Shown: piece by piece, positions 1 through 64,000 of the stretch
How the letters are laid out: each line of letters starts with the position of its first letter
Numbering within the stretch: the stretch's first letter is position 1
Source of the DNA: Rufibacter immobilis
GTDB taxonomy: Bacteria; Bacteroidota; Bacteroidia; Cytophagales; Hymenobacteraceae
Length of the DNA: 64,000 nt
NCBI RefSeq assembly: GCF_003721565.1
Contig: NZ_RJJE01000017.1
Coordinates: 434,001 to 498,000, forward strand
Direction: 5' to 3'
Position numbers and translations under genes: made by a program
Notes under the pieces: model-generated
Told to the model about the DNA's origin: nothing
Seen by the model: the letters and a program-made list of their open reading frames with translations, nothing else
Databases searched by the model: none

Positions 1-842
1 TTCGTCCAACTGCCCCTTCCGTCGCCAGGGGCAGTTAATAAAGTAAGGTTCTCAAAAAACCTCACCATCACGTCAAAATCGAATTCTACCCCAAGCTTGG
101 TCAATTTGTCGACAAAGGTAATATAGTCATCCCGCAGGGGCGTGTATTGGTTGACGCTGTCGCAAATTGCTTTTCCTACTCCAATGTGATCGTGGGTCTC
201 AAACGTTATGCCGAACGCCTTCAGGTTAATGTAGAACTCGTCTAGGAATTCTCTGATCATTGAGTTGAGGCGGTTGGGGTGCCTGTCGTAATGGCTGTCG
301 AAGCTCCTCAGAAGGAAGGACGTCTTGAAGTTCATCGGTGTCTCCTCGAAGAGATACTTCGGCGCGGCACCCACCTTTGGCTTACTGTACAATGGGCGGT
401 CGTAGATGTTCCTGATCAGGGATTCGTAGTTCTTCTCGAATTGATCATTGTTAGACATATCTATGTATACCCTTCCTTCCAAAAACGTTGGCAGGAAGGC
501 GTTGCCTAGATTATCCCGCTCGACTACGATCGGGATAAATTTCTCTTGTGAGGTATCCTTATAGATCTTAGGGCTTATTATCTGTGTCTCGGTACCGACC
601 CCTCCACTTCTAGCGTCTGCCTTCTCAGAGTATTTCTTGTCAAGTATGATTAATACTTTATGGATGCCCTCCGATTTAACCATCGACTCCATGAAATCAT
701 AGAGGTCATGTCCTTCCTTCAAATCCCACTTATCAATCACGACCTCAATACCGTCAGCCATTAGTCTCTCCGCCAGGGCCAATACCCATTGCTCATGCGC
801 TGGCGTCGTCCAACTGTAGGAGATAAATACTTTTCTGTTCAT
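1..842 (-). CDS. SEFIR/TIR-like domain protein, C-terminus beyond window
   Basis: The minus-strand frame is open from the ATG at 842 to the window edge, at least 280 residues. The N-terminus reads MNRKVFISYSW, then VVIDKWDLKEG, KVLIILDKKYSEKA and GVGTETQIISP. These are the strand and box landmarks of the SEFIR branch of the TIR superfamily, about residues 1-150. In bacteria such domains act as signalling or NADase modules in antiphage and conflict systems. The remaining 130 residues are not recognised. An in-frame ATG at 860 would add six residues. A GGAG sits about 13 nt before the ATG at 842, so I prefer 842. The gene lies downstream of the minus-strand terminator at 955-998 and so probably has its own promoter. 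The C-terminal effector, if any, is outside the window. Confidence 0.8.
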   Translation of the reverse strand, partial: MNRKVFISYSWTTPAHEQWVLALAERLMADGIEVVIDKWDLKEGHDLYDFMESMVKSEGIHKVLIILDKKYSEKADARSGGVGTETQIISPKIYKDTSQEKFIPIVVERDNLGNAFLPTFLEGRVYIDMSNNDQFEKNYESLIRNIYDRPLYSKPKVGAAPKYLFEETPMNFKTSFLLRSFDSHYDRHPNRLNSMIREFLDEFYINLKAFGITFETHDHIGVGKAICDSVNQYTPLRDDYITFVDKLTKLGVEFDFDVMVRFFENLTLLTAPGDGRGSWT

Positions 843-954
843 CTGTAATGGAGCCTCCATACTTAAATGCTTGTGGATCCCAATATACTATATGATCACA
901 TGACTATATAAATAGAATTAGGGTATATTCTTAATTATGGGCTTTTACTAAAAG

Positions 955-998
955 CGCAAAAAAAGAATAGCCATACCAGTGTGACCCAGTATGGCTAT
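955..998 (-). terminator. Rho-independent terminator
   Basis: A perfect 10-bp stem (ATAGCCATAC at 967-976, GTATGGCTAT at 989-998) is followed on the minus strand by seven Ts. It would end a minus-strand transcript coming from the small peptide gene at 1145-1264. The plus-strand side has no T run. Confidence 0.75.
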
Positions 999-1080
999 AA
1001 AAATAGGCGGGGAAGTGCCTCTCAGATATAGATCATGTCGAGTAATTAACTTGACATCAATGACCTATACCTATCGAGTT

Positions 1081-1140
1081 ATTTATGGTGAGTAAGTCGG
1101 TAGCGGGTATTACCCCGCTACCGACTTACTCACCATAAAT
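1081..1140. repeat. Large hairpin, 26-bp perfect inverted repeat
   Basis: Positions 1081-1106 and 1115-1140 are perfectly complementary over 26 bp with an 8-nt loop. There is no T tract next to it, so it is not a simple terminator. It starts 5 nt after the stop of the small peptide gene and lies before the terminator at 955-998, so it would be folded RNA inside that transcript. Confidence 0.9.
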
Positions 1141-1144
1141 CTAC

Positions 1145-1264
1145 TTAGTTGCCCAAGTAGCCTACTAACAGGGGAAGCAGTTTTAAAATAGTCAGTAGTA
1201 TTTGTGATACTACAACCATAAACTGCCTATCCACCTTCAGAGAGAACTCAATTTTCAGCTTCAT
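1145..1264 (-). CDS. Small hydrophobic membrane peptide (39 aa)
   Basis: ATG at 1264 and TAA at 1145-1147 give 39 residues. A charged, amphipathic N-terminus (MKLKIEFSLKVDRQ) leads into one hydrophobic segment of about 22 residues (FMVVVSQILLTILKLLPLLV) ending in GYLGN. GGGAGG occurs upstream but about 30 nt away, so the ribosome site is weak. Within the coding region, 7-bp inverted repeats are nested around 1180-1235, and the stop is followed at once by the 26-bp hairpin and then a terminator. Single-helix peptides in such settings can be type I-like toxins or small regulators. I do not recognise a family. It is divergent from the HEPN gene at 1559. Confidence 0.45.
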   Translation of the reverse strand: MKLKIEFSLKVDRQFMVVVSQILLTILKLLPLLVGYLGN

Positions 1265-1558
1265 CTGTTTAAGGATTAGGTATGCTTATACATACACCTC
1301 CCTACAACCTACTCTATCTCTTTATGTGATCAAATGCTATTGAGTATTTCAAAAACATAAATTTTTCCAACAAGTTCCAAATATATCATTTTATAACAAA
1401 ATTGAAAGTTGAAAAGATTTCATAAAATGTATTTTCTCACGTGTAAAAATAAAAGAGCAAATCACAGTATCGGACTAAGGAATAGATAATCCTGAACAAT
1501 AATGATTGTCTAACCATAAATAGCTATCATTTACACCGTAAGAAAATAATACTGATAA
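1265..1558. other. AT-rich divergent intergenic region
   Basis: This lies between the small peptide gene (minus) and the zinc-ribbon/HEPN gene (plus), so it must carry both promoters. I could not find a convincing Bacteroidetes TTTG/TAnnTTTG pair and see no other gene. Confidence 0.5.
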
Positions 1559-2518
1559 ATGGAAAACCTAGATCTCCAGATCATGGCCGACGGTAAGGGA
1601 TACCTTGATCGGGAATGCCCATCCGCCGAATGCGGCTTCAAATTTAAGGTGCTACTTGCAGATTGGACAGGAAAGCTGAAGGATCAGGAAGTACACTGCC
1701 CACAGTGCGGCCATACTTCAGCTTACGGGAACTGGTTCACCACCGAGCAGGTAGAGGAGATCAGAGATAGGGCCATGCAACGCCTTGCCAGCATGGTTAG
1801 GCAATCCCTAGCGGGGGCAGCCGCTGATTTCAACAGGAGGCAATACAACAACCCCTTTGTTAAAATGTCCATTTCTGTCCGAGGGCCATCTGCGACTTTC
1901 CTGCTGCCCATCCCAGCAATGGAAGAGATGCAGCAAGTGATAGCCCGCACCGAGTGTGCCACCAGTTACGCTGTCGTGGGCAGCGCATTCTTCTGCCCTT
2001 GCTGTGGGCACAATTCCGCGGAAGAGACGTTCGATAACTCCCTCGCCAATATCGTTGGTATGGTAAGGAATCTTTCGATCATAAAAGAGGCGGTGTCAGC
2101 CGTGAGCACCGACGAGGCCGAGAACACCTGCCGCTCCCTGCTGGAGAAAGGGCTGTCAGACTGCGTGGTCACCATGCAGAGATTCTGCGAGGTGACGTAC
2201 GCTGGGTTATCTAATGCAAAGAAGGCTCCTTTCAACGCTTTCCAGAAGCTGGACGTGGGCGGGGATCTGTGGAGAGAGGTGTTCGGCACCTCGTACTCGG
2301 ATTGGTTAGAGGAGCATGAGATTGAGAGGCTTACCGTGTTCTTCCAAAGGAGGCACCTCTTACAGCATACCGAAGGTATGGTGGACGAGAAGTATATCTC
2401 CAAGACGGGTGACAACACCTATCGGGAAGGGCAAAGGATCGTCGTGCGGGAAAACGATGTGCTAGAGCTATTAGGTTATATAAAGACCATCAAGGAACGA
2501 ATCGTTCGTCAATTGTGA
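1559..2518 (+). CDS. Zinc-ribbon protein with C-terminal HEPN-type RX4H motif
   Basis: 319 residues. The N-terminal part has a zinc-ribbon pattern, C20/C25 and C47/C50 (HCPQCGHTS). A second CPCCGH box lies at 146-151. The C-terminus contains QRRHLLQHTEG with R265 and H270, the RX4H signature of HEPN ribonuclease domains with a polar residue directly after the Arg, followed by MVDEKY as in many HEPN proteins. HEPN domains are usually metal-independent RNases in abortive infection and toxin-antitoxin systems. The neighbours (SEFIR, HNH and a second RX4H protein) fit a defence role. The exact family is not recognised. The zinc ribbons may bind nucleic acid; that is inference. Confidence 0.7.
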   Translation: MENLDLQIMADGKGYLDRECPSAECGFKFKVLLADWTGKLKDQEVHCPQCGHTSAYGNWFTTEQVEEIRDRAMQRLASMVRQSLAGAAADFNRRQYNNPFVKMSISVRGPSATFLLPIPAMEEMQQVIARTECATSYAVVGSAFFCPCCGHNSAEETFDNSLANIVGMVRNLSIIKEAVSAVSTDEAENTCRSLLEKGLSDCVVTMQRFCEVTYAGLSNAKKAPFNAFQKLDVGGDLWREVFGTSYSDWLEEHEIERLTVFFQRRHLLQHTEGMVDEKYISKTGDNTYREGQRIVVRENDVLELLGYIKTIKERIVRQL

Positions 2519-2845
2519 ATTCAATATAATTAAGAAAATATGGCAACTATTTGCAGATTTTAATAGAAAATGCCTTTGCAAATTCTCTCATATTTATTTA
2601 ATAACAAGCATTTATATCATATTTGTTATCTAAAAAATACTTCCAATCGGCAACGAACAAATCGAAGGGTGAGGCCGTTTAATACCGTGCAGAACAAAAG
2701 AATCTCATGGACATGATCAACAAATAGTACTCCGCGCACTTTCGATGGCCGCACCAATCACGGAGTAATAGTGCTTCCTTGGGCTTGCTGGCAAGTACCA
2801 CGCGCTTTCCATATATTTGGAGAGATAAGTGATGCTGGTTTACAA
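2519..2845 (+). other. Gene gap upstream of HNH gene
   Basis: No gene is seen. The last 30 bases (about 2815-2845, containing GTGATGCTGGT) are near-identical to sequence at 7228-7253, upstream of the decayed HNH copy, so the duplication extends beyond the coding region. Confidence 0.5.
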
Positions 2846-3574
2846 ATGAAGAAAAGCAAGGAACAGGAAGGCCAATGTGCGCTATGCGGTGAGGTCAGGA
2901 AGCTGTCTTTTGAGCACGTTCCTCCTCAATCTGCGTTCAACGACAAGCCCATCCTGATGCAGAGCCACGAGCACTTATTTGACGATAAGAGCTATCTGTA
3001 CGGTAAGAAAAAGAAAAGCCCAAAGGGATTTGGGGGGTATACCCTCTGCGTGCAGTGTAATAACAACACTGGGGATTGGTACGCAAGGGATTTCGCGGAT
3101 TTTGCCCAACAGGGGATGGCAATCATAAAAAGCTATGAAAGGCTTCAGTACACAATCCGCGGCACGTACCACATCAAACCACTTAACGTCATCAAGCAGA
3201 TACTCACTATGTTCATGTCAGCGGACAAGGGTGGTCACCTACGATCCCAGAAGGATCTGGTTAGTTTCATCCTTGATAGGGATAGCAAGGCACTTCCCGA
3301 GAGGTATAAGGTTTTCCTGTATTCCACCCTGTCACCAATAAAGAGAATGATGGGATACTCTGCTGTTTACACTCCAGAACATGGTGTGCAGAAATGGTCA
3401 GAGATCAACTTCCAGCCATTTGGGTATCTTCTTGCCGAAGAATCCGCCGCCGCGCATGAACATATGTGTAACATCAGCAGCTTCGGAAACTTCGCTTACA
3501 ATGAAAAGCGCACAGTAAAAATAACAACCGCATTCCTGAACGTGGAATCGCCATGGATCGGTGATTACAAATAA
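2846..3574 (+). CDS. HNH endonuclease-like protein
   Basis: 242 residues from the ATG at 2846. This start is preferred over an in-frame upstream ATG at 2771 because homology with the decayed copy at 7273 starts at the same Met. C11/C14 (CALC) and LSFEHVPP (H24) followed by C68/C71 in LCVQCNNNTGDWY form a zinc-stabilised HNH/treble-clef nuclease core. The rest, about 160 residues, is unrecognised. HNH proteins of this layout occur in restriction and other defence loci. Only 68 nt separate it from the next gene, so the two may be co-transcribed. Confidence 0.75.
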   Translation: MKKSKEQEGQCALCGEVRKLSFEHVPPQSAFNDKPILMQSHEHLFDDKSYLYGKKKKSPKGFGGYTLCVQCNNNTGDWYARDFADFAQQGMAIIKSYERLQYTIRGTYHIKPLNVIKQILTMFMSADKGGHLRSQKDLVSFILDRDSKALPERYKVFLYSTLSPIKRMMGYSAVYTPEHGVQKWSEINFQPFGYLLAEESAAAHEHMCNISSFGNFAYNEKRTVKITTAFLNVESPWIGDYK

Positions 3575-3642
3575 AGGCAACCAGCAGGTTGATAATGCTC
3601 CGTGAAATACTCACGCTGGGATTTGAAACAAAATAAAGGAAC

Positions 3643-4482
3643 ATGAACCAAGTGCCGCGCATCAATATTCCCTTCGAGCAGTTGAAATCGATTGTTTTGG
3701 ACACTCTTGAACGGTTTGAAGGCTCTTTTGAGTTCAAGAACTTATGCAATATGATCGGGGCGACAGCGGTTCAGAAAGGGTTGGTATCAAACCCCCATCC
3801 CACCCATTACCAAACCTTTTATTTCCCTTTGCAAAGAGAGGATGAGAATCTTGTCCGCGAGATAATCTGGAACCTAATCGTCGAGCGGGTAGTCACGATC
3901 GGAGACTACCACAATGACTCATGGCCGTGGCTCAGCCTGACCGACTACGGTAAAACCGTTATCGGGTCTTTGCAGCCAACACCACACGATCCTTCAGGTT
4001 ATATGGATCGGCTGAAAAGAGAAGTGCCCGAACTTGACGGTATCATCGAAACCTACCTGTCGGAGAGTATTAGGACTTACAGCATCAACCAGCTTCTCTC
4101 TTCGACCATAACACTGGGGTGCGCCTCCGAGAAGGCGTTGTTGCTTCTGATCGATACCTACGCGGAAACTTTCAGGAACGGGCAAGCAGGCCAGCGGTTC
4201 GGGAAAAGAGTTGAGGGGAAATTCATCAAAACCCAATATGAGGAGTTTGACAAGGATTTCAAGCGTCACCTCGGCCAGTTACCATATGAACTGAGGGATG
4301 GCTACACCAATACTTTGTTGGGAGTGTTCGAGATGATCCGAAGGAACCGCAACTCCGCAGGGCACCCCACTGGTAAACAGATCGACAAGGATACGCTTTT
4401 TGCCAACCTTCAAGTATTCATTCCATACTGCAAGTATATTTATGATTTGAAGGAGTATCTGGAGGAATCCTCCCATGATTGA
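3643..4482 (+). CDS. Hypothetical protein with HEPN-type RX4H motif
   Basis: 279 residues. The N-terminal 110 residues look like a winged-helix-like region (WPWLSLTDYGKTVI is typical of such folds). The C-terminal half is helical and contains RRNRNSAGHPTG, with R236 and H241 giving the HEPN RX4H motif and Asn after the Arg. That is the pattern of catalytically competent HEPN RNases. The start ATG at 3643 follows AAAGGAAC. It is the last of three tandem plus-strand genes (1559, 2846, 3643) and the second in the group with an RX4H motif. A defence or toxin role is inferred from the motif and the neighbours; no named family was recognised. Confidence 0.7.
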   Translation: MNQVPRINIPFEQLKSIVLDTLERFEGSFEFKNLCNMIGATAVQKGLVSNPHPTHYQTFYFPLQREDENLVREIIWNLIVERVVTIGDYHNDSWPWLSLTDYGKTVIGSLQPTPHDPSGYMDRLKREVPELDGIIETYLSESIRTYSINQLLSSTITLGCASEKALLLLIDTYAETFRNGQAGQRFGKRVEGKFIKTQYEEFDKDFKRHLGQLPYELRDGYTNTLLGVFEMIRRNRNSAGHPTGKQIDKDTLFANLQVFIPYCKYIYDLKEYLEESSHD

Positions 4483-4887
4483 GTCGCAGCACCAGCAATA
4501 TAAATTTAACTATGCAGTGGCTGATCGTCAATTTGTCGCTATTGTTCTAGGGGGCACCGATCTTGACAGCTCGTTACCGTAAGGCCGATCCCCGCTTTCT
4601 CCAGTAACCGCACCCATGTGCTGTAATCATTTTTGCTCTCCGAGTACCGCTTCAGCAGCACGGAAATGGAGCAGTGAATCAGGTTTTGGATGCTCGTTTC
4701 AGTGGCCGTTTGGTTGTCTAGTTTCTAAATAGCTAAAGAAGAACCAAGGGATTGGAGCCAAGGCATCGTATTTTCACCATTCCGCCATGAGTATTAACAC
4801 CTGATAACTTAATCCAAAGCGGTTCCCTGCCGTATATTATTGGGGTATAGCAGTAACGCACAATGCTGGCTTTCAAAATGTTGCCTG
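4483..4887. other. Gap with a gene remnant
   Basis: No intact gene is seen. The minus strand carries an open stretch at 4539-4724, listed separately. The rest shows nothing recognisable. Confidence 0.5.
4539..4724 (-). pseudogene. Possible gene remnant without start codon
   Basis: A minus-strand frame of about 61 codons ends in TAG at 4539-4541. It has coding-like composition (for example LLKRYSESKNDYSTWVRLLE) but no ATG, and an in-frame stop lies just upstream at 4725-4727. This looks like the tail of a decayed gene in the island. The family is not recognised, and chance openness cannot be excluded. Confidence 0.3.
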
Positions 4888-5262
4888 ATGGGAGAGGTAT
4901 TGATCATTGACGACGACGAGGCAAGTATCTTCCTGACCAAACGCATCCTGAAAGGGCTGGGTTTGGCTGAGCAAGTCCATTACGCGGGCAACGGGAAGAA
5001 GGGGCTGGAGTTGATTGGAAAGGAAGCCGACCAGCTTATCCCCGATCTGATCCTGCTGGACATCAACATGCCCGTGATGGATGGGTTCGGGTTCTTACAG
5101 GAGCTGGGGAAGCTGGGCTTCTACGACATGAGCGGCACAAGGATCGTCATGCTCAGCAGCACGGAAGACCCAAGGGAGATTGAGAGGGCCAAAAGCCATG
5201 GGGTGACGGCGTTCATCCCCAAGCCCCTGACGAGGGAGAAACTGCTTGCCGTCCTGGGTTAA
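4888..5262 (+). CDS. Single-domain response regulator (CheY-like)
   Basis: 124 residues from the ATG at 4888; the upstream in-frame ATG at 4840 adds 16 residues that are not part of the fold. It is a receiver domain only: acidic pocket D8-D10, phospho-acceptor D58 in LLDINMP, S90/S91 switch in MLSSTED and K112 in PKPL. There is no output domain. Small receivers of this kind relay phosphate from hybrid or PAS kinases in Bacteroidota. The kinase at 5593 is the likely partner. Its presence inside the defence/mobile island is unusual. Confidence 0.9.
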   Translation: MGEVLIIDDDEASIFLTKRILKGLGLAEQVHYAGNGKKGLELIGKEADQLIPDLILLDINMPVMDGFGFLQELGKLGFYDMSGTRIVMLSSTEDPREIERAKSHGVTAFIPKPLTREKLLAVLG

Positions 5263-5347
5263 GCAAAGCGGCGCGCCAAGATCCCTTCGGAAGCGTCAGT
5301 GTCTCCATTTACGTGTAGACTTTATTCTGGACGTGATTACAGCTTAG

Positions 5348-5593
5348 GCGACCTCGGCTCGAAGACCCAGAGCCATTGCCACCTTTTCCGAGAACCTTTT
5401 TGCATTCACCCAACGGGAATGCCATTTTTATGGGGAGATGATACGCTTGGCTCGAAAAGGCAGCGTAGGTTCACCTACACTTTGCCTTGTGGATACGTCG
5501 AATTGGAAATCAATTTTCATAAAAGGTCTGTTTCACATCATAGATAACAGGTATATTGCGGAAGATAAGCGGGTCATTCATTTACAAGGCTAA
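5348..5593 (+). CDS. Small ORF translationally coupled to kinase, perhaps truncated
   Basis: The frame is open from 5348 to TAA at 5591-5593 (82 codons, 81 residues). The stop overlaps the kinase start as TAATG, a coupling signature. The only ATG is at 5438, giving 51 residues; the 30 coding-like residues before it suggest an alternative start or a 5' truncation. Readable parts include FSENLFAFTQRE and LCLVDTSNWKSIFIKG, which look like real protein, but no family is recognised. Possibly the end of a sensor subunit for the kinase. Confidence 0.4.
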   Translation, partial: ATSARRPRAIATFSENLFAFTQRECHFYGEMIRLARKGSVGSPTLCLVDTSNWKSIFIKGLFHIIDNRYIAEDKRVIHLQG

Positions 5594-6672
5594 TGGGAGA
5601 ATTTAAAAGGCAAGCGGCGGAGAACAAGAGGCTGTCCGAGCTGAACGAGGAGCTGGAGAACTATTTCAACAACACCATCATCCCCCAGCTTTTCGTGGAC
5701 GCCGACCTGATCCTGCGCAAGTACACCCCTGCCGCCATGAGGCAGTTCAGCCTCAGGGAAAGTGACATCGGCAGGCATATAGCCGATGTCTCCAACAACA
5801 TCCGTTTCCCTACCATCATAGAGAACATTCATGAGGTGATCGGCACCCAGCAAAGTCTGGAGAAGGAGATCCAGACCGCGGACAAGGTATGGTACCAGAT
5901 GAACATCCTGCCTTACCTCGTCAGGAAGGAGAACAGGACGAACGGTGTCATCATCACCTTCGTGGACATCAATGACCGTATCCTTACCCTGCAAGGGTAT
6001 GAGAGCCTTAACAAGAGCTACAGGACGGCCATCTATACCATTGCGCACGACGTGAGGGGGCCGCTCGCCAATATGGGCAACCTGATCAACATGTTGGTAG
6101 AAAAGCCCGCCAGTGAGGAAGACACACAGGAGGTATTGGGTCTGTTGGCTAGGTCTGTGGAGCACCTCCAAAAAACGGTGAAGGAACTCACGGAGATAGG
6201 TGAAAACGACCATGACTTCGGCACCGCCGCCACGAGGGTGAACTTCGAGAATCTGATAGAGGATGCCATGCTTGCCCTCAAGGACATGATACAGGCATCA
6301 GGCGCAAGGATCAGGAAAGAGGTAAACCAATCAGAGGTGAACCTGTCCAGAAAGAACGCAAGGAGCATCGTCTACAACCTGCTCAGCAACGCCATCAAGT
6401 ACAGGTCGCCAGACAGGCCACCTGAGGTGCTCATCAGCACGGAGCGGGTGGGGGATTCCATCCTGCTCTCGGTAAGGGATAACGGCAGGGGGATCGAGGA
6501 AGACAAGAAGTCCATGATCTTCGACCGCTACACCAGATTGCAGGATGACGTGGAGGGTTCAGGGGTTGGGTTGTACATCGTAAGAAACTTGGTGGAAGAG
6601 ATGGAAGGCCAGATCCAAGTGGAGAGCACCGTCGGAGTAGGGTCTGAATTCAAGGTATACCTCAAAGGTTGA
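5593..6672 (+). CDS. PAS-containing sensor histidine kinase
   Basis: 359 residues, soluble, with no membrane segment. Residues 1-25 form a short coiled coil. Residues 25-135 form a PAS domain resembling the one that follows CheB/CheR in chemotaxis-type fusion kinases (NNTIIPQLFVDADL, RKYTPAAMRQF). The HisKA phospho-acceptor is H152 in TIAHDVRGPL. The HATPase has an N box (NLLSNA, N266), G1 (DNGRGI) and G2 (GSGVGLYIV). It probably phosphorylates the receiver encoded at 4888. It may be the C-terminal piece of a former CheB-CheR-PAS kinase, but no CheB or CheR sequence is left upstream. The TAATG overlap with the preceding small ORF fixes the start. Confidence 0.9.
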   Translation: MGEFKRQAAENKRLSELNEELENYFNNTIIPQLFVDADLILRKYTPAAMRQFSLRESDIGRHIADVSNNIRFPTIIENIHEVIGTQQSLEKEIQTADKVWYQMNILPYLVRKENRTNGVIITFVDINDRILTLQGYESLNKSYRTAIYTIAHDVRGPLANMGNLINMLVEKPASEEDTQEVLGLLARSVEHLQKTVKELTEIGENDHDFGTAATRVNFENLIEDAMLALKDMIQASGARIRKEVNQSEVNLSRKNARSIVYNLLSNAIKYRSPDRPPEVLISTERVGDSILLSVRDNGRGIEEDKKSMIFDRYTRLQDDVEGSGVGLYIVRNLVEEMEGQIQVESTVGVGSEFKVYLKG

Positions 6673-6901
6673 ATAGCCTTGAGTCTGCTGCTGTACCTAC
6701 GGCATATCAAAGCCCTTCAAACGAAAACATCGTTACTCGGGCGGAGGAAACCTCTCCTATATTTCAGGTGCTGTGCAACCAAGCAGCGTGACTGAAGGCA
6801 TGAACGCACTTTGCCGATCATTAAATTACACAAGAGTGCTTCGCAAGTGGAACTGACGCGGCTCCAGAGGGGGAACCATACCCACAGGTGGTTATGCAAG
6901 T

Positions 6902-7111
6902 CTAGCTTTTCTGTTGCTGATTCTCCAGCTCTTTCAGCCGTTCGATCACCTTTTCCCGAATCGGTGCGCCCTCGGCTTCGTAAGCTTGGTTTGAGAGCTG
7001 TATTAAGTTCAAGTAGTAAAGGCACTGCTTAGCCTCTTGGTGTGTCAACCTGCTGATGTCAATCTCCCTGAAATATTCCAATAAAAAAGCCATATCCCAA
7101 GTGTACGACAT
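6902..7111 (-). CDS. Small hypothetical protein (69 aa)
   Basis: 69 residues, soluble, mostly helical, with a charged C-terminal helix (REKVIERLKELENQQQ). The composition is protein-like and no plausible gene competes on the other strand. No family is recognised. It stands alone between the kinase and the recombinase, in the same direction as the recombinase. Confidence 0.5.
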   Translation of the reverse strand: MSYTWDMAFLLEYFREIDISRLTHQEAKQCLYYLNLIQLSNQAYEAEGAPIREKVIERLKELENQQQKS

Positions 7112-7227
7112 TTAGCTGTCGTAGTATCGTGGAAAATACTGAAAAATGGAAAGGTAAACACAAACAAGGAAGGGTCGGGGAAACCTAATCCTGTCCAATA
7201 CTGCTGGCATCAACCCACCGTATTAAA

Positions 7228-7395
7228 TATAATGGGAGAGATTAGTGATGCTGGTATGGCATAGGTTCGTTTATGAAGGAAAACAAGGATCGGGAAGGCG
7301 TATGTGCGTTATACTGTGAGGTGCGCGAACTATCTTTTGAGCACGATTCCCCGCAATCTGTTCAAGTACTAAAAAAGGCTACCTTAAGCGGGTAG
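7228..7395 (+). pseudogene. Decayed second copy of the HNH gene 5' end
   Basis: From the ATG at 7273 the frame reads MKENKDREGVCALYCEV then RELSFEHDSPQS, clearly homologous to the start of the HNH gene at 2846. The similarity breaks off near 7360 and the frame runs into the recombinase terminator. The CxxC has shifted (CALYC) and VPP is lost, so it could not fold as a nuclease. Homology also covers about 25 bases upstream of the start (GAGATTAGTGATGCTGGT). Confidence 0.75.
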
Positions 7396-7403
7396 CCTTT
7401 TTT
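7371..7403. terminator. Rho-independent terminator after recombinase
   Basis: AAAAAAGGCTACC (7371-7383) pairs with GGTAGCCTTTTTT (7391-7403). The A and T runs make it work in both directions. It ends the recombinase transcript, whose stop lies at 7405-7407. Confidence 0.85.
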
Positions 7404-7404
7404 G

Positions 7405-8841
7405 CTATTCTTTTTCAAAGTGGTGCTGGAGAGAGGACAGAAGCTTCTCTGGTGACTTATCCTTGTACCGCTGAAGCTCGCGTAGACTGGAGCTGCCTAG
7501 CATACCGAGAATCAGATTGTCCTCCAACTTCCCCGCGTATCGGTTCACGAAGCCACGGCGACTTGAGTGGCTGGAGAAGCACTTGAAGTACGGTTTAGTT
7601 GTTTCGTATGCCTTCGAGAATTTATAGCGGTTAAAGGTCACGTCAGGTTTCACAATCTCGTAGTGGGCGAAGAACCGCTTCAGCAGCTCCTTCATATCTC
7701 TGTTGTAATCCTGTGCCACGAAGTAGTTCATCTTGCCCTCGTATTCCTTTAATATTTTCTTGATCCGACCCTGCTTGTCTATAAAGAAAGGAATCTGATA
7801 TTTCTTTTTCTTTTTCTCGGCGACTCGCTTGTCCTGTTTTTTTGGTTGACCGACCAGCACACCATCGATCTCTTTCCAAGCGGAAGCCTTCATATCACTA
7901 AAGCGGAAGCCGCATAGATTCTGGAACACGATGTGGTCGATCAGCCGCTGCTTCGCCTCAGTCAACAGAGGACGGTACTCATAGTAGAGCTTGTCAATCT
8001 CCTCGTCAGTTAGGTACACCACTGGCGGCTCGTCCTCTAGGATCTTCCACTTTTTGAAGGCGGGGTTAACATCGACTTTATATTCGTCACGAATGTGACG
8101 TAGGAAGGTCTTCAGCCGCTTTACGGCGGTGCCGAACGTGCCATTATAGTAGTCCTTCGTGTTCAATAAGTAGTCGCCGTAGGCGATGTAGAAGTTGTTG
8201 TTCATTTGGCTGAAGAGGAGCGGGGTCTTCGTATCTGTTGAGAACTCCAGAAGAGTCTTCGACCACGTCTTGATCTGGTTCACCTGTGTCGACCCGTTCG
8301 TGGTGAACTTGATATGGTATGACTCTAGGTGCTTCCTGAACAACATCTCCTCCTCACTGATGTCGACGAGTCCTTCGGACTTCAGGCGGTTCAGCTCGGC
8401 ATCGACTTCGGCTAGGGATTTGGTCAACTCTTGCTTCTTCTCCACCGCGTCGAAGAACTCAATCTTGGATAGCATCTCCAGACCCTTTGTTCCGACCCTG
8501 TTAAGTTCTTTTATTTTTGCTTCGTTCTCCCTTTTCTCTTTTTCCTCCTCAACAAGCTGATGGTATTTTTCCTTCACCAGCTCGCGGGTGGGTGTCTTGA
8601 AGCAGTCGGCGGCTTGGTGGACTAGATCCTGAATTTTGCGAATTTTCGCGTTCACCGCCGAGGCATTCGGGCGGTTGCTGATCACCTCCTCGTTTTTCTT
8701 ATCCCAATCGTCGGCTGGTACTGAGTAACCGATTGCGAAGAGTTGTTTTAGACCGTCATAGGTGTAGCAGACGGACACGGGAGCGACACCCGCCTTGTTC
8801 ACCTTCTGGATGATCGCCTTGACGGTGTATTTCTTGTTCAT
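7405..8841 (-). CDS. Tyrosine recombinase / integrase
   Basis: 478 residues. N-terminal arm-binding region (about 1-80, IGYSVPADDWDKKNEEV), a long coiled-coil insertion at about 85-160, a core-binding SAM-like domain (about 165-260) and a C-terminal catalytic domain. Active-site residues: R313 in CGFRFSDM, H425 and R428 in SHSSRRGF, nucleophile Y459 in LQRYKDKS. The position normally His in the LGHSS box is Ser (LGSSS, about residue 450). Family knowledge: these enzymes integrate conjugative or genomic-island DNA in Bacteroidota. Its position next to defence genes makes it the likely mobiliser of the 1-9 kb island. Confidence 0.9.
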   Translation of the reverse strand: MNKKYTVKAIIQKVNKAGVAPVSVCYTYDGLKQLFAIGYSVPADDWDKKNEEVISNRPNASAVNAKIRKIQDLVHQAADCFKTPTRELVKEKYHQLVEEEKEKRENEAKIKELNRVGTKGLEMLSKIEFFDAVEKKQELTKSLAEVDAELNRLKSEGLVDISEEEMLFRKHLESYHIKFTTNGSTQVNQIKTWSKTLLEFSTDTKTPLLFSQMNNNFYIAYGDYLLNTKDYYNGTFGTAVKRLKTFLRHIRDEYKVDVNPAFKKWKILEDEPPVVYLTDEEIDKLYYEYRPLLTEAKQRLIDHIVFQNLCGFRFSDMKASAWKEIDGVLVGQPKKQDKRVAEKKKKKYQIPFFIDKQGRIKKILKEYEGKMNYFVAQDYNRDMKELLKRFFAHYEIVKPDVTFNRYKFSKAYETTKPYFKCFSSHSSRRGFVNRYAGKLEDNLILGMLGSSSLRELQRYKDKSPEKLLSSLQHHFEKE

Positions 8842-8888
8842 AGTTAAATAGTTAGCTTGTGGAATTCTTACTCCACAAAGGTAAAAAC

Positions 8889-8922
8889 CTTACGCCAAAA
8901 TGCCTAGGAGCTTACGCCAAAA
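8889..8922. repeat. Direct repeat pair next to recombinase start
   Basis: CTTACGCCAAAA occurs at 8889-8900 and 8911-8922, a 22-bp period, about two helical turns. Spaced direct repeats just upstream of an integrase are candidate arm-binding or autoregulatory sites; that is inference. Confidence 0.5.
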
Positions 8923-9004
8923 ATTTGAGAAATCATCGTTTAAACGCTAAAAAACGGGGTTTTGAATATGATGTAAATCCAAACGGGATCACAAAATTGT
9001 TTAG

Positions 9005-9042
9005 AAGCGCCTGTAAATCATTGATTTACAGGCGCTTTTTTA
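9005..9042 (+). terminator. Rho-independent terminator
   Basis: A 16-bp near-perfect palindrome (arms AAGCGCCTGTAAATCA and its complement) is followed by six Ts on the plus strand. No plus-strand gene directly upstream is evident, so it may be what remains of a neighbour lost to island insertion. Confidence 0.75.
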
Positions 9043-9250
9043 TTGAGACAAGTTATAGGTCTTGATTGTAGTACCTAGCTTTCCATTTCATAGCAGATAG
9101 CCAATTCAAAGATTGATCAAGTTTGGAGCGATCATTCTAACAACTACTCAGTTGGGTGTATATCTTCTTGGATTAATAAAAATCTCCCTAAGACTCTCGA
9201 ATCAAATATTTAACTTGGAGGACAAATAGCCTTTCTCCAGGTAAAATCCT

Positions 9251-11638
9251 ATGTTTAATAAGCAATCTCTCTCAGAAAGAGACATTTGTACCAAATTCAT
9301 TACCCCAGCCTTAGTAGCCGCCGGGTGGGATATTCAGAAACAGGTACGGGAAGAATGGTCGTTCACCGATGGCCGAATCATTGTAAGGGGCCAGAAGTAC
9401 ACCAGAGGCAAACAGAAACGGGCCGACTATGTGCTCATTTATAAATCTACGCTGCTGGCCATCATTGAGGCAAAGGAGAATAACCATTCTGTGGGCGCGG
9501 GCATGCAGCAAGCCAAAGACTATGCGGCTATTCTGGATATTCCGTTTGTCTATAGCTCCAATGGTGATGCCTTTCTGGAATTTGACTCCACAAAAGAAGA
9601 AGGGCAGGTAGAGACAGAGATTCCTTTGAGTGGCTTTCCGTCACCGGAAGAACTCTGGCAGCGGTATGCGGCCTTTAAAGGATTAAGCCAGCCGCAGCAA
9701 GAGATTGTTAAAGAAGAAAACCATAAAGACGAAACGGGCCTAGCCCCGCGCTACTATCAGCAGATAGCCATTAACCGCACCATTGAAGCCGTGGCCCGAG
9801 GAGAGAAACGCCTCTTGTTGGTGATGGCCACTGGCACGGGCAAAACCTATACAGCTTTTCAAATTATCTGGCGGCTCTGGAAAGCTAAGACCGTAAAGCG
9901 GGTTTTGTACCTGGCTGACCGCAATATTCTGGTGGACCAGACCAAGACTGGCGACTTCCGGCCGTTTGGGTCAGACATTATGACCAAGATCCAGAACCGC
10001 GAGGTGGATAAGTCTTACCAGATTTACTTTGCACTGTACCAAGGGCTCACAGGCTCAGAGGAAGAGAAAAATGTATTCAAGCAATTCTCCCGTGACTTCT
10101 TTGACCTGGTGGTAGTTGATGAGTGCCACCGTGGCAGTGCCAAGGAAGAGTCTGCCTGGCGTGAGGTGTTGACGTATTTTGATTCGGCGGTCCATTTGGG
10201 CATGACGGCCACGCCCAAGGAAACGAAGGATACCTCCAACATCACGTACTTCGGGGAACCCATTTATACCTACTCTTTAAAGCAAGGCATTGAAGACGGC
10301 TTCTTGGCTCCTTACAAAGTAGTGCGCCTAAGCCTGAACGTAGATGACGGCTACCGTCCCGAGAAAGGAAAAGTAGACAAGTACGGCCACGAGGTAGAAG
10401 ACCGCATCTACAACACCAAAGACTTTGACCGCACCTTGGTCATAGATGAGCGTACCAAGGTAGCCGCCAGAAAGATTTCTGAGTACCTCAAACTCACCAA
10501 CCGTATGGCCAAAACCATTGTGTTTTGCGTGGACACCGAACATGCCGAGCGCATGCGGCAAGCCTTGGTGAACGAGAACAGTGACATGCTGAAGCAGTAC
10601 CCCAACTACGTGGTACGCATTACCGGCGATGACGACATAGGCAAGAAAGAGCTGTATAACTTTTCCTCAGTGGTAGAGGAGCAGCCCGTGATTGCCACCA
10701 CCTCTAAGTTGCTCACCACTGGCGTTGACACCAAAATGGTGAAAGTGATTGCTCTGGAGGCAGGTATTCAATCCATGACAGAGTTCAAGCAGATTATTGG
10801 CCGGGGTACCCGCCTACGGGAAGACGACGGAAAGGTGTATTTCACTATCATGGACTTCCGGAAGGTAACTAACCTATTTGCCGACCCTGACTTTGACGGC
10901 GACCCCGTGGTAATTTATGAACCCAAAGATGACGAACCCATTGTACCACCTAACCCGCCAGAAGGAGGAGAAGATGATGAATTTACGGGTGGGAAACCTA
11001 TACCCGGAGAAGACGAAGATGGAACAGATGTCCCTCCTCTGACGCCACCCACCATTGACCCAGGTACAGGCAAACCTAGAAAATACTACCTCAATGATGT
11101 AGCCGTGACGGTGGCTAATGAACGGGTGCAGTATTACGGCGCAGACGGCAAATTAATCACAGAGTCTCTAAAAGACTACTCACGCAATAAGCTATTGCTT
11201 GAATATGCTTCTCTAGATGATTTTCTGCAGAAGTGGAATGAAAGCGAGCGCAAAGAAGCCATTATCAATGAATTAACCGAGAAAGGCGTATTGTTTGAGG
11301 AACTGCAACAGGAGATAGGCAAAGACTTGGACGCCTTTGACTTGATTGTCCATATTGCCTTTGATAAACCGCCTCTCACCCGCAAAGAACGCGCTGAAGA
11401 AGTGAAGAAACGCAACTACTTTGAGAAGTACGGCGCAGGTGCCAAAGAAGTACTGCAGACGCTGTTGGAGAAATACGCCGATGAAGGCATCAGTTCTATT
11501 GAAACCACGGCGGTGCTTAACGTGAAGCCACTCAATCAACTGGGCACGCCCATGGAGATTGTAAAACGGTTCGGGAAGAAGGCAGACTTTGAGAAAGCGG
11601 TGCAGGAATTGGAGCAGGAGTTGTATAAAACAGCATAG
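9251..11638 (+). CDS. hsdR: Type I restriction enzyme, R subunit
   Basis: 795 residues, the shorter EcoAI-like form. The N-terminal PD-(D/E)XK nuclease has D59 (ADYVL), E73/K75 (IIEAKE) and a QxxxY helix near 87-91. The SF2 motor has Walker A MATGTGKT at 192-199, DECH at 290-293 and GMTATP in motif III. GRGTRLRED in motif VI is of the HsdR type. An acidic, proline-rich linker follows at about 555-600. It cuts and translocates unmodified DNA as part of the R2M2S complex. It leads the operon: the next ATG is 2 nt after its stop. Confidence 0.95.
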   Translation: MFNKQSLSERDICTKFITPALVAAGWDIQKQVREEWSFTDGRIIVRGQKYTRGKQKRADYVLIYKSTLLAIIEAKENNHSVGAGMQQAKDYAAILDIPFVYSSNGDAFLEFDSTKEEGQVETEIPLSGFPSPEELWQRYAAFKGLSQPQQEIVKEENHKDETGLAPRYYQQIAINRTIEAVARGEKRLLLVMATGTGKTYTAFQIIWRLWKAKTVKRVLYLADRNILVDQTKTGDFRPFGSDIMTKIQNREVDKSYQIYFALYQGLTGSEEEKNVFKQFSRDFFDLVVVDECHRGSAKEESAWREVLTYFDSAVHLGMTATPKETKDTSNITYFGEPIYTYSLKQGIEDGFLAPYKVVRLSLNVDDGYRPEKGKVDKYGHEVEDRIYNTKDFDRTLVIDERTKVAARKISEYLKLTNRMAKTIVFCVDTEHAERMRQALVNENSDMLKQYPNYVVRITGDDDIGKKELYNFSSVVEEQPVIATTSKLLTTGVDTKMVKVIALEAGIQSMTEFKQIIGRGTRLREDDGKVYFTIMDFRKVTNLFADPDFDGDPVVIYEPKDDEPIVPPNPPEGGEDDEFTGGKPIPGEDEDGTDVPPLTPPTIDPGTGKPRKYYLNDVAVTVANERVQYYGADGKLITESLKDYSRNKLLLEYASLDDFLQKWNESERKEAIINELTEKGVLFEELQQEIGKDLDAFDLIVHIAFDKPPLTRKERAEEVKKRNYFEKYGAGAKEVLQTLLEKYADEGISSIETTAVLNVKPLNQLGTPMEIVKRFGKKADFEKAVQELEQELYKTA

Positions 11639-11640
11639 CA

Positions 11641-12849
11641 ATGGCAGAAATAACCGAACATGACCTGCAGAAGCAATATTTGGCTTTAATGAAAGACACC
11701 AATTTAGACAGATTGGAACTTGAGCTGAATGAGCCAAATATATTCTCTATTTTGGCCATAGACAACATGGAAATAAGGCACTCCAACTTTTTAGCGTGGC
11801 TCTTAAATCCAAAAGAAAGCCATGGCTTGAATGACCTTTTCTTAAAGAGATTCTTGCGAGAAATCTTTTTTGACAAGAAAATTAAAAATGTAACTCCGCT
11901 GGATGCTGAAATGTTAGATTACCGGAAGGTAGAAATTAGAAGGGAATGGCATCATATTGACCTTTTAATTTCTTTCCCAAACCTTGTCATCTGTCTTGAA
12001 AATAAGGTCTGGTCAAAGGACAATGGTAAACAGCTTACGGAATACAAAAATATCATACAAGCAGCGTTTCCTGAACCAACTTATAGGCAGGTATACCTTT
12101 ACCTCACACCTTATGGAGAAACAAGTTCACATGAAACAGACATTTATTCATTTATCACCTATAGAAATATTATTACTATTCTAGATAGAATATTAAATAT
12201 ATACCAAGATTTGATTTCGACACAAGCAAAGATTTACATTAACGACTACATAAAATCTTTAAAACGAAATATTATGGGCAATGATAAAGCCAATGAAATG
12301 GCAAGGGATATTTATCGGAACCACAAGAAGTTGATAGATTATATTTTTGCAAATAGACCCAATGCTGCCGAGGAATATGCAGAAGTCGCTAATGAGGTAG
12401 TTAAAGCTGAAGGATTTTTATTAGGCTCTGAACAACCCAACTTTGTCAGATTCTTACCAGCATCAATAAGTGAATTTATACCTAAATACTCTAAACCTAA
12501 TGGTTGGACTAACGCAGAAGGCCTACTTTTTGAAATACATTTTAGAGATAGAGATGTACTTTTAAAGCTCACAGCCTCACCAAGTATTGAACCCTTCAAA
12601 GCCAAAGTCAAAGAGTTATTACTTCCTGCGCTATCAGGTAAAAAATATCCATGGGAAGGGTATTATGTATTATTTGAACAAAGAGAAGTTATAAATTATA
12701 AAGACACTAAATTAGATAGACTTAGTGTAGAAAGAGATATTAAGTCCCTTTTACAGAAACTGAAACCTACAATAGATGCAGTTGAAGAAATATTACTTGC
12801 CCACAAAGACGAGTTAATCGCCCTCAAACAACAAGTAGAAAATAAATAA
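11641..12849 (+). CDS. PD-(D/E)XK nuclease family protein
   Basis: 402 residues. The N-terminal nuclease core has E44 and H47 (EIRHSNFLAWLLNP), D107 (HHIDLLI), E120-N-K122 (CLENKVWS) and Q131/Y135. This matches the PDDEXK_4 type of orphan nuclease found in defence loci. The C-terminal 200 residues are unrecognised. The gene is visibly more AT-rich than hsdR and hsdM on either side, which suggests later insertion. It begins 2 nt after hsdR and ends 22 nt before hsdM, so it is expressed with the operon. It may add a second nuclease activity. Confidence 0.85.
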   Translation: MAEITEHDLQKQYLALMKDTNLDRLELELNEPNIFSILAIDNMEIRHSNFLAWLLNPKESHGLNDLFLKRFLREIFFDKKIKNVTPLDAEMLDYRKVEIRREWHHIDLLISFPNLVICLENKVWSKDNGKQLTEYKNIIQAAFPEPTYRQVYLYLTPYGETSSHETDIYSFITYRNIITILDRILNIYQDLISTQAKIYINDYIKSLKRNIMGNDKANEMARDIYRNHKKLIDYIFANRPNAAEEYAEVANEVVKAEGFLLGSEQPNFVRFLPASISEFIPKYSKPNGWTNAEGLLFEIHFRDRDVLLKLTASPSIEPFKAKVKELLLPALSGKKYPWEGYYVLFEQREVINYKDTKLDRLSVERDIKSLLQKLKPTIDAVEEILLAHKDELIALKQQVENK

Positions 12850-12871
12850 GTACGCTTACCAAACTTTACCA

Positions 12872-14311
12872 ATGAGTAACCTTTCCGGTGTTATCAAATC
12901 CATCAGAGACATCATGCGCCAGGATGCGGGCGTGGACGGAGACGCGCAGCGGATTTCGCAGATGGTCTGGATGCTTTTCTTAAAAGTGTTCAGTGACAAA
13001 GAAGAAGAATGGGAACTGACCATAGAGAACTATAAATCACCTATTCCGGCGCATTTGCAGTGGAGCCAGTGGGCGGCCAATGAAGAAGGCATGACCGGCG
13101 AGGAGCTGTTGCAGTTTGTGAACAATGAGCTGTTTGAGACGCTCAAGAACCTGGAGGTATCGCCCAAGGCAGACCCGCAGGGCTGGATTGTGAAGCAGGT
13201 GTTTGAAGACACCTACAACTACATGAAAAGCGGCACGCTCATCAGGCAGGTCATCAACAAAATCAATCAGATAGACTTCAACTCGTCCAGTGACCGGCAT
13301 TTGTTCAATGACATTTATGAGAACATGCTCAAGGAACTGCAAAGCGCGGGCTCATCTGGGGAGTATTACACGCCCAGGGCGGTCACGCAGTTTATGGTAG
13401 ACATGACCGCGCCGCAGATGGGCGAAACCGTGCTGGACCCTGCCTGCGGAACGGGTGGTTTTCTCACCTGCGCCATTGAGCACGTGCGCGCGCAACTGAG
13501 CAACCCCAGTGACATCCAGACCTTGCAAAGCAGCTTTCAGGGGGTAGAGAAAAAGCCGCTGCCGCACATGCTGGCCACCACCAACCTCATGCTGCATGGC
13601 ATGGATGTGCCCGTGATTCGGCATGACAACCTGTTGGTGCGCCCCTATGACAGCTGGACCGGCAAAGACCAGGTGGACATTATCCTGAGCAATCCACCGT
13701 TTGGAGGCACCGAGGAAGACGGCACCGATGCCAATTTTCCGCCTAAGTTCAAGACCAAAGAAACCGCCGATCTGTTCATGGCCCTCATCATGCGGTTGCT
13801 CAAGTCCAACGGCCGCGCGGCGGTGGTGTTGCCAGACGGTACGCTGTTCGGGGAGGGTGTGAAAACCCGCATCAAGGAAGAGCTGCTGAGCAAGTGCAAC
13901 CTGCATACCATTGTGCGCCTGCCCAACGGCGTGTTCAACCCGTATACCAGCATTAAAACCAACCTGCTGTTCTTCACCAAGGGCCAGCCTACCAAAGAGG
14001 TGTGGTATTTTGAGCACCCGTACCCGGCGGGGCAGAAAAGCTACAACAAAGGCAAGCCCATCAACATCAAAGAGTTTGACCTGGAGAAAGCCTGGTGGCA
14101 CCACCGCGAGGAGAATGCCCACGCCTGGCGCGTGTCTGTAGAGGACATTGCCGCCCGAAACTACAACCTGGACATCAAGAACCCGCACGCGCCGGAGCAT
14201 GACCTGGGCGACCCCGCCGATTTGCTGGAAAAACTACAGGCCACGGCGCAGCGCGTAAAGGCGCTTCAGGCCGACATTGTGCACGCATTGGAAGAATCTT
14301 TACTCGCCTAA
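12872..14311 (+). CDS. hsdM: Type I restriction-modification, M subunit (N6-adenine methyltransferase)
   Basis: 479 residues. N-terminal HsdM helical domain (about 1-145), then a Rossmann methyltransferase with SAM-binding motif I DPACGTGGFL at 189-198 and catalytic NPPF at 274-277. GEYYTPR at about 163-169 is the usual HsdM entry motif. It methylates adenine in the target chosen by HsdS. The stop is 6 nt from hsdS. Confidence 0.97.
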   Translation: MSNLSGVIKSIRDIMRQDAGVDGDAQRISQMVWMLFLKVFSDKEEEWELTIENYKSPIPAHLQWSQWAANEEGMTGEELLQFVNNELFETLKNLEVSPKADPQGWIVKQVFEDTYNYMKSGTLIRQVINKINQIDFNSSSDRHLFNDIYENMLKELQSAGSSGEYYTPRAVTQFMVDMTAPQMGETVLDPACGTGGFLTCAIEHVRAQLSNPSDIQTLQSSFQGVEKKPLPHMLATTNLMLHGMDVPVIRHDNLLVRPYDSWTGKDQVDIILSNPPFGGTEEDGTDANFPPKFKTKETADLFMALIMRLLKSNGRAAVVLPDGTLFGEGVKTRIKEELLSKCNLHTIVRLPNGVFNPYTSIKTNLLFFTKGQPTKEVWYFEHPYPAGQKSYNKGKPINIKEFDLEKAWWHHREENAHAWRVSVEDIAARNYNLDIKNPHAPEHDLGDPADLLEKLQATAQRVKALQADIVHALEESLLA

Positions 14312-14317
14312 GCCCGC

Positions 14318-16075
14318 ATGGTACTACTGGAGCAATTTGAACAACTCACCGGGCACCCCAAGAACGCCGCCAAACTCAAAGAGCTGGTGCTGCAATTGGC
14401 CGTGCAAGGCAAACTCACCGAAGCCTGGCGAAACCAACACCCAAACGTAGAACCCGCCTCAGAACTTCTGAAACGTGTTTTGGCTGAAAAAGCTAAGTTG
14501 GTCAAAGGGAAGAAATTTAAAACCACCAACTCAATTTCTATTTCAGTTGAAGACGAGAAGTACAATATGCCTACTTCTTGGGCTTCTTGTATGTTGGATG
14601 AACTAGGAATTGTAAATCCACGAAATCAAGTAGATGATGACACTCGGGTATCATTTATTCCTATGACTTTAGTCTCAGAAAAGTATGGAATAACACCTGT
14701 TTTTGAGGAACGAAGTTGGAAAGAAGTAAAAAGTGGATTTACACATGTAGCTGAAAATGATGTCGCGTTAGCCAAAATAACTCCCTGTTTTGAAAATTCT
14801 AAAGCTGGGGTTTTCAAAGGACTCATTAATGGCTTTGGGGCCGCTACAACTGAACTTCATGTTTTTAGGTCGATTTCAAAGGAAGTCTTGCCCGAGTACA
14901 TTTACATTCTCTTTAAAAGTCCGAAGTTTTTGGAGGATGGAAAGCTAAATATGCGTGGGGCGGCTGGTCAGAAAAGAGTACCAACCGAATTTGTAAAATG
15001 TTATCCCGTTCCTCTTCCGCCGTTAGCAGAGCAGGAGGCCATTGTGGCGCGGGTAGAAGAGCTGATGCAGAAAATTGAGGAACTGGAAAAAGGTGCCCTT
15101 GAAAGAATACAGCTGCAAAAAAGCCTCGGCGAGGCCGCGTTACAGGCGCTTACTACCGCCCCGGCAGACGAACTGGAGCAGCAATGGCTTTTCCTGAAGG
15201 AGCATTTCCATCTTCTCTTCACCCAAGAGGCCAACGTGAAAAAGCTCCGCGAAGCCATTCTGCAACTGGCGGTGCAAGGCAAACTTACATCGGCGTGGCG
15301 CCAGCAAAACCCCACCGTGCAACCCGCCGCCCAACTCCTGCAACAGATTCAGGCCCAGAAAGCGCAACTGGTGAAGGAGAAGAAAATCAAGAAAGAGAAA
15401 CCGCTAGAACCCATCGCAGAATCCGAAGTGCCCTATGTACTGCCGGAAGGTTGGGTTTGGTGTAGAATGAATGATATTTCACAATTTGAAAATGGTGATA
15501 GAAGTAGTAATTACCCTAGTGGTGTAGACATCAAAGCTGAGGGTATTCCATTTTTTAGTACTAAAAACATCAAGAATAAGTTAGTGAATTTTTCTAATCT
15601 TGATTTTATTACGCCAGCAAAGTTTGAATCACTTAGAAGTGGAAAAGCTCAAGATAATGATATCCTTTTTGTTTTAAGAGGTTCAGTAGGGAAAGTCGGT
15701 TTATTTAAAGCAAATGAACAGTATAAAAAAGGCTTTATTAATGCTCAAATAATTATTATAAGAAACTATTTAAGTGAGATAGTGTCATATTGTATGACAT
15801 ATTTAACTTCTTCTTTATTCAGCGAGTTATTAATAGATAAATCTTCAGGAAGTGCCCAACAACAGCTTTCTGCTGGTAACTTAAAATTTATTTTATTCCC
15901 TTTGCCCCCGCTCGCAGAACAAGAAGCCATCGTGGCCAAAGTAGACCAGCTTATGCAGATGTGTGAGGCACTGGAGAACCAGCTAAAGCAGTCTAACCAG
16001 CAGTCTGAGGCCCTGATGCAGGCCGTGGTGCACGCCGCCTTGCAACCGCAGGAAGAACCGGTCTTGGAGGCGTAA
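14318..16075 (+). CDS. hsdS: Type I restriction-modification, S (specificity) subunit
   Basis: 585 residues in two half-repeats. Each half has a conserved helix (LQLAVQGKLTEAWR, then LQLAVQGKLTSAWR), a target recognition domain, and a second helix (LPPLAEQEAIVARVEELM, then LPPLAEQEAIVAKVDQLM). The recognition domains (about 85-225 and 375-530) set the two halves of the bipartite DNA site. They are AT-rich and unlike each other, while the helices and their DNA are nearly repeated. That mosaic pattern allows recombinational switching of specificity. The last gene of the tight hsd operon. Confidence 0.95.
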   Translation: MVLLEQFEQLTGHPKNAAKLKELVLQLAVQGKLTEAWRNQHPNVEPASELLKRVLAEKAKLVKGKKFKTTNSISISVEDEKYNMPTSWASCMLDELGIVNPRNQVDDDTRVSFIPMTLVSEKYGITPVFEERSWKEVKSGFTHVAENDVALAKITPCFENSKAGVFKGLINGFGAATTELHVFRSISKEVLPEYIYILFKSPKFLEDGKLNMRGAAGQKRVPTEFVKCYPVPLPPLAEQEAIVARVEELMQKIEELEKGALERIQLQKSLGEAALQALTTAPADELEQQWLFLKEHFHLLFTQEANVKKLREAILQLAVQGKLTSAWRQQNPTVQPAAQLLQQIQAQKAQLVKEKKIKKEKPLEPIAESEVPYVLPEGWVWCRMNDISQFENGDRSSNYPSGVDIKAEGIPFFSTKNIKNKLVNFSNLDFITPAKFESLRSGKAQDNDILFVLRGSVGKVGLFKANEQYKKGFINAQIIIIRNYLSEIVSYCMTYLTSSLFSELLIDKSSGSAQQQLSAGNLKFILFPLPPLAEQEAIVAKVDQLMQMCEALENQLKQSNQQSEALMQAVVHAALQPQEEPVLEA

Positions 16076-16106
16076 ACTTTTCTTTGGTTTTAGTTTACCC
16101 ATGCCT

Positions 16107-16152
16107 TTTCCGTTTTGGGCCTGTTTTTCAGAAATCAGGCCCAAAACGGAAA
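16107..16152. repeat. Palindromic repeat copy 1 (variant)
   Basis: 17-bp arms TTTCCGTTTTGGGCCTG and complement, loop about 12 nt. The core GTTTAGGGGC is changed to GTTTTGGGCC with matching changes in the other arm. It lies between hsdS and the next gene. A longer reading frame starting at 16084 merely reads through it. Confidence 0.85.
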
Positions 16153-16245
16153 TATTTCCCCGGCATCGTTTCCTTCTTTCAGGCGGTTTTCTACCATCTC
16201 GCTATCTTCAATACCCGTAAATCCTTTATTTCAAAGTTCCCGTAC

Positions 16246-17202
16246 ATGGCACCGCTTTCACTGTTTCACAAACTAGAGCTGCATTATTTCTTCACAGATA
16301 ACTCCCACACCATGGATGCCGCTGTCCGGAACAAGTGCGAGGCAGAATTATTAGCCGTAGCCAGTGAGATAGCCGCCATTCTGGGCATCAAAATAAAGCT
16401 GGAAACTGAGCCTTATAGAGAGGGCGGCTTAAAGGAGAAGTTCAGAATCATTACCAAAAACCGGTTTCTGTCTGGTATTCTGGCCTCCATTATAGGTGGG
16501 GTTATTACCGCGGTGGTGTCTCACCAACTCAATTCAGACACTGATCTAGACGAACTGCAAAAGCAGAAGCTGCGGCTTGAAATAAAGAAACTGGAACAGG
16601 AGGTGAATGAGTTTAACCGGGCCCATGCCACGCTAGAAGTGGCCAAAGCGGCAGAGACCCTCAGTAACTACAGCTATAAAATTGTCAAGCATAAATCTAA
16701 TTTCTACAAGACCTTACAGCACTATTCAAAAGTAACCCACGTCTCCTTTACCAGACTGAATGAGCAGGATGAGGAAATAGGCCAGCCAAAGGTGCTCCAG
16801 AAGAAAGACTTCGGTCAGTTTATTTTAGATACAGATGAATTGCCCTCGGTACTGGATGAGCAGGCCCAGATTGAAATCATCTCGCCCGTGCTCAGCACCG
16901 GGCCCTACAAATGGAAAGGCTTTTACGCCGCCACCGGTGAACCCATAGATTTCTACATGAAAGACGAGGACTTCAAAAGAGACATCATCCAGAAGGCCGT
17001 CTCCTTCAGAAGCGGTAGCCGCATAGACTGCCGCTTAGAAGTAAAAAGAAAACTCTCTGAGACAGGGTTGGTCATCCATTCTTCCTACGCAGTTTTAACC
17101 GTACTCAGCGTACAAGACGGCCAGGCCACCGTTGAAACCCCGCAGGGCAAGAAGCTCAAAAAAGAGAAAGAGTTACTCAAGAACCAGCTGGCCTTGTTTT
17201 AA
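16246..17202 (+). CDS. Hypothetical protein with one membrane segment and coiled coil
   Basis: 318 residues from the ATG at 16246. The frame is open back to 16084, but that part translates the intergenic palindrome, so the later Met is chosen. Residues about 1-75 are soluble. A glycine-rich hydrophobic segment (FLSGILASIIGGVITAVV) lies at about 78-95, followed by a coiled coil (LDELQKQKLRLEIKKLEQEV) and a soluble C-terminal domain of about 200 residues. No family is recognised. It is the first of three unknown genes trailing the hsd operon, each set off by a palindrome copy. Confidence 0.7.
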   Translation: MAPLSLFHKLELHYFFTDNSHTMDAAVRNKCEAELLAVASEIAAILGIKIKLETEPYREGGLKEKFRIITKNRFLSGILASIIGGVITAVVSHQLNSDTDLDELQKQKLRLEIKKLEQEVNEFNRAHATLEVAKAAETLSNYSYKIVKHKSNFYKTLQHYSKVTHVSFTRLNEQDEEIGQPKVLQKKDFGQFILDTDELPSVLDEQAQIEIISPVLSTGPYKWKGFYAATGEPIDFYMKDEDFKRDIIQKAVSFRSGSRIDCRLEVKRKLSETGLVIHSSYAVLTVLSVQDGQATVETPQGKKLKKEKELLKNQLALF

Positions 17203-17228
17203 ACCTTCATCCCATTAACCTCTTTTCT

Positions 17229-17265
17229 GTTTTGGGCTAGTTTTCTGAAAAACAGGCCCAAAACG
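17229..17265. repeat. Palindromic repeat copy 2 (degenerate variant)
   Basis: GTTTTGGGC and its complement with mismatches in the inner stem. Related to copy 1. Located between two tandem hypothetical genes. Confidence 0.7.
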
Positions 17266-17307
17266 CCCCTGAGATTTCTCTGTGCGCAGAGAACTGAGCA
17301 ACCTTTT

Positions 17308-17664
17308 ATGATGGCATTTGAATTCTTTTTGGGTGGCTACGGCCGAAGCAACTTTTGGGTGCGCCTGCAAGATGGTTACTTGCATTGCGCAGAAGGCATG
17401 GGGCCTTACGTAGAGCAGGAGAAAACTGTCTCCATCACAGACCGACCCGTCTGGCAAAATTTGGTGGTCTTTCTGGAGAACTGCCGCTGGAAGAAGAAGT
17501 ATGTTGAGATGATCTGTGATGGCACCCAATGGGAGCTGAACTGGCAAACCCCGCAGCAAAAACTCAAAAGCTACGGGTCTAACCATTACCCCGCAGACTT
17601 TGACCAGTTTCTGATTTTACTCAATGCCTGCCTCCTAGAAGCAGGATTTACCATTAACCAGTAA
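17308..17664 (+). CDS. Hypothetical protein (118 aa)
   Basis: 118 residues, soluble, aromatic-rich (FEFFLGGYGRSNFWVRL at the N-terminus, then DFDQFLILLNACLLEAGF near the end). A second Met follows the first, so the start may be one codon later. No domain is recognised. It is flanked by palindrome copies 2 and 3 and lies in the direction of the hsd operon. Nothing in the sequence shows its role. Confidence 0.65.
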   Translation: MMAFEFFLGGYGRSNFWVRLQDGYLHCAEGMGPYVEQEKTVSITDRPVWQNLVVFLENCRWKKKYVEMICDGTQWELNWQTPQQKLKSYGSNHYPADFDQFLILLNACLLEAGFTINQ

Positions 17665-17678
17665 AACGGTAGTTGCCG

Positions 17679-17720
17679 TGCGTTTAGAGCCTGTTTTTCA
17701 GAAAACAGGCTCTAAACGCA
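17679..17720. repeat. Palindromic repeat copy 3
   Basis: Perfect 19-bp arms (17679-17697 and 17702-17720), TGCGTTTAGAGCCTGTTTT with complement. AGAGCC replaces AGGGGC in both arms. Confidence 0.9.
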
Positions 17721-17744
17721 ATTTAATTTCAATTACAAATTACC

Positions 17745-19067
17745 ATGTCTCATCAACAAGAAGCAGACCTGCTAGAATATTTCAGACAATACAAACTCTT
17801 AGAAGAAAAGGGAGGTCCTGAACAGGACGGAGATCTATTTGAAGAAGTCCTTGCCAAAGAAGAAGAGATCCTGCAATCGTTTGGCTTACCGCCTGCTCTG
17901 AAGCACCTCAAGCTCCTGCACAAACTGGCTAACCGGAAATCTGTAACCGTTGCAGTTCTTCAGAAAACCATAGCCGCCCTACAGAAAGCCGCTGAGGCCC
18001 ATCTGTCAGGTCCGGTCCTCACCGACCTGGAACTCCTGCAGAAAGCCAAAGAAGAAGAACTCAGCCCCTATGACATTCTGCCGGAACTAGGGATCATCAC
18101 CCACACGTACCCGATCTTCTTGATGGAGGTGGCTCTGAATTTTGTTCATCCGCAGGCTATTCTGGATGAGTTCTACGCCCTTAAGCGATTAGACTGCTAC
18201 GGAGAGTTGTATCAGCTAAAAAGCAAGCACCCCAAATCCTTTAAGCGCACCAAGCTCTACAAGCAACTAAAGCCTTACCTCAAGTTCATAGACCAATATG
18301 TGCGCTATAACCCAGATGAGCCTGTGTTTATAGAGGATTGGGTAGAGGAGGAGGTGCTGGATATAGCTGAAGGTCTGACTTATAAAGAAGACATGGCGAA
18401 ACCCTATGACAGCGGCCCAGCCAGTCTCTTTGATGAGCCAGCACCGGCAAAAGCCCCCGCGGCTTGGAACCCAAAGTACACCGTACTCACCGACTCTGTA
18501 GTCATAGAAGAAATCATGTTCAGCCGAGATTCAGGGGTAACCGTCTCCGGTCATTTAGCGCAATACTACCGGCCCACCCGCCTGATGCTGGGCTTTGAGT
18601 TTGATCAGTTGCTGGAAGTCATTCAGGTTTATCGGGCAGATGGGCAAGATGTGCTGCTCTATTTTAACAAGAACCGCCAACAAGTAGCCGGAGATGAGCC
18701 TGTTATTTTGAACCTGAAAGATAAATTAGGAAAGGAATTATGCTTGGACCAACACTACTTCAAGATATACAAATCTGAGTCGCTGGACCGGGAAGGCAAT
18801 GCTCTCCCTATGGAAGAGGAATTTTACATAGTGGAGGAAGTGCTTGAGAAAGCCAAACATGACCAACAAGAGGTTCAACAAGCCAAAGGAGAACTACATG
18901 GCCTCTTCCATCATGTAAGAAACCATTACTATACCTATCTTAACGACCTACGCAGCGGTATGAGTGACGCACAGGCACGCAAGGAGAATGGAATAGATGA
19001 CTACGTGAAGTTTGAGTTGGCCCGATTGCTCTATACAATAGACAAGCACGGCGGGAAGATCGATTAA
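17745..19067 (+). CDS. Hypothetical protein (440 aa)
   Basis: 440 residues, soluble, no signal peptide. The N-terminal 210 residues are helical. A short low-complexity linker (PAPAKAPAAW, about 230-240) separates a C-terminal part with mixed strands and a charged helix near 385-400. No family or catalytic motif is recognised. It is the last of three unknown genes downstream of the hsd operon; 80 nt separate it from the previous one. The C-terminal palindrome copy 4 closes the convergent pair with the peptidase gene. Confidence 0.7.
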   Translation: MSHQQEADLLEYFRQYKLLEEKGGPEQDGDLFEEVLAKEEEILQSFGLPPALKHLKLLHKLANRKSVTVAVLQKTIAALQKAAEAHLSGPVLTDLELLQKAKEEELSPYDILPELGIITHTYPIFLMEVALNFVHPQAILDEFYALKRLDCYGELYQLKSKHPKSFKRTKLYKQLKPYLKFIDQYVRYNPDEPVFIEDWVEEEVLDIAEGLTYKEDMAKPYDSGPASLFDEPAPAKAPAAWNPKYTVLTDSVVIEEIMFSRDSGVTVSGHLAQYYRPTRLMLGFEFDQLLEVIQVYRADGQDVLLYFNKNRQQVAGDEPVILNLKDKLGKELCLDQHYFKIYKSESLDREGNALPMEEEFYIVEEVLEKAKHDQQEVQQAKGELHGLFHHVRNHYYTYLNDLRSGMSDAQARKENGIDDYVKFELARLLYTIDKHGGKID

Positions 19068-19188
19068 GTTTATTTGTCTGGTCTTTGTGCTAGGGTAAGG
19101 TTCTATACAAATAATATGCTGTTGTAGTTTTATGACCAGATAGACAATTATCTGTTCATAAAAACGAGCCCATCAAAACCCAAAAAGA

Positions 19189-19236
19189 AAAAGCGATTAG
19201 GGGCTGTTTTTCCAAAAACAGCCCCTAATCGCTTTT
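19189..19236. repeat. Palindromic repeat copy 4, likely bidirectional terminator
   Basis: Perfect 23-bp arms starting AAAAGCG and ending CGCTTTT with a 2-nt loop. GATTAGGGGC replaces GTTTAGGGGC with compensation. It lies between convergent genes, and the A4/T4 ends suit termination in both directions. Confidence 0.9.
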
Positions 19237-19274
19237 ATAGTTATCGCCTAATTAGCGAAGTTCAGTACAGTACT

Positions 19275-20861
19275 TTAGTCTAAACCGCCTCTGCGGGTGG
19301 GCTTGTTCTGGCTGGGCCAGGTGCCGGGTTGGCCAGTTCTGCCGTTCACCGGCAACACGCTTTTCTCGCGTGAGGTGGTGGTGGGGTCTTCGCTGGCCAT
19401 GTAGGCAAGGATGGCGGTTAAGATGGCGTTGCTGCGCACATCGTCAAATGCGATCTTGTCATACGTGTCGCGGTTGGTGTGCCAGGTGTAGTTGCCGTAA
19501 GACCAGCCCAGGGAACTGAGCGAAAACGCAGGAGCACCTGCGGCCACAAACGAAGCATGGTCAGACCCGCCGCCGCCCGGCATGCCCGGGAAGTTGGTCT
19601 GGATCTGGTTTCTGATCTCGGCGGGCACCTTGGCCAACCAACGGTTGAGGTATTCATAGGAATGCAGGAAGCCGGAGCCGGATAAATTCACCACGCGACC
19701 GGTACCGTTGTCCTGGTTAAATACTGCCTGAATTTTCTGCACAATCTCGGGGTGGTCTTCCACAAACGCGCGGGAACCGTTCAAGCCTTGCTCTTCGCTG
19801 CCCCAGTGGCCCACCAGAATGGTACGCTTCGGGTTAGGGTAGATTTTCTTCAGGATGCGCATAGCTTCCATCATCACCAGCGTGCCGGTTCCGTTGTCGG
19901 TGGCACCGGTGGCTCCGTCCCAGGAATCGAAGTGTGCCGAAAGGATCACGTACTCATCCGGTTTCTGGGTGCCTTTGATCTCCGCGATGGTATTGTAGGT
20001 AGGAACTACGCCGCGCTCCTTAGACTCGGCCTGGATGGCGAGTTTGGGTTTCTGGCCCGAGGCGGTGAGGCGATACACCAAGCCGTAATCTTCCAGGGAA
20101 AGGTCAACGGTAGGAATCTTTTTGGTGTAGGCGCTGAAAATCTTGTTCACGCCAAAACCCGCCGACCAGTTAGACATCACAATACCGGCGGCACCGGCTT
20201 TTTCCAGGGCAACCGGAAGGGTGCGGGCGGTATAGCCGGTTTTGCTCATGCGTTGGCGCCAGGCTTCGGTCTGGGCGGTGCGCTCGGCCTTCATTTTCTC
20301 AAAAGAGGCCGCGGTGGCAAATTCCTGCCAGTTGTAGTCGGGGCGGCCGGTGGGCTGGGGCATGGAGATGAGCACCAGTTTGCCTTTCACCGTAGGCAGC
20401 CACTTCTGGAAGGCCACAGAATCGGCCACATCGGCTAGAATAATGGTTTCGGCGGTCACGCCTTTGCCTTTGGTGCTGGGGCTCCAGGCCAGTTGCATGC
20501 CTTCCAGAGAACGTAGGCGCGGGTGCACCAGGTCAATGTGGGAGATGCCTCTCTGCCAGCCGCGCCACTCGCCCCACTTCTCGTTGCGGGCGCTGATGCC
20601 CCAGCCTTGGTACTTGGCCACGGCCCAGTCATTGGCCTGCTGCATCTGCGGGCTACCTACCAGGCGCGGACCAATCTGGTCCATAAGCTCGTGGCCCAGG
20701 CTTTCCAGTTGGGAATTTTGAGTGGCTTCCTTCACAATGGCTTCCACTATGGGGTCTTTGGTTTGGGCAAGGCCCACCTGCGCTGAGAAGAGGAGGGACA
20801 GCAACAGGAGCTTTGGCGTTCGTTTGTTCGCCAGTCGGGGAGGGTGTAGTAAACTTTTCAT
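19275..20861 (-). CDS. Secreted M28-family zinc metallopeptidase with PA insert
   Basis: 528 residues. Signal peptide about 1-32 (LLLLSLLFSAQVGLAQ). A PA-type domain is inserted at about 130-275. The catalytic domain has the M28 di-zinc ligands and catalytic acid: H310 and D312 (AHFDSWDGA), D322, E356/E357 (GSEEQG), D384 (NQDNGTG) and H435 (GSDHASF). It removes N-terminal residues from peptides outside the cytoplasm. Its 5' side is separated from the thioesterase gene by palindrome copy 5. Confidence 0.92.
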   Translation of the reverse strand: MKSLLHPPRLANKRTPKLLLLSLLFSAQVGLAQTKDPIVEAIVKEATQNSQLESLGHELMDQIGPRLVGSPQMQQANDWAVAKYQGWGISARNEKWGEWRGWQRGISHIDLVHPRLRSLEGMQLAWSPSTKGKGVTAETIILADVADSVAFQKWLPTVKGKLVLISMPQPTGRPDYNWQEFATAASFEKMKAERTAQTEAWRQRMSKTGYTARTLPVALEKAGAAGIVMSNWSAGFGVNKIFSAYTKKIPTVDLSLEDYGLVYRLTASGQKPKLAIQAESKERGVVPTYNTIAEIKGTQKPDEYVILSAHFDSWDGATGATDNGTGTLVMMEAMRILKKIYPNPKRTILVGHWGSEEQGLNGSRAFVEDHPEIVQKIQAVFNQDNGTGRVVNLSGSGFLHSYEYLNRWLAKVPAEIRNQIQTNFPGMPGGGGSDHASFVAAGAPAFSLSSLGWSYGNYTWHTNRDTYDKIAFDDVRSNAILTAILAYMASEDPTTTSREKSVLPVNGRTGQPGTWPSQNKPTRRGGLD

Positions 20862-20922
20862 GCCCCTAAATTAGGAAAGCTATGAAACATTGAAACCAAA
20901 GGGCCCAAATTAAAGGGGGAGT

Positions 20923-20968
20923 TTTGCGTTTAGGGGCTGTTTTTGGAAAAAGAGCCCCTAAACGCAAA
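20923..20968. repeat. Palindromic repeat copy 5
   Basis: TTTGCGTTTAGGGGCT and complement, with mismatches only next to the loop (CTG against GAG). It lies between tandem minus-strand genes, just after the thioesterase stop. Confidence 0.9.
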
Positions 20969-20971
20969 GGC

Positions 20972-21406
20972 TTATTCTTCCAGCACGAAATCCTCTGCGC
21001 GGGGTAAGGTCATGAATTTCTGGGCCAGGTCTTCGGGCAGCGCCCCCAGCTTGCGCTTGAACAGGTCAATCCAGGCGCCGTCTACGTGAATGATGGCCGC
21101 CTTCACGCCGTCGCCGCGGTAGAGTTCATGCCTGATGGACCAGCGGGAGCCGTCGGGCCGGGACTTGCTCAGCACCGAGTGGATTTTGACGGTGTCATTG
21201 ATGCCCACTTCGCGCAGGTATTGCAATTCTTCCCGGAACAGGATGGGCCCCAGGTGCAGCTTCTGGAACGCCTTCACATCCAGCCCCAGGCTGTCTAACA
21301 TGGAAATACGGGCCTGGGCCGCGAAATCGGCGTAAGCCGAATGGCGCAGGTGCATGTTGGCATCTACCTGTGCCCAAATGACGTGCCCTTCATAAACAAT
21401 GCTCAT
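20972..21406 (-). CDS. Acyl-CoA thioesterase, 4HBT/YbgC-like hotdog
   Basis: 144 residues from the ATG at 21406. The longer frame to 21478 adds 24 residues with no conserved content. Hotdog-fold signature: VDANMHLRHSAYADFAAQAR with Asp14-Asn16-His18 in the active-site helix region, and REELQYLREVGINDTV in the sheet. It hydrolyses acyl-CoA thioesters in the cytoplasm; substrate length cannot be read from sequence. It stands upstream of the peptidase gene but is separated by a palindrome, so co-transcription is doubtful. Confidence 0.85.
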   Translation of the reverse strand: MSIVYEGHVIWAQVDANMHLRHSAYADFAAQARISMLDSLGLDVKAFQKLHLGPILFREELQYLREVGINDTVKIHSVLSKSRPDGSRWSIRHELYRGDGVKAAIIHVDGAWIDLFKRKLGALPEDLAQKFMTLPRAEDFVLEE

Positions 21407-21811
21407 AGTTGTAGGTCTTAAGTGATGGGTGCTGGCCGTACCAAATAAGAAGTACAGACTAAGAAGTACAGACAACACGCGTAATCAAAGATACGGCAAA
21501 CGGTAGTACGTGAGAAAATCCCTTTTAGCGGCCAAGCCGGCCAAGGGGTTGCATGGAGCGGCGGGTAGAGAAAAGGGGAGACTGCCGGGCACAAGGGAAC
21601 AAAGGCGGCTTTGGCCGAATGTGAAGCACTTGTACCCCTGCCGGTAGCAGCCAAGACAGCGCCCGCCATTGAGTTTTTTGTCTGATTTAAAAGCGATTAG
21701 CAACAACGGCTTTAGCCCCTGAAACTTTCAAGAGGAAAAAAAGTAAATAAATGGCTTTTTCTATATCCGTTTTAACCTAATTTGAGTAAAATACCTCAAA
21801 AATGACCTCCC
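21407..21811. other. Intergenic region before glycogen synthase
   Basis: Divergent promoter region for the thioesterase and glycogen synthase. A 14-bp tandem duplication (AAGAAGTACAGACT at 21447-21460, then one mismatch at 21461-21474) is the only structure seen. No gene is supported. Confidence 0.5.
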
Positions 21812-23608
21812 ATGCAATATAAGTCTTCTGCCTCGCCGCATCTTCTGGAAATAGCCTGGGAAGCGTGTAACCAAGTAGGTGGTATCTACACGGTGATCCG
21901 CTCCAAAGTACCCGCCATGATTGAATACTGGGGAGACCAGTACTGTCTTGTTGGGCCTTACTTCCCCCAGCAGGCCGCCAATGAGTTTGAGCCTACAGAT
22001 GATTATTCAGATGTATACGGGCAGGCGGTGCTGGAGCTGCGGGCCCAGGGCGTGGAGTGCTATTACGGCACCTGGTTGGTGACGGGGCGGCCGCGCATTG
22101 TGCTTATCAATCCGTTCAGTGCGTTTAACCAATTGGGGGAGATCAAGTATTTCCTGTGGGAGAACCACCGGATTCCTACTTCCAACGAAGACCTTTTAAA
22201 CCAGGTGCTGGCGTTTGGGCAGCAGGTGAAGCGGTTCATCTCCATCTTAGCCCAAAAGGCGCAGGTGGTGGCGCACTTCCACGAGTGGATGGTGGGCTCA
22301 CCCATCCCTGATCTGCGGCGCGAACAGGTGCCCGTGAAGATTGTGTTCACTACCCACGCCACCTTGCTGGGCCGCTACCTGGCCATGAACGACCCCAACT
22401 TCTATGACCAGCTCACCTCCGTAGACTGGCAGAAAGAGGCGAGGCATTTCAATATTGAACCGGCGGTTTCCATAGAGCGGGCGGCGGCCCACGGAGCCCA
22501 CGTGTTCACCACGGTGAGCGAGGTAACGGTGCGGGAATGTATCTACCTGCTGGACCGGATTCCGGACACGGTATTGCCCAACGGCCTCAACATCCGGCGG
22601 TTCACGGCCATGCACGAGTTCCAGAACCTGCACTTAACGTACAAGAAACGCATCCATCGGTTTGTGATGGGGCACTTCTTCCAGAGTTTCCCCTTTGATC
22701 TGGAGAAGACGGTTTACTTCTTCACCTCGGGCCGGTTTGAGTACCGGAACAAAGGCTTTGACCTTACCCTGGAAGCCCTGGCCCGCCTGAACTACCGCAT
22801 GAAGCAAGCCAAGAGCGACATGACGGTGGTGATGTTCTTCGTGACCAAGCAGCCTTTCTATTCCATCAACCCGGGGGTGTTGCACTCCAAGGCGCTCATG
22901 GAGGAGATTCAGGAGACCTGCGAGGCCATCAAAGACCAGATAGGGGAGCGGCTGTTCTATGACGCGGCCACCAGTTCAGACCACAAGCTGCCCCAGATCA
23001 ACGATTTCGTGGACGATTACTGGAAACTGCGTTACCGCCGTACCATCCAGTCCTGGAAAACGCACCAGTTACCGCCGGTGGTCACGCATAACCTGGTCAA
23101 CGATCAGTCAGACGAAATCCTGCATTTTCTGCGGAGTTCCAACCTGGTGAACAACGCCGATGACCGGGTGAAAATAGTGTATCACCCAGACTTTATCTCG
23201 CCCACCAACCCGCTGTTCGGGATGGAGTACGGACAGTTTGTGCGGGGTTGCCATCTGGGTATTTTCCCGAGCTACTATGAGCCGTGGGGCTATACGCCGC
23301 TGGAATGCGTGGCCAGCGGTATACCGGCAGTGACCAGTGATCTGTCTGGTTTCGGGGATTACGTGAAGAAGCACATCAAGAAATACAGCGACAAAGGCAT
23401 CTACGTGATTGACCGCCATGAGCGGGGCTTTGATGAATCTGCGGAGCAGCTCGCCGACCACCTGCTGGATTACGTGGAAATGAACCGCCGGGAGCGTATT
23501 TCCCAACGTAACCGTGTGGAAGGCCTTTCTGAGATGTTTGACTGGAAGAAACTGCTGGTGCATTATGAGCGGGCCTATCAACTGGCGCTCAGTACCAGCC
23601 AAGAATAA
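21812..23608 (+). CDS. Glycogen synthase, GT3 (eukaryote-type) family
   Basis: 598 residues. The N-terminus has VGGIYTVIRSK in the sugar-nucleotide loop, then HFHEWM, FTTHATLLGRY, TVSEVT and PNGLNI. The C-terminal Rossmann half has FFTSGRFEYRNKGFDL and EPWGYTPLECVASGIPAVTS, with the paired acidic residue of the donor site. This is the GSY/GT3 pattern known from animals and fungi and from Bacteroidota, not the usual bacterial GT5 GlgA. It extends alpha-1,4-glucan from a nucleotide-glucose. It probably works with the branching enzyme at 27942. Confidence 0.93.
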   Translation: MQYKSSASPHLLEIAWEACNQVGGIYTVIRSKVPAMIEYWGDQYCLVGPYFPQQAANEFEPTDDYSDVYGQAVLELRAQGVECYYGTWLVTGRPRIVLINPFSAFNQLGEIKYFLWENHRIPTSNEDLLNQVLAFGQQVKRFISILAQKAQVVAHFHEWMVGSPIPDLRREQVPVKIVFTTHATLLGRYLAMNDPNFYDQLTSVDWQKEARHFNIEPAVSIERAAAHGAHVFTTVSEVTVRECIYLLDRIPDTVLPNGLNIRRFTAMHEFQNLHLTYKKRIHRFVMGHFFQSFPFDLEKTVYFFTSGRFEYRNKGFDLTLEALARLNYRMKQAKSDMTVVMFFVTKQPFYSINPGVLHSKALMEEIQETCEAIKDQIGERLFYDAATSSDHKLPQINDFVDDYWKLRYRRTIQSWKTHQLPPVVTHNLVNDQSDEILHFLRSSNLVNNADDRVKIVYHPDFISPTNPLFGMEYGQFVRGCHLGIFPSYYEPWGYTPLECVASGIPAVTSDLSGFGDYVKKHIKKYSDKGIYVIDRHERGFDESAEQLADHLLDYVEMNRRERISQRNRVEGLSEMFDWKKLLVHYERAYQLALSTSQE

Positions 23609-23650
23609 AGAACTTCACTCTTCTTTACCTAAGCGAGAGGGACCATAAAC

Positions 23651-23718
23651 TAAAAGAGGAGTTTGCGTTTAGGGGCTGTTTTTCCAAAAACAGCCCCTAA
23701 ACGCAAACTCCTCTTTTA
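23651..23718. repeat. Palindromic repeat copy 6, 33-bp perfect arms
   Basis: Arms 23651-23683 and 23686-23718 are perfectly complementary with a CC loop. The core is extended by copy-specific sequence (TAAAAGAGGAGTTTG). Located between convergent genes; it should terminate both. Confidence 0.95.
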
Positions 23719-23744
23719 CTGAGCACTTCAATCTGCTTTCTTGA

Positions 23745-26180
23745 TTATGCTTTCGTGCTTAACTGAAGTTGTAGTGTTTTAAACGCTGCCGGTACTCTAA
23801 GGGTGGGCACGGTTTCTTCAGAAGAAGCTTCCAAAGTGACTTCCTGGCCATCTACCGTTACAGAAACAGGCGCGGCCATGAAACCATGCAGCACAATTTT
23901 GTACTGGGAATAAGCATCCTGGCCGTTGCCCTCCCGTTCCTGAGTAAGGGTAAACGCGTCTGGGGCGGCCGTGGTCTGGAAGGTCTTGTGCAGGTAATTG
24001 CCTTCGGCGTAGCCATATCCTTCACCACCGTCTTCATAGAGTTCGCTCACGCAGGCATCTGGGTTGCTGTGGTAGTAGACATGCAAGGTTACCTCTGGTT
24101 TTTCCAGCTCGCCTACATACTGTTGCACCGGGTAAAAAGGAAGCACCGCACCGGCTTTGATGAACATAGGGATTTTGTCCAGCGGCGCGTCTGCCCAGAC
24201 TTCACGCTTGCCATCTACCAGCGCATCGGTCCAGAAGTTATACCACTGGCCTTGCGGCAGGTACAGGATGCGGCCTTCTACGTCTGGCTGCGTGATGGGG
24301 CAGACCAGCACATTGTCGCCTAAGGCAAATTCCGCCATGCGGTGGAAGCACTCTGGGTCTGTTTGGTCTATGAACGCCAGGGGCCGCAGCATAGGCGTAC
24401 CTTGGGTGGCATACTGCCAGAACGTGGTGTACAGGTACGGCAGCAGTTGGTACCTTAACTCAATGAACTTGCGCGCCAATGAAGTATAAGGCTCCCCAAA
24501 CGACCAGGGCTCCTGGTCGCCGTGGTCACCGGAAGAGTGGGTGCGGCAGAACGGGTGGAAAATGCCTAGTTGCAGCCACCGGATGTACAGCTCGCCGTCC
24601 GGTGTTTCAATGAACCCGCCAATGTCTGACCCCACAAAGGACATACCCGAGATGCTCAGGCGCTGGCACTGAATGTTGGCGAGCCACAGATGATCCCAGG
24701 AGGCAATATTGTCGCCGGTCCAGCCCGAGGCGAAGCGCTGCACCCCGGCGTAGCCTGAGCGGGTAATAGTGAACGGGCGGTCTGGGTAGGCGAAGTTCTT
24801 TACGCCCTCATACGTGGCCCGCGCCATTTGCATGCCGTAAATGTTGTGGGCTTTGCGGTGACTGCCGGGTTCTCCGTCAAAGTGGTGGCGTACGTCATTG
24901 GGGAAGGTGCCAATCTCAAATACCGCGGGTTCGTTCATGTCATTCCAGACTCCTTTCACCCCGGTCTCGGCAATGAGGCCTTTGAACAGACCAGACCACC
25001 ACGTGCGTACGTCTTCGCGGGTAAAATCTGGGAAGTGGCAGAGGCCGGGCCAAACGGTTCCTTTGTAGAGCGGGCCATCGGCGCGACGGCAGAAGTAATC
25101 ATTTTCCACGCCTTCCTGGTACACCCAATAGTCATGGTCAATCTTAATGCCGGGGTCTATGATCACTACCGTTTTGAAACCGTCTTCCTTCAGTTCCTGC
25201 ACCATGCGCTTGGGTTCCGGGAAGTAGCTTTTGCTCCAGGTAAAGCACCGGAAACCTTCCATATAGTCAATGTCCAGGTAGAGGGCATCGCAGGGAATTT
25301 TGCGGTCGCGGAAGCCTTTGGCCAGGTCTTTCACTACCGTTTCGGGGTAATAGCTCCACTTGCACTGGTGGTACCCCAATGCCCACAGGGGCGGCAGTTC
25401 TGGGGTGCCGGTAAGGGTAGTGTATTGCTGCGTTACCTGGGTGAGGGATGGGCCGTAGATAAAATAATAATCCATGGTGCCGCCCTGAGCCCAGAAACTG
25501 CTCACTTCCTGGCGCTCGCTGCCAAAATCAAAGAAGGTTCTAAAGGTATTGTCAAAAAATATTCCGTAGGCCTGGCGGCGGTGCAGCCCCATGTAGAAGT
25601 TGATGTTCTTATACAAGGGGTCAGTGCCTTTGGTGTAACCGTAGGTGTCTGATCCCCAGTTCTCAAAGCGCTTGCCCCGCAGGTTCATGTTGGCGGCTTT
25701 ATCGCCTAAACCATAGAAGTATTCCTGGGCTTGCACCGTCTTGCTCATCTTCACAATGTCGCCGCCGTACTCTTTGTGCTCTTCCCAGTGGAAACCCTTT
25801 TCGTCTTCATTGAGTACATTGCCTGACTTGTCCAGAATACGTGTAACCAATCCCACTTTGGAGATCGTACAGATGAGCTCCTTAGTAGTAAGCCTGATAT
25901 GGTCAGAAAGAGTCTTTACTTTGAAACGGGTAGGTGCCTGCGCCTGGCCCGGGGCAATGGCGTAAGAGAATTCCCGGGAGAAGGTGCCGTCTGTGGTGAA
26001 CTTGAACCGCAGAATGCGCGGCGAGAGTACCTCCACTTTCAGCCCTACGCGGTTGTCGCAGAGAAGAATGAGGCTGCGTTCTGAGGTATCTATCTGGGTA
26101 ACGGTCCCGGCGAAGAATTCCTCGCGTCTGGCCCCCAGATCGTTGATCATATAATTAGTGTCCTGAATACTATTGTCCAT
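23745..26180 (-). CDS. GH31 alpha-glucosidase
   Basis: 811 residues, no signal peptide, so likely cytoplasmic. N-terminal beta-sandwich (about 20-250), then a (beta/alpha)8 barrel with nucleophile D414 in WNDMNEP and acid/base D490 in GWTGDN. Sheet domains close the C-terminus. It releases glucose from the non-reducing ends of maltodextrins or glycogen. It is transcribed away from the GT4 gene, sharing a 209-bp divergent promoter region. Confidence 0.93.
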   Translation of the reverse strand: MDNSIQDTNYMINDLGARREEFFAGTVTQIDTSERSLILLCDNRVGLKVEVLSPRILRFKFTTDGTFSREFSYAIAPGQAQAPTRFKVKTLSDHIRLTTKELICTISKVGLVTRILDKSGNVLNEDEKGFHWEEHKEYGGDIVKMSKTVQAQEYFYGLGDKAANMNLRGKRFENWGSDTYGYTKGTDPLYKNINFYMGLHRRQAYGIFFDNTFRTFFDFGSERQEVSSFWAQGGTMDYYFIYGPSLTQVTQQYTTLTGTPELPPLWALGYHQCKWSYYPETVVKDLAKGFRDRKIPCDALYLDIDYMEGFRCFTWSKSYFPEPKRMVQELKEDGFKTVVIIDPGIKIDHDYWVYQEGVENDYFCRRADGPLYKGTVWPGLCHFPDFTREDVRTWWSGLFKGLIAETGVKGVWNDMNEPAVFEIGTFPNDVRHHFDGEPGSHRKAHNIYGMQMARATYEGVKNFAYPDRPFTITRSGYAGVQRFASGWTGDNIASWDHLWLANIQCQRLSISGMSFVGSDIGGFIETPDGELYIRWLQLGIFHPFCRTHSSGDHGDQEPWSFGEPYTSLARKFIELRYQLLPYLYTTFWQYATQGTPMLRPLAFIDQTDPECFHRMAEFALGDNVLVCPITQPDVEGRILYLPQGQWYNFWTDALVDGKREVWADAPLDKIPMFIKAGAVLPFYPVQQYVGELEKPEVTLHVYYHSNPDACVSELYEDGGEGYGYAEGNYLHKTFQTTAAPDAFTLTQEREGNGQDAYSQYKIVLHGFMAAPVSVTVDGQEVTLEASSEETVPTLRVPAAFKTLQLQLSTKA

Positions 26181-26389
26181 GAAAAAATAACAGAGAGAAG
26201 AAAAAAATGGGACTGTATGATTCGTATTAATTCACAAAATTAAATGAATAATTACGGAATATTTCCCAAATCCTGCTTTTATAGAATAAAGTAGTAAAAA
26301 ATTCATGTGGGGTTTCTTGAACAAGAGGAATGCTTACCTATCTTTACAAGATACCTCTCCCCGTGCATCATAAAGATGAAAAGAGTAAA

Positions 26390-27751
26390 ATGAAAAAATT
26401 GCGAGTACTAATGCTAGGCTGGGAAGATCAGCCTATTTTAAATGGAGGAGTAGGCAAAGCCTGTTTTCATTTAGCCGAAGCAATGGCCAAACAAGTGGAG
26501 CTTACTATGATAGTGCCCCAGGCCGACCATATTGCTCTAGACCAGCATGCAGAAGTGGTAGGCTTGAATTCTCTGGACCTTACTGAAGTAAAACAGGCCC
26601 CCATTGCCAAAACTTTTGAACGTTTTGCCACCACCCACCGCGTACCGGCTGCTTTGTTCCCCTATGAAGACCCTAACGTGTACTATACCGGCGGTGCCCA
26701 GGAAGAAGAGGTAGAACTGGACGAAGAAACTGTTTCAAGCTTGGAAAATACAGCTGCTCCAACTGAAGCGCCTAAGGCGGCAGAGACAACGTTTTCAGAC
26801 GGGAAACCTGAGATTAAGATTGTGAGCGGCGCCAAAGGAACCATGAACTTTGAGGTGATTCAGTTTGCCCGCTACGCCGCCCGTTTGGCTTCCCATAAAC
26901 AGATTGACGTAGTCTACGCCCATGACTGGATGACTTTTTTGGCCGGCATGGAGATCAAGACCCAGCTCAAAGTGCCTTTGGTGGTACACGTGCACAGTCT
27001 TTCCTTTGACCGCCAGGTGGGCGAGCCTTTAGGGTGGGTGTATGAACTGGAGAACAAAGCCCTGCATGAAGCCGACATGATCCTGACCGTGAGCGAAAGA
27101 ACCGCCCGCATGATCTCTAAGCGGTACGGCGTGTCTGCCAAGAAAATAAAAGTCATTTACAACGGTGCCGACCGCGTAGCCCCTTCTGCGGTAACGTCTA
27201 CCAAGCGCAAGCAGGTGACGTTCCTGGGACGTTTGGTGGCGCAGAAAGGTCCGTTACAGTTCCTGAAGGTAGCCAAACAGGTGCTCAAGAAAGACCCTGA
27301 GGTACGCTTTGTGGTGGCCGGGCACGGTCCGCAGTATGAGGAAGCCCAGCAGATGATGCGCCGTTTGGGCATTGAAGACGCGGTTACCTTTACAGGTTTC
27401 TTACCGCCCGCCCAGGCCGAAGCCTTGCTCAAAAACTCCAGCGTTTTCTGTTTGCCTGCCTTGTCTGAGCCTTTCGGGTTGGCCGCCTTGGAAGCGACGC
27501 AAGCCGGTCTGCCGGTGGTCATCACGCACCAGACCGGTGCTGCCGAGGTACTACCTGAAGCCAGCGTGGCCGACTGTAACGATACCGAAGGTCTGGCCGA
27601 GCACATTCTTCAACTGTTGCAGGATAAAACCCTTCGCAAGAAGCAGGTAGAAGCCAACCAGCGTGCCGTTCAGAAACTAACCTGGGAATCTACCGCCGAT
27701 CAAATCATGGAAAGCCTGCACCATGTGCTGCTGCTACAGGAACAGAACTAA
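26390..27751 (+). CDS. GT4-type glycosyltransferase, glycogen synthase-like
   Basis: 453 residues from the ATG at 26390. An upstream ATG at 26330 adds 20 residues that do not belong to the fold. GT-B fold: LMLGWEDQPILNGGVGKA for acceptor and donor loops, YAHDWMTFLAGM, VSERTARM, NGADRV, then FLGRLVAQKGP and PALSEPFGLAALEATQAGLPVV with the E-x7-E donor motif. An acidic, alanine-rich linker at about 105-145 (EEEVELDEETV) interrupts the N-terminal domain. It resembles archaeal-type GT4/GT5 glucan synthases, suggesting a second glucan synthase beside the GT3 enzyme. The nucleotide-sugar donor is not certain. Confidence 0.8.
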   Translation: MKKLRVLMLGWEDQPILNGGVGKACFHLAEAMAKQVELTMIVPQADHIALDQHAEVVGLNSLDLTEVKQAPIAKTFERFATTHRVPAALFPYEDPNVYYTGGAQEEEVELDEETVSSLENTAAPTEAPKAAETTFSDGKPEIKIVSGAKGTMNFEVIQFARYAARLASHKQIDVVYAHDWMTFLAGMEIKTQLKVPLVVHVHSLSFDRQVGEPLGWVYELENKALHEADMILTVSERTARMISKRYGVSAKKIKVIYNGADRVAPSAVTSTKRKQVTFLGRLVAQKGPLQFLKVAKQVLKKDPEVRFVVAGHGPQYEEAQQMMRRLGIEDAVTFTGFLPPAQAEALLKNSSVFCLPALSEPFGLAALEATQAGLPVVITHQTGAAEVLPEASVADCNDTEGLAEHILQLLQDKTLRKKQVEANQRAVQKLTWESTADQIMESLHHVLLLQEQN

Positions 27752-27825
27752 AACTATAAAATCTCTCTTTGCCAGGTCTTGAGTAAAGACTAGCAAGAAT
27801 TTTTCTTCTTAAAAGGCTTACCCCC

Positions 27826-27877
27826 AAAGAAAAGGCCGCTGCGATAATACCGCAGCGGCCTTTTCTTTGGTTTTTTT
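27826..27877 (+). terminator. Rho-independent terminator
   Basis: Perfect 18-bp stem (AAAGAAAAGGCCGCTGCG and complement) at 27826-27843 and 27851-27868, then seven Ts. Ends the GT4 transcript. Confidence 0.9.
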
Positions 27878-27888
27878 GCCAGAGTAGG

Positions 27889-27938
27889 AGTTTGCGTTTA
27901 GGGGCTCTTTTTCCAAAAACAGCCCCTAAACGCAAACT
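27889..27938. repeat. Palindromic repeat copy 7
   Basis: AGTTTGCGTTTAGGGGCT and complement. The inner stem has a CTC/CAG mismatch. It sits between convergent GT4 and branching-enzyme genes, following an ordinary terminator. Confidence 0.9.
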
Positions 27939-27941
27939 ATT

Positions 27942-29963
27942 TCAATCTACCTTTTTCAGTACTAAGGCCGTACGGTTGGGCAGATAAATGCTTAACCTTG
28001 GACCATATTGGGTAGGCTGAGTGAAGTAGCGAAGAGTAGTGTCTACCCTATCATGGCCTCCGGTCTCCGGCGTGTCTGAAGACAAGACTACTGAGTAACT
28101 ACCGGCCTCTTCCACCGGAAACAGATAGTCTGGCACCGAGTTCTTGGGGTGGAAGTTAAACAGGAAAATCAGGCCTGCCCTTTGGTAAATGATGACGTTG
28201 TTGTGGTTGTCCTGGTGGAGCTTGTGCACGGGACCGGGCGCTAATATCTGGTATTGTTGCGCCATAGTAAGCATGTCTTTCTCAAACTGCCACATGTGCC
28301 GGTAGCGAAGGTCTTTGTTATCTACCAGCGACCATTGGCGGCGGGCATACTGGTAACTCCAGTTGTTACCCAGCCTCGGAAAATCTACCCATTCCGGATG
28401 CCCAAATTCATTGCCCATGAAGGTAAGGTAAGCTTCGCCGCCTAAGGACATGGTGAGCAGCCTGATGAGTTTGTGCAGCGCAATGCCTCGGTCAATGACC
28501 GGGTTCTGGTCTATGGTGCGCATGCTGAAATACATGTCTTTGTCCATGAGCCAGAAGGCAATGGTCTTGTCACCCACCAGCGACTGGTCATGGGACTCGG
28601 CGTAGGCCACCGTTTTCTCGCCAGAGCGGCGGTTGGTGAGTTCGTGCCAGATTTCGTCCAGATTCCAGTCTTCGTCCCGTTTATGTTTGAGCGTTTTAAT
28701 CCAGTAATCTGGTATGCCCATGCCCAGGCGGTAGTCAAAGCCAATGCCTCCGTCTTCCAGCGGGCGGCAGAGGCCCGGCATACCGCTCATGTCTTCGGCA
28801 ATGAGAACGGAACCCGCTTTCAAAGTATGGCTAAGGTGGGTGGCCAGTTGCAGATAGAGAATGGCGTCTTCGTCTACACCCTGGTCAAAATAACGGTCAT
28901 AGTGCCCGAAGGCCACGCCCTCGCCGTGGTGGTGGTAGAGCATAGACGTGACTCCATCGAACCGGAAGCCGTCAATATGGAATTCCTCCAGCCAGTACCG
29001 CACGTTAGACAACAGGAAACGACGCACCTCAGGCACTCCATAATTGAATAATTTGGAATCCCAGCCGGGGTGATGACCTCTTCTGCCGGTATGGAAATAC
29101 TGTCCGCCGGAACCATCAAAATCAGCTAGCCCCTCCGCTACGTTTTTCACGGCATGGGCGTGGATGAGGTCCATGATCACGGCCAACCCAAGCTGATGGG
29201 CACGGTCCACCAGGTATTTTAAATCTTCGGGGGTGCCAAATCTTGAGGTGGGGGCAAAGAAACTGGAGACATGGTAACCAAAAGAACCATAATAAGGGTG
29301 CTCTGCCAGAGCCATCAACTGCAGGCAGTTGTAGCCGGTGGCAGCAATGCGGGGCAGTATCTCATCGGCAAACTCGCGGTACGTGCCCACGCCGTGCTTC
29401 TCCAGGGCCATGCCAACATGGCATTCATAAATTAGGGGCTGGTTCAGCTGGCGAAGGTCAAATGAAGCATCTGACCAGGCGTAAGGCTCCTCCGGTGCCC
29501 AGTACTGGGCCGAGAAATCATACGTTTCGGGGTCCTGAACGGCACGGGTGGTGAAGGGCGGAACCCGGTCGCGGCCTTCGCCGGTGGCGCCAATCACGTG
29601 TACTTTGTAGCGGTGCCCGTGTTGGACCTGCACTTGGTCTTCCGGAAGAAAAACTTCCCAGATACCGTTCTCTTGTTTCTTTAAGGGATGGGCAGCCCGG
29701 TCCCAGAAATTGAAATCACCTATGAGGGAGAGCGACTGCGCGGCCGGAGCCCATTCACGGTAGCGCCAGCCCTTGTTCTGCGGCTCATAATGGAGCCCCA
29801 TCTGCTGGTGCCAAACCGCATAGTCTGGCAAGGAGCCATAATCTTGGGCAATAGCCTGCTGCGTCTTTTCCAAACGAGCCTTCCGCTGAAGAAGCTGTGG
29901 GGCATAGGGCGCCAGCCAACTGTCTAACTGAATCAACGGGAGAGTGGGGGTTGCTTTGGGCAT
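27942..29963 (-). CDS. glgB: 1,4-alpha-glucan branching enzyme, GH13 eukaryote-type
   Basis: 673 residues. N-terminal CBM48 (about 50-150, WAPAAQSLSLIGDFNFWD), then a GH13 barrel with nucleophile D336 (DGFRFDGV), acid/base E390 (IAEDMSGMPG) and D459 (ESHDQ). The N-terminal sequence and the GYHVSSFF and HGEGV boxes match the GH13_8 branching enzymes of eukaryotes and Bacteroidota rather than the typical GH13_9 GlgB. It introduces alpha-1,6 branches. It pairs with the GT3 synthase at 21812, also of eukaryote type. Confidence 0.95.
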   Translation of the reverse strand: MPKATPTLPLIQLDSWLAPYAPQLLQRKARLEKTQQAIAQDYGSLPDYAVWHQQMGLHYEPQNKGWRYREWAPAAQSLSLIGDFNFWDRAAHPLKKQENGIWEVFLPEDQVQVQHGHRYKVHVIGATGEGRDRVPPFTTRAVQDPETYDFSAQYWAPEEPYAWSDASFDLRQLNQPLIYECHVGMALEKHGVGTYREFADEILPRIAATGYNCLQLMALAEHPYYGSFGYHVSSFFAPTSRFGTPEDLKYLVDRAHQLGLAVIMDLIHAHAVKNVAEGLADFDGSGGQYFHTGRRGHHPGWDSKLFNYGVPEVRRFLLSNVRYWLEEFHIDGFRFDGVTSMLYHHHGEGVAFGHYDRYFDQGVDEDAILYLQLATHLSHTLKAGSVLIAEDMSGMPGLCRPLEDGGIGFDYRLGMGIPDYWIKTLKHKRDEDWNLDEIWHELTNRRSGEKTVAYAESHDQSLVGDKTIAFWLMDKDMYFSMRTIDQNPVIDRGIALHKLIRLLTMSLGGEAYLTFMGNEFGHPEWVDFPRLGNNWSYQYARRQWSLVDNKDLRYRHMWQFEKDMLTMAQQYQILAPGPVHKLHQDNHNNVIIYQRAGLIFLFNFHPKNSVPDYLFPVEEAGSYSVVLSSDTPETGGHDRVDTTLRYFTQPTQYGPRLSIYLPNRTALVLKKVD

Positions 29964-30096
29964 AGATGCAGGATTGGATGTGGGTTAAGTTACGCTTCCT
30001 TGTTCTAAGGAGCAACTGTTCAAGTTGAATTGGATAAGCGGCTGAAAACTTGTTAAAAAATAAATGCTACTGCCGGTAAAATTTGATAGATTCGCA

Positions 30097-30112
30097 AAGA
30101 AATCGATTTCCT
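30097..30112. promoter_or_regulatory. Putative LacI-family operator upstream of alpha-amylase
   Basis: AAGAAATCGATTTCCT, a palindrome with one mismatch, 46 bp before the amylase ATG. The stretch GAAATCGATTTCCTAA is shared with the site before susC at 60056. Confidence 0.6.
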
Positions 30113-30157
30113 AAGATTGAGATTGTCCTTCATTTCTAAATAACCAATGCCTATTGC

Positions 30158-32980
30158 ATGAAAACTACGTTACGTTTGCTTGGCTTGTTGCTATTGTTGA
30201 TCATAGTGCAAGCGGTACAGGCACAGGTAGTGACGGTTTCGCCCGCCTTTCCTGTCCAGAATGAACCTGTTACCATCACCTTTGATGCCACCAAAGGATC
30301 CGGCGGTTTGGCTAACGCAACCGGCGATGTCTACGCCCATACCGGGGTGCTCACCAACCTGAGTACCTCTGATTCTGACTGGAAATACGTGAAAGCCGAC
30401 TGGAAGACGAACACTCCGGCGGCCAAGATGGAGTCCTTGGGGAATAACCTGTACCGCATTACCCTCACGCCCCGCACGTATTATAATGTAGCAGCGGCTG
30501 AGCAGATCACAGCTTTGATGTTCGTGTTCCGGAACAGTGACGGGAGCAAAGAAGGCAAAGACACCGGTGGGAAAGACATCAAGGTGAACCTGTATGCCGC
30601 CGGAGCGGTGAATGTGTCGTTCACGCAGCCCACGGTGGGCATCAACGGCTTGTTTGTAGACCAGGACCAGACCATTCAGGTGAAAGGAAGCGCGTCTGTG
30701 AGCTCCACCATTTCCTTGTTCCTGAACGGGGAGAAGGTGAAGGAAGTGTCGGCCGCCACTACGTTGGAAACCAATCTGAAAGCGGAGAAGCCGGGGGCCA
30801 ACAAAGTCAAATTGATTGCGCAGAATGGAAGTACCACCGCCGTTGATTCTTTTAACTATGTAGTGCGCACCGCTGCCCAAACCCAGGCCTTGCCAGCCAA
30901 TGCCAAAGACGGAGCCACCTACCTAAGTACCACCAGTGCCTTGTTAAATCTGTATGCTCCAGGCAAAAAAAGTGTCTATGTGGTAGGCGATTTCAACAAT
31001 TGGGAAGTAGGAGCCACGCCCCTGCACCGCACCGCTGACGGGAAGAACTTCTGGGTGCAGCTAGATAACCTCAAACCCGGACAGGAATACGCGTACCAGT
31101 ACCTGGTAGACGAGAACCTGAGAGTTGGGGACCCTTACACCCAGAAAACGCTGGACCCTAACGAAGACCGTTTCATTGCCCCGGAGACTTACCCTAACCT
31201 GAAACCTTACCCTACCGGCAAAGCCACCGGCATGGTGTCCATTCTCCAGACAAACCAGACGCCTTACACCTGGAAGGTGACCAACTTTGCCAGACCCAAG
31301 AAAACAGATTTAGTTATTTACGAGTTGCTGGTGCGTGATTTTATCCAGAACCATGACTACAAAACCCTCACCGACACCCTGGATTACCTCAGCCGCCTGG
31401 GCGTGAACGCTATTGAATTGATGCCCATCCAGGAGTTTGAGGGTAACTTGAGCTGGGGCTATAACTCGGCCTATTATTTCGCGCCAGACAAATACTACGG
31501 TCCCAAAGAAGCCCTTAAACAGTTCATTGACGAAGCCCACAAGCGTGGCATGGCGGTCATTCTGGACATGGTGTTGAACCACTCCTTCGGGCAATCGCCT
31601 ATGGTGCAGCTGTATTACAACAACGCTACCGGCAAAACCACTCCGGAGAGCCCCTGGTTTAACCCAGACCCCACCCATGACTACAACGTGGGCCATGACT
31701 TTAACCATGAGAGCGCAGCCACCAAGTACTTTGTGGACAGAGTCACGGAGTTTTGGCTGCAGGAATACAACGTGGATGGTTACCGTTTTGACCTCTCCAA
31801 AGGCTTTACCCAGAAGAAAACCATCGGCAGCGTGAGCGATTGGAACCAGTACGACGAAAGCCGTATTGAGCTGCTCAAGCGCATGGCCGACCACATCTGG
31901 ACGGTAGACCAGGAGGCCTACATCATTCTGGAGCACCTGGCAGATAACAGCGAGGAGAAAGTGCTGGCCAATTATGGCATGATGCTCTGGGGCAACCTGC
32001 ACCACAATTACAAGCAGGCGGCCATGGGGTACACCTCAGAGTCTAACTTCAACTGGATCTCCTACAAACAGCGCGACTGGAACGATCCGCATGTGGTGGG
32101 TTACATGGAAAGCCACGATGAGGAACGCCTCATGTATGAAGCCCTGAACTACGGAAATTCCTCCGGCACGTACCGGGTGAAAGACCTGAACACGGCTTTG
32201 CAGCGCATGCAGTTAGCGGCAGCATTCTTTTTTACCATTCCGGGTCCTAAGATGATCTGGCAGTTTGGAGAGCTGGGCTATGATGTTTCCATTGAGCAGA
32301 ATGGCCGCACCGGCACTAAACCCATTTACTGGAACTACTATGAGAACGCAGAGCGGAAGAAACTCTACAACGTATACGCGGCCCTCATTAATCTGAAGAT
32401 CAAGGAACCTGCGTTTGAATCTGGCACCTACACGCTGAACCTGGGCGGAGAAATGAAAACCATCCACATCCAGCACCAGGACATGGACGTGGCCGTTCTG
32501 GGTAACTTTGGCGTGACCGCGGGCACTATTGATCCTAAGTTCCAGCGCACGGGTACCTGGTATGATTTTGTCACCGGCGAGTCTCTCAACGTGACCAATG
32601 TGAACCAGAGCCTGGCTCTTAAACCCGGCGAATACCGCGTGTACACCACCAAACGACTCACAACCCAAAGCATTCTGTTAGCCTCTAAGGAAGAAGAGAA
32701 ATCGTTGGCGAAGAATGTGGTGCTGTACCCTAACCCTTCCGGTACCGGAGAGGTGCAGGTGAGGTACCAATTGGTAGCTCCTTCTGAGGTGACCGTGCAG
32801 CTCTATGATCAGCTGGGGCGTCTGGTTTCTAGCCGCTCGCTGGGCAGACAAACGGCAGGCAGCCATACCATTACGCAAAGCCTTACTACCCAAGGTAAAA
32901 GACGTTTGTCTGCGGGGATTTACTACTGCAAATTGCTCACCGGTAGTACCGCGAGAACGTTGCAAGTGGTAGTGCAGTAA
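30158..32980 (+). CDS. Secreted alpha-amylase (GH13) with T9SS C-terminal domain
   Basis: 940 residues. Signal peptide about 1-22. Beta-sandwich modules (about 25-240), then a starch-binding-like E-set domain (about 265-330, VYVVGDFNNW). GH13 barrel with DMVLNH region, nucleophile D545 (DGYRFD), acid/base E592 (ILEHLAD) and D654 (ESHDEE). The tail (about 860-940) starts VVLYPNPSG and has a Gly-rich repeat typical of the type IX sorting domain, so it is exported and likely surface-bound. It hydrolyses starch outside the cell, feeding the SusC/SusD importer and the cytoplasmic GH31. Probably controlled by the LacI protein at 58779. Confidence 0.93.
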   Translation: MKTTLRLLGLLLLLIIVQAVQAQVVTVSPAFPVQNEPVTITFDATKGSGGLANATGDVYAHTGVLTNLSTSDSDWKYVKADWKTNTPAAKMESLGNNLYRITLTPRTYYNVAAAEQITALMFVFRNSDGSKEGKDTGGKDIKVNLYAAGAVNVSFTQPTVGINGLFVDQDQTIQVKGSASVSSTISLFLNGEKVKEVSAATTLETNLKAEKPGANKVKLIAQNGSTTAVDSFNYVVRTAAQTQALPANAKDGATYLSTTSALLNLYAPGKKSVYVVGDFNNWEVGATPLHRTADGKNFWVQLDNLKPGQEYAYQYLVDENLRVGDPYTQKTLDPNEDRFIAPETYPNLKPYPTGKATGMVSILQTNQTPYTWKVTNFARPKKTDLVIYELLVRDFIQNHDYKTLTDTLDYLSRLGVNAIELMPIQEFEGNLSWGYNSAYYFAPDKYYGPKEALKQFIDEAHKRGMAVILDMVLNHSFGQSPMVQLYYNNATGKTTPESPWFNPDPTHDYNVGHDFNHESAATKYFVDRVTEFWLQEYNVDGYRFDLSKGFTQKKTIGSVSDWNQYDESRIELLKRMADHIWTVDQEAYIILEHLADNSEEKVLANYGMMLWGNLHHNYKQAAMGYTSESNFNWISYKQRDWNDPHVVGYMESHDEERLMYEALNYGNSSGTYRVKDLNTALQRMQLAAAFFFTIPGPKMIWQFGELGYDVSIEQNGRTGTKPIYWNYYENAERKKLYNVYAALINLKIKEPAFESGTYTLNLGGEMKTIHIQHQDMDVAVLGNFGVTAGTIDPKFQRTGTWYDFVTGESLNVTNVNQSLALKPGEYRVYTTKRLTTQSILLASKEEEKSLAKNVVLYPNPSGTGEVQVRYQLVAPSEVTVQLYDQLGRLVSSRSLGRQTAGSHTITQSLTTQGKRRLSAGIYYCKLLTGSTARTLQVVVQ

Positions 32981-33103
32981 TAAGAGGCTTCTGCCTGCGG
33001 AATGTTGACAATGTGACAAGGGCTAAAGCAATTAGTCAGGCCAAGTAGAAGGGCACTACTTAGGAGATATTTTGTTGGTCTGCTGCTTTTACTGATTTAG
33101 TGA

Positions 33104-33285
33104 ACCAGTATCTCTTACCTGAAAGAACAGCTGGAAAAGGAGGAATCGCTCCAGAACCTTACATTGGAGGGGCTTGCCCTTAAAGCTGGCTTTTCGCATT
33201 CAGGAATGGATTTTACAAAGCCTTCAACAAAGACGAGGGCATCAGTCCAAAGGCATATCTTTCTGCAAAAAAAGTTGCTGAATAA
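33104..33285 (+). pseudogene. AraC-family regulator C-terminus, frameshifted remnant
   Basis: The frame gives YLKEQLEKEESLQN and LTLEGLALKAGFSHSG. After a shift the other frame continues FYKAFNKDEGISPKAYL and ends in TAA at 33283-33285. Together they match the second helix-turn-helix and tail of AraC regulators. The N-terminal part is missing and the frame is broken. It lies between two T9SS-secreted protein genes. Confidence 0.7.
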
Positions 33286-33335
33286 AAGTCTCCCAAAGCC
33301 CTGCTGCTTACTTGAGAGGGCTTTGGGAGACTTTT
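33284..33335. terminator. Bidirectional rho-independent terminator
   Basis: 19-bp perfect stem AAAAGTCTCCCAAAGCCCT (33284-33302) with 33317-33335. A4 and T4 ends serve both strands. It closes the beta-helix protein gene, whose stop it touches. Confidence 0.85.
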
Positions 33336-36327
33336 ACCATTTCAGAAGTTTTCCAGTGATAGCGCCTTTCTCACTGTAAAGCCTCAGAATATAGGTGCCG
33401 GTGGCATAATGGCCTATCTCCAATTCTAAACTTGCGGTATCCATATTGATAGGAATGCTTTGTAGCACACTTCCGTGCAGGTTCAATAGCTCAGCGCGAT
33501 TGTATTTTCCTGCCTTGAAGCGTGCCCTTACCTTGTCCTTCTCACTGGCTGGATTAGGGAAGAGAGTAAGACGGTCTTCGTCCTGAGAAAAATAAACCGC
33601 TCTGACGTTGAACTGCTCCTGGCTTCCGTCTATGTCTTCCTGCCCCAGCCTATAGTAGTTAGTCCCAAGGGCAGGTGCCTCATCCCAGAAAGTGTAATCT
33701 TGCCGGATGGAAGAAAACCCTGCTGCTGGTATTCTGGCTATCTCTGTGAAGTGATGGATATTGGTGGCACGATATACTATAAACTCCTTGCTGTTCTGCT
33801 CAGAAGCGGTCTGCCAGGTAAGTTTTGTCTGATTCCCCTGGAGCTTTGCCGTAAAATGAATTAAGGTTACCGGAAGCGGGTTATTATTCTGCCACTCATA
33901 GGCACCCATGTCCACGGTGCCGTTAAGGAGGCGTTGATTGCCTGCCAGATCAGTGGTTAGGCCTTTGGGCAGGTGTTCATTAGAGCCTGCGTTTAGTACG
34001 GGGCTGCCAACGATAGGTACAAAATTGTTGTTAACAGGATCGGTGAACAGGGGGTCTTGGGCCAGTAAATTTCCTCCCAGATCTTGGCTTCCAGACGGTA
34101 ATGTTGCATCCTGCACTAAGCTGTGAGCAATGTTGAATTGCCCGCTGCCGTCACAGTGAATGCCTTTGCCCGTGTTGCCATAGACAATGCTATTGAACAG
34201 GGTGATGCTGTTATTGAGGAAGTTGAGCGTGCCCTTGGCGGTGTTAGCAGTTGTGTTACCGTAGAAAGTGCTGTTGATGATTACCGGGTGGCCTGTATCT
34301 GCTGTGAGCGCCCCACCGTTTGAGGAGGCATAGTTACCATAAAAGAGGCAGTTGACCAACTGCGGGTTAGCATAGCTGTCATAGTTGAACCAGCCGGCAC
34401 CAATGCCATTGCCTCCATTGCCAATGGCTTTGTTGGCGGTGAAAATACAGTTACGCACAATTGGGCTGGCTGTGTTATAAACGCCAGCCCCGGTACGTTC
34501 AATCACCGTACTGGGGCCGCTGGCGTAGCCGTCTCGGATGGTGAAGCCGTCAAGCTCAACATTAGAAGAAATATGAAGCACAGTAAAGCTGTTGTCGGTC
34601 TCTAAGTCAGGATTGCCAATGTTGCCGCTCAGCACGGTGGGGTTCGAGACAGGGTCGCGCAGGCCGGTAACTGCATCATAGCCGCCCATGATCTTAATGG
34701 CTTTATTCAAAAGGAAGGCCTGTGTACGGGTAGTGCCACTCTGGGTTTGTGTAGGGTAATATGTGCCCTTAGCCACCAATACTTCGCCTCCTGTATTAGA
34801 GATGTTGATCATGGCCTGTAGGTCGCCAGAGGCGCTTTCCCAGGAGATGCCCTCGCCCGTGCCGCCCGCCTTCACATAGCGGGGACCGTTGTAGGGGAGG
34901 GTAGTGAAGGGAGCTGACACCAGCCACGCTCCTGGGTTGGTGTTGGAACAGAGGCCACGTACCCACAGATAGTAAGTGGTGCTGGGGGAAAGACCAGTGA
35001 GAGTAGCTGTTGTGTTCTCTGTATAGGTGAGTGTGCTTACCGCCGGCGGAAGTGCAGATGAGGTACTGAGGCCATATTGGTAACCGTTTGCCACTCCTTC
35101 CGCAGGGGCCAGCCAGAGAGCCTCTGCACCCGAAATGGTAATGCTCTGGGGCAATATGGTTAAAGATTGAGGAAGAACCTGGCAGCTCGTTTCCTGGTTT
35201 TCATATGCTCCCATGTCCACTGCGGCGTAGGCGGTGCGGGGGTTACCGGCTAAGTCAGTGATTAGGCCCTGGGGCAAATACGTGTCGTTGCCTGCGTCCA
35301 CGGCTGGGCTGTTTGAGAGCAGTGAGTAATCTCCGGCTGTGCTCAAGCCTGGCGAAATAGCATTCCTGAAGAGCGGATTTGAGGAGCCACTGATATTGCC
35401 ATTCTCGGTATCCGTTCTGCCTTGTATTAAGCTATGCGATATCACTAAGGTGGGGGCATAGCTAATACTAATATACAAGCCGCTTTCGTTAGCATAATAG
35501 ACGCTGCTGTTGCCATGGATAACGGTATTGTAGACGGTAAGCTTGCCTCCAGATTGATAGATACCTCCTCCCTCATAAGTGGCTTTGTTCCCCGCAATGG
35601 TGGTGTTGATCAAGATAGGGTTGGAATCATTGGAATAAATCCCCCCGCCGCCGCTGGTAGAAAGGTTACCGCTTATGAGTACATTGATTAGCTTAGGCGA
35701 TGCTAGAGTTAATTCAAGTCCTGCTCCTGAGCTTGCCTCATTGCCTGAGATGGTGACGTTGGTTAGGGTAGAGTTAGAACCAAGAAGTGCAATGCCCCCG
35801 CCCAGCCCATTTGACTTGTTACCTTTAATGATGAGGTTGGCAAGGGTAGGTGAAACGTTGTAATTATAAACCCCAGCCCCTCTTTCTGATTTCCCCCCTG
35901 TAATGGTGAAGCCGTCCAGCACGGCCTGGGAGGAAAGACCGTTTCTGTCATTTTGTATTACCCTGTAGCCAATTCCTTTTAAAACAGTAAGGTTTTCTCT
36001 ATGATTTCTTTCTGTCAGATGTTGTTCATTGCCGTTGAACCCACCGTAGATCTTCACACCTTCTTTCATATAGAAGAAACCACTCCCTGGCTGATATTCC
36101 CCGGCGGCCACCCAGACCTGGTCACCGGCCGCGGAGGCGTTAATCATGTTCTGCAGCGCACCTGAGGCATTCTGCCAAGAACTGCCATTGCCCGTACCTC
36201 CAGCCTTCACATACCGGATAGTCTGTGCCGAACTTTGTTCTGCCAGTAGAAGTAAAAAGGCAAAGATGAATAGGCATTGCAGAAAGTTGGCTGTGCGGAA
36301 ATGGGTGGGAGGTAGTTTTTGTCGCAT
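33334..36327 (-). CDS. Secreted double right-handed beta-helix protein with Fn3 and T9SS domain
   Basis: 997 residues. Signal peptide about 1-34. RYVKAGGTGNGSSWQNASG opens the first parallel beta-helix (about 36-375) of the choice-of-anchor Q type, with repeats such as NVTISGN and NTTIAGN. A fibronectin type III-like domain lies at about 385-480. A second copy of the helix opener (RYVKAGGTGEGISWESASG) begins near 483 and runs to about 820. The C-terminus (LFPNPASEKD onwards) is a type IX sorting domain. No lyase catalytic residues are identified; it could bind or degrade a polysaccharide. Confidence 0.88.
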   Translation of the reverse strand: MRQKLPPTHFRTANFLQCLFIFAFLLLLAEQSSAQTIRYVKAGGTGNGSSWQNASGALQNMINASAAGDQVWVAAGEYQPGSGFFYMKEGVKIYGGFNGNEQHLTERNHRENLTVLKGIGYRVIQNDRNGLSSQAVLDGFTITGGKSERGAGVYNYNVSPTLANLIIKGNKSNGLGGGIALLGSNSTLTNVTISGNEASSGAGLELTLASPKLINVLISGNLSTSGGGGIYSNDSNPILINTTIAGNKATYEGGGIYQSGGKLTVYNTVIHGNSSVYYANESGLYISISYAPTLVISHSLIQGRTDTENGNISGSSNPLFRNAISPGLSTAGDYSLLSNSPAVDAGNDTYLPQGLITDLAGNPRTAYAAVDMGAYENQETSCQVLPQSLTILPQSITISGAEALWLAPAEGVANGYQYGLSTSSALPPAVSTLTYTENTTATLTGLSPSTTYYLWVRGLCSNTNPGAWLVSAPFTTLPYNGPRYVKAGGTGEGISWESASGDLQAMINISNTGGEVLVAKGTYYPTQTQSGTTRTQAFLLNKAIKIMGGYDAVTGLRDPVSNPTVLSGNIGNPDLETDNSFTVLHISSNVELDGFTIRDGYASGPSTVIERTGAGVYNTASPIVRNCIFTANKAIGNGGNGIGAGWFNYDSYANPQLVNCLFYGNYASSNGGALTADTGHPVIINSTFYGNTTANTAKGTLNFLNNSITLFNSIVYGNTGKGIHCDGSGQFNIAHSLVQDATLPSGSQDLGGNLLAQDPLFTDPVNNNFVPIVGSPVLNAGSNEHLPKGLTTDLAGNQRLLNGTVDMGAYEWQNNNPLPVTLIHFTAKLQGNQTKLTWQTASEQNSKEFIVYRATNIHHFTEIARIPAAGFSSIRQDYTFWDEAPALGTNYYRLGQEDIDGSQEQFNVRAVYFSQDEDRLTLFPNPASEKDKVRARFKAGKYNRAELLNLHGSVLQSIPINMDTASLELEIGHYATGTYILRLYSEKGAITGKLLKW

Positions 36328-36812
36328 GATTCAATGTAAAGACCGTAATAAGTCGGGTGTATTGTAAATAGAGTAATGGTATCCTGTATGGCAAAAATGA
36401 TAGGACGTAGGCCCCTGCGTACTTGCTGGCCAAAGCTGATTCTTGCACCTATTGATGCTAGACTTGTATTAAGGCGATTGTTTTGGTGCAAAACTAGCCC
36501 TCTATGGTTTGCGGCAAGAACAATGCCTACGCTTATTTGTCTCCGTTTTTAAAACGAGACAAAGTTTATATGTCAATATCTGTAGAGAAAGCTGCCATTG
36601 CGGTCTCAGCCGTTGGCTTAATTGGGGAAAGCGTAAAGTGAAAGAAATCGCAGAAGTTAACCTGGGCTTTTGCACCTGGTTATCGGCTGTATTGGCTAAT
36701 ACAGCCGATAACCAGGTAGCGCACCTAAAAGAGAATGAACATACTTGTAAATACAAGACCAACCATTTTATTTAGTTTAACCATAATTTTAGAATCAATT
36801 TATCCTCATGTT
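36328..36812. other. Intergenic region with strong inverted repeat
   Basis: Divergent region between the beta-helix gene and the outer-membrane barrel gene. No gene is supported. It holds a smaller bulged hairpin at 36537-36563 and the 20-bp inverted repeat at 36674-36717. Confidence 0.5.
36674..36717. repeat. 20-bp perfect inverted repeat
   Basis: ACCTGGTTATCGGCTGTATT at 36674-36693 is complementary to 36698-36717, loop GGCT. There is no T run, and it does not match the palindrome family. It lies about 95 bp before the barrel start. Confidence 0.9.
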
Positions 36813-37409
36813 ATGAAAAAGATTGTTTTTGTATTGTCCTTGCTGCTCACCACGGGGCTGGCCGCGCAGGCGCAAATCTTCACCCTCGGGATTAAAGGGG
36901 GGATCAGTTCCTCCAGCGTAGACCTGAAAAACCCCAAGGGGAATTTTACCCAGTTCAAAGACGATGACAACATCACGGGCTTCCATGCCGGGGTGTTCAC
37001 GCGCTTCAACATTCTTGGGTTCATGCTGCAACCGGAGGCGGTGCTGTCTTCCTCGGGCGGTAAATTCAACCGGCCCGATGATTTAGGCAACACCACCATT
37101 GAGGAAATAGGGTTCACCAACCTGGATGTGCCTATTCTGGTGGGGTATAAATTATCCTTCCTGCGGGCTTACGCGGGGCCAGTGGCCTCTGTGCTCATTG
37201 ACAGCGATTCTGACCTAGACGAGGTGAAAGAGTCCCTGAACTCCGCCGACTGGGGGTACCAGGTGGGCGCCGGGGTAGACATCTCCCGTTTCACCGCCGA
37301 TGTGCGTTATGAGCGCCTGAAACGTTCCTACACCAACGCAGACAACAGCGTAGACTTCAGAAACAAACAGGTGATCCTGAGCATCGGCTATAAGCTCATC
37401 GGTAACTAA
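36813..37409 (+). CDS. PorT-like outer-membrane beta-barrel protein
   Basis: 198 residues from the ATG at 36813. The longer frame to 36735 precedes the signal peptide with 26 irrelevant residues. Signal peptide 1-20 (MKKIVFVLSLLLTTGLAAQA). The rest is strand-rich (FTLGIKGGISSSS, GFHAGVFTRFNILGFMLQPE, QVILSIGYKLIGN), the small outer-membrane barrel type common in Bacteroidota. Function beyond the fold is unknown. Confidence 0.85.
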   Translation: MKKIVFVLSLLLTTGLAAQAQIFTLGIKGGISSSSVDLKNPKGNFTQFKDDDNITGFHAGVFTRFNILGFMLQPEAVLSSSGGKFNRPDDLGNTTIEEIGFTNLDVPILVGYKLSFLRAYAGPVASVLIDSDSDLDEVKESLNSADWGYQVGAGVDISRFTADVRYERLKRSYTNADNSVDFRNKQVILSIGYKLIGN

Positions 37410-37433
37410 GGACCGCTTTTTGTTTGATAGCAG

Positions 37434-37491
37434 GATCGCCCTGCGTTTAGGGGCCGTTTTCCCAAAAACGGCCCCTAAACGCAGGGCGATC
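37434..37491. repeat. Palindromic repeat copy 8
   Basis: About 27-bp arms with copy-specific ends GATCGCCCTG. GGGGCCG replaces GGGGCTG in both arms. Between convergent genes. Confidence 0.95.
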
Positions 37492-37541
37492 TCTTTAGAG
37501 ATTCTACCAGTTACCTATTACGGTAAGTGGCGGGCTAAACC

Positions 37542-38066
37542 CTAGTTTACTTTTGCCAGATACGCAGCCAGTTGGTCCATGGTGCCGCTAAAAGCCTGAT
37601 GCATGGAAGTATGCCCCTGCGCATAGGTCTGCCGTTCTTCCTGGGTGGCGTTGAGGGGCCGGCCCCTGAGGGTGAGGGTGGTTTGGCCGTCTGGCTCAGT
37701 AAGGGTAAGGAAGTTGAGCATTTCCAGCGGCCAGGTGGCGCTGAAGGGCGCGCGGGTAATATTGCCGTCCTCGTCTGCAAAGGTGTTCACATACACCAAT
37801 TGCTCTGGGGAATTGATTTCGCGGTACACAAACTTGCCCCACATCTTGGGCCCACTGCCCATCCGAATACTGTAGTGGAGGGCGCCGCCCGGTTGCAGGT
37901 TGAATTCAGAGATGCCTAACGTGTAGCCTTTGGGGCCATACCACTGCTTCAGGCTGTCTTCCTGGGTCCAGGCCTTGAACACCTGTTCGCGGGGAGCGTC
38001 AAAAACGCGGGTAATCACGAAGTCTTGTTCTTCGGCGGTGGCGGGAGCGTGGGTTTGATTTTCCAT
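37542..38066 (-). CDS. SRPBCC/AHSA1 domain protein
   Basis: 174 residues. AHSA1-type START fold: FVITRVFDAPREQVFKAWTQ at the N-terminus, KQWYGPKGYT, LQPGGALHYS and a C-terminal amphipathic helix (MHQAFSGTMDQLAAYL). These proteins bind small hydrophobic ligands or act as Hsp90-activator-like folds; in bacteria the ligand is usually unknown. A second, distinct member lies upstream at 38348 in the same direction, with palindrome copy 9 between them. Confidence 0.9.
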   Translation of the reverse strand: MENQTHAPATAEEQDFVITRVFDAPREQVFKAWTQEDSLKQWYGPKGYTLGISEFNLQPGGALHYSIRMGSGPKMWGKFVYREINSPEQLVYVNTFADEDGNITRAPFSATWPLEMLNFLTLTEPDGQTTLTLRGRPLNATQEERQTYAQGHTSMHQAFSGTMDQLAAYLAKVN

Positions 38067-38133
38067 GGTATTGTCTTTAAGTGAAGGTGACTACTGTAGG
38101 GAGAATTTGCTCACCGGCAGGGAGCCGAGGTAT

Positions 38134-38179
38134 TTTCCGTTTAGGGGCTGTTTTTCCAAAAACAGCCCCTAAACGGAAA
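38134..38179. repeat. Palindromic repeat copy 9
   Basis: Perfect 22-bp arms TTTCCGTTTAGGGGCTG... with loop CC. Between tandem minus-strand SRPBCC genes. Confidence 0.95.
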
Positions 38180-38347
38180 GGGGAAGCGACTGAATCTTTG
38201 GTTTAATTTCAGAAATTCAGAGGGAGATTCCAAGGGAACAGACGTTTATCTTCAGGGCCACTTGCACGTGCCTTAGGACTTAAATCTGTGCTGCACATGG
38301 GTAGCCGCTATCAGAACTGGTGCTGTCTAAGTTGCAGCCCCGCTAGA

Positions 38348-38800
38348 TTAAGATGCTTCCGCCAATTCTTTGATTTTGAGCAGGGCTTTGTCCCACATGG
38401 CAGACATTTCCTCAAAATAGGCCGGTGACAGATCGGCTTCAATAGAGAGTTGGGTACCGCTGTGGGTGGGAGTGAGGTAGTAGCCTTCGCGTCCGCCTTT
38501 CATGGCTTGGGCTTCTTCGCTTTCCAGGTCTTCGCGTCCGTTCGCAATCAGGCCTTCGTAAAGGAGGGTGAGCTCTTCCTGGGGTTTGTGGGTGACTACC
38601 GTACTGAGCATGCCATTGTTGCTAGGGTCCAGGAACAGCGCTTTGCTGCCCTCGGCCCAGGTGGTTTCAACATAGATTCCTTCGCAGAAGGCAGTGTACC
38701 AGAGGCGGGTGTAGCGGTCTTGCAGCAGTACATCCCATACTTTTTCTTTGGGGGCCTGAATGGCCAGCGACTTTTGGATGGTGAGGTTTTCGGTTTCCAT
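38348..38800 (-). CDS. SRPBCC/AHSA1 domain protein, second copy
   Basis: 150 residues. Starts IQKSLAIQAPKEKVWDVLLQ, the characteristic first strand and helix of the AHSA1 fold, and ends with a long helix (EEMSAMWDKALLKIKELAEA). Low similarity to the neighbour at 37542, so this is not a recent duplication. Ligand unknown. Divergent from the GlxA-type regulator. Confidence 0.88.
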   Translation of the reverse strand: METENLTIQKSLAIQAPKEKVWDVLLQDRYTRLWYTAFCEGIYVETTWAEGSKALFLDPSNNGMLSTVVTHKPQEELTLLYEGLIANGREDLESEEAQAMKGGREGYYLTPTHSGTQLSIEADLSPAYFEEMSAMWDKALLKIKELAEAS

Positions 38801-38867
38801 GGCTATTTTTTTTAGTGATGAAATAATTTGAAGACTGGGTGCTGTGCTTTATGCGCCGCGGTGGCTG

Positions 38868-38904
38868 CTTTGGCCCTGTTTTCAGAAAAAGAGCCCCTAA
38901 ACAG
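38868..38904. repeat. Palindromic repeat copy 10 (degenerate)
   Basis: GAGCCCCTAAACA arm intact; the other arm is altered (TTTGGCCCTG). This is the only copy lying between divergent gene starts. Confidence 0.6.
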
Positions 38905-39027
38905 ACATTAGCCGCCGGAGGTGTTTCTCTATGTTTCAAATTTACAGCCATTTACCTTGGAAAGAGGCGGACGATTGCGGCAAATGCAGGGGTTGTTTGC
39001 GTCAGGAATCCTTGTTAGATTTAATCT

Positions 39028-40020
39028 ATGAAGCACATCTCACTACTTATTCCGGAGGGCGACGTTAGTTTCAGCAACCTTGAGGCTACCTACAAGATGT
39101 TCACCAAAGTGAACGAGGCGCTGCAACGCACCGGGCAGGAACCGCTGTTCCAGGTGCAACTGGTGGGGCTTACCCAAGACGCAAGAATCACGAACGGCCT
39201 GTTCAGCATACAGCCCGAACGGGTGGTGCGGGAGGTCTCCAAAACCAATGTAATTATTATCCCGGCCGTGCACGGCGACATGCCGCAGGTCATTGCCGCC
39301 AACCGTGATTTTGGGCCTTGGATAGTGCACCAGCACCGGCAGGGGGCCGATGTGGTGTCTTTGTGCATTGGAGCGTTTATTCTGGCCTCTACCGGCCTGC
39401 TCAGTGGCCGCAGCTGCACCACCCACTGGCTAGCCGCCGATGAGTTCAGGAAGATGTTCCCAGACGTGCACCTGCTGCCCTACAAGATCATCACCGATGA
39501 AGGCGGCATCTACACCAGCGGTGGAGCTTACTCGTCTCTCAACCTGATTCTGTACCTGGTGGAGAAGTACGCTGGCAGAAACATGGCCATTCGGGCTTCC
39601 AAGATCTTTGAAATTGACATTGACCGCCACAGCCAGTCGCCGTTCATTATTTTCCAGGGGCAGAAAGAACACCATGATGAGGCCATCAAAAAGGTGCAGG
39701 AGTACATTGAGCAGAATTTCCAACACAAGATGACGGTGGAGGAACTCGCCGAAATGGCTTTCCTGAGCCGCCGTAACTTTGAGCGCCGGTTCAAGAAAGC
39801 CACTTCCAATACAGTGATGGAGTACCTGCAACGGGTAAAAGTGGAAGCCGCCAAACTGAGCCTGGAAACCTCACAAGACAATGTGAACGAGGTGATGTAC
39901 TCTGTGGGCTACTCAGATACCAAGGCCTTTAGAGCCACTTTTAAGAAAATAACCGGCATATCGCCGCTGGAATACCGCAATAAATACCACAAGGCAGTGG
40001 CAGAACCCATTATGCGGTAA
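39028..40020 (+). CDS. GlxA-family transcriptional regulator (DJ-1/PfpI plus AraC HTH)
   Basis: 330 residues. N-terminal DJ-1/PfpI-like domain (about 1-190) with the elbow motif VSLCIGAFILAS and RSCTTHW. C-terminal AraC/XylS domain of two HTHs (VEELAEMAFLSRRNFERRF, VNEVMYSVGYSDTKAFRATFKK). Such proteins sense small molecules or amidase-type ligands and activate neighbouring catabolic genes. The target is not visible; the divergent SRPBCC genes are candidates. Confidence 0.92.
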   Translation: MKHISLLIPEGDVSFSNLEATYKMFTKVNEALQRTGQEPLFQVQLVGLTQDARITNGLFSIQPERVVREVSKTNVIIIPAVHGDMPQVIAANRDFGPWIVHQHRQGADVVSLCIGAFILASTGLLSGRSCTTHWLAADEFRKMFPDVHLLPYKIITDEGGIYTSGGAYSSLNLILYLVEKYAGRNMAIRASKIFEIDIDRHSQSPFIIFQGQKEHHDEAIKKVQEYIEQNFQHKMTVEELAEMAFLSRRNFERRFKKATSNTVMEYLQRVKVEAAKLSLETSQDNVNEVMYSVGYSDTKAFRATFKKITGISPLEYRNKYHKAVAEPIMR

Positions 40021-40048
40021 AACACGCAGCACCTCCAACACTTTGTTC

Positions 40049-40095
40049 TAAAAGCAGGAAGGGCTTACTTATGTGGCAAGCCCTTCCTGCTTTTA
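40049..40095. terminator. Bidirectional rho-independent terminator
   Basis: 18-bp stem TAAAAGCAGGAAGGGCTT at 40049-40066 with 40078-40095, A4/T4 ends. It lies between the convergent GlxA-type and VOC genes. Confidence 0.88.
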
Positions 40096-40112
40096 GAGGT
40101 AGTTATAATGGA

Positions 40113-40520
40113 TTACGCTTGCTGAACGGCGCTGGGGTCCATGTACATAACTTCCCAGTGGTGGCCGTCCAGATCATAGAAGGTGCGGCCGTACATCCAG
40201 CCGTGGTCCTGCGGCGGGGCAGGCGAGGTACCCCCGGCAGCCAAGGCTTTATCCAGCAGGGCATCCACTTCCTCCCGACTTTCGGCAGACAGGGCAATCA
40301 TGGCCTCCACGTGGGTGGCCGCATCGCAGATTTGTTTCTTGGTGAAGGTCTGGAAAAACTTTTCCACCAGCAGCATCACGTAAATGTCTTCACTGATGAC
40401 CATGCAGGTGGCGTTTTCATCCGTGAACTGAGGGTTGAACTGGTAGCCCATCTGGGTAAAGAACGCAATGGATTTATTGAGGTCTTTAACGGGCAGGTTT
40501 ACGAAAATTTTAGTAGCCAT
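40113..40520 (-). CDS. VOC-family (glyoxalase-like) protein
   Basis: 135 residues. Paired beta-alpha-beta-beta-beta units: IFVNLPVKDLNKSIAFFTQMGYQFNPQFTDENATCMVIS, then MYGRTFYDLDGHHWEVMYMDP. The latter ends in the His-containing box (DLDGHHWEV) typical of the family. These act as dioxygenases, glyoxalases or resistance proteins; this subgroup (PhnB-like in Bacteroidota) has no fixed substrate. Confidence 0.9.
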   Translation of the reverse strand: MATKIFVNLPVKDLNKSIAFFTQMGYQFNPQFTDENATCMVISEDIYVMLLVEKFFQTFTKKQICDAATHVEAMIALSAESREEVDALLDKALAAGGTSPAPPQDHGWMYGRTFYDLDGHHWEVMYMDPSAVQQA

Positions 40521-40822
40521 GGCCTTTTCTGGTTAAATAGTGATAAGGCAAAAGTACAGACTTGATACCCAGCGGAGGCGGTGCAATTCTGCCAAAATCA
40601 GGGGTGCTTTGCGGCAAGTGAGGTAGTAGTAAATTGAGGTAAGAGGACGGTGTCATAGCGTTAGATGACCACTGCTTCTTTGCGGCTGGCACTATTTTTT
40701 GTTCTGGTAAGACTGAGATTTCACCTTAGTTAATTTAAAAATAGGGTGAAGTTTACACTTCGTCTCCAAAACAAGACCTCATTAGAGATTGTTTGTTTGC
40801 TTCATGTTTTTACTATTTATAA
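40521..40822. other. Intergenic gap
   Basis: No gene or strong structure is seen. Base composition becomes clearly AT-rich here, marking the left edge of the 40.8-45.4 kb block. Confidence 0.4.
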
Positions 40823-41560
40823 CTACCAGGGTATTTCACCCGTTTCAGGATTGCTTTCTTCGCTAAAGAATTGGCCAGATGGCCCATCTTGGTTAATTAA
40901 GGCGTATTTAACAATGCGCTTCCCTGCTTCTTCCACTTCGCCTCCCAGATAATTAGTGAAATCTGTTTTGGTATATCCAGGGCAAACCGCATTAACCTTG
41001 AAAGCTGTATCACGCAGTTCGTAAGCCAAGTGAACCGTATACATATTCATAGCCGCTTTGGAAGCAGCATAAACCGCATATTTTGCGTAATGATAGGCTG
41101 GCCAGTTAGGATTGCTTTGCAGGGAAAGAGAGCCCACACTGGTACTCACGTTCACAATTCTTGGTTCCGGCGATTTGCGCAATAGATCCATAAAAGCTTG
41201 AGTCACATTTATAACGCCATATAAATTGACCTCAAACACTTCTTTATAATGGTCTGTGGTTGTTTCAAGTGCATTTTGCGGAACAATGCCACTAATACCG
41301 GCATTGTTAATCAGCACATCTAAATGCCCCTGCTCTTTTTCAATAATATTCTTAGCAGTTAAAATGGTGTCGGGTTTAGTTACGTCTAGTTCAATCGCCT
41401 GCACGTTTGAAAAGCCATCATTCAATAATTTATTTATAATTGCTTTTCCTTTCTCAAGATCACGGCTTCCTACATAGACAAACAGGCCTTGTTTTAAAAG
41501 TTGCTTTGCTGTTTCCAAGCCAATGCCTTTGTTGGCTCCGGTAATTAATGCTGATTTCAT
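40823..41560 (-). CDS. SDR-family oxidoreductase
   Basis: 245 residues. Classical SDR: cofactor loop TGANKGIG at 7-14, NNAG near 90, catalytic Ser in VNVSTSVGS and YxxxK as YAASK, then PGYTKTD. It uses NAD(P)H; Arg in GSRDLEKG after the second strand suggests NADP preference. Substrate unknown. It lies upstream, in the same direction, of nothing obvious; the Crp/Fnr-like regulator is the next gene on the minus strand. Confidence 0.9.
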   Translation of the reverse strand: MKSALITGANKGIGLETAKQLLKQGLFVYVGSRDLEKGKAIINKLLNDGFSNVQAIELDVTKPDTILTAKNIIEKEQGHLDVLINNAGISGIVPQNALETTTDHYKEVFEVNLYGVINVTQAFMDLLRKSPEPRIVNVSTSVGSLSLQSNPNWPAYHYAKYAVYAASKAAMNMYTVHLAYELRDTAFKVNAVCPGYTKTDFTNYLGGEVEEAGKRIVKYALINQDGPSGQFFSEESNPETGEIPW

Positions 41561-41637
41561 TTTTTCATTTTTTATGATGACTAAGCAAAAGTGCCACGTT
41601 CAAAAATGAAATCATTTACCAATTGATAAAAAGACGT

Positions 41638-42204
41638 TTAGCGAATATTGTTTCTTATTCTACTCAAGGATTGTTGCGTAACCCCCAGATATGATGCAAC
41701 GTGAGCCAACAGAACACGATTAGAGAGCGATGGGTAATTCTCTAAAAATGCTAGATAACGGGTAGTGGCATCCTGCGAAACGACTGGTCCCTTTCTGGAT
41801 TTTTGGTACATACAACTTTGAACCATCTTGTTTTTTATAGCATCCCAACCCACAATGGTATGGGAAAGCTCTTCCCAGTTTTGTTTAGAAAAAACAATGA
41901 GTTTGCAATCAGTACAGGCCTGTAAGTATTCAGAAGAGGAAGTGTTTGCCTCAAAATTAACATAATCAACTACTAAGCTGTTCTCACTAACAAAGCAACG
42001 TGTAATTTCCTCTCCTTTGTTGTTGTAATAGCAGCCCCGGATTACCCCTTCTATAATGAAACCAACTTGTGAGGGAGTTTTACCTGCTTCAGAAAAGTAG
42101 GAATCTTTATGAAGTTGTATTTCTGTCGCCTTTTTCTGGATCAGATTAATTTGTTGTCCGTTCAGGTTGCCAAACTGCAAAATGTATTCAATTAATTCTT
42201 TCAT
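41638..42204 (-). CDS. Crp/Fnr-family transcriptional regulator
   Basis: 188 residues. N-terminal cNMP-binding jelly roll (about 15-115, FIIEGVIRGCYYNNKGEEI) and a C-terminal HTH (LLAHVASYLGVTQQSLSRIR). This short Bacteroidetes form lacks the usual cAMP phosphate-binding box, so the effector is unclear. The stop is 77 bp from the SDR start, and both lie on the minus strand, so it may control or share a transcript with that SDR. Confidence 0.88.
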   Translation of the reverse strand: MKELIEYILQFGNLNGQQINLIQKKATEIQLHKDSYFSEAGKTPSQVGFIIEGVIRGCYYNNKGEEITRCFVSENSLVVDYVNFEANTSSSEYLQACTDCKLIVFSKQNWEELSHTIVGWDAIKNKMVQSCMYQKSRKGPVVSQDATTRYLAFLENYPSLSNRVLLAHVASYLGVTQQSLSRIRNNIR

Positions 42205-42468
42205 AGATGAAAGGTAGGCAAGATAAAATTTAATGCGTTTACCATTAGGTAAAAAGTGACCGGTTCAATGACTGCTAACTAATACAAGCTTGAGGCGTGC
42301 GAACAATACTAAAGTAGCGACAACACAGGTTCCACAATAAATTAAATACAAAATTCTTAGTGGACTCATATTTTTTATGTAATACGCTTATCGGTTTGAC
42401 TAAAAGCGTTTCAATGGTTTTTAGGTGTTGTTGCGCGGCGTAATTCTCTAAGAAGTTATCTGCAGTGA

Positions 42469-43434
42469 TTATAATAAAGCTTTGATCTGTGCAATAACTA
42501 CTTTACCGGTACTAGGTCTTTTAGCATCATACGAAACAAGATTCCCATTCTTATCAGAAAGCAAATATCGTGGATAAGCAGCCGTAGTGCTATCCTGCTG
42601 ATTTCCTAAAATAGTTTTCCAAACTTGTTGTTCCAGTGGCTTACTCATATAAATATGCCAACCTTGAAGGTTATACTTTTTTACGGCGTTTATCCAGCGT
42701 TGGCGACTATTGGGATGGCTGGTCTCACGGGCTAAATACAGGTATGCTATTTCTTTCCCTTTCAACTGCTCTTTTAGGCTAACTAAGTGCTGAAATTCTT
42801 GAATACAGGGCGAGCAGGAACTATACCATAAATCAATATATACCACCTTACTCCGGAACTGCGGTAGCTGTAGCACTTCATCTAAGCTTTGGTATTGATG
42901 TTCAATAAACATGGTCTGCTGGTCTCCCTTGTATTTCAGGTCCATTTGCATATTGATAAAAAAAACGGCACCAATAATAAAAATAACAGCGATAGAATAA
43001 AAGGTAATCTTTTTTAACAAGATGAATTTCCGGGCTAGTATCAAATGTTTAATACCAGCGTAGATAAAGCTAAAGAATAAAACAAAGACTAGTAACGGTA
43101 AACTATCCTGTACAATGGTGGGGTGGAATAAATGGGAAACTAAAAATTTATTTTTGAAAACGTCGGCCATCCAAGAAGCATATAAAAAAGCCGAGGTGAA
43201 ATAAGTTATGGCCAGAAGGAAAAGATTTAGCAGCAGATACCTTTTTAATTGCCCTTTTTGAAATAAAGAAAATAGAAAGTAAAGGTTTGCGAAGAATATG
43301 GCTCCCATACTTATATATAAGCAAGAACTATAGAGCAACATGAATATAGACCTTTCATCAGTCTTATTTATGATAAAGGTGCCCAATAGCATATATAGAA
43401 TAACTAAAACAACCAGTTCAATATTTCTTTTCAT
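42469..43434 (-). CDS. Membrane protein with C-terminal thioredoxin-like domain
   Basis: 321 residues. Five predicted membrane helices (about 6-22, 31-56, 65-88, 111-130, 140-161), then a TlpA/AhpC-like thioredoxin fold with the redox pair C207/C210 in WYSSCSPC. The domain after the last helix is probably on the outer face of the inner membrane, where it would reduce or oxidise envelope thiols. The gene is strongly AT-rich. No cytochrome-maturation neighbours are present. Confidence 0.8.
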   Translation of the reverse strand: MKRNIELVVLVILYMLLGTFIINKTDERSIFMLLYSSCLYISMGAIFFANLYFLFSLFQKGQLKRYLLLNLFLLAITYFTSAFLYASWMADVFKNKFLVSHLFHPTIVQDSLPLLVFVLFFSFIYAGIKHLILARKFILLKKITFYSIAVIFIIGAVFFINMQMDLKYKGDQQTMFIEHQYQSLDEVLQLPQFRSKVVYIDLWYSSCSPCIQEFQHLVSLKEQLKGKEIAYLYLARETSHPNSRQRWINAVKKYNLQGWHIYMSKPLEQQVWKTILGNQQDSTTAAYPRYLLSDKNGNLVSYDAKRPSTGKVVIAQIKALL

Positions 43435-43749
43435 GGAATAAAAAAATTAAATTTTCTTATATGTTTATTTATAAATATCTCATGACTTACTACGACTAGT
43501 ACATGAGGTAAATAATACCGATGTTTAAATATCTATATATTTAGTTGTTATTCTACATATATGCGTGCTTTTTATATAATGTTGGGCTACATATTTATTT
43601 GAGGTTGCTCCAAACTATTTAATTGTTTCTCATGGTGAGCCGTGGAAGAAAGTTAAAAATCGTTGGGGTGTCTATCTGTGGCTCAAGAGTAAACCATATA
43701 TCAACATTTTTACTCTTCAGTGTAATAGTAGATAGAAAATACATTTTTT
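43435..43749. other. AT-rich intergenic gap
   Basis: No gene or clear structure is seen between the membrane thioredoxin gene and the small hypothetical gene. Confidence 0.4.
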
Positions 43750-44043
43750 TCAAGTCCTGTTCAGCGCTTTGCCACTTTGCCCTTCAAAACAATCTTGAAT
43801 GTATTTATAAATTACCCGCTCTGTGCTTTCAATTTCTTTGGAGAATCGCTTTAATAATTCTACCTGTTCATGCGAGGGAGGTGAATTGTCCTCTACTTCA
43901 ATCGATAATTCTACAGTATTATTTTTAGAAATATTCTGTACGTTCCCAAAACATTCATTCACACTTTTGTCGGAATGTAGTTCTAATAGATCAAGTCCTT
44001 TTGAGTCGATTACAGGTTTGTTATGTTTCTTTTGAAAGAACAT
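43750..44043 (-). CDS. Hypothetical protein (97 aa)
   Basis: 97 residues, soluble. Strand-like N-terminal half (NNTVELSIEVEDNSPPSHEQ) followed by a helix (VELLKRFSKEIESTERVIYKYIQDCF). No family is recognised. The coding region is AT-rich like its neighbours. The short length and abrupt end could mean truncation of a longer protein. Confidence 0.55.
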   Translation of the reverse strand: MFFQKKHNKPVIDSKGLDLLELHSDKSVNECFGNVQNISKNNTVELSIEVEDNSPPSHEQVELLKRFSKEIESTERVIYKYIQDCFEGQSGKALNRT

Positions 44044-44072
44044 TTTCTTTTTAATATGATGCCCAACGGGAT

Positions 44073-44185
44073 AGGTATTGCCGAAGGCGGGGGATTTTTA
44101 GCCCAAATGTTTAATCAGAGAACTAAAGGAGAGCTTTGGATATAGGCCTAATTGAAACCGCTCAGCCCCGCATTCGGCAATACCT
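44073..44185. repeat. Inverted repeat element, about 113 bp
   Basis: Arms 44073-44092 and 44166-44185 match at 19 of 20 positions (AGGTATTGCCGAAGGCGGGG). The arms are embedded in GCCCAACGGG on the left and TTGTTACCAGCC on the right. Could be a folded recombination site or a miniature element; see findings. Confidence 0.7.
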
Positions 44186-44213
44186 TGTTACCAGCCGTAT
44201 TTCTTTCGGTTGT

Positions 44214-44987
44214 TTAGGTAGTGGGTGATGCACCGCCATCAACTGAATAATTGGTGCCTGTGATATATTTAGCTTCCGAAGAAACAAGGAATGCTACCAG
44301 GTTAGCCACTTCTTCGGGTTCTGCCATTCTACCCATTGGAACACCTACTTTGTCCATTACTGCTTTAAACGCCTCATCTGATGTGATGCCTGAAGATTTT
44401 GCCATATTTTCAATGAACTCCAACATCAACGGTGTTTCTACCACTCCCGGTGAAACAACATTTACCCGTATTCCTTTGGCGCCCAATTCGTTTGCCAATG
44501 CTTTACTGTAAACATTCAGCGCTGCTTTTGCAGAAGAGTAAGACATTGTCATTTCCCAAATGGGTTGTTTTGCGGCACCGGTAGAAATGTTGATGATTAC
44601 ACCGCTTTTTTGCTCAATCATTGTTGGCAACAACGCTTTGTTAACACGAACAGCTGACATAAAATTGAGTTGCCAATTATTGTTCCAATGTTCATCAGAA
44701 AGAGCGCTGAAACCACCGGCCGGACTTAAATTAGCACCTGCGTTATTGATGATAATGTCTATCCTGCCATATTTCTCCAGAATCTCTTTTGCAACTCTTT
44801 CTGCACTGTCGGGGTAGGCAAGGTCCGCGGAAATGAAATACTGTCCGGTGGTGTTTTCTTTTGGCGCAGTTCGTGCCGTTACCACCACCTGCATTCCTGC
44901 ATTGCTTAATTTATCGGCTATAGCTTTGCCAATGCCTTTTGTTCCGCCTGTTATTAAGGCAACTTGTCCTTTTGATAGAGTTTCCAT
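44214..44987 (-). CDS. SDR-family oxidoreductase
   Basis: 257 residues. Cofactor loop TGGTKGIG at 14-21, NNAG near 87, catalytic Ser in INISTGAAK and YSSAK with Tyr and Lys, then SPGVVETP and the C-terminal ITGTNYSVDGG typical of FabG-like SDRs. Substrate unknown. It is divergent from the HxlR regulator at 45099, a common arrangement in which the regulator senses the SDR substrate. Confidence 0.9.
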   Translation of the reverse strand: METLSKGQVALITGGTKGIGKAIADKLSNAGMQVVVTARTAPKENTTGQYFISADLAYPDSAERVAKEILEKYGRIDIIINNAGANLSPAGGFSALSDEHWNNNWQLNFMSAVRVNKALLPTMIEQKSGVIINISTGAAKQPIWEMTMSYSSAKAALNVYSKALANELGAKGIRVNVVSPGVVETPLMLEFIENMAKSSGITSDEAFKAVMDKVGVPMGRMAEPEEVANLVAFLVSSEAKYITGTNYSVDGGASPTT

Positions 44988-45098
44988 ATAGCTTTTAAAA
45001 TGAGTTGCAAAGCAATAGACAATACTTTACTTTTGAAAGTGGTTACATGAATGTACAGTAATACCAAAAAGTAAAGCATTGAACAGAATCAAGTCTAT

Positions 45099-45425
45099 AT
45101 GGACAAAAAAAAGTGCAGCAGCTCCAAAGAAAAATGTGCCCTTCAGGAAATCTTAGGTGTAATCGGCGGAAAATGGTCAATGTCAATTATCTATGCCTTA
45201 TTTACAGGTAAAAAGCGTTTTAGCGAGTTAGAACGGATGGTGCCAAATATAAATACCAGAATGTTGGTCAAGGAACTGAAGAATATGGAAGCCAATGGAA
45301 TAGTTGTCAGAGAAGTTTTTGCAACCGTGCCACCAACAGTTGAATACACCTTAACAACAAAAGGAAGAAAATTAGAGCCAATTATCAACGAGCTGTATAA
45401 ATGGGGTGTTGAGTATGTTGGCTAA
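45099..45425 (+). CDS. HxlR-family transcriptional regulator
   Basis: 108 residues, one winged helix: CALQEILGVIGGKWSMSII, RFSELERMVPNINTRML and the wing VEYTLTTKGRKLEPII. Conserved N-terminal Cys residues (CSSKEKCAL) may make it a redox or electrophile sensor, as in related members. It is divergent from the SDR at 44214, with 111 bp between, and likely controls it. Confidence 0.92.
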   Translation: MDKKKCSSSKEKCALQEILGVIGGKWSMSIIYALFTGKKRFSELERMVPNINTRMLVKELKNMEANGIVVREVFATVPPTVEYTLTTKGRKLEPIINELYKWGVEYVG

Positions 45426-45780
45426 CCGTGACGGTGGTGATAGGTGGTAGCCCGTCCGTGATAATTTTTTTCTAAAATCAGCGAAGAGCTGTCCAGTCCA
45501 AATGTAGATGATAGATGTTTGTCTGTTGAATTTCGGTAGTGTCAGCCGAATAGCAAACAGTCAGCGGACGGTTCTCCGCAGACTTTAGAACTGCCGGATC
45601 GTGTGGTCGTCTTTAATGGCTGATAACTACTGGATAACCTGAGTACCTTACTCCGTTTATTGGCTCTATTCCGGTTATCAGCGCTATAGCTATGGTCAAA
45701 CATCCGGTTGTCCTCCAGAATCAGCCGTTAACCGGAGAAGCGCTACCCAATATACTAGATCGCTACCACTTATAGAAGCA
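45426..45780. other. Intergenic gap
   Basis: No gene is seen. A CCGTGACGG and CCGTCCGTG pair near 45428-45462 is weakly inverted. Nothing else is supported. The right edge of the AT-rich block lies here. Confidence 0.4.
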
Positions 45781-45828
45781 CCTCCCGTTTAGGGGCTCTT
45801 TTTCCAAAAAGAGCCCCTAAACGGGAGG
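45781..45828. repeat. Palindromic repeat copy 11
   Basis: Perfect 23-bp arms CCTCCCGTTTAGGGGCTC..., loop CC; GGGGCTC/GAGCCCC compensated. Between convergent genes. Confidence 0.95.
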
Positions 45829-45831
45829 GAA

Positions 45832-46620
45832 TTAACGCGGCATGCGCAGACTGAGACCGGCACTTAGAAAGTAGTCAGGGGCAAGATGGTTTAAACTCAC
45901 CTCGGCGGAGAGGTCTAGCTGCATGTTGTGGCGGGGCATGAAGGTAAAGCCACCGTCGGCGGCGTGGCGCCAGTGTCCGTGGTGGGGTTTATCGCCGTAC
46001 AGTTCTACAAAAGCCCCAAAGTGGTGCGGGAGATCAGCGCCCAGCGAGAGGGTGTAAATGCCGGAACCGTGGGAGTTGTCGCCGTTCCATTCATAGCCCA
46101 TATTGTACCCCAGCTCCAAGCGTTGGGAAAGGGAGTGGGAGAGGGAGAGCCTGAAATCTGGGGCAAAGGTGGCAGGCCTGAAGACCGAGGAACCCGAGGG
46201 CAGGGTAAGGTGCCCCAGGAAAGCAATAGCTGGTAGTAAACCTTTCTCTTCAGATACTTTGATTTTTGTACCCACCGTGATCGCGTCCAGACCTTTGGCC
46301 TCATTGGAGCCTTGCGGAGAGGTGAGTCTCTGCCGGTGGTAATCGGTTTTGAGGCGCAGTTCCAGGCGCTCCCATACGCCCACCCGCAGCAGAACCGCCG
46401 GGTAATAAAAATCTGTGGTTCTTTCCCCATCCTGTAGATCCGTTTGCCGGAGTAGCCCGCTTTCCAGTTGCAGCGTACCCACGGGTACCACTTTAGCCGA
46501 TTCCGTCTGGTTAGGGCGGTCTGTATCAATGGGGGGAGAGGTCTTGAGGTTGTCGGGGCCGGATTGGGCGTAGCTTAGAGCAGGCAGCAGCGCGGCCAAC
46601 AGGAGGAGGCGTAGTTTCAT
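45832..46620 (-). CDS. Outer-membrane transporter-like beta-barrel protein
   Basis: 262 residues. Signal peptide about 1-18 (LLLAALLPALSYAQ). Starts TDRPNQTESAKVVPVGTLQLESGL, the opening strand of the MetA-pathway/transporter superfamily of outer-membrane barrels, and ends in strands to LSLRMPR. Substrate unknown. Confidence 0.8.
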   Translation of the reverse strand: MKLRLLLLAALLPALSYAQSGPDNLKTSPPIDTDRPNQTESAKVVPVGTLQLESGLLRQTDLQDGERTTDFYYPAVLLRVGVWERLELRLKTDYHRQRLTSPQGSNEAKGLDAITVGTKIKVSEEKGLLPAIAFLGHLTLPSGSSVFRPATFAPDFRLSLSHSLSQRLELGYNMGYEWNGDNSHGSGIYTLSLGADLPHHFGAFVELYGDKPHHGHWRHAADGGFTFMPRHNMQLDLSAEVSLNHLAPDYFLSAGLSLRMPR

Positions 46621-46685
46621 GGCAGAGGTAGTGTCATCTTAGAACCCTACAGGAAACGTGCACCTCACCGTTTGGTTGGGCAGCA

Positions 46686-46727
46686 GAGAAGCAAGGCCAA
46701 TAAGAGCTTCCTTTGGCCTTGCTTCTC
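46686..46727. repeat. 15-bp inverted repeat, hairpin
   Basis: GAGAAGCAAGGCCAA at 46686-46700 complements 46713-46727. It lies downstream of the TPR gene and upstream of the barrel gene on the minus strand. There is no clear T run, so termination is uncertain. Confidence 0.6.
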
Positions 46728-46841
46728 AAGATTTTGTATCTATTCTTAGCTGAGCTGGCCTAGCGGCAAATGGGGCAAAACCAGCGCTAAGGGATAAAAA
46801 TTTAGGAAAAACGTAAAAATAGTATGCATGCCAACTATTTT

Positions 46842-47180
46842 TTAATCATCTTCGTAATCTAAACCCATCATCTTGTTGTAGGCTTGCTGCAACTCAGAGA
46901 ACGCGTGGAGCTGGCCCAGCTGTCGGCTGATCTGCATGCCTTTCTGGTAGGCCTGTTTCGCGAGTTCCGGTTCCTCTAACTGCAGGTAGAGGCTGGCGGC
47001 GTGGTAGTAAGTACCTACATACTCGGGATGTTCGGCTAACAGTTTCTCGTAGAAAAAGCGCGCCTTTGCGGTGTCTGTGGGGCGGTATTCCGTCGCGATG
47101 GCGTACATGGTGAACGGATCATGGGGATCGTCCTCATAGAAGGCCAGGAGTTGCGTCAATCTGCTGTTAGTCGTTTCCAT
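46842..47180 (-). CDS. TPR-repeat protein
   Basis: 112 residues from the ATG at 47180; nine extra upstream residues in the longer frame are not used. Two to three tetratricopeptide-like repeats (DPFTMYAIATEY, AKARFFYEKLLAEHPEYVGTYYHAASLYLQLEEPELAKQAYQKGM). Acts as a protein-interaction module; partner unknown. Divergent from etfB. Confidence 0.85.
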   Translation of the reverse strand: METTNSRLTQLLAFYEDDPHDPFTMYAIATEYRPTDTAKARFFYEKLLAEHPEYVGTYYHAASLYLQLEEPELAKQAYQKGMQISRQLGQLHAFSELQQAYNKMMGLDYEDD

Positions 47181-47211
47181 TTGGTGAAATATTCTTAAAT
47201 TGCCCACAAAA

Positions 47212-47240
47212 TTAACTTAAATCCGCTAACCCTAAGTTAA
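47212..47240. promoter_or_regulatory. 8-bp inverted repeat directly before etfB
   Basis: TTAACTTA at 47212-47219 and TAAGTTAA at 47233-47240, ending one base before the etfB ATG. Could be an operator or an RNA stem hiding the ribosome site; both are inference. Confidence 0.3.
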
Positions 47241-47978
47241 ATGAAGATCTTAGTTTGTATTAGCAACGTACCTGATACCACCACCAAAATAACGTTTACC
47301 CCTGATGGCAAAGCGTTTAACACGGCTGGGGTACAGTTCGTGATCAATCCATATGATGAGTACGCGCTCACCCGTGCCATTGAGCTCAAAGAAGCGCAGG
47401 GCGGAACGGTAACCGTGCTGAACGTAGGTGAGGCTGAAACGGAACCAAACATCCGCAAGGCCCTGGCCATTGGCGCGGACGACGCCATCAGAGTTAATTT
47501 GAAACCCACAGATGCTTTCCTGGTAGCCCAGCAGATTGCCCACTACGCCAAAGAAGGCGGCTATGACCTGATTTTGATGGGCCGTGAGTCTATTGACTAC
47601 AACGGTTTCCAGGTGCACGGCATGGTAGGCGAGTTGTTAGGCATCCCAACCATTGCGCCGGCCATTAAGCTGGACGTAAACGGTTCTACCGCCACGCTGG
47701 AGCGCGAGATTGAAGGCGGAAAAGAGATCATTGAGGTTGCCCTGCCTATTGTAGCCAGCGCCCAGCAGCCCATGACCGAGCCACGCATCCCTAACATGCG
47801 CGGCATCATGACCGCCCGTACTAAGCCCCTCCAAGTGGTGGAGCCGGTAGGGCAGGAAGCCAAAACCAGCGTACAGGCCTATGAGTTACCACCCGCTAAA
47901 TCTGGCGTGAAAATGATTGACGCTGAGAATGCCGGTGAGTTGATTAAATTATTGCGTAACGAAGCTAAAGTTCTATAA
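47241..47978 (+). CDS. etfB: Electron transfer flavoprotein, beta subunit
   Basis: 245 residues. Full-length EtfB: KILVCISNVPDTTTKI at the start, NPYDEYALTRAIELKE, RKALAIGADDAIRV and AMP-binding-like DLILMGRESIDY. It forms a heterodimer with EtfA, carrying electrons from acyl-CoA dehydrogenases to the membrane quinone pool. The stop is 2 nt from the etfA ATG, so one operon. Confidence 0.97.
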   Translation: MKILVCISNVPDTTTKITFTPDGKAFNTAGVQFVINPYDEYALTRAIELKEAQGGTVTVLNVGEAETEPNIRKALAIGADDAIRVNLKPTDAFLVAQQIAHYAKEGGYDLILMGRESIDYNGFQVHGMVGELLGIPTIAPAIKLDVNGSTATLEREIEGGKEIIEVALPIVASAQQPMTEPRIPNMRGIMTARTKPLQVVEPVGQEAKTSVQAYELPPAKSGVKMIDAENAGELIKLLRNEAKVL

Positions 47979-47980
47979 GC

Positions 47981-48955
47981 ATGTCAGTATTAGTAGTGAT
48001 AGAATGCGCGAACGGCGAAGTGAAGAAGTCTTCTCTGGAAGCAGCTTCGTACGGGAGCAAAGTAGCGGCCGCGCTGGGTACCTCAGCCACCGCCGTCGCC
48101 ATTGGCGATGTGCAGGCAGATGCCCTTACCCGTTTGGGAGAGCAAGGCATTACCAAAGTATTGTTAGACAATGACAGCCGCCTGCATAACTTTGTGGGAG
48201 CGGCCTATGTGAAAGTGATTTCCAAAGTGGCAGAGTCTGAGAACTCTAGCGTAATTGTGCTTTCCAATTCCAATATTGGGGCGGCCATAGGGTCACGCCT
48301 GGCGGTGAAATTAGGTGCCAGCCTGGCTACTAACGTAGTGGCGCTGCCGCAGATCAACGGTTCTTCGTTCACGGTGCGCCGCGGGGTATTCTCCGGCAAG
48401 GCTTTCTCAGACGTGGAATTGTCTTCAGACAAAAAAATCATTGCCGTTAAGAAAAATGCGTTGGATATTGAGACCGCTGCCGAGGCCACTGCCACAGTAG
48501 AGAATTTCTCCGCAGATTTGTCAGACGCAGACTTCGCCACGGCGCCTAAAGAAACCATCAAACAGTCTGGCGATATTCTTTTGACCGAGGCAGATCTGGT
48601 TGTTTCTGGCGGCAGAGGCTTGAAAGGGCCAGAAAACTGGCATTTAATTGAAGATTTAGCCAAAGCCCTGGGGGCGGCCACGGCCTGCTCTAAACCAGTG
48701 GCAGATGTGGGCTGGAGACCTCACCATGAGCACGTTGGCCAAACGGGCATCACCGTAAGCCCTAACCTGTACATTGCCGTGGGTATCTCCGGAGCCATCC
48801 AGCACCTGGCGGGGGTTAACTCTTCTAAAGTAATTGTCGTTATCAATAAAGATCCGGAGGCACCGTTCTTCAAAGCCGCAGATTACGGTATTGTGGGGGA
48901 TGCAACTGAGGTTGTCCCTAAATTGATAGAAGCCGCCAAAGCTTTAGACAAATAG
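47981..48955 (+). CDS. etfA: Electron transfer flavoprotein, alpha subunit
   Basis: 324 residues. The C-terminal FAD-binding domain has [38 protein letters not shown] and [20 protein letters not shown]. The N-terminal part (about 1-190) pairs with EtfB. Cytoplasmic. Confidence 0.97.
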
Positions 48956-48965
48956 AAGAGAAACT

Positions 48966-49580
48966 GTGAAGAAAATTGAGCTAGAGATTCTGGGTTTGTC
49001 CTCAAGCCAGTCGCAATCTGGATCCTTCGCCTTAGTGTTGGGTGAAAAGGAGGGAACTCGTCGTTTGCCTATCATTATTGGCATGTTTGAGGCGCAGTCC
49101 ATTGCCATCCAGATTGAAAAGATTAATCCTACCCGCCCACTTACGCATGACTTGTTCAAGTCTTTTGCCCAACAAATGGCCGTGAGCGTGCAGGAAATTA
49201 TGATTTCGGATTTAAAAGAAGGGGTGTTCTTCTCCAAGATTGTCTGCACAGACGGCGAGAAGGAGTTTGAGCTGGATGCCCGCCCGTCAGACGCCATTGC
49301 CATTGGCCTGCGGTTTGGGGTGCCTATTTACACGGTAGAATCGGTTCTGTCAGAAGCTGGTATCATCTTGAGTGATATGGAAGAAGAGGACGAAGACGAG
49401 GAAACCGATGAAATCCCTACTTCTTCGGCCGCCGGTTCCTCTTCCTCGGGCAGCAGCGCGAAAAGCAACATCACAGAAGTTTCTGTGGAGGAGCTCAACA
49501 ACATGCTCAACGAAGCCCTGGAAAAGGAAGACTATGAACGCGCCGCCAAAATTCGCGACGAGCTGAACAAACGGAATTAA
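48966..49580 (+). CDS. Bifunctional nuclease-domain protein with UVR motif
   Basis: 204 residues, GTG start at 48966. BFN (DUF151) domain at about 1-130 (RRLPIIIGMFEAQSIA, RPLTHDLFKSF, DARPSDAIAIGLR). An acidic, serine-rich linker follows at about 135-165, then a UvrB/UvrC-type motif (NEALEKEDYERAAKIRDEL). BFN proteins have nuclease activity in some bacteria and plants. It starts 10 nt after etfA, so likely co-transcribed. Confidence 0.88.
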   Translation: MKKIELEILGLSSSQSQSGSFALVLGEKEGTRRLPIIIGMFEAQSIAIQIEKINPTRPLTHDLFKSFAQQMAVSVQEIMISDLKEGVFFSKIVCTDGEKEFELDARPSDAIAIGLRFGVPIYTVESVLSEAGIILSDMEEEDEDEETDEIPTSSAAGSSSSGSSAKSNITEVSVEELNNMLNEALEKEDYERAAKIRDELNKRN

Positions 49581-49603
49581 GCTTAATTCACACGCATAAG
49601 AAG

Positions 49604-49637
49604 AAAGTCTTGGGCCCTACCCAAGACTTTTTCTTTT
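49604..49637 (+). terminator. Rho-independent terminator
   Basis: AAAGTCTTGGG (49604-49614) pairs with 49620-49630, followed by TTCTTTTT. Ends the etfBA-BFN operon. Confidence 0.9.
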
Positions 49638-49677
49638 TCAGGAGAATTTGGTTTAATTTTGAGGATATTTCTCTTCT

Positions 49678-50979
49678 ATGTTATCTGTCTTTCAGGGCCT
49701 CATTGGCTACTTCATCCTCATAGGAATTGCCTTTCTCTTCTCCACTAACCGCAAAGCCATCAGCTGGAAACTGGTTGGGGTTGGGATTCTAATCCAGATC
49801 ATTTTCGGTACGCTGGTAACAGAGGTTGAATTTGTGAAGCGGGGCTTTGAGATTGTGAGCGAAGGCTTTGTGAAACTCCTCAGCTTCGCCGATGCCGGCG
49901 CCGAATTTCTCTTCGGGGAGCTGGCCAAACCAGATTCTCCGGCCGGAACCGGCTATATCTTCGCCTTTAAGGTACTACCCACCATCATCTTCTTCTCCAC
50001 GGTAACGGCTGGTTTGTATTACCTGGGCGTGTTGCAGAAAATTGTGTACGGAATTGCCTGGGTTATGTCTAAAGGCATGCGTCTCTCCGGAGCCGAGAGC
50101 CTCTCTGCGGCGGGGAACATCTTCCTGGGCCAGACAGAGGCACCTTTGCTGGTACGTCCGTTCATCCAGAACATGACCCGCTCTGAGCTGATGTGCTTGA
50201 TGACGGGCGGGATGGCTACCTTGGCGGGTGGGGTACTGGCCGCTTACGTGGCGTTCCTGGGCGGCGATGACCCGGCGCAACAGGCTATCTTTGCCGCGCA
50301 CTTGCTTACGGCCTCCATCATGAATGCCCCGGCGGGTATTGTGATGGCCAAAATCCTGGTTCCGGAGACGGAAGCAGACAAAATCAACACCACGCTGGAA
50401 GTAAGCAAAGAATCTTTGGGCGTGAACGTAATTGATGCCATGTCTACCGGCGCCGCCGATGGACTAAAGCTGGCCCTGAACGTAGGGGGGATGCTCTTAG
50501 CCTTTATTGCGGTCATTGCCCTGTTAAATTCTATCCTGCTGTGGCTGGGTACTTTCTCAGGCCTGAATGAAATCATTGTGAGCAGCACCGGCGGGCGGTT
50601 TGAGGGGCTCAACTTCCAGTACATCCTAGGCCAAATCTTTAGAGTGTTCGCGTTCCTGATGGGGAGCCCGTGGCAAGACACACTGCAGGTGGGTAGTCTC
50701 TTGGGGCAGAAAACGGCGGTGAATGAGTTTGTGGCGTACATGGATCTTGCCAACATGAAAACCCAGGGCACTCTCTCTCCCAAGTCTGTGATTCTGGCAA
50801 CCTACGCCTTGTGCGGTTTCTCCAATTTCAGCTCTATTGCCATCCAGATTGGCGGGATTGGGGGGATGGCTCCGGCGCAGCAGGGAAATCTTTCCAAACT
50901 GGGGCTACGGGCGCTGCTGGGGGCGTCTATTGCCTGTATGATGACCGCAACCATAGCCGGTATCCTCTTTGAATTGTAA
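49678..50979 (+). CDS. Nucleoside transporter, CNT family (NupC-like)
   Basis: 433 residues, about ten membrane helices. Family motifs: GAESLSAAGNIFLGQTEAPLL and LMTGGMATLAGGVLAAYVAFLG. C-terminal YALCGFSNFSSIAIQIGGIG. It imports nucleosides coupled to Na+ or H+. It has its own terminator just upstream, so it is transcribed independently of the preceding operon. A pair of palindromes follows. Confidence 0.93.
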   Translation: MLSVFQGLIGYFILIGIAFLFSTNRKAISWKLVGVGILIQIIFGTLVTEVEFVKRGFEIVSEGFVKLLSFADAGAEFLFGELAKPDSPAGTGYIFAFKVLPTIIFFSTVTAGLYYLGVLQKIVYGIAWVMSKGMRLSGAESLSAAGNIFLGQTEAPLLVRPFIQNMTRSELMCLMTGGMATLAGGVLAAYVAFLGGDDPAQQAIFAAHLLTASIMNAPAGIVMAKILVPETEADKINTTLEVSKESLGVNVIDAMSTGAADGLKLALNVGGMLLAFIAVIALLNSILLWLGTFSGLNEIIVSSTGGRFEGLNFQYILGQIFRVFAFLMGSPWQDTLQVGSLLGQKTAVNEFVAYMDLANMKTQGTLSPKSVILATYALCGFSNFSSIAIQIGGIGGMAPAQQGNLSKLGLRALLGASIACMMTATIAGILFEL

Positions 50980-50993
50980 GGCTTGAGATAGCC

Positions 50994-51059
50994 AAAAGCG
51001 CGGCTCCCGTTTAGGGGCTCTTTTTCCAAAAAGAGCCCCTAAACGGGAGCCGCGCTTTT
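50994..51059. repeat. Palindromic repeat copy 12, 32-bp perfect arms
   Basis: Arms 50994-51025 and 51028-51059, loop CC, copy-specific ends AAAAGCGCGGCTCC. Between convergent genes; A4/T4 ends suit termination both ways. Confidence 0.95.
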
Positions 51060-51126
51060 ATACAAGTTTTATCTGGTGGATTGATCCTATTTCATGTCTG
51101 GGGTTATCACAAAAAATAACCTTCAT

Positions 51127-51168
51127 TGCGTTTAGGAGCCGTTTTTGGAAAAACAGCCCCTAAACGCA
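51127..51168. repeat. Palindromic repeat copy 13
   Basis: TGCGTTTAGGAGC and complement, with one arm mutated (GGAGCC against CAGCCCC). Second copy in the same gap. Confidence 0.9.
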
Positions 51169-51204
51169 GCGCTGAATCTTGAAGAGGATAAAATAGGGTG
51201 CTAT

Positions 51205-52008
51205 TTACTTTTTGGCGTTCTGTTCGTCTTCCTGCCGTTGTTCCTCTTCCTCAATCTGTTCAATTTTCTTCGCATCGCGCATGAGGCGGTTAGAGAAGAT
51301 GAAGTCATTGAGTTCGCGTACGTTGGTGTCCATAATGGTGCTGCTGTGGCCTTCCCAGAGTTTTTTGCCCTTGTAGAGGAACATGACATTGTCTCCGTAC
51401 TCCAGCACTGAGTTCATGTCATGGGTCACCACAATGGTAGTGATGTCATACTCCATGGTGATCTCCTTGATAAGTTCGTCAATTTTGATGGCGGTGAGCG
51501 GGTCCAGGCCTGAGTTAGGCTCATCACAGAACAGGTAGGTGCAGTGTGGGGCAATGGCGCGGGCAATGCCCACGCGTTTCTTCATCCCGCCGCTAAGCTC
51601 AGAGGGCATTTTCTTGCCGGCATTCTCCAGCCCTACACGTTTGAGACAGAACTCCACCCGCTCAGCGCGCTCGGCGCGGTTCATGTCGGTGAGCATCCGG
51701 AGGGGAAATTCCACGTTCTCGTACACGTTCATGGAGTCAAAGAGGGCGCTACCCTGGAAGAGCATCCCAATCTTCCGCCTTATTTCCTGCTTTATGTCCA
51801 GCTTGTTGTTGGTGAAGATTCGGCCGTCATAGGTGATGCTGCCAATGTCTGGCTTCACCAGCCCCACAATGCACTTGAGGAGCACACTTTTACCGGTACC
51901 GCTGGCGCCCAGCAGCATGTTCATCTTGCCAGACTCAAACACGCCGTCTATGCCGTCCAGCACCTTGTTGCCGTTAAAGGTTTTATGGATGTTATGGATT
52001 TCGATCAT
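51205..52008 (-). CDS. ABC transporter ATPase, MlaF-like
   Basis: 267 residues. Walker A GASGTGKS, Q-loop FQGSAL, signature LSGGM, Walker B CDEP and the H-loop THD are all present. Highest resemblance is to the Mla/Mkl lipid-transport ATPases. The last 25 residues are a charged tail. It pairs with the MlaE-like permease at 52052; the genes are 43 bp apart on the minus strand. The complex likely moves phospholipid across the inner membrane. Confidence 0.92.
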   Translation of the reverse strand: MIEIHNIHKTFNGNKVLDGIDGVFESGKMNMLLGASGTGKSVLLKCIVGLVKPDIGSITYDGRIFTNNKLDIKQEIRRKIGMLFQGSALFDSMNVYENVEFPLRMLTDMNRAERAERVEFCLKRVGLENAGKKMPSELSGGMKKRVGIARAIAPHCTYLFCDEPNSGLDPLTAIKIDELIKEITMEYDITTIVVTHDMNSVLEYGDNVMFLYKGKKLWEGHSSTIMDTNVRELNDFIFSNRLMRDAKKIEQIEEEEQRQEDEQNAKK

Positions 52009-52051
52009 GGGAATTCAACCTAAGTTCCGCCTTTGGCTCTTTTTAGAAGCC

Positions 52052-52780
52052 TTAGAGCAATATCTGTGCGCAGACAAAGTCTGCAATTAAGATGGCAATG
52101 ACACTGTTGGTCACGGCGTTGGTACTGGCTTTCCCTACCTCCAGGGCCCCGCCAGAGGTAAAGTAGCCTTGGTAAGAAGAGATGGAAGAAATGAGGAATG
52201 CGAATACCACTGATTTAATCAACGCAAACGTAATGTTGTAGGGGATAAAATCAGACCGCAAACCGGTGATGTACTCCTGGCCGGAAAGCGCGCCAGACAA
52301 GCTCCCTGCCAAATAACCGCCCAGTATGGAAAGGAACATGGCCAAAATCACCAGCATGGGAAACACCAGCAACGATGCCAATATCTTTGGCGACACCAGA
52401 TAGGAGGAAGCGTTAATCCCCATCACCTCCAGGGCGTCTACCTGCTCCGTGATGCGCATGGTGCCCAGCCCGCCGGCAATGTTGGAGCCCACTTTCCCGG
52501 CCAGCACAATGGACGTGATGGTAGGAGCCAATTCCAAAATGGTCATTTCGCGCACCATAAACCCAATGGTAGATCTGGGGATAAGTGCGTTTGTGAGGTT
52601 ATAGGAGATCTGTACGCAAGTTACGGCCCCAATGAAGGTAGACACCACACCCACGATAAAGATGGAGTCAATGCCTATCAGGATGGCTTCGTCTATGGTT
52701 CTTTTGAATAAAATCCGGGGAGACTCACCTCGCTTGACAAGGCTAGACAGAAAGAGCAAAAATGCACCAAACGTTTTCAT
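52052..52780 (-). CDS. MlaE-like ABC permease
   Basis: 242 residues, about five to six helices. MlaE signature: TTFIGAVTCVQ-type loop, FMVREMTILELAPTITSIVLAGKVGSNIAGGLGTM and EQVDALEVMGINASSYLVSPK. No MCE substrate-binding gene is seen nearby. Transcribed before the ATPase. Confidence 0.93.
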   Translation of the reverse strand: MKTFGAFLLFLSSLVKRGESPRILFKRTIDEAILIGIDSIFIVGVVSTFIGAVTCVQISYNLTNALIPRSTIGFMVREMTILELAPTITSIVLAGKVGSNIAGGLGTMRITEQVDALEVMGINASSYLVSPKILASLLVFPMLVILAMFLSILGGYLAGSLSGALSGQEYITGLRSDFIPYNITFALIKSVVFAFLISSISSYQGYFTSGGALEVGKASTNAVTNSVIAILIADFVCAQILL

Positions 52781-52887
52781 GCAGTAGGTAAAAGGAATGT
52801 CAGGCAGAAAGGCCGCTATAGGTGTTGTGGGGCCATTCTTATTTCAAATGCCTATATTACGTTGAAAAAAGAAAAAACATCATTGCC

Positions 52888-53595
52888 ATGCAAAAATATA
52901 TAGTGGTAACGGGTGGCACCAAGGGCATTGGACGGGCCATCATTGACCGTTTCGCGGCCGAGGGCTTCCATATCATCACCTGCGCCCGGCAGGAGCAGGA
53001 CCTGGCTAAACTCAAGCTGGACATTGAGCGGGATTACACCTTCTCCAAAGTCTTCTACCTGGCCACCGACGTAAGCCAGGACGGCGAGGTGAAGCGGTTT
53101 CTGGAGTACATCCACTCGCTCAAAGTGAAGGTAGATGTGCTGGTGAACAACGCCGGTTTCTTCATCCCGGGCACCATCCATGACGAAAGCGACACCGTGC
53201 TGCGCGAGATGATCAATACCAACCTCTACAGCGCCTATGACCTCACCAAAGGCCTGGTGGGCGACATGATCAAACGCCGCGACGGCCACATTTTCACCAT
53301 CTGCTCCACGGCCAGCATTACCGCCTACACCAACGGCGGCTCCTACTGCATTGCCAAACACGCCCTCTACGGCATGACCCGCGTGCTGCGCGAAGAACTG
53401 AAACCACACAACATACGCGTCACGGCCGTGTTACCCGGTGCCACCTACACCGCCAGCTGGGAAGGCGTTGACCTCCCCAAAGACCGTTTCATGAAACCCG
53501 AAGACGTTGCCCAGGCCATCTGGAGCGCCCATTGTCTCTCTAAAAACTCGGTAGTGGAGGAGTTGTTGCTGAGGCCGCAGTTAGGTGATATTTAG
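52888..53595 (+). CDS. SDR-family oxidoreductase
   Basis: 235 residues from the ATG at 52888; the in-frame extension to 52822 is not conserved in type. Cofactor loop TGGTKGIG at 8-15, NNAG near 87, active-site Ser in CSTASIT and YCIAK, then PGATYTASW. Substrate unknown. It is the first of two neighbouring SDR genes with moderate similarity to each other. Confidence 0.9.
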   Translation: MQKYIVVTGGTKGIGRAIIDRFAAEGFHIITCARQEQDLAKLKLDIERDYTFSKVFYLATDVSQDGEVKRFLEYIHSLKVKVDVLVNNAGFFIPGTIHDESDTVLREMINTNLYSAYDLTKGLVGDMIKRRDGHIFTICSTASITAYTNGGSYCIAKHALYGMTRVLREELKPHNIRVTAVLPGATYTASWEGVDLPKDRFMKPEDVAQAIWSAHCLSKNSVVEELLLRPQLGDI

Positions 53596-53709
53596 TTTTA
53601 AATAGCGAATTCTGTTAAGCAAATAGCGTAAGAGATTTACATGTAAGTTGATGAAACGAACAAGTTAACTCGGGTGAAGGTAAGTGGAGTGAAGGTGTAA
53701 TTGAAGAAT

Positions 53710-53749
53710 CCGTTTAGCGGCTCTTTTTCTGAAATAGAGGCTAAAACAG
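53710..53749. repeat. Palindromic repeat copy 14 (degenerate)
   Basis: CCGTTTAGCGGCTCTTTTT with a poorly matched second arm. Between two SDR genes on the plus strand. Confidence 0.6.
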
Positions 53750-53866
53750 ATTGTCTTGAAAAAGAGTAAAAACCAGATACCCTAAAGCAGAGGGATTAGT
53801 GCCGGAGCAAGGATAGTTTCAGCTTAATATTCACTCTTTTCATTAAATTTGAGCAAATTCTAAAAT

Positions 53867-54580
53867 ATGGAACTAGAAGGAAAAGTAGTAGTCATTACCG
53901 GGGCCAGCAGCGGGATTGGTCTGGCTGCCGCCAAAATGTTGTTAGAGCTTGGCGCCACGGTAGTGAGCTGGAGCCGCTCGCGGCCCAAGATTTCCCACCC
54001 AGATTTCTATTTTTTTGAGTGTGACGTGCGCCATGAGCATTCGGTTTGGGCGGCGTATGAGCAGACCGAGGAGCGTTTGCGCCAGAACATCAGCGTGCTC
54101 ATCAACAACGCGGGACTGGGCATCCAGGGCGCATTGGATACCATGAGTCCCAAAGATTGGCACACCATGATGGACACCAACGTGAACGGCATTTTCTACT
54201 GTACCCGCTTGGTGTTGCCCGCCATGAAACGCCTGCGCGAAGGCCACATCATCAACATATCTTCCATTGCCGGTTTAATGGGCAGCGAGAACCTGACCGG
54301 TTACTGCGCCTCTAAGTTTGCCGTGCGTGGTCTGTCTGAGGCCCTGTACAAGGAAGTGCGCAACTACGGCGTGAAAGTGACCTGTATCTACCCGGGCTCC
54401 ACAGACACCAGCTTCTTTGACAACTTTGACGGAATCACGAACAAAGAGTACATGATGCAGCCCGAAGACATTGCCTCCACCATTGTGCATGCCCTGCAGT
54501 CGCCGCCTAATTACCACCAGGTAAACATTGAGGTACGGCCGCTCATGCCCAAAGGTCCAATGCCTACTAAAAAAGCCTAA
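53867..54580 (+). CDS. SDR-family oxidoreductase
   Basis: 237 residues. Cofactor loop TGASSGIG at 10-17, NNAG, Ser in INISSIAG and YCASK, then YPGSTDTSFF. Sequence resembles the sepiapterin/benzil-reductase-like SDR group. Followed after 8 nt by gldA; whether the two genes are linked is unknown. Confidence 0.9.
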   Translation: MELEGKVVVITGASSGIGLAAAKMLLELGATVVSWSRSRPKISHPDFYFFECDVRHEHSVWAAYEQTEERLRQNISVLINNAGLGIQGALDTMSPKDWHTMMDTNVNGIFYCTRLVLPAMKRLREGHIINISSIAGLMGSENLTGYCASKFAVRGLSEALYKEVRNYGVKVTCIYPGSTDTSFFDNFDGITNKEYMMQPEDIASTIVHALQSPPNYHQVNIEVRPLMPKGPMPTKKA

Positions 54581-54588
54581 GCCCTTCC

Positions 54589-55509
54589 ATGGGAATTGAA
54601 ATAAGAGACCTTACCAAAGTATACGGGCCGCAGGCTGCCGTAGACCACGTGTCGTTTACGGTGAATACCGGCGAGATTGTGGGCTTTCTGGGGCCTAACG
54701 GCGCGGGCAAATCCACTACCATGAAAATTGCCACCTGTTACCTGCCGCCCAGCAGCGGAACAGTGTTGGTGAACGGGCATGACGTGCTGGAGGAGCCCAA
54801 GGAAGTCCGCCGTCAGGTGGGTTATTTACCCGAGCATAATCCGCTGTACCTGGACATGTACGTGCGCGAGTACCTGCACTTCGTGGGTAAACTGCACGGC
54901 CTGGGCAGCAGCCAGGTGAAAGCCCGCACCGAGGAGATGATTTCCCTCTGCGGACTCACCCGGGAGCGGCACAAGAAAATCGGGGCTCTGTCTAAAGGGT
55001 ACCGGCAGCGGGTAGGGTTGGCGCAGGCCCTTATCCATGATCCGCAGGTGCTCATCCTGGACGAGCCCACCACCGGTCTGGACCCTAACCAGATAGTGGA
55101 GATCCGTCAGCTAATCAAGGAAGTGGGGCAGGCCAAAACCGTGCTCTTCTCCACCCACATCATGCAGGAAGTAAGCGCCCTCTGTGACCGCGTGCTCATC
55201 ATCAACCAAGGCAAACTGGTAGCCGACAGCCCCGTGGCCGAACTGAAAACCATGGGCCGGCAGGACACCAGAATCCTGGCTGAATTTGAAGCCGATATCA
55301 ATACTGACCTGCTGCTGTCTTTGCCGGGGGTGCAGCGGGTGGAGCCCGCGGGGCCGCTCAAGTACAGAATCATCGCCTCGGCTAAAACAGACCTGCGTTC
55401 GGCTATTTTCAGGCTGGCCGGGGAACAGGGCTGGCCGTTGGTGGGGCTGCAGCAGGAAGAAAACTCTCTGGAGAAACTGTTCCAGGAACTGACCAAAGCA
55501 CTTAAGTAA
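54589..55509 (+). CDS. gldA: Gliding-motility ABC transporter ATPase
   Basis: 306 residues. Walker A GPNGAGKST, Q-loop PEHNPLY, signature LSKGYRQRVGLAQAL, Walker B LILDEPTTGLDP and H-loop STHIMQE. The C-terminal 90 residues follow the GldA layout. With GldF and GldG it forms a transporter required for gliding in Flavobacterium. It starts 8 nt after the SDR. Two palindromes separate it from gldF. Confidence 0.9.
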   Translation: MGIEIRDLTKVYGPQAAVDHVSFTVNTGEIVGFLGPNGAGKSTTMKIATCYLPPSSGTVLVNGHDVLEEPKEVRRQVGYLPEHNPLYLDMYVREYLHFVGKLHGLGSSQVKARTEEMISLCGLTRERHKKIGALSKGYRQRVGLAQALIHDPQVLILDEPTTGLDPNQIVEIRQLIKEVGQAKTVLFSTHIMQEVSALCDRVLIINQGKLVADSPVAELKTMGRQDTRILAEFEADINTDLLLSLPGVQRVEPAGPLKYRIIASAKTDLRSAIFRLAGEQGWPLVGLQQEENSLEKLFQELTKALK

Positions 55510-55511
55510 TG

Positions 55512-55555
55512 ATGCGTTTAGGGGCTCTTTTTTCAAAAAAAGCTCCTAAACGTAT
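55512..55555. repeat. Palindromic repeat copy 15
   Basis: ATGCGTTTAGGGGCTC with complement, one mismatch pair (GGGG against CTCC). In the gldA-gldF gap. Confidence 0.9.
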
Positions 55556-55631
55556 GGAGTCTTCTTCGTACGCTCAACAATTTACTAGCAAAAGCTTGAG
55601 TGTATGCGAAAGTAGCTCACGTTTAACCATT

Positions 55632-55669
55632 CGTTTAGGGGCTGTTTTCCCGAAAACAGCCCCTAAACG
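55632..55669. repeat. Palindromic repeat copy 16
   Basis: 17-bp arms CGTTTAGGGGCTGTTTT and complement, loop about 4 nt. Second copy in the gldA-gldF gap. Confidence 0.95.
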
Positions 55670-55730
55670 GGAATACATCACCAAACCAAAAATCTTGATA
55701 CTTGTGTCTTGATGCTTGTATCCAATTTAT

Positions 55731-56459
55731 ATGTTGGCAATTCTCTCAAAAGAATTTAATTCCTACCTCAACTCCCTCATTGGCTACATTGTCATAGGGG
55801 TGTTTCTGGTGGCTACGGGCCTGTTCATGTGGGTGTTCCCAGACAGCAGCGTGCTGGACTACGGCTACGCCGATCTGCAATCTGTGTTTCTGCTGGCGCC
55901 CTGGCTGTTCCTGTTTCTGATTCCGGCCATCACCATGCGGGCCTTCGCCGAGGAGCGTAAAGGCGGCACCATGGAACTGCTGCTCACCAAACCGCTTTCA
56001 GACACGCAATTGCTGCTGGGTAAGTACTTCGCGTGTCTGTTGCTGGCGCTGTTCGCGCTGCTGCCGTCCTTGCTGTACTACGTGAGCGTGTACCAATTAG
56101 GCGACCCGGTGGGCAATATCGATTCTGCCGCGGTGGCCGGTTCTTACCTGGGGCTGGTGTTTCTGGCGGCGGTATTCGTGGCTATGGGAATTTTCGCCTC
56201 CTCGCTCACTGAGAACCAGATTGTGGCGTTTATCCTGGCCGTTTTCCTGTGTTACCTGGTGTACACGGGCTTTGATCTGCTGGCCTCTATTGACGCCTGG
56301 GGCACCGCTTCCTACTACATTGCGCAGCTGGGCATTTCCTATCACTACAGCTCCATCAGCAAAGGGTTGATTGACTCCCGTGATGTGCTGTATTTCCTGA
56401 GCGTAATCACTGTGATGTTATTGGGTACTAAACTGGTGTTGGAGAGCAGAAAATGGTAG
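55731..56459 (+). CDS. gldF: Gliding-motility ABC permease
   Basis: 242 residues from the ATG at 55731; an upstream TTG at 55716 is not favoured. Six predicted helices, ABC-2 type (LSKEFNSYLNSLIGYIVIGVFL; MRAFAEERKGGTMELLLTKPLSD). It overlaps gldG by 7 nt. Works with GldA and GldG. Confidence 0.92.
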   Translation: MLAILSKEFNSYLNSLIGYIVIGVFLVATGLFMWVFPDSSVLDYGYADLQSVFLLAPWLFLFLIPAITMRAFAEERKGGTMELLLTKPLSDTQLLLGKYFACLLLALFALLPSLLYYVSVYQLGDPVGNIDSAAVAGSYLGLVFLAAVFVAMGIFASSLTENQIVAFILAVFLCYLVYTGFDLLASIDAWGTASYYIAQLGISYHYSSISKGLIDSRDVLYFLSVITVMLLGTKLVLESRKW

Positions 56460-58156
56460 AGCAGACACAAAACCAGAAACCGGTGGTAGAAAGCCGTCGC
56501 CGGCAGGATTGGACTTTCTTTTTGGTGGCTGTGGGGCTGCTGCTGGTCCTCAACTTCGTGGCCAGCCGCTATTTCTTCCGCCTAGACCTCACCGAGGACA
56601 AGCGCTACACCATCTCAGAACAGACCAAGAACCTGCTGGGCAACCTGCAGGAACCGGTTCAGGTGACGGTGTACCTGGAAGGGGAGTTCCCGGCCGGGTT
56701 CCGGCGGCTCCAGAACAGCACCCGCGAGATGCTGGAGGAATTCAGGCTGTACTCAGACGGTCGGGTGCAGTACCAATTTGTAGACCCCAGTGCAAATACC
56801 AATGAGCAGGCGCGTAACCAATTTTACACCCAACTGGCCCAGAAAGGACTGCAGCCCACCAACTTATTTGCCCAGGAAGGCGACAAGAAGGTGGAGAAAA
56901 TTGTGTTTCCGGGAGCGCTTATCTCGGCGGGCAATAAGGAAACGGCCGCTACTTTGCTTAAAGGAAGCCAGGCCGCCGCGCCCGAAGAACGCCTGAACCA
57001 GTCTATTGAAGGGCTGGAATATGAATTGGCCTCGTCCATCAGGAATGTAGCCTCCACCAGCGCCGGAAGAATTGGGGTGTTGCAGGGCCACGGCGAACTG
57101 TGGTTGCCGCAGGCCGCCGATTTTCTGGGTACGCTCTCTGAATACTACACCGTGAACCGGGTAGACCTTTCGCAGGTGCCTGACCTGAACAATTTCAATC
57201 TGGTGGTGCTCATGAAGCCCACGCAGCCTTTCTCTGAGCTGGACAAATACAAAATGGACCAGTTCCTGATCAGGGGCGGGAAAATGCTGCTCCTACTGGA
57301 CGGCGTGCGGGCTTCTCTGGACAGCATTAGTGAGCAGGGGGCCGTGGCTTTTCCGTATGAACTGAACCTGCAGGACATGCTGTTCCGCTACGGCGTGCGC
57401 GTGAATCCAGATCTGGTGCAGGACCTCAACGCCAGCTTCATTCCTATGGTAACGGGCTATATGGGCAATCAGCCGCAGACCCAGCTGGTGCCGTGGCGCT
57501 ATTACCCGCTTATCTCCAACTTCAGCTCTTTGCCACTCACCCGCAATCTGGACGCGGTGCAGACAAGATTTGTGAGTTCCCTGGACACTGTGAAAGCCGT
57601 GGGCATCAGGAAATCGCCTTTGCTCTGGACCTCCCAATACTCCCGCAAGCGCGAATCGCCGGTTTCCATTTCCCTCAACGACCCGCGCGTAGACCGTGAC
57701 CCCAGACTATTTAGCCAAAACGCCATTCCGGTGGGGTACTTGCTGGAAGGAAAATTCCAGTCGGTGTTCAAGAACCGGCCGGTGCCCGCAGGTTCCAACA
57801 TTCCGTTCCAAGCGGAGGGAAAGGCATCCCAGATCGTGATTTTCTCTGACGGAGACTTAGGGGCTAATGATGTGGATCCCCGCAACGGCCGTCCGTTGGA
57901 GTTAGGCTTTGACCGCTTCACCCGCTCCCGCTTCGCCAACAAGGAGCTGCTCAAGAACGTAGCCGATTACCTGCTGGACGAGAAAGGGCTGATTGAATTG
58001 CGCGGAAAGGAAATCAAACTTCGGCCGCTGGACAAAGCTAAACTGCGCGAAGAACGCACAAAGTGGCAAGCTATCAATTTGGGCATTCCGCTGGTCCTGT
58101 TGCTTCTCTTTGGGGTAACTAAGTTCTGGTTGCGCAAACGGAAATATGCCCGCTAA
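56453..58156 (+). CDS. gldG: Gliding-motility ABC auxiliary protein
   Basis: 567 residues. N-terminal membrane helix (about 23-42), large extracytoplasmic region beginning RRLQNSTREMLEEF, and a C-terminal anchor (LGIPLVLLLLFGVTKFWLRKRK). Pattern of the GldG/DUF4350-like ABC auxiliary subunit. Reads in the gldF-gldG overlap, and overlaps the next gene by 11 nt. Confidence 0.92.
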   Translation: MVEQTQNQKPVVESRRRQDWTFFLVAVGLLLVLNFVASRYFFRLDLTEDKRYTISEQTKNLLGNLQEPVQVTVYLEGEFPAGFRRLQNSTREMLEEFRLYSDGRVQYQFVDPSANTNEQARNQFYTQLAQKGLQPTNLFAQEGDKKVEKIVFPGALISAGNKETAATLLKGSQAAAPEERLNQSIEGLEYELASSIRNVASTSAGRIGVLQGHGELWLPQAADFLGTLSEYYTVNRVDLSQVPDLNNFNLVVLMKPTQPFSELDKYKMDQFLIRGGKMLLLLDGVRASLDSISEQGAVAFPYELNLQDMLFRYGVRVNPDLVQDLNASFIPMVTGYMGNQPQTQLVPWRYYPLISNFSSLPLTRNLDAVQTRFVSSLDTVKAVGIRKSPLLWTSQYSRKRESPVSISLNDPRVDRDPRLFSQNAIPVGYLLEGKFQSVFKNRPVPAGSNIPFQAEGKASQIVIFSDGDLGANDVDPRNGRPLELGFDRFTRSRFANKELLKNVADYLLDEKGLIELRGKEIKLRPLDKAKLREERTKWQAINLGIPLVLLLLFGVTKFWLRKRKYAR

Positions 58157-58571
58157 ACTCAGAATAGAAGAAATTACCGCCGCCCAGACCTGGCCCATCC
58201 GCCAGGAAAGCATGTGGCCCAATGAACCGCTGGCCTTTGTACAGCTCCCCGAAGATGAATCAGGCGTGCATTTCGGGGCTTTCGTGGGGGAGGAGCTAAT
58301 CTCTGTTATTTCTCTGTTTCTGGAAGGGGAGCAGGCGCAATTCAGGAAATTTGCCACAAGGCCGGCTTTTCAGAGACAGGGAATAGGGCAACGGTTGCTC
58401 CAGCATGTATTTACTTATGCAGCAACCCACCACGTTTCTTCAGTGTGGTGCCATGCCCGCATAACCGCGCAGAGTTTCTATCAGAATGCAGGAATGGAAG
58501 TAGTGGGAGAGCCCTTCCAGAAAAACGGGCTTATGTATGTACGCATGCAAAAATTTCTTACCAATGGATGA
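58146..58571 (+). CDS. GNAT-family N-acetyltransferase
   Basis: 141 residues. Motif A RKFATRPAFQRQGIGQRLL with QxxGxG, and motif B FYQNAGMEVVG. Acetyl-CoA donor; acceptor unknown. Overlaps gldG, so likely co-transcribed. Confidence 0.92.
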   Translation: MPAKLRIEEITAAQTWPIRQESMWPNEPLAFVQLPEDESGVHFGAFVGEELISVISLFLEGEQAQFRKFATRPAFQRQGIGQRLLQHVFTYAATHHVSSVWCHARITAQSFYQNAGMEVVGEPFQKNGLMYVRMQKFLTNG

Positions 58572-58602
58572 CGTCTCTCCTTGTCTGTTGCCCTTCCCAT
58601 GG

Positions 58603-58642
58603 TGTTTAGCGCCTGTTTTTCAAAAAAGAGCCGCTAAACGCA
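58603..58642. repeat. Palindromic repeat copy 17 (variant)
   Basis: TGTTTAGCGCCTGTTTTT with a changed complementary arm. Between convergent genes; paired with copy 18. Confidence 0.7.
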
Positions 58643-58703
58643 TATCATTACCACGGAAGCGCTAGAGCATTTTCTGTTATAGTTGACCCGCAGTAGTCTT
58701 AAA

Positions 58704-58763
58704 AGCAGTGGTCCCGTTTAGGGGCCGTTTTTCTAAAAACGGCCCCTAAACGGGACCACTGCT
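58704..58763. repeat. Palindromic repeat copy 18, 29-bp perfect arms
   Basis: Arms 58704-58732 and 58735-58763, copy-specific ends AGCAGTGGTCC; GGGGCCG compensated. Between GNAT and LacI genes. Confidence 0.95.
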
Positions 58764-58778
58764 ATATGAATTGTTGAC

Positions 58779-59825
58779 TTATGCCTGCGGCGTTCTAACG
58801 GATGATTCCCTGACCACCAGCACCGGGTCCAGTACGATTTTTTTAGGTTCAGCATTAAGCTCCGGAGAAGCTGCTCCATTCGTTTTTTCGGCCATGGCTT
58901 CCAGAAACAGGGTGAAGGCTTCTTCGCCCATGCGCGCCGGTTGCTGGTCAATGGTGGAGAGGCTGGGCGTTACATAAGGGCTGAAAGATTCATTCCCGAA
59001 CCCGATCATCCCAATCTGACCGGGCATCCTGATCCCGATCTGCTTCAAATATTGCAAGGCGCCCAGCGCGGTGAAATCCTCTACCGCAAAGATGGCATCC
59101 ACATGCTTGGTTCTGCCTAGGAGACGCTCCGCGCTGAACTTCCCAGACTCAATGGAGTTGCGGCCATACTGAATCAGGTCTTCATCAATAGGCAGGTTGT
59201 TCATTTTGAGGGCATCTACATACCCTCTGAGGCGGTCATTGAAGATTTTGATGTGCTGAGGGCCGGAGATGTGGGCAATGCGGGAGTATCCCTGCTGGAT
59301 TAAGTGCTCGGTGGCCATAAAGGCACCTTTATAGTCGTCTACCACCACGGAGGGGGCGTTGAGCTCTTCCTTGATCCGGTCAAAAAGTACCAGCGGCACC
59401 TTGCGCTTCTTCACATCAATGAAGTGCTCCAGGTTGGGCGTGTCTTTGGCAATGGAGGCAATGATACCGTCAACACTGGTTTGCAGCAGCGTTTCCACTC
59501 CTTCCACTTCATATTCGCCGGTTACGTTAGACTGGAACAGCAGAATGTTGTAGCCGCTGCTACGGGCAATTTTCTCAATCCCGTGCACCACCGCCCCAAA
59601 GAAACCAATGTCTGAGCTGGGAATAAGAATGCCTATGATATTGGTGCGCCCAGACCTGAGCGAGGATGCCAGGCGGTTCTGGCGGTAGTTCAGGTTTTGG
59701 GCGGTGGTCTTGATCAGCTCTTTCGTGGCAGCACTAATGGAGGGATGATCGTTCAAGGCTTTCGAGACAGTGGAAGGGCTTGTGTTAAGCTCTTTGGCTA
59801 TGTCGTGGATAGTAGTTCTAGACAT
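58779..59825 (-). CDS. LacI-family transcriptional regulator
   Basis: 348 residues. HTH 1-50 (TTIHDIAKELNTSPSTVSKALNDHPSI), hinge helix with LASSLRSG, then a periplasmic-binding-type sensor core. It is divergent from susC. The same palindrome occurs before susC and before the alpha-amylase, so I infer it represses starch-uptake genes and releases with a sugar inducer. A partial operator just before its own start suggests autoregulation. Confidence 0.92.
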   Translation of the reverse strand: MSRTTIHDIAKELNTSPSTVSKALNDHPSISAATKELIKTTAQNLNYRQNRLASSLRSGRTNIIGILIPSSDIGFFGAVVHGIEKIARSSGYNILLFQSNVTGEYEVEGVETLLQTSVDGIIASIAKDTPNLEHFIDVKKRKVPLVLFDRIKEELNAPSVVVDDYKGAFMATEHLIQQGYSRIAHISGPQHIKIFNDRLRGYVDALKMNNLPIDEDLIQYGRNSIESGKFSAERLLGRTKHVDAIFAVEDFTALGALQYLKQIGIRMPGQIGMIGFGNESFSPYVTPSLSTIDQQPARMGEEAFTLFLEAMAEKTNGAASPELNAEPKKIVLDPVLVVRESSVRTPQA

Positions 59826-59830
59826 GGAGG

Positions 59831-59846
59831 AACATCGATTTCCTGA
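59831..59846. promoter_or_regulatory. Partial LacI-type operator before lacI
   Basis: AACATCGATTTCCTGA keeps the ATCGATTTCCT half of the susC/amylase palindrome, a few bases from the regulator's start codon. Weak site, suggests autoregulation. Confidence 0.35.
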
Positions 59847-60055
59847 AAGGGATGATCGCCGCTTGCAGGTAATGGGGGTAAATAATAGCTACAAAAGCAA
59901 ATCTAATTAAACATCTCTTAATAAACCGGTCTTTTGTCCGTCTTTTTTTCAGGGGAAACTAATGCAGGGAGTCTTTTTTTATGAATTCGAAAAAAAACTT
60001 ACCCTTAAGTACGCCTTAATCCTTTGAGATATGGTTTAAAATTCCTAAATCGCTA

Positions 60056-60071
60056 AGGAAATCGATTTCCT
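60056..60071. promoter_or_regulatory. Putative LacI-family operator before susC
   Basis: Perfect 16-bp palindrome AGGAAATCGATTTCCT. LacI-family operators are usually 14-20 bp palindromes centred on CG; this centres on CG within ATCGAT. It sits in the divergent lacI-susC region. Confidence 0.65.
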
Positions 60072-60097
60072 AATGACTGGTTTTTGACATTCTAGCA

Positions 60098-63000
60098 ATG
60101 ACTCTCAGTGATTTAGCTCAAAATCGGGTTTCTGTAGAATCAACAAACAACCTTAATTCTCACTTTATGTCAGATTTAGTACTAACTAATTTGCCGCCGG
60201 TAGACAAGCTGCAGGACAAGTGGCTACACAGGAAGCTTACTACGTTCGTGGCGCTGGTACTGGCCTTCCTGTACCTGGGTAGCAGCTTCGCTTATGCGCA
60301 GCAAAGAACCGTGACCGGTACAGTAACCGGCGAGGGCGGTTCACCTCTAATTGGGGTAACCGTCTTGCTCAAAGGAACCTCTACCGCCACAGCCACAGAT
60401 GCAAACGGTGGCTTCTCATTACCTGTCACCGGTAATGCCGCTACCCTGGTGGTTTCCTATATTGGTTACGTGACCCAAGAGGTACCTGTAGGGAGCCAGT
60501 CAACGGTGAACGTTAACCTGCAGACAGATGCGAAGGCTTTGGAAGAAGTAGTGGTAGTGGGGTATGGTACCCAGCGCCGCGAAGACGTAACCGGGTCTGT
60601 AGCGACCATCTCTGAGGAAAACTTCAACAGAGGTCAGGTAACAACCCCAGAGCAATACCTGACTGGTAGAGTGGCCGGGGTGCAGATCACGAATAATGGC
60701 GGGGCACCTGGTTCCGGAAGCACCATCAGAATCAGGGGCGGAGCTTCTTTGGGGGCCAGCAATGATCCTCTTATTGTGATTGATGGAGTGCCTGTAGAAA
60801 ACGGCACTATTGCTGGTTCACCCAATCCTTTGAGTCTTATTAACCCCAATGACATTGAGTCTTTCAACATTTTGAAAGATGCTTCGGCGGCCGCTATCTA
60901 TGGTTCACGTGCCTCTAACGGGGTAATCATTATCACCACAAAGAAAGGTCAGGCAGGGGAGCGTTTTAAAGTTAATTTCAGCACCCTGGGTTCTATCTAC
61001 AAAATCACAGATAAGGTTGATGTCCTTTCCGCTGGTGAATTCCGTGACGCGGTAATGAGAGAAAAAGGTTCTGATCAACAAGCTCTCTTAGGAAACGCCG
61101 ATACGGATTGGCAGGATCAGATTTACAGAACAGCCTTTGGTGTTGATAATAACTTGGTTTTCAGTGGATCTGTTAAAGATTTACCTTACAGAGTATCTCT
61201 TGGTTACTTAGACCAGCAAGGAACCCTCAAAACAGGTAACCTTAAAAGAAGCTCTGTCGCTTTAAACCTTAACCCAAGCTTTTTAGATGATCACTTGCGG
61301 GTTAATCTAAACGTGAGAGGTTCCCTTTCTAAAAGTCGTTTTGCAGACCAGGGTGCCATTGGTTCAGCCGTAGCGTTTGATCCCACACAGCCGGTTTATT
61401 CTGATGACACTCGTTTTGGCGGTTATTTTGAATGGGCAGATGGAAATGGCCCAAAACTGTTAGCGCCCAGAAACCCATTAAGTATGTTGGAGCAAAGACG
61501 TGATGAGGGAGAGGCTAAACGAAGCATTGGTAACCTGCAATTAGATTACCGATTCCATTTTCTCCCAGAACTGCGCGCTAACCTTAACGTTGGTTATGAT
61601 ATTTCCAGAAGTGAAGGAGGAACTGTGGTTGCCCCAACCTTGGCATCTGGCTATTCCACCGGTGGTAGCCGTAGCCAATATGAGCAGGAGAGAGACAACA
61701 AACTGTTAGATTTCTACCTGAATTACGCCAAAGACATTACGGCTCTAAAAAGCAGGGTAGATGTAACGGCAGGTTATTCTTACCAGTCATTCAGAACCTA
61801 TAGCCCTACGTTTGCCACCTTCAATGAGGCAGGTGACGTGCAATTATCTGAACCTGCTCCTTTCCCTAATGAGGTTGAAAATGCTTTGATTGGTTTCTTC
61901 GGCCGTATCAACTACACTTTCAATGACAAGTATGTTTTGACGGCTAACATTAGGAGAGACGGGTCTTCCAGATTCGCACCAGATGCAAGATGGGGTACTT
62001 TCCCGGCTTTGGCTTTTGCCTGGAGAATCAATGAGGAAGGTTTCCTGAAAAATGTTTCAGCTATCAGTGACCTGAAACTTAGAGTAGGGTATGGTGTTAC
62101 TGGCCAGCAGGACATTGGTTCTTATTATCCTTACCTAGCCCGTTATACGTTCAGTGAGAACACTGCCATGTACCCGTTTGGAGATCAATTTTATAATTCC
62201 TTACGACCAGCTGGTTATGCTAGCGATATTAAATGGGAAGAGACGAAACAATACAACCTAGGTTTAGACTTTGGTTTCTTCAACGGTAAATTCTCTGGTA
62301 CAGTAGAATATTACAAAAAGGAAACAGAAGACCTGTTAGGCACTGTTATACCGGCAGCAGGTTCTAACTTATCTAACAGCCTTTTCACTAACGTGGGAAG
62401 CCTTGAATCTGAAGGGGTGGAAGTAACCTTGAATTTCAATCCTATCTCAACTGAGAACCTTAACTGGAATTTCGGGGTGAACGGTACTTACACAGATGTT
62501 ACCATTACCCGCTTAACCAACGTAGACAGTGAGAACAGCGTAGGCAGCCCACAAGGCGGTATTTCTGGAGGAACGGGTAACACGGCTCAGGTACATACCG
62601 TGGGGTATACGCCATACGCTTTCTATGTATACAAGCAGGTGTACAATGAGCAAGGCAATCCGGTTGAAGGAGTGTACGCCGATTTGAACAATGATGGAAT
62701 CATCAACCAGAATGACCTGTACCGTTACAAATCGCCAATGGCTCCGGTTTACCTGGGCTTCAGCAATGACCTTACTTATAAGAACTTCAATCTGAACTTT
62801 GTTTTACGTGCTAATCTAGGGAACTACGTTTACAATAACGTATTCTCAAACAATGGCACGTACCAAAACATTAACCGCACAGACTTCTTGACCAACATGT
62901 CTAGAAATGTGTTAGAAAGTAACTTCACAGGCTCAAGTGCTGAACAACAACGTTTGTTATCTGATTACTACGTGCAGAACGCCTCTTTCCTGCGCATGGA

Positions 63001-63193
63001 TAACATTTCCTTAGGGTATAACTTCGGGAAAGTGGCCAGAGAAAAAGTGAATCTTCGCTTATCTGCCACCGTGCAAAATGTGTTTGTGATTACTAACTAC
63101 AAAGGGTTAGACCCAGAGGTAGGCGGTGGTATTGATAATAATCTATATCCTAGATCGCGTGTGTTCTCTTTAGGAGCTAACCTTGATTTCTAA
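60098..63193 (+). CDS. susC: SusC/RagA-type TonB-dependent outer-membrane transporter
   Basis: 1031 residues. An alternative start is ATG 60167; both precede a signal peptide at about 46-68 (VALVLAFLYLGSSFAYAQ). Carboxypeptidase-D-like domain at about 70-145 (TVTGTVTGEGGSPLIGVTVLLKG). The SusC box is LEEVVVVGYGTQRREDVTGSVATI. Plug and a 22-strand barrel follow to the terminal F. It imports malto-oligosaccharides or related glycans with SusD, energised by TonB. The operator at 60056 overlaps its promoter region. Confidence 0.93.
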   Translation: MTLSDLAQNRVSVESTNNLNSHFMSDLVLTNLPPVDKLQDKWLHRKLTTFVALVLAFLYLGSSFAYAQQRTVTGTVTGEGGSPLIGVTVLLKGTSTATATDANGGFSLPVTGNAATLVVSYIGYVTQEVPVGSQSTVNVNLQTDAKALEEVVVVGYGTQRREDVTGSVATISEENFNRGQVTTPEQYLTGRVAGVQITNNGGAPGSGSTIRIRGGASLGASNDPLIVIDGVPVENGTIAGSPNPLSLINPNDIESFNILKDASAAAIYGSRASNGVIIITTKKGQAGERFKVNFSTLGSIYKITDKVDVLSAGEFRDAVMREKGSDQQALLGNADTDWQDQIYRTAFGVDNNLVFSGSVKDLPYRVSLGYLDQQGTLKTGNLKRSSVALNLNPSFLDDHLRVNLNVRGSLSKSRFADQGAIGSAVAFDPTQPVYSDDTRFGGYFEWADGNGPKLLAPRNPLSMLEQRRDEGEAKRSIGNLQLDYRFHFLPELRANLNVGYDISRSEGGTVVAPTLASGYSTGGSRSQYEQERDNKLLDFYLNYAKDITALKSRVDVTAGYSYQSFRTYSPTFATFNEAGDVQLSEPAPFPNEVENALIGFFGRINYTFNDKYVLTANIRRDGSSRFAPDARWGTFPALAFAWRINEEGFLKNVSAISDLKLRVGYGVTGQQDIGSYYPYLARYTFSENTAMYPFGDQFYNSLRPAGYASDIKWEETKQYNLGLDFGFFNGKFSGTVEYYKKETEDLLGTVIPAAGSNLSNSLFTNVGSLESEGVEVTLNFNPISTENLNWNFGVNGTYTDVTITRLTNVDSENSVGSPQGGISGGTGNTAQVHTVGYTPYAFYVYKQVYNEQGNPVEGVYADLNNDGIINQNDLYRYKSPMAPVYLGFSNDLTYKNFNLNFVLRANLGNYVYNNVFSNNGTYQNINRTDFLTNMSRNVLESNFTGSSAEQQRLLSDYYVQNASFLRMDNISLGYNFGKVAREKVNLRLSATVQNVFVITNYKGLDPEVGGGIDNNLYPRSRVFSLGANLDF

Positions 63194-63210
63194 CATCTAA
63201 CAAGAAACCA

Positions 63211-64000
63211 ATGACTACAAATATTTTAAAGAAAATGGTGCTGGCAGGAGTAATCGCATTTGCGGTTACCTCCTGTACAGATGATCTGGAGCTTACCCCA
63301 AAATATGAGGTTACTTCAGCCAGTTTGTACAAAGACTTCGCTAACTATAAGCCAGTATTGGCAAAGGTTTACGGCGGGTATTCCTTAACTGGATTGAAAT
63401 CTGACGGGGCTCCAGACTTGTCTGGTTTTGATGAAGGTAAATCAAACTACATTCGGGCCTTTTGGACACTTCAGGAACTGTCTACAGATGAAGCGGTCAT
63501 TGCTTGGAGTGATGTTTTTCCAGTACATAATATGAACTGGAATTCAGGTACTGAGGCGGTGCGCATGATGTATGATCGTATTTTTTATCAAATCGCCCTG
63601 TGCAATGAGTTCTTAAGAAATACTACTGATGCTCAACTGGCTGAAAACGGGATTACCGGTAATAACCTGGAGGAAGCGAAGAAATACAGAGCTGAAGTTC
63701 GTTTCTTGAGAGCCATGTCCTATTGGCATGCACTTGATCTGTATGGTAACGTTCCTTTTGTGACAGAAGCAGATCAGGTCGGCTTTTTCAACCCAACTCA
63801 GATTTCGCGCACTGAGCTGTTCAATTTTGTTGAATCTGAGTTGAAAGCGGTGGAAGCTGAATTAGTAGCCCCACGGCAGAATGAATACGCCCGCGCAGAT
63901 AAGGCCGCTGCCTGGATGGTTCTTGCAAAATTGTACCTAAACGCTCAGGTCTACGTTGGGCAGGATAGAAATACAGATGCCGTTACTTATTCTAAGAAAG
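63211..64000 (+). CDS. susD: SusD/RagB glycan-binding lipoprotein, partial
   Basis: At least 263 residues to the window end. Lipoprotein signal with Cys in VTSCTDD (lipobox near 18-21). Helical SusD start with LELTPKYEV; EAKKYRAEVRFLRAMSYWHALDLYGNVPFV is the family TPR-like core. Caps SusC at the cell surface and binds glycan. It begins 18 nt after the susC stop. Confidence 0.92.
   Translation, partial: MTTNILKKMVLAGVIAFAVTSCTDDLELTPKYEVTSASLYKDFANYKPVLAKVYGGYSLTGLKSDGAPDLSGFDEGKSNYIRAFWTLQELSTDEAVIAWSDVFPVHNMNWNSGTEAVRMMYDRIFYQIALCNEFLRNTTDAQLAENGITGNNLEEAKKYRAEVRFLRAMSYWHALDLYGNVPFVTEADQVGFFNPTQISRTELFNFVESELKAVEAELVAPRQNEYARADKAAAWMVLAKLYLNAQVYVGQDRNTDAVTYSKK

Follow-up and report, generated by a model that had tools for sequence, protein, structure and literature searches.

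The window, i.e. the whole 64-kb stretch of Rufibacter immobilis DNA that was analysed, contains 18 copies of a 36-bp element at 16112-58751, in line with the approximately 18 palindromes that had been noted in a sequence-only reading. The copies were recovered by a combined skeleton/arm scan that yielded 19 rows, from which 58123-58158 was removed (7/18 pairs, intragenic, without skeleton), and two of them are asymmetric (at 38867 and 53712). The private stems of 33, 32 and 29 bp that had been described all proved perfect in an inverted-repeat search (23651-23718, 50994-51059 and 58704-58763, respectively), and Rfam gave 0 matches within the window at gathering scores. The features are as follows (a dot indicates that no strand was assigned):

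16112..16147, strand., element with relatives-type arms GTTTTGGGCC, 15 pairs, extension 5 bp (inverted repeat 16107-16152); within a TTG-start ORF as called, probably 5' of the true start
17229..17264, strand., element with 14 pairs, without extension
17682..17717, strand., palindromic element, AGAGCC/GGCTCT, extension 3
19195..19230, strand., palindromic element, GATTAGG/CCTAATC, extension 6, convergent genes on either side
20928..20963, strand., palindromic element (site X), extension 5; several relatives have a similar gap length
23667..23702, strand., palindromic element (site Y), 16-bp private extension (33-bp stem), in the glycogen synthase / GH31 gap; strong interspecies covariation
27824..27870, strand., ordinary A-tract/T-tract terminator-like hairpin outside the family, adjoining an element
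27896..27931, strand., element, extension 7, convergent gap
37445..37480, strand., palindromic element, extension 11 (37434-37491), convergent gap
38139..38174, strand., palindromic element, extension 5, codirectional gap
38867..38902, strand -, asymmetric element with species-dialect sequence in one arm and a degenerate second arm, 11 pairs, divergent gap
45787..45822, strand., palindromic element, extension 6 (45781-45828)
51009..51044, strand., palindromic element, 15-bp private extension (32-bp stem), convergent gap
51130..51165, strand., element, extension 3, second in the convergent gap of 51009..51044
53712..53747, strand +, asymmetric element, GTTTAGCGGCTC arm, 7/18 pairs, weak predicted fold
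55516..55551, strand., element downstream of an ABC-transporter ATPase gene (54589-55509), 6 bp from its stop codon
55633..55668, strand., palindromic element, extension 1, second in the gap of 55516..55551
58604..58639, strand., element without extension, convergent gap
58716..58751, strand., palindromic element, 12-bp private extension (29-bp stem), convergent gap

The reported absence of copies from 1-16 kb and 40-45.7 kb was confirmed by the window scan (0 elements in both blocks). The GC content of these blocks is 46.7% and 39.7%, respectively, vs 50.7-51.7% elsewhere in the window. The density outside them would predict 9.2 elements in the two blocks (P(0) ~1e-4, a value that flatters because the blocks were chosen for being empty). 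Over 172 five-kb segments of R. immobilis DNA, window included, the number of elements increased with GC content (rho 0.43, P 6e-9); below 45% GC there were 8 segments, with 1 element between them. This supports the absence of the family from acquired-looking DNA.

Anatomy and distribution of the 36-bp element

The family has a fixed 36-bp unit, GTTT-N9-TTT-N4-AAA-N9-AAAC (the skeleton), and extends well beyond the window: a genome-wide count, as the sequence-only reading had proposed, gave 1309 skeleton copies in R. immobilis. Across the genus Rufibacter the number ranged from 186 to 1561 per genome (16 genomes, one per species), and in five other genera of the family Hymenobacteraceae 0-3 skeletons were found per genome (134 genomes). 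The palindromic core occurred at 818 sites genome-wide when up to 3 mismatches were allowed (reversed control: 0), and within the window GTTTAGGGGC had 30 occurrences with at most 1 mismatch (100 shuffles: mean 5.17, largest 11). Pairs of GTTTAGGGGC half-sites (≤2 mismatches in all) spanned exactly 36 bp in 180 of 189 cases. The two arms are inverted and about 17 bp each; the R. immobilis arm reads TTGC-GTTTAGSGGCYSTTTTT, and letter counts gave TTGC or TTCC as the flank consensus 5' of GTTT. A partner end was present for 445 of the 463 arms that matched at least 16 of 17 positions, and the remaining 18, judged by eye, were elements with an altered partner end. The arms are thus practically never solitary and pairing is obligatory. 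The T-tract of the core sits, by sequence inspection, at the apex of the stem and not 3' of it.

Asymmetric copies are common beyond the window too: in an 864-kb sample we found 207 palindromic copies and 144 asymmetric copies with both ends, the latter without bias in orientation relative to the genes (34 sense, 38 antisense). The density was 303 elements in 190 kb of intergenic DNA vs 27 in 674 kb of genic DNA (0.04/kb). Element counts vary between the analyses because the detectors differ: the asymmetric, palindromic and orientation counts were made by arm match, and the genic/intergenic, gap-length and multi-genome arm counts by skeleton. The home-made codon-score script used for gene calling did not detect the low-GC genes at 40.8-45.4 kb, and some gene contexts are wrong as a result, including 'in gene' and 'divergent' cases.

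Dialects D1, D2 and D3, counted over the 16 genomes, were found at 818 sites in R. immobilis (D1), in 568 copies in G013 and 377 in G006 (D2), and in 1053 copies in G012 with at most 7 in any other genome (D3). Species dialects, a trait of the DUS type, are thus present in the genus; genomes G003, G004 and G014 contain 523-633 skeletons with few D1-D3 matches and strong dialects are therefore not universal. Strict 36-bp copies were compared between orthologous positions in five gaps of R. immobilis, G005, G006, G012 and G013: 19 of 22 elements were nearer to non-orthologues of the same genome than to their orthologues (P 7e-6), and in 15 of the 22 the orthologues were slightly nearer than random foreign copies. 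Random elements of R. immobilis and G012 differ at a mean of 11.6 of the 36 positions. The position test on this set gave 39/55 vs 3/37, a contrast that is confounded by gap type because every convergent gap contained an own element; codirectional gaps alone gave 12/23 vs 0/8. At site X the gap measures 105-110 bp in 8 of the 10 genomes in which it was located. At site Y, 19 of 26 pairs were altered on both sides among 13 of the 16 genomes (G008 and G009, with 34 and 35 bp, were excluded for length and G001, with a different hairpin at this position, was left out), with 81 such cells vs 25.4 after shuffling (0/500). The orthologue comparison of the 22 elements indicates that the dispersed elements undergo concerted evolution, at positions that are often common to several species.

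Arm variation, stem extension and possible terminators

It had been claimed that changes in one arm are matched in the other. In extended copies this holds true: arm identity at four variable positions was 3.40 vs 2.84 between different elements, a value reached by 0/1000 shuffles (80 elements). In unextended copies it was 2.24 vs 2.28 (75 elements, P 0.71), and the resemblance of their arms reflects a motif that the two have in common. The arms thus covary where the stem is extended and vary independently where it is not. This contrast was also seen in G012 and G013, where the samples were small, and was weaker in G005 (P 0.09); extended copies were too few for it in G006. A small surplus of unlike arms was observed among unextended copies (0.605 vs 0.635), and copies with two arms or with none were mildly above independence (183/93/27 vs 174/111/18 expected).

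G.U and A.C mismatches were about equally frequent at codirectional palindromic sites (46 vs 54, counted, like the extensions by gap type below, in a row that pools codirectional and convergent gaps), and the core is therefore not maintained for the RNA of one strand. Selection of the core at the RNA level on the transcribed strand was rejected for this reason.

Of 167 palindromic copies between codirectional or convergent genes, 23% had an extension of at least 8 bp, vs 0/21 palindromic copies in divergent gaps and 0/144 asymmetric copies. Palindromic copies occupied 59, 39 and 17% of the convergent, codirectional and divergent gaps of 40-600 bp, respectively, and asymmetric copies 27, 22 and 20%. 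In codirectional copies extended by at least 5 bp, T made up 132 of 320 positions downstream, compared to 84 of 320 for A upstream (P 8e-5); the unextended ones had 153 vs 142 (of 528, P 0.49). In convergent gaps (n=79) palindromic copies and ordinary terminators showed mutual avoidance (odds ratio 0.30, P 0.018), which was not seen in codirectional gaps (odds ratio 0.77, P 0.79). The mismatches in extended codirectional copies were equally distributed (G.U 9, A.C 11), whereas a one-strand terminator should favour G.U. This even distribution and the lack of avoidance in codirectional gaps speak against a role of the extended copies at the RNA level. Unextended palindromic copies are also predicted to fold stably (z -6.5 for 55626-55675), and separate hairpins abut an element in a minority of cases (12 of 702 element sides vs 2 in controls). 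The proposal that the palindromes are terminators thus narrows to a part of the family: the stem-extended copies at gene 3' ends are good candidate terminators, judged by the covariation in their sequence (also between species at site Y) and by their group trend towards T-rich tails, and the family as a whole has no such support.

Interpretation and comparison with known systems

The explanation that we consider best, with about even confidence, is that of a two-layered bipartite DNA element of intergenic regions, restricted to the genus, i.e. a site for a putative dimeric factor that has in part been exapted as a terminator. In the first layer, a pair of inverted ~17-bp arms is kept at a fixed 36-bp span whose sequences vary separately around a species consensus, for which reason the element resembles the double-stranded site of a sequence-specific dimeric protein. 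When the preference of this putative factor shifts, the sites would follow in place, which would give rise to dialects at orthologous positions. In the second layer, palindromic copies at gene 3' ends have acquired complementary flanks of private sequence, together with a group trend towards T-rich tails, and may work as transcription terminators, bidirectionally between convergent genes. Rewriting of more than 1000 dispersed sites by selection alone would be slow, and molecular drive could better explain their homogenisation. More tentatively, and with clearly lower confidence, we propose that the elements form a genome-wide, obligatorily bipartite intergenic mark, read by a putative novel dimeric factor with a recognition sequence that shifted from species to species, with hundreds to more than 1000 sites per genome rewritten in place, arm by arm, and a part of these doubling as bidirectional terminators.

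The elements might instead be REP-like mobile palindromes that a RAYT (TnpA-REP) or some other transposase copies into intergenic DNA, with each dialect reflecting the current master copy of a species. We consider this unlikely. Like REPs, the elements are short, palindromic, intergenic, high-copy and species-specific; the suggested search for a REP-associated transposase did recover a RAYT in the R. immobilis genome, and in our own comparison its length and HUH/Y motifs fit subclass 2.6 as described in the available part of PMC6006769. According to that same part, RAYTs of this Bacteroidetes subclass have atypical flanking structures that lack GT[AG]G and of which further copies lie elsewhere in the genome, and the flank consensus of the 36-bp elements, from letter counts, likewise has no GT[AG]G at the hairpin foot. 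The R. immobilis RAYT ORF has elements at 265 and 260 bp on its two sides, but such flanking was not above controls: an element lay within 500 bp of 8/24 RAYT-like ORFs on the 5' side and 7/24 on the 3' side, compared to 35% and 49% of 499 own genes and 25% and 36% of 205 genes of other species (the 24 ORFs came from 23 of 25 loci; L165 and L173 had no ORF by the motif used). RAYT-profile matches occur in 15 of the 16 Rufibacter genomes, yet G006, without a Pfam Y1_Tnp or RAYT-profile match (E 0.001), has 377 D2 copies and 607 skeletons. Conversely, Y1_Tnp, a domain that IS200 transposases have as well, is matched in 8 of 9 genomes of other Hymenobacteraceae genera, all 9 with 0-3 skeletons. 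The R. immobilis RAYT shares, moreover, 84% identity with one in G013, whose dialect is different. The stable gap length at site X and the near absence of copies from low-GC DNA also argue against transposition, as does the lack of target duplications above chance (3-9 bp, offsets 0-5). An excess of 2-bp repeats in palindromic copies (92/207) was ascribed to the conserved GC flank. Mobilisation by the RAYT found no support in the neighbourhood and presence tests, and the suggested spread with a REP-type transposase is therefore not supported.

Homogenisation of pre-existing palindromes without transposition, by short-tract gene conversion between copies or by hairpin template switching, appears a little less probable again. 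It would account for a core that is altered in place with its position retained (at site Y, by eye, together with part of the extension) and for elements that track the genome rather than the orthologue. The tracts would need to be as short as ~36-44 bp, however, extensions of at least 8 bp should not be missing from divergent gaps, and template switching within elements should equalise the arms everywhere, whereas unextended and divergent copies lack arm correlation; the earlier suggestion of template switching is thus not supported as a general cause by the arm-identity tests. That the family consists merely of ordinary intrinsic terminators whose stems carry lineage-specific sequence seems improbable to us. 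The stable predicted hairpins at 3' ends and the terminator-like extended copies agree with it, but the asymmetric copies are numerous and about equally frequent in divergent gaps, the asymmetric window copy that was folded is unremarkable (27/200 shuffles fold at least equally well), and the T-tract lies at the apex. A drive of the DNA-uptake type, in which natural transformation would favour the motif as a tag of the species and terminators would make secondary use of it, like those of Neisseria and Pasteurellaceae, we regard as very improbable. Per-species dialects and inverted pairs at terminators are known for DUS from the available parts of PMC3630211 and PMC1852404, and in that of PMC7371117 the DUS distribution serves to locate integrated foreign elements. 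Yet DUS are short single motifs that are frequent inside genes (available part of PMC3630211), whereas the 36-bp copies are rare in genes and their arms practically never solitary. In viral contigs, exact D1-like and D2/D3-like patterns were found in 0 stretches.

If the more tentative proposal of a genome-wide mark is true, dispersed regulatory DNA can evolve in concert with neither transposition nor uptake, the usual accounts of dispersed short bacterial repeats being mobility (REPs) or DNA uptake (DUS/USS). In Rufibacter the copies often hold their position across species yet follow a genome-specific sequence; their presence does not go with that of the REP transposase, and no solitary motifs of the uptake type were found. 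The driver, be it a coevolving binding factor or a homogenising process, can be tested in relatives that differ in dialect at corresponding gene ends. The separability of the DNA-level arms from the stem extension shows how a DNA motif may become terminators. We met no description of these elements in the literature, subscription journals being largely outside reach, and the main text of a REP survey (PMC12306157) does not contain 'Rufibacter', 'Hymenobacter' or 'Cytophag'.

Compared to intrinsic terminators, the stem-extended subset appears alike in its stable predicted hairpin after stop codons and in a trend, as a group, towards T-rich tails; the 36-bp elements differ in their common core, apical T-tract and large asymmetric share with few pairs. 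With Neisseria DUS and Pasteurellaceae USS (PMC3630211, PMC1852404, available parts) they share species dialects and the reuse of inverted pairs in terminators, but the unit has two obligatory arms and is almost never genic, and random copies of R. immobilis and G012 are on average 11.6/36 positions apart. Like the REP/REPIN-RAYT systems, those of Bacteroidetes subclass 2.6 in particular (PMC6006769, available part), they are short palindromic intergenic repeats in hundreds of species-specific copies; as differences, neighbourhood and presence gave no link to the RAYT, the flank consensus lacks the GT[AG]G of REPs, their arms need not pair, and their positions are common between species and altered in place.

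The 36-bp unit and its distribution

The window is part of contig C10 of the R. immobilis genome (4.77 Mb; the own genome in the following), and the features of the window that are referred to below are:

1081-1140: inverted repeat of 27 bp, perfect, with a loop of 6 nt, outside the element family and within an element-free block
9251-16075: type I restriction genes of the first low-GC block (HsdR-like, EcoEI_R_C; a PD-(D/E)XK_4 protein; HsdS-like)
20928..20963: element of site X
23667..23702: element of site Y, in the gap downstream of the glycogen synthase gene
56453-58156: protein with an ABC_transp_aux domain (Pfam), which we take to be GldG-like; its relatives in ten Rufibacter and Sabulibacter records share 83-92% identity, the next at most 42%

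The sequence-only reading had counted about 18 palindromes in the window, and the combined scan, with one false row removed, returned 18 elements; the stems that it named were all recovered as perfect in an inverted-repeat search. The two low-GC blocks that it had described as free of copies (1-16 kb and 40-45.7 kb) indeed held none, against 9.2 expected (P ~1e-4, but for blocks that were chosen because they were empty). The segments of own DNA below 45% GC, 8 of 172, contained 1 element altogether.

In 864 kb of the own genome, intergenic GTTT-N-AAAC pairs were most numerous at a total length of 36 bp (266 pairs); length 35 had 69, and the remaining lengths between 26 and 47 had 4 to 44 each. 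Within called genes there were 44 pairs at length 36 and 10 to 29 at other lengths. The secondary intergenic highs at lengths 42 (44 pairs) and 43 (28 pairs) perhaps reflect another GTTT that extended stems would often have upstream. Half-sites of the form GTTTAGGGGC, allowed 2 mismatches in total, gave 189 pairs, and 180 of these span exactly 36 bp. The strict skeleton GTTT-N9-TTT-N4-AAA-N9-AAAC occurred 1309 times in the own genome and 186 to 1561 times per genome across 16 genomes of Rufibacter. Among 134 genomes of five other genera it was found 0 to 3 times per genome, and at all in only 20. The reversed-skeleton control had 0 to 2 matches. A looser skeleton had no match in 80 kb sampled from each of four other genera or in 40 kb from each of two genomes of the order.

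Arm matching yielded 207 palindromic copies and 182 copies with a single consensus arm, 144 of which were asymmetric, with the proper other end and a degenerate arm (consensus: TTGC-GTTTAG-S-GGCYSTTTTTC, then NAAATCAGGCCNAAAAC). The AAAC partner end was present at 445 of the 463 arms matching at least 16 of 17 positions, and the remaining 18, read by eye, looked like that element with its partner end altered: solitary arms are practically absent. Palindromic copies favoured gene ends (59, 39 and 17% of convergent, codirectional and divergent gaps, respectively) and asymmetric copies were spread about evenly (27, 22 and 20%). At three variable arm positions (6, 8 and 11), palindromic copies sampled in the own genome mainly had G or C, either way round, as though the strength of the pair counted and not the identity of the base.

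Independent arms and extended stems

In unextended copies (no more than 2 bp of the flank paired, both arms in the consensus) the identity at the variable positions was 2.24 within and 2.28 between elements (n = 75, P 0.71), and a second arm comparison gave 0.567 versus 0.563 (n = 67). The spread by hairpin template switching that the sequence-only reading had envisaged fails on these copies, as their two arms resemble each other no more than arms of different elements do. Arms were likewise independent in divergent-gap copies and in unextended copies of four other genomes of the genus (G012, G013, G006 and G005; small samples of 10-16 each). Codirectional palindromic sites carried 46 G.U versus 54 A.C mismatches. 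Because the arms are independent and G.U is not in excess over A.C, the core is one arm motif present twice, and not a set of complementary strands under RNA selection. Copies with two, one or no consensus arm numbered 183, 93 and 27, versus 174, 111 and 18 under independence, a mild excess of the extremes.

Upon this DNA-level layer a second, hairpin-level one is superimposed. Where the stem was lengthened by at least 5 bp of privately paired flank, arm covariation was strong (3.40 vs 2.84, n = 80; 0 of 1000 shuffles). Among palindromic copies, 23% of the 167 in codirectional and convergent gaps (pooled) had an extension of at least 8 bp; none of the 21 in divergent gaps did, and none of the 144 asymmetric copies. 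Extended codirectional copies had a T-rich downstream tail (132/320 T versus 84/320 upstream A, P 8e-5), and none was seen at unextended codirectional copies (P 0.49); G.U (9) and A.C (11) were equal in the extended set, which counts against a one-strand RNA function. Palindromic copies and ordinary terminators avoided each other in convergent gaps (odds ratio 0.30, P 0.018, n = 79 gaps); no avoidance was detected in convergent gaps for asymmetric copies (odds ratio 1.43, P 0.60) or in codirectional gaps for palindromic ones (odds ratio 0.77, P 0.79). By predicted RNA fold, three extended copies were very stable (z -12.9 to -15.6) and one unextended palindromic copy was stable (z -6.5); the fold of an asymmetric copy was ordinary (z -1.0). 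Inspection by eye showed an element-centred hairpin at site Y in 15 of 16 genomes, weakly extended in G012; in the 13 genomes that share one length there, 19 of 26 pairs had changed on both sides, and doubly changed cells numbered 81 versus 25.4 after shuffling (0 of 500).

Ordinary terminator-like hairpins were also observed that run straight into the GTTT of an element (e.g. at sampled own-genome loci L053 13826, L056 7055 and L089 5964); hairpins abutted 12 of 702 element sides versus 2 control positions.

Species dialects

The D1 dialect (TTTAGGGGC core) had 818 copies in R. immobilis, 111 in G001 and 0-48 in the 14 other members of the genus; D2 (GTTTTTGGCCTGTTTTC) had 568 in G013, 377 in G006, 277 in G001, 119 in G005, 22 in R. 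immobilis and 0-32 elsewhere in the genus; and D3 (GTTTTNGGGCTCATTTC) had 1053 in G012 and no more than 7 in any other. Several species match all three poorly, despite 186-1325 skeletons. In orthologous gaps, limited to those of at least 80 bp in R. immobilis and confounded by gap type, relatives had an element in 39/55 cases with one in the own genome and in 3/37 cases without (codirectional gaps alone: 12/23 and 0/8). Among 10 genomes, the own one counted in, 8 have a site X gap of 105-110 bp (G009 198, G015 477), and the strict skeleton sits in this gap in R. immobilis and in 4 of the 9 relatives; by eye, G010 and G014 have diverged palindromes there and G002 and G011 only weak ones. Yet 19 of 22 orthologous elements (five gaps, five species) were nearer to non-orthologous copies in the genome that carries them than to their orthologues (P 7e-6), with mean distances of 6.2 to such same-genome copies, 9.7 to orthologues and 10.4 to random foreign copies. 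The position of an element is often old and its sequence local.

Candidate drivers

The two arms would be recognised by a dimeric DNA-binding factor, which fits the fixed span, the obligatory pairing, the independent arms and the dialects. The sequence-only reading had proposed a REP-type transposase (RAYT) as the spreader, and the best argument for such a REP system is the RAYT found in the own genome (C1:452655-453194), the motifs of which, by our comparison, fit the Bacteroidetes subclass 2.6 as outlined in PMC6006769, which describes this subclass as flanked by atypical structures that recur at other places of the genome. However, neither the neighbourhood nor the presence of RAYTs tracks the elements: at 24 RAYT-like ORFs flanking elements were no commoner than at other genes, G006 retains elements with no RAYT match, and practically no elements occur in those genomes of other genera that match Y1 transposases. 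A further point against a REP system is the 84% identity between the own RAYT and one in G013, a species of another dialect.

Very similar RAYT proteins at L166 (G013) and L164 (G012) each have a nearly identical D3-type element beside them, at 280 and 1033 bp, respectively; since G012 is the species with the D3 dialect, the G013 copy may be a transferred one that retains the dialect of its donor. A second RAYT-like sequence of the own genome, in pieces (G000:C10:127896-128430), has a D2-type element about 400 bp off (128826).

A DUS-like tag as the driver of the dialects has against it that solitary arms are lacking and genic copies are rare in R. immobilis. In its dialects, nevertheless, the element resembles the DUS, for which such a pattern is described (PMC3630211, PMC1852404).
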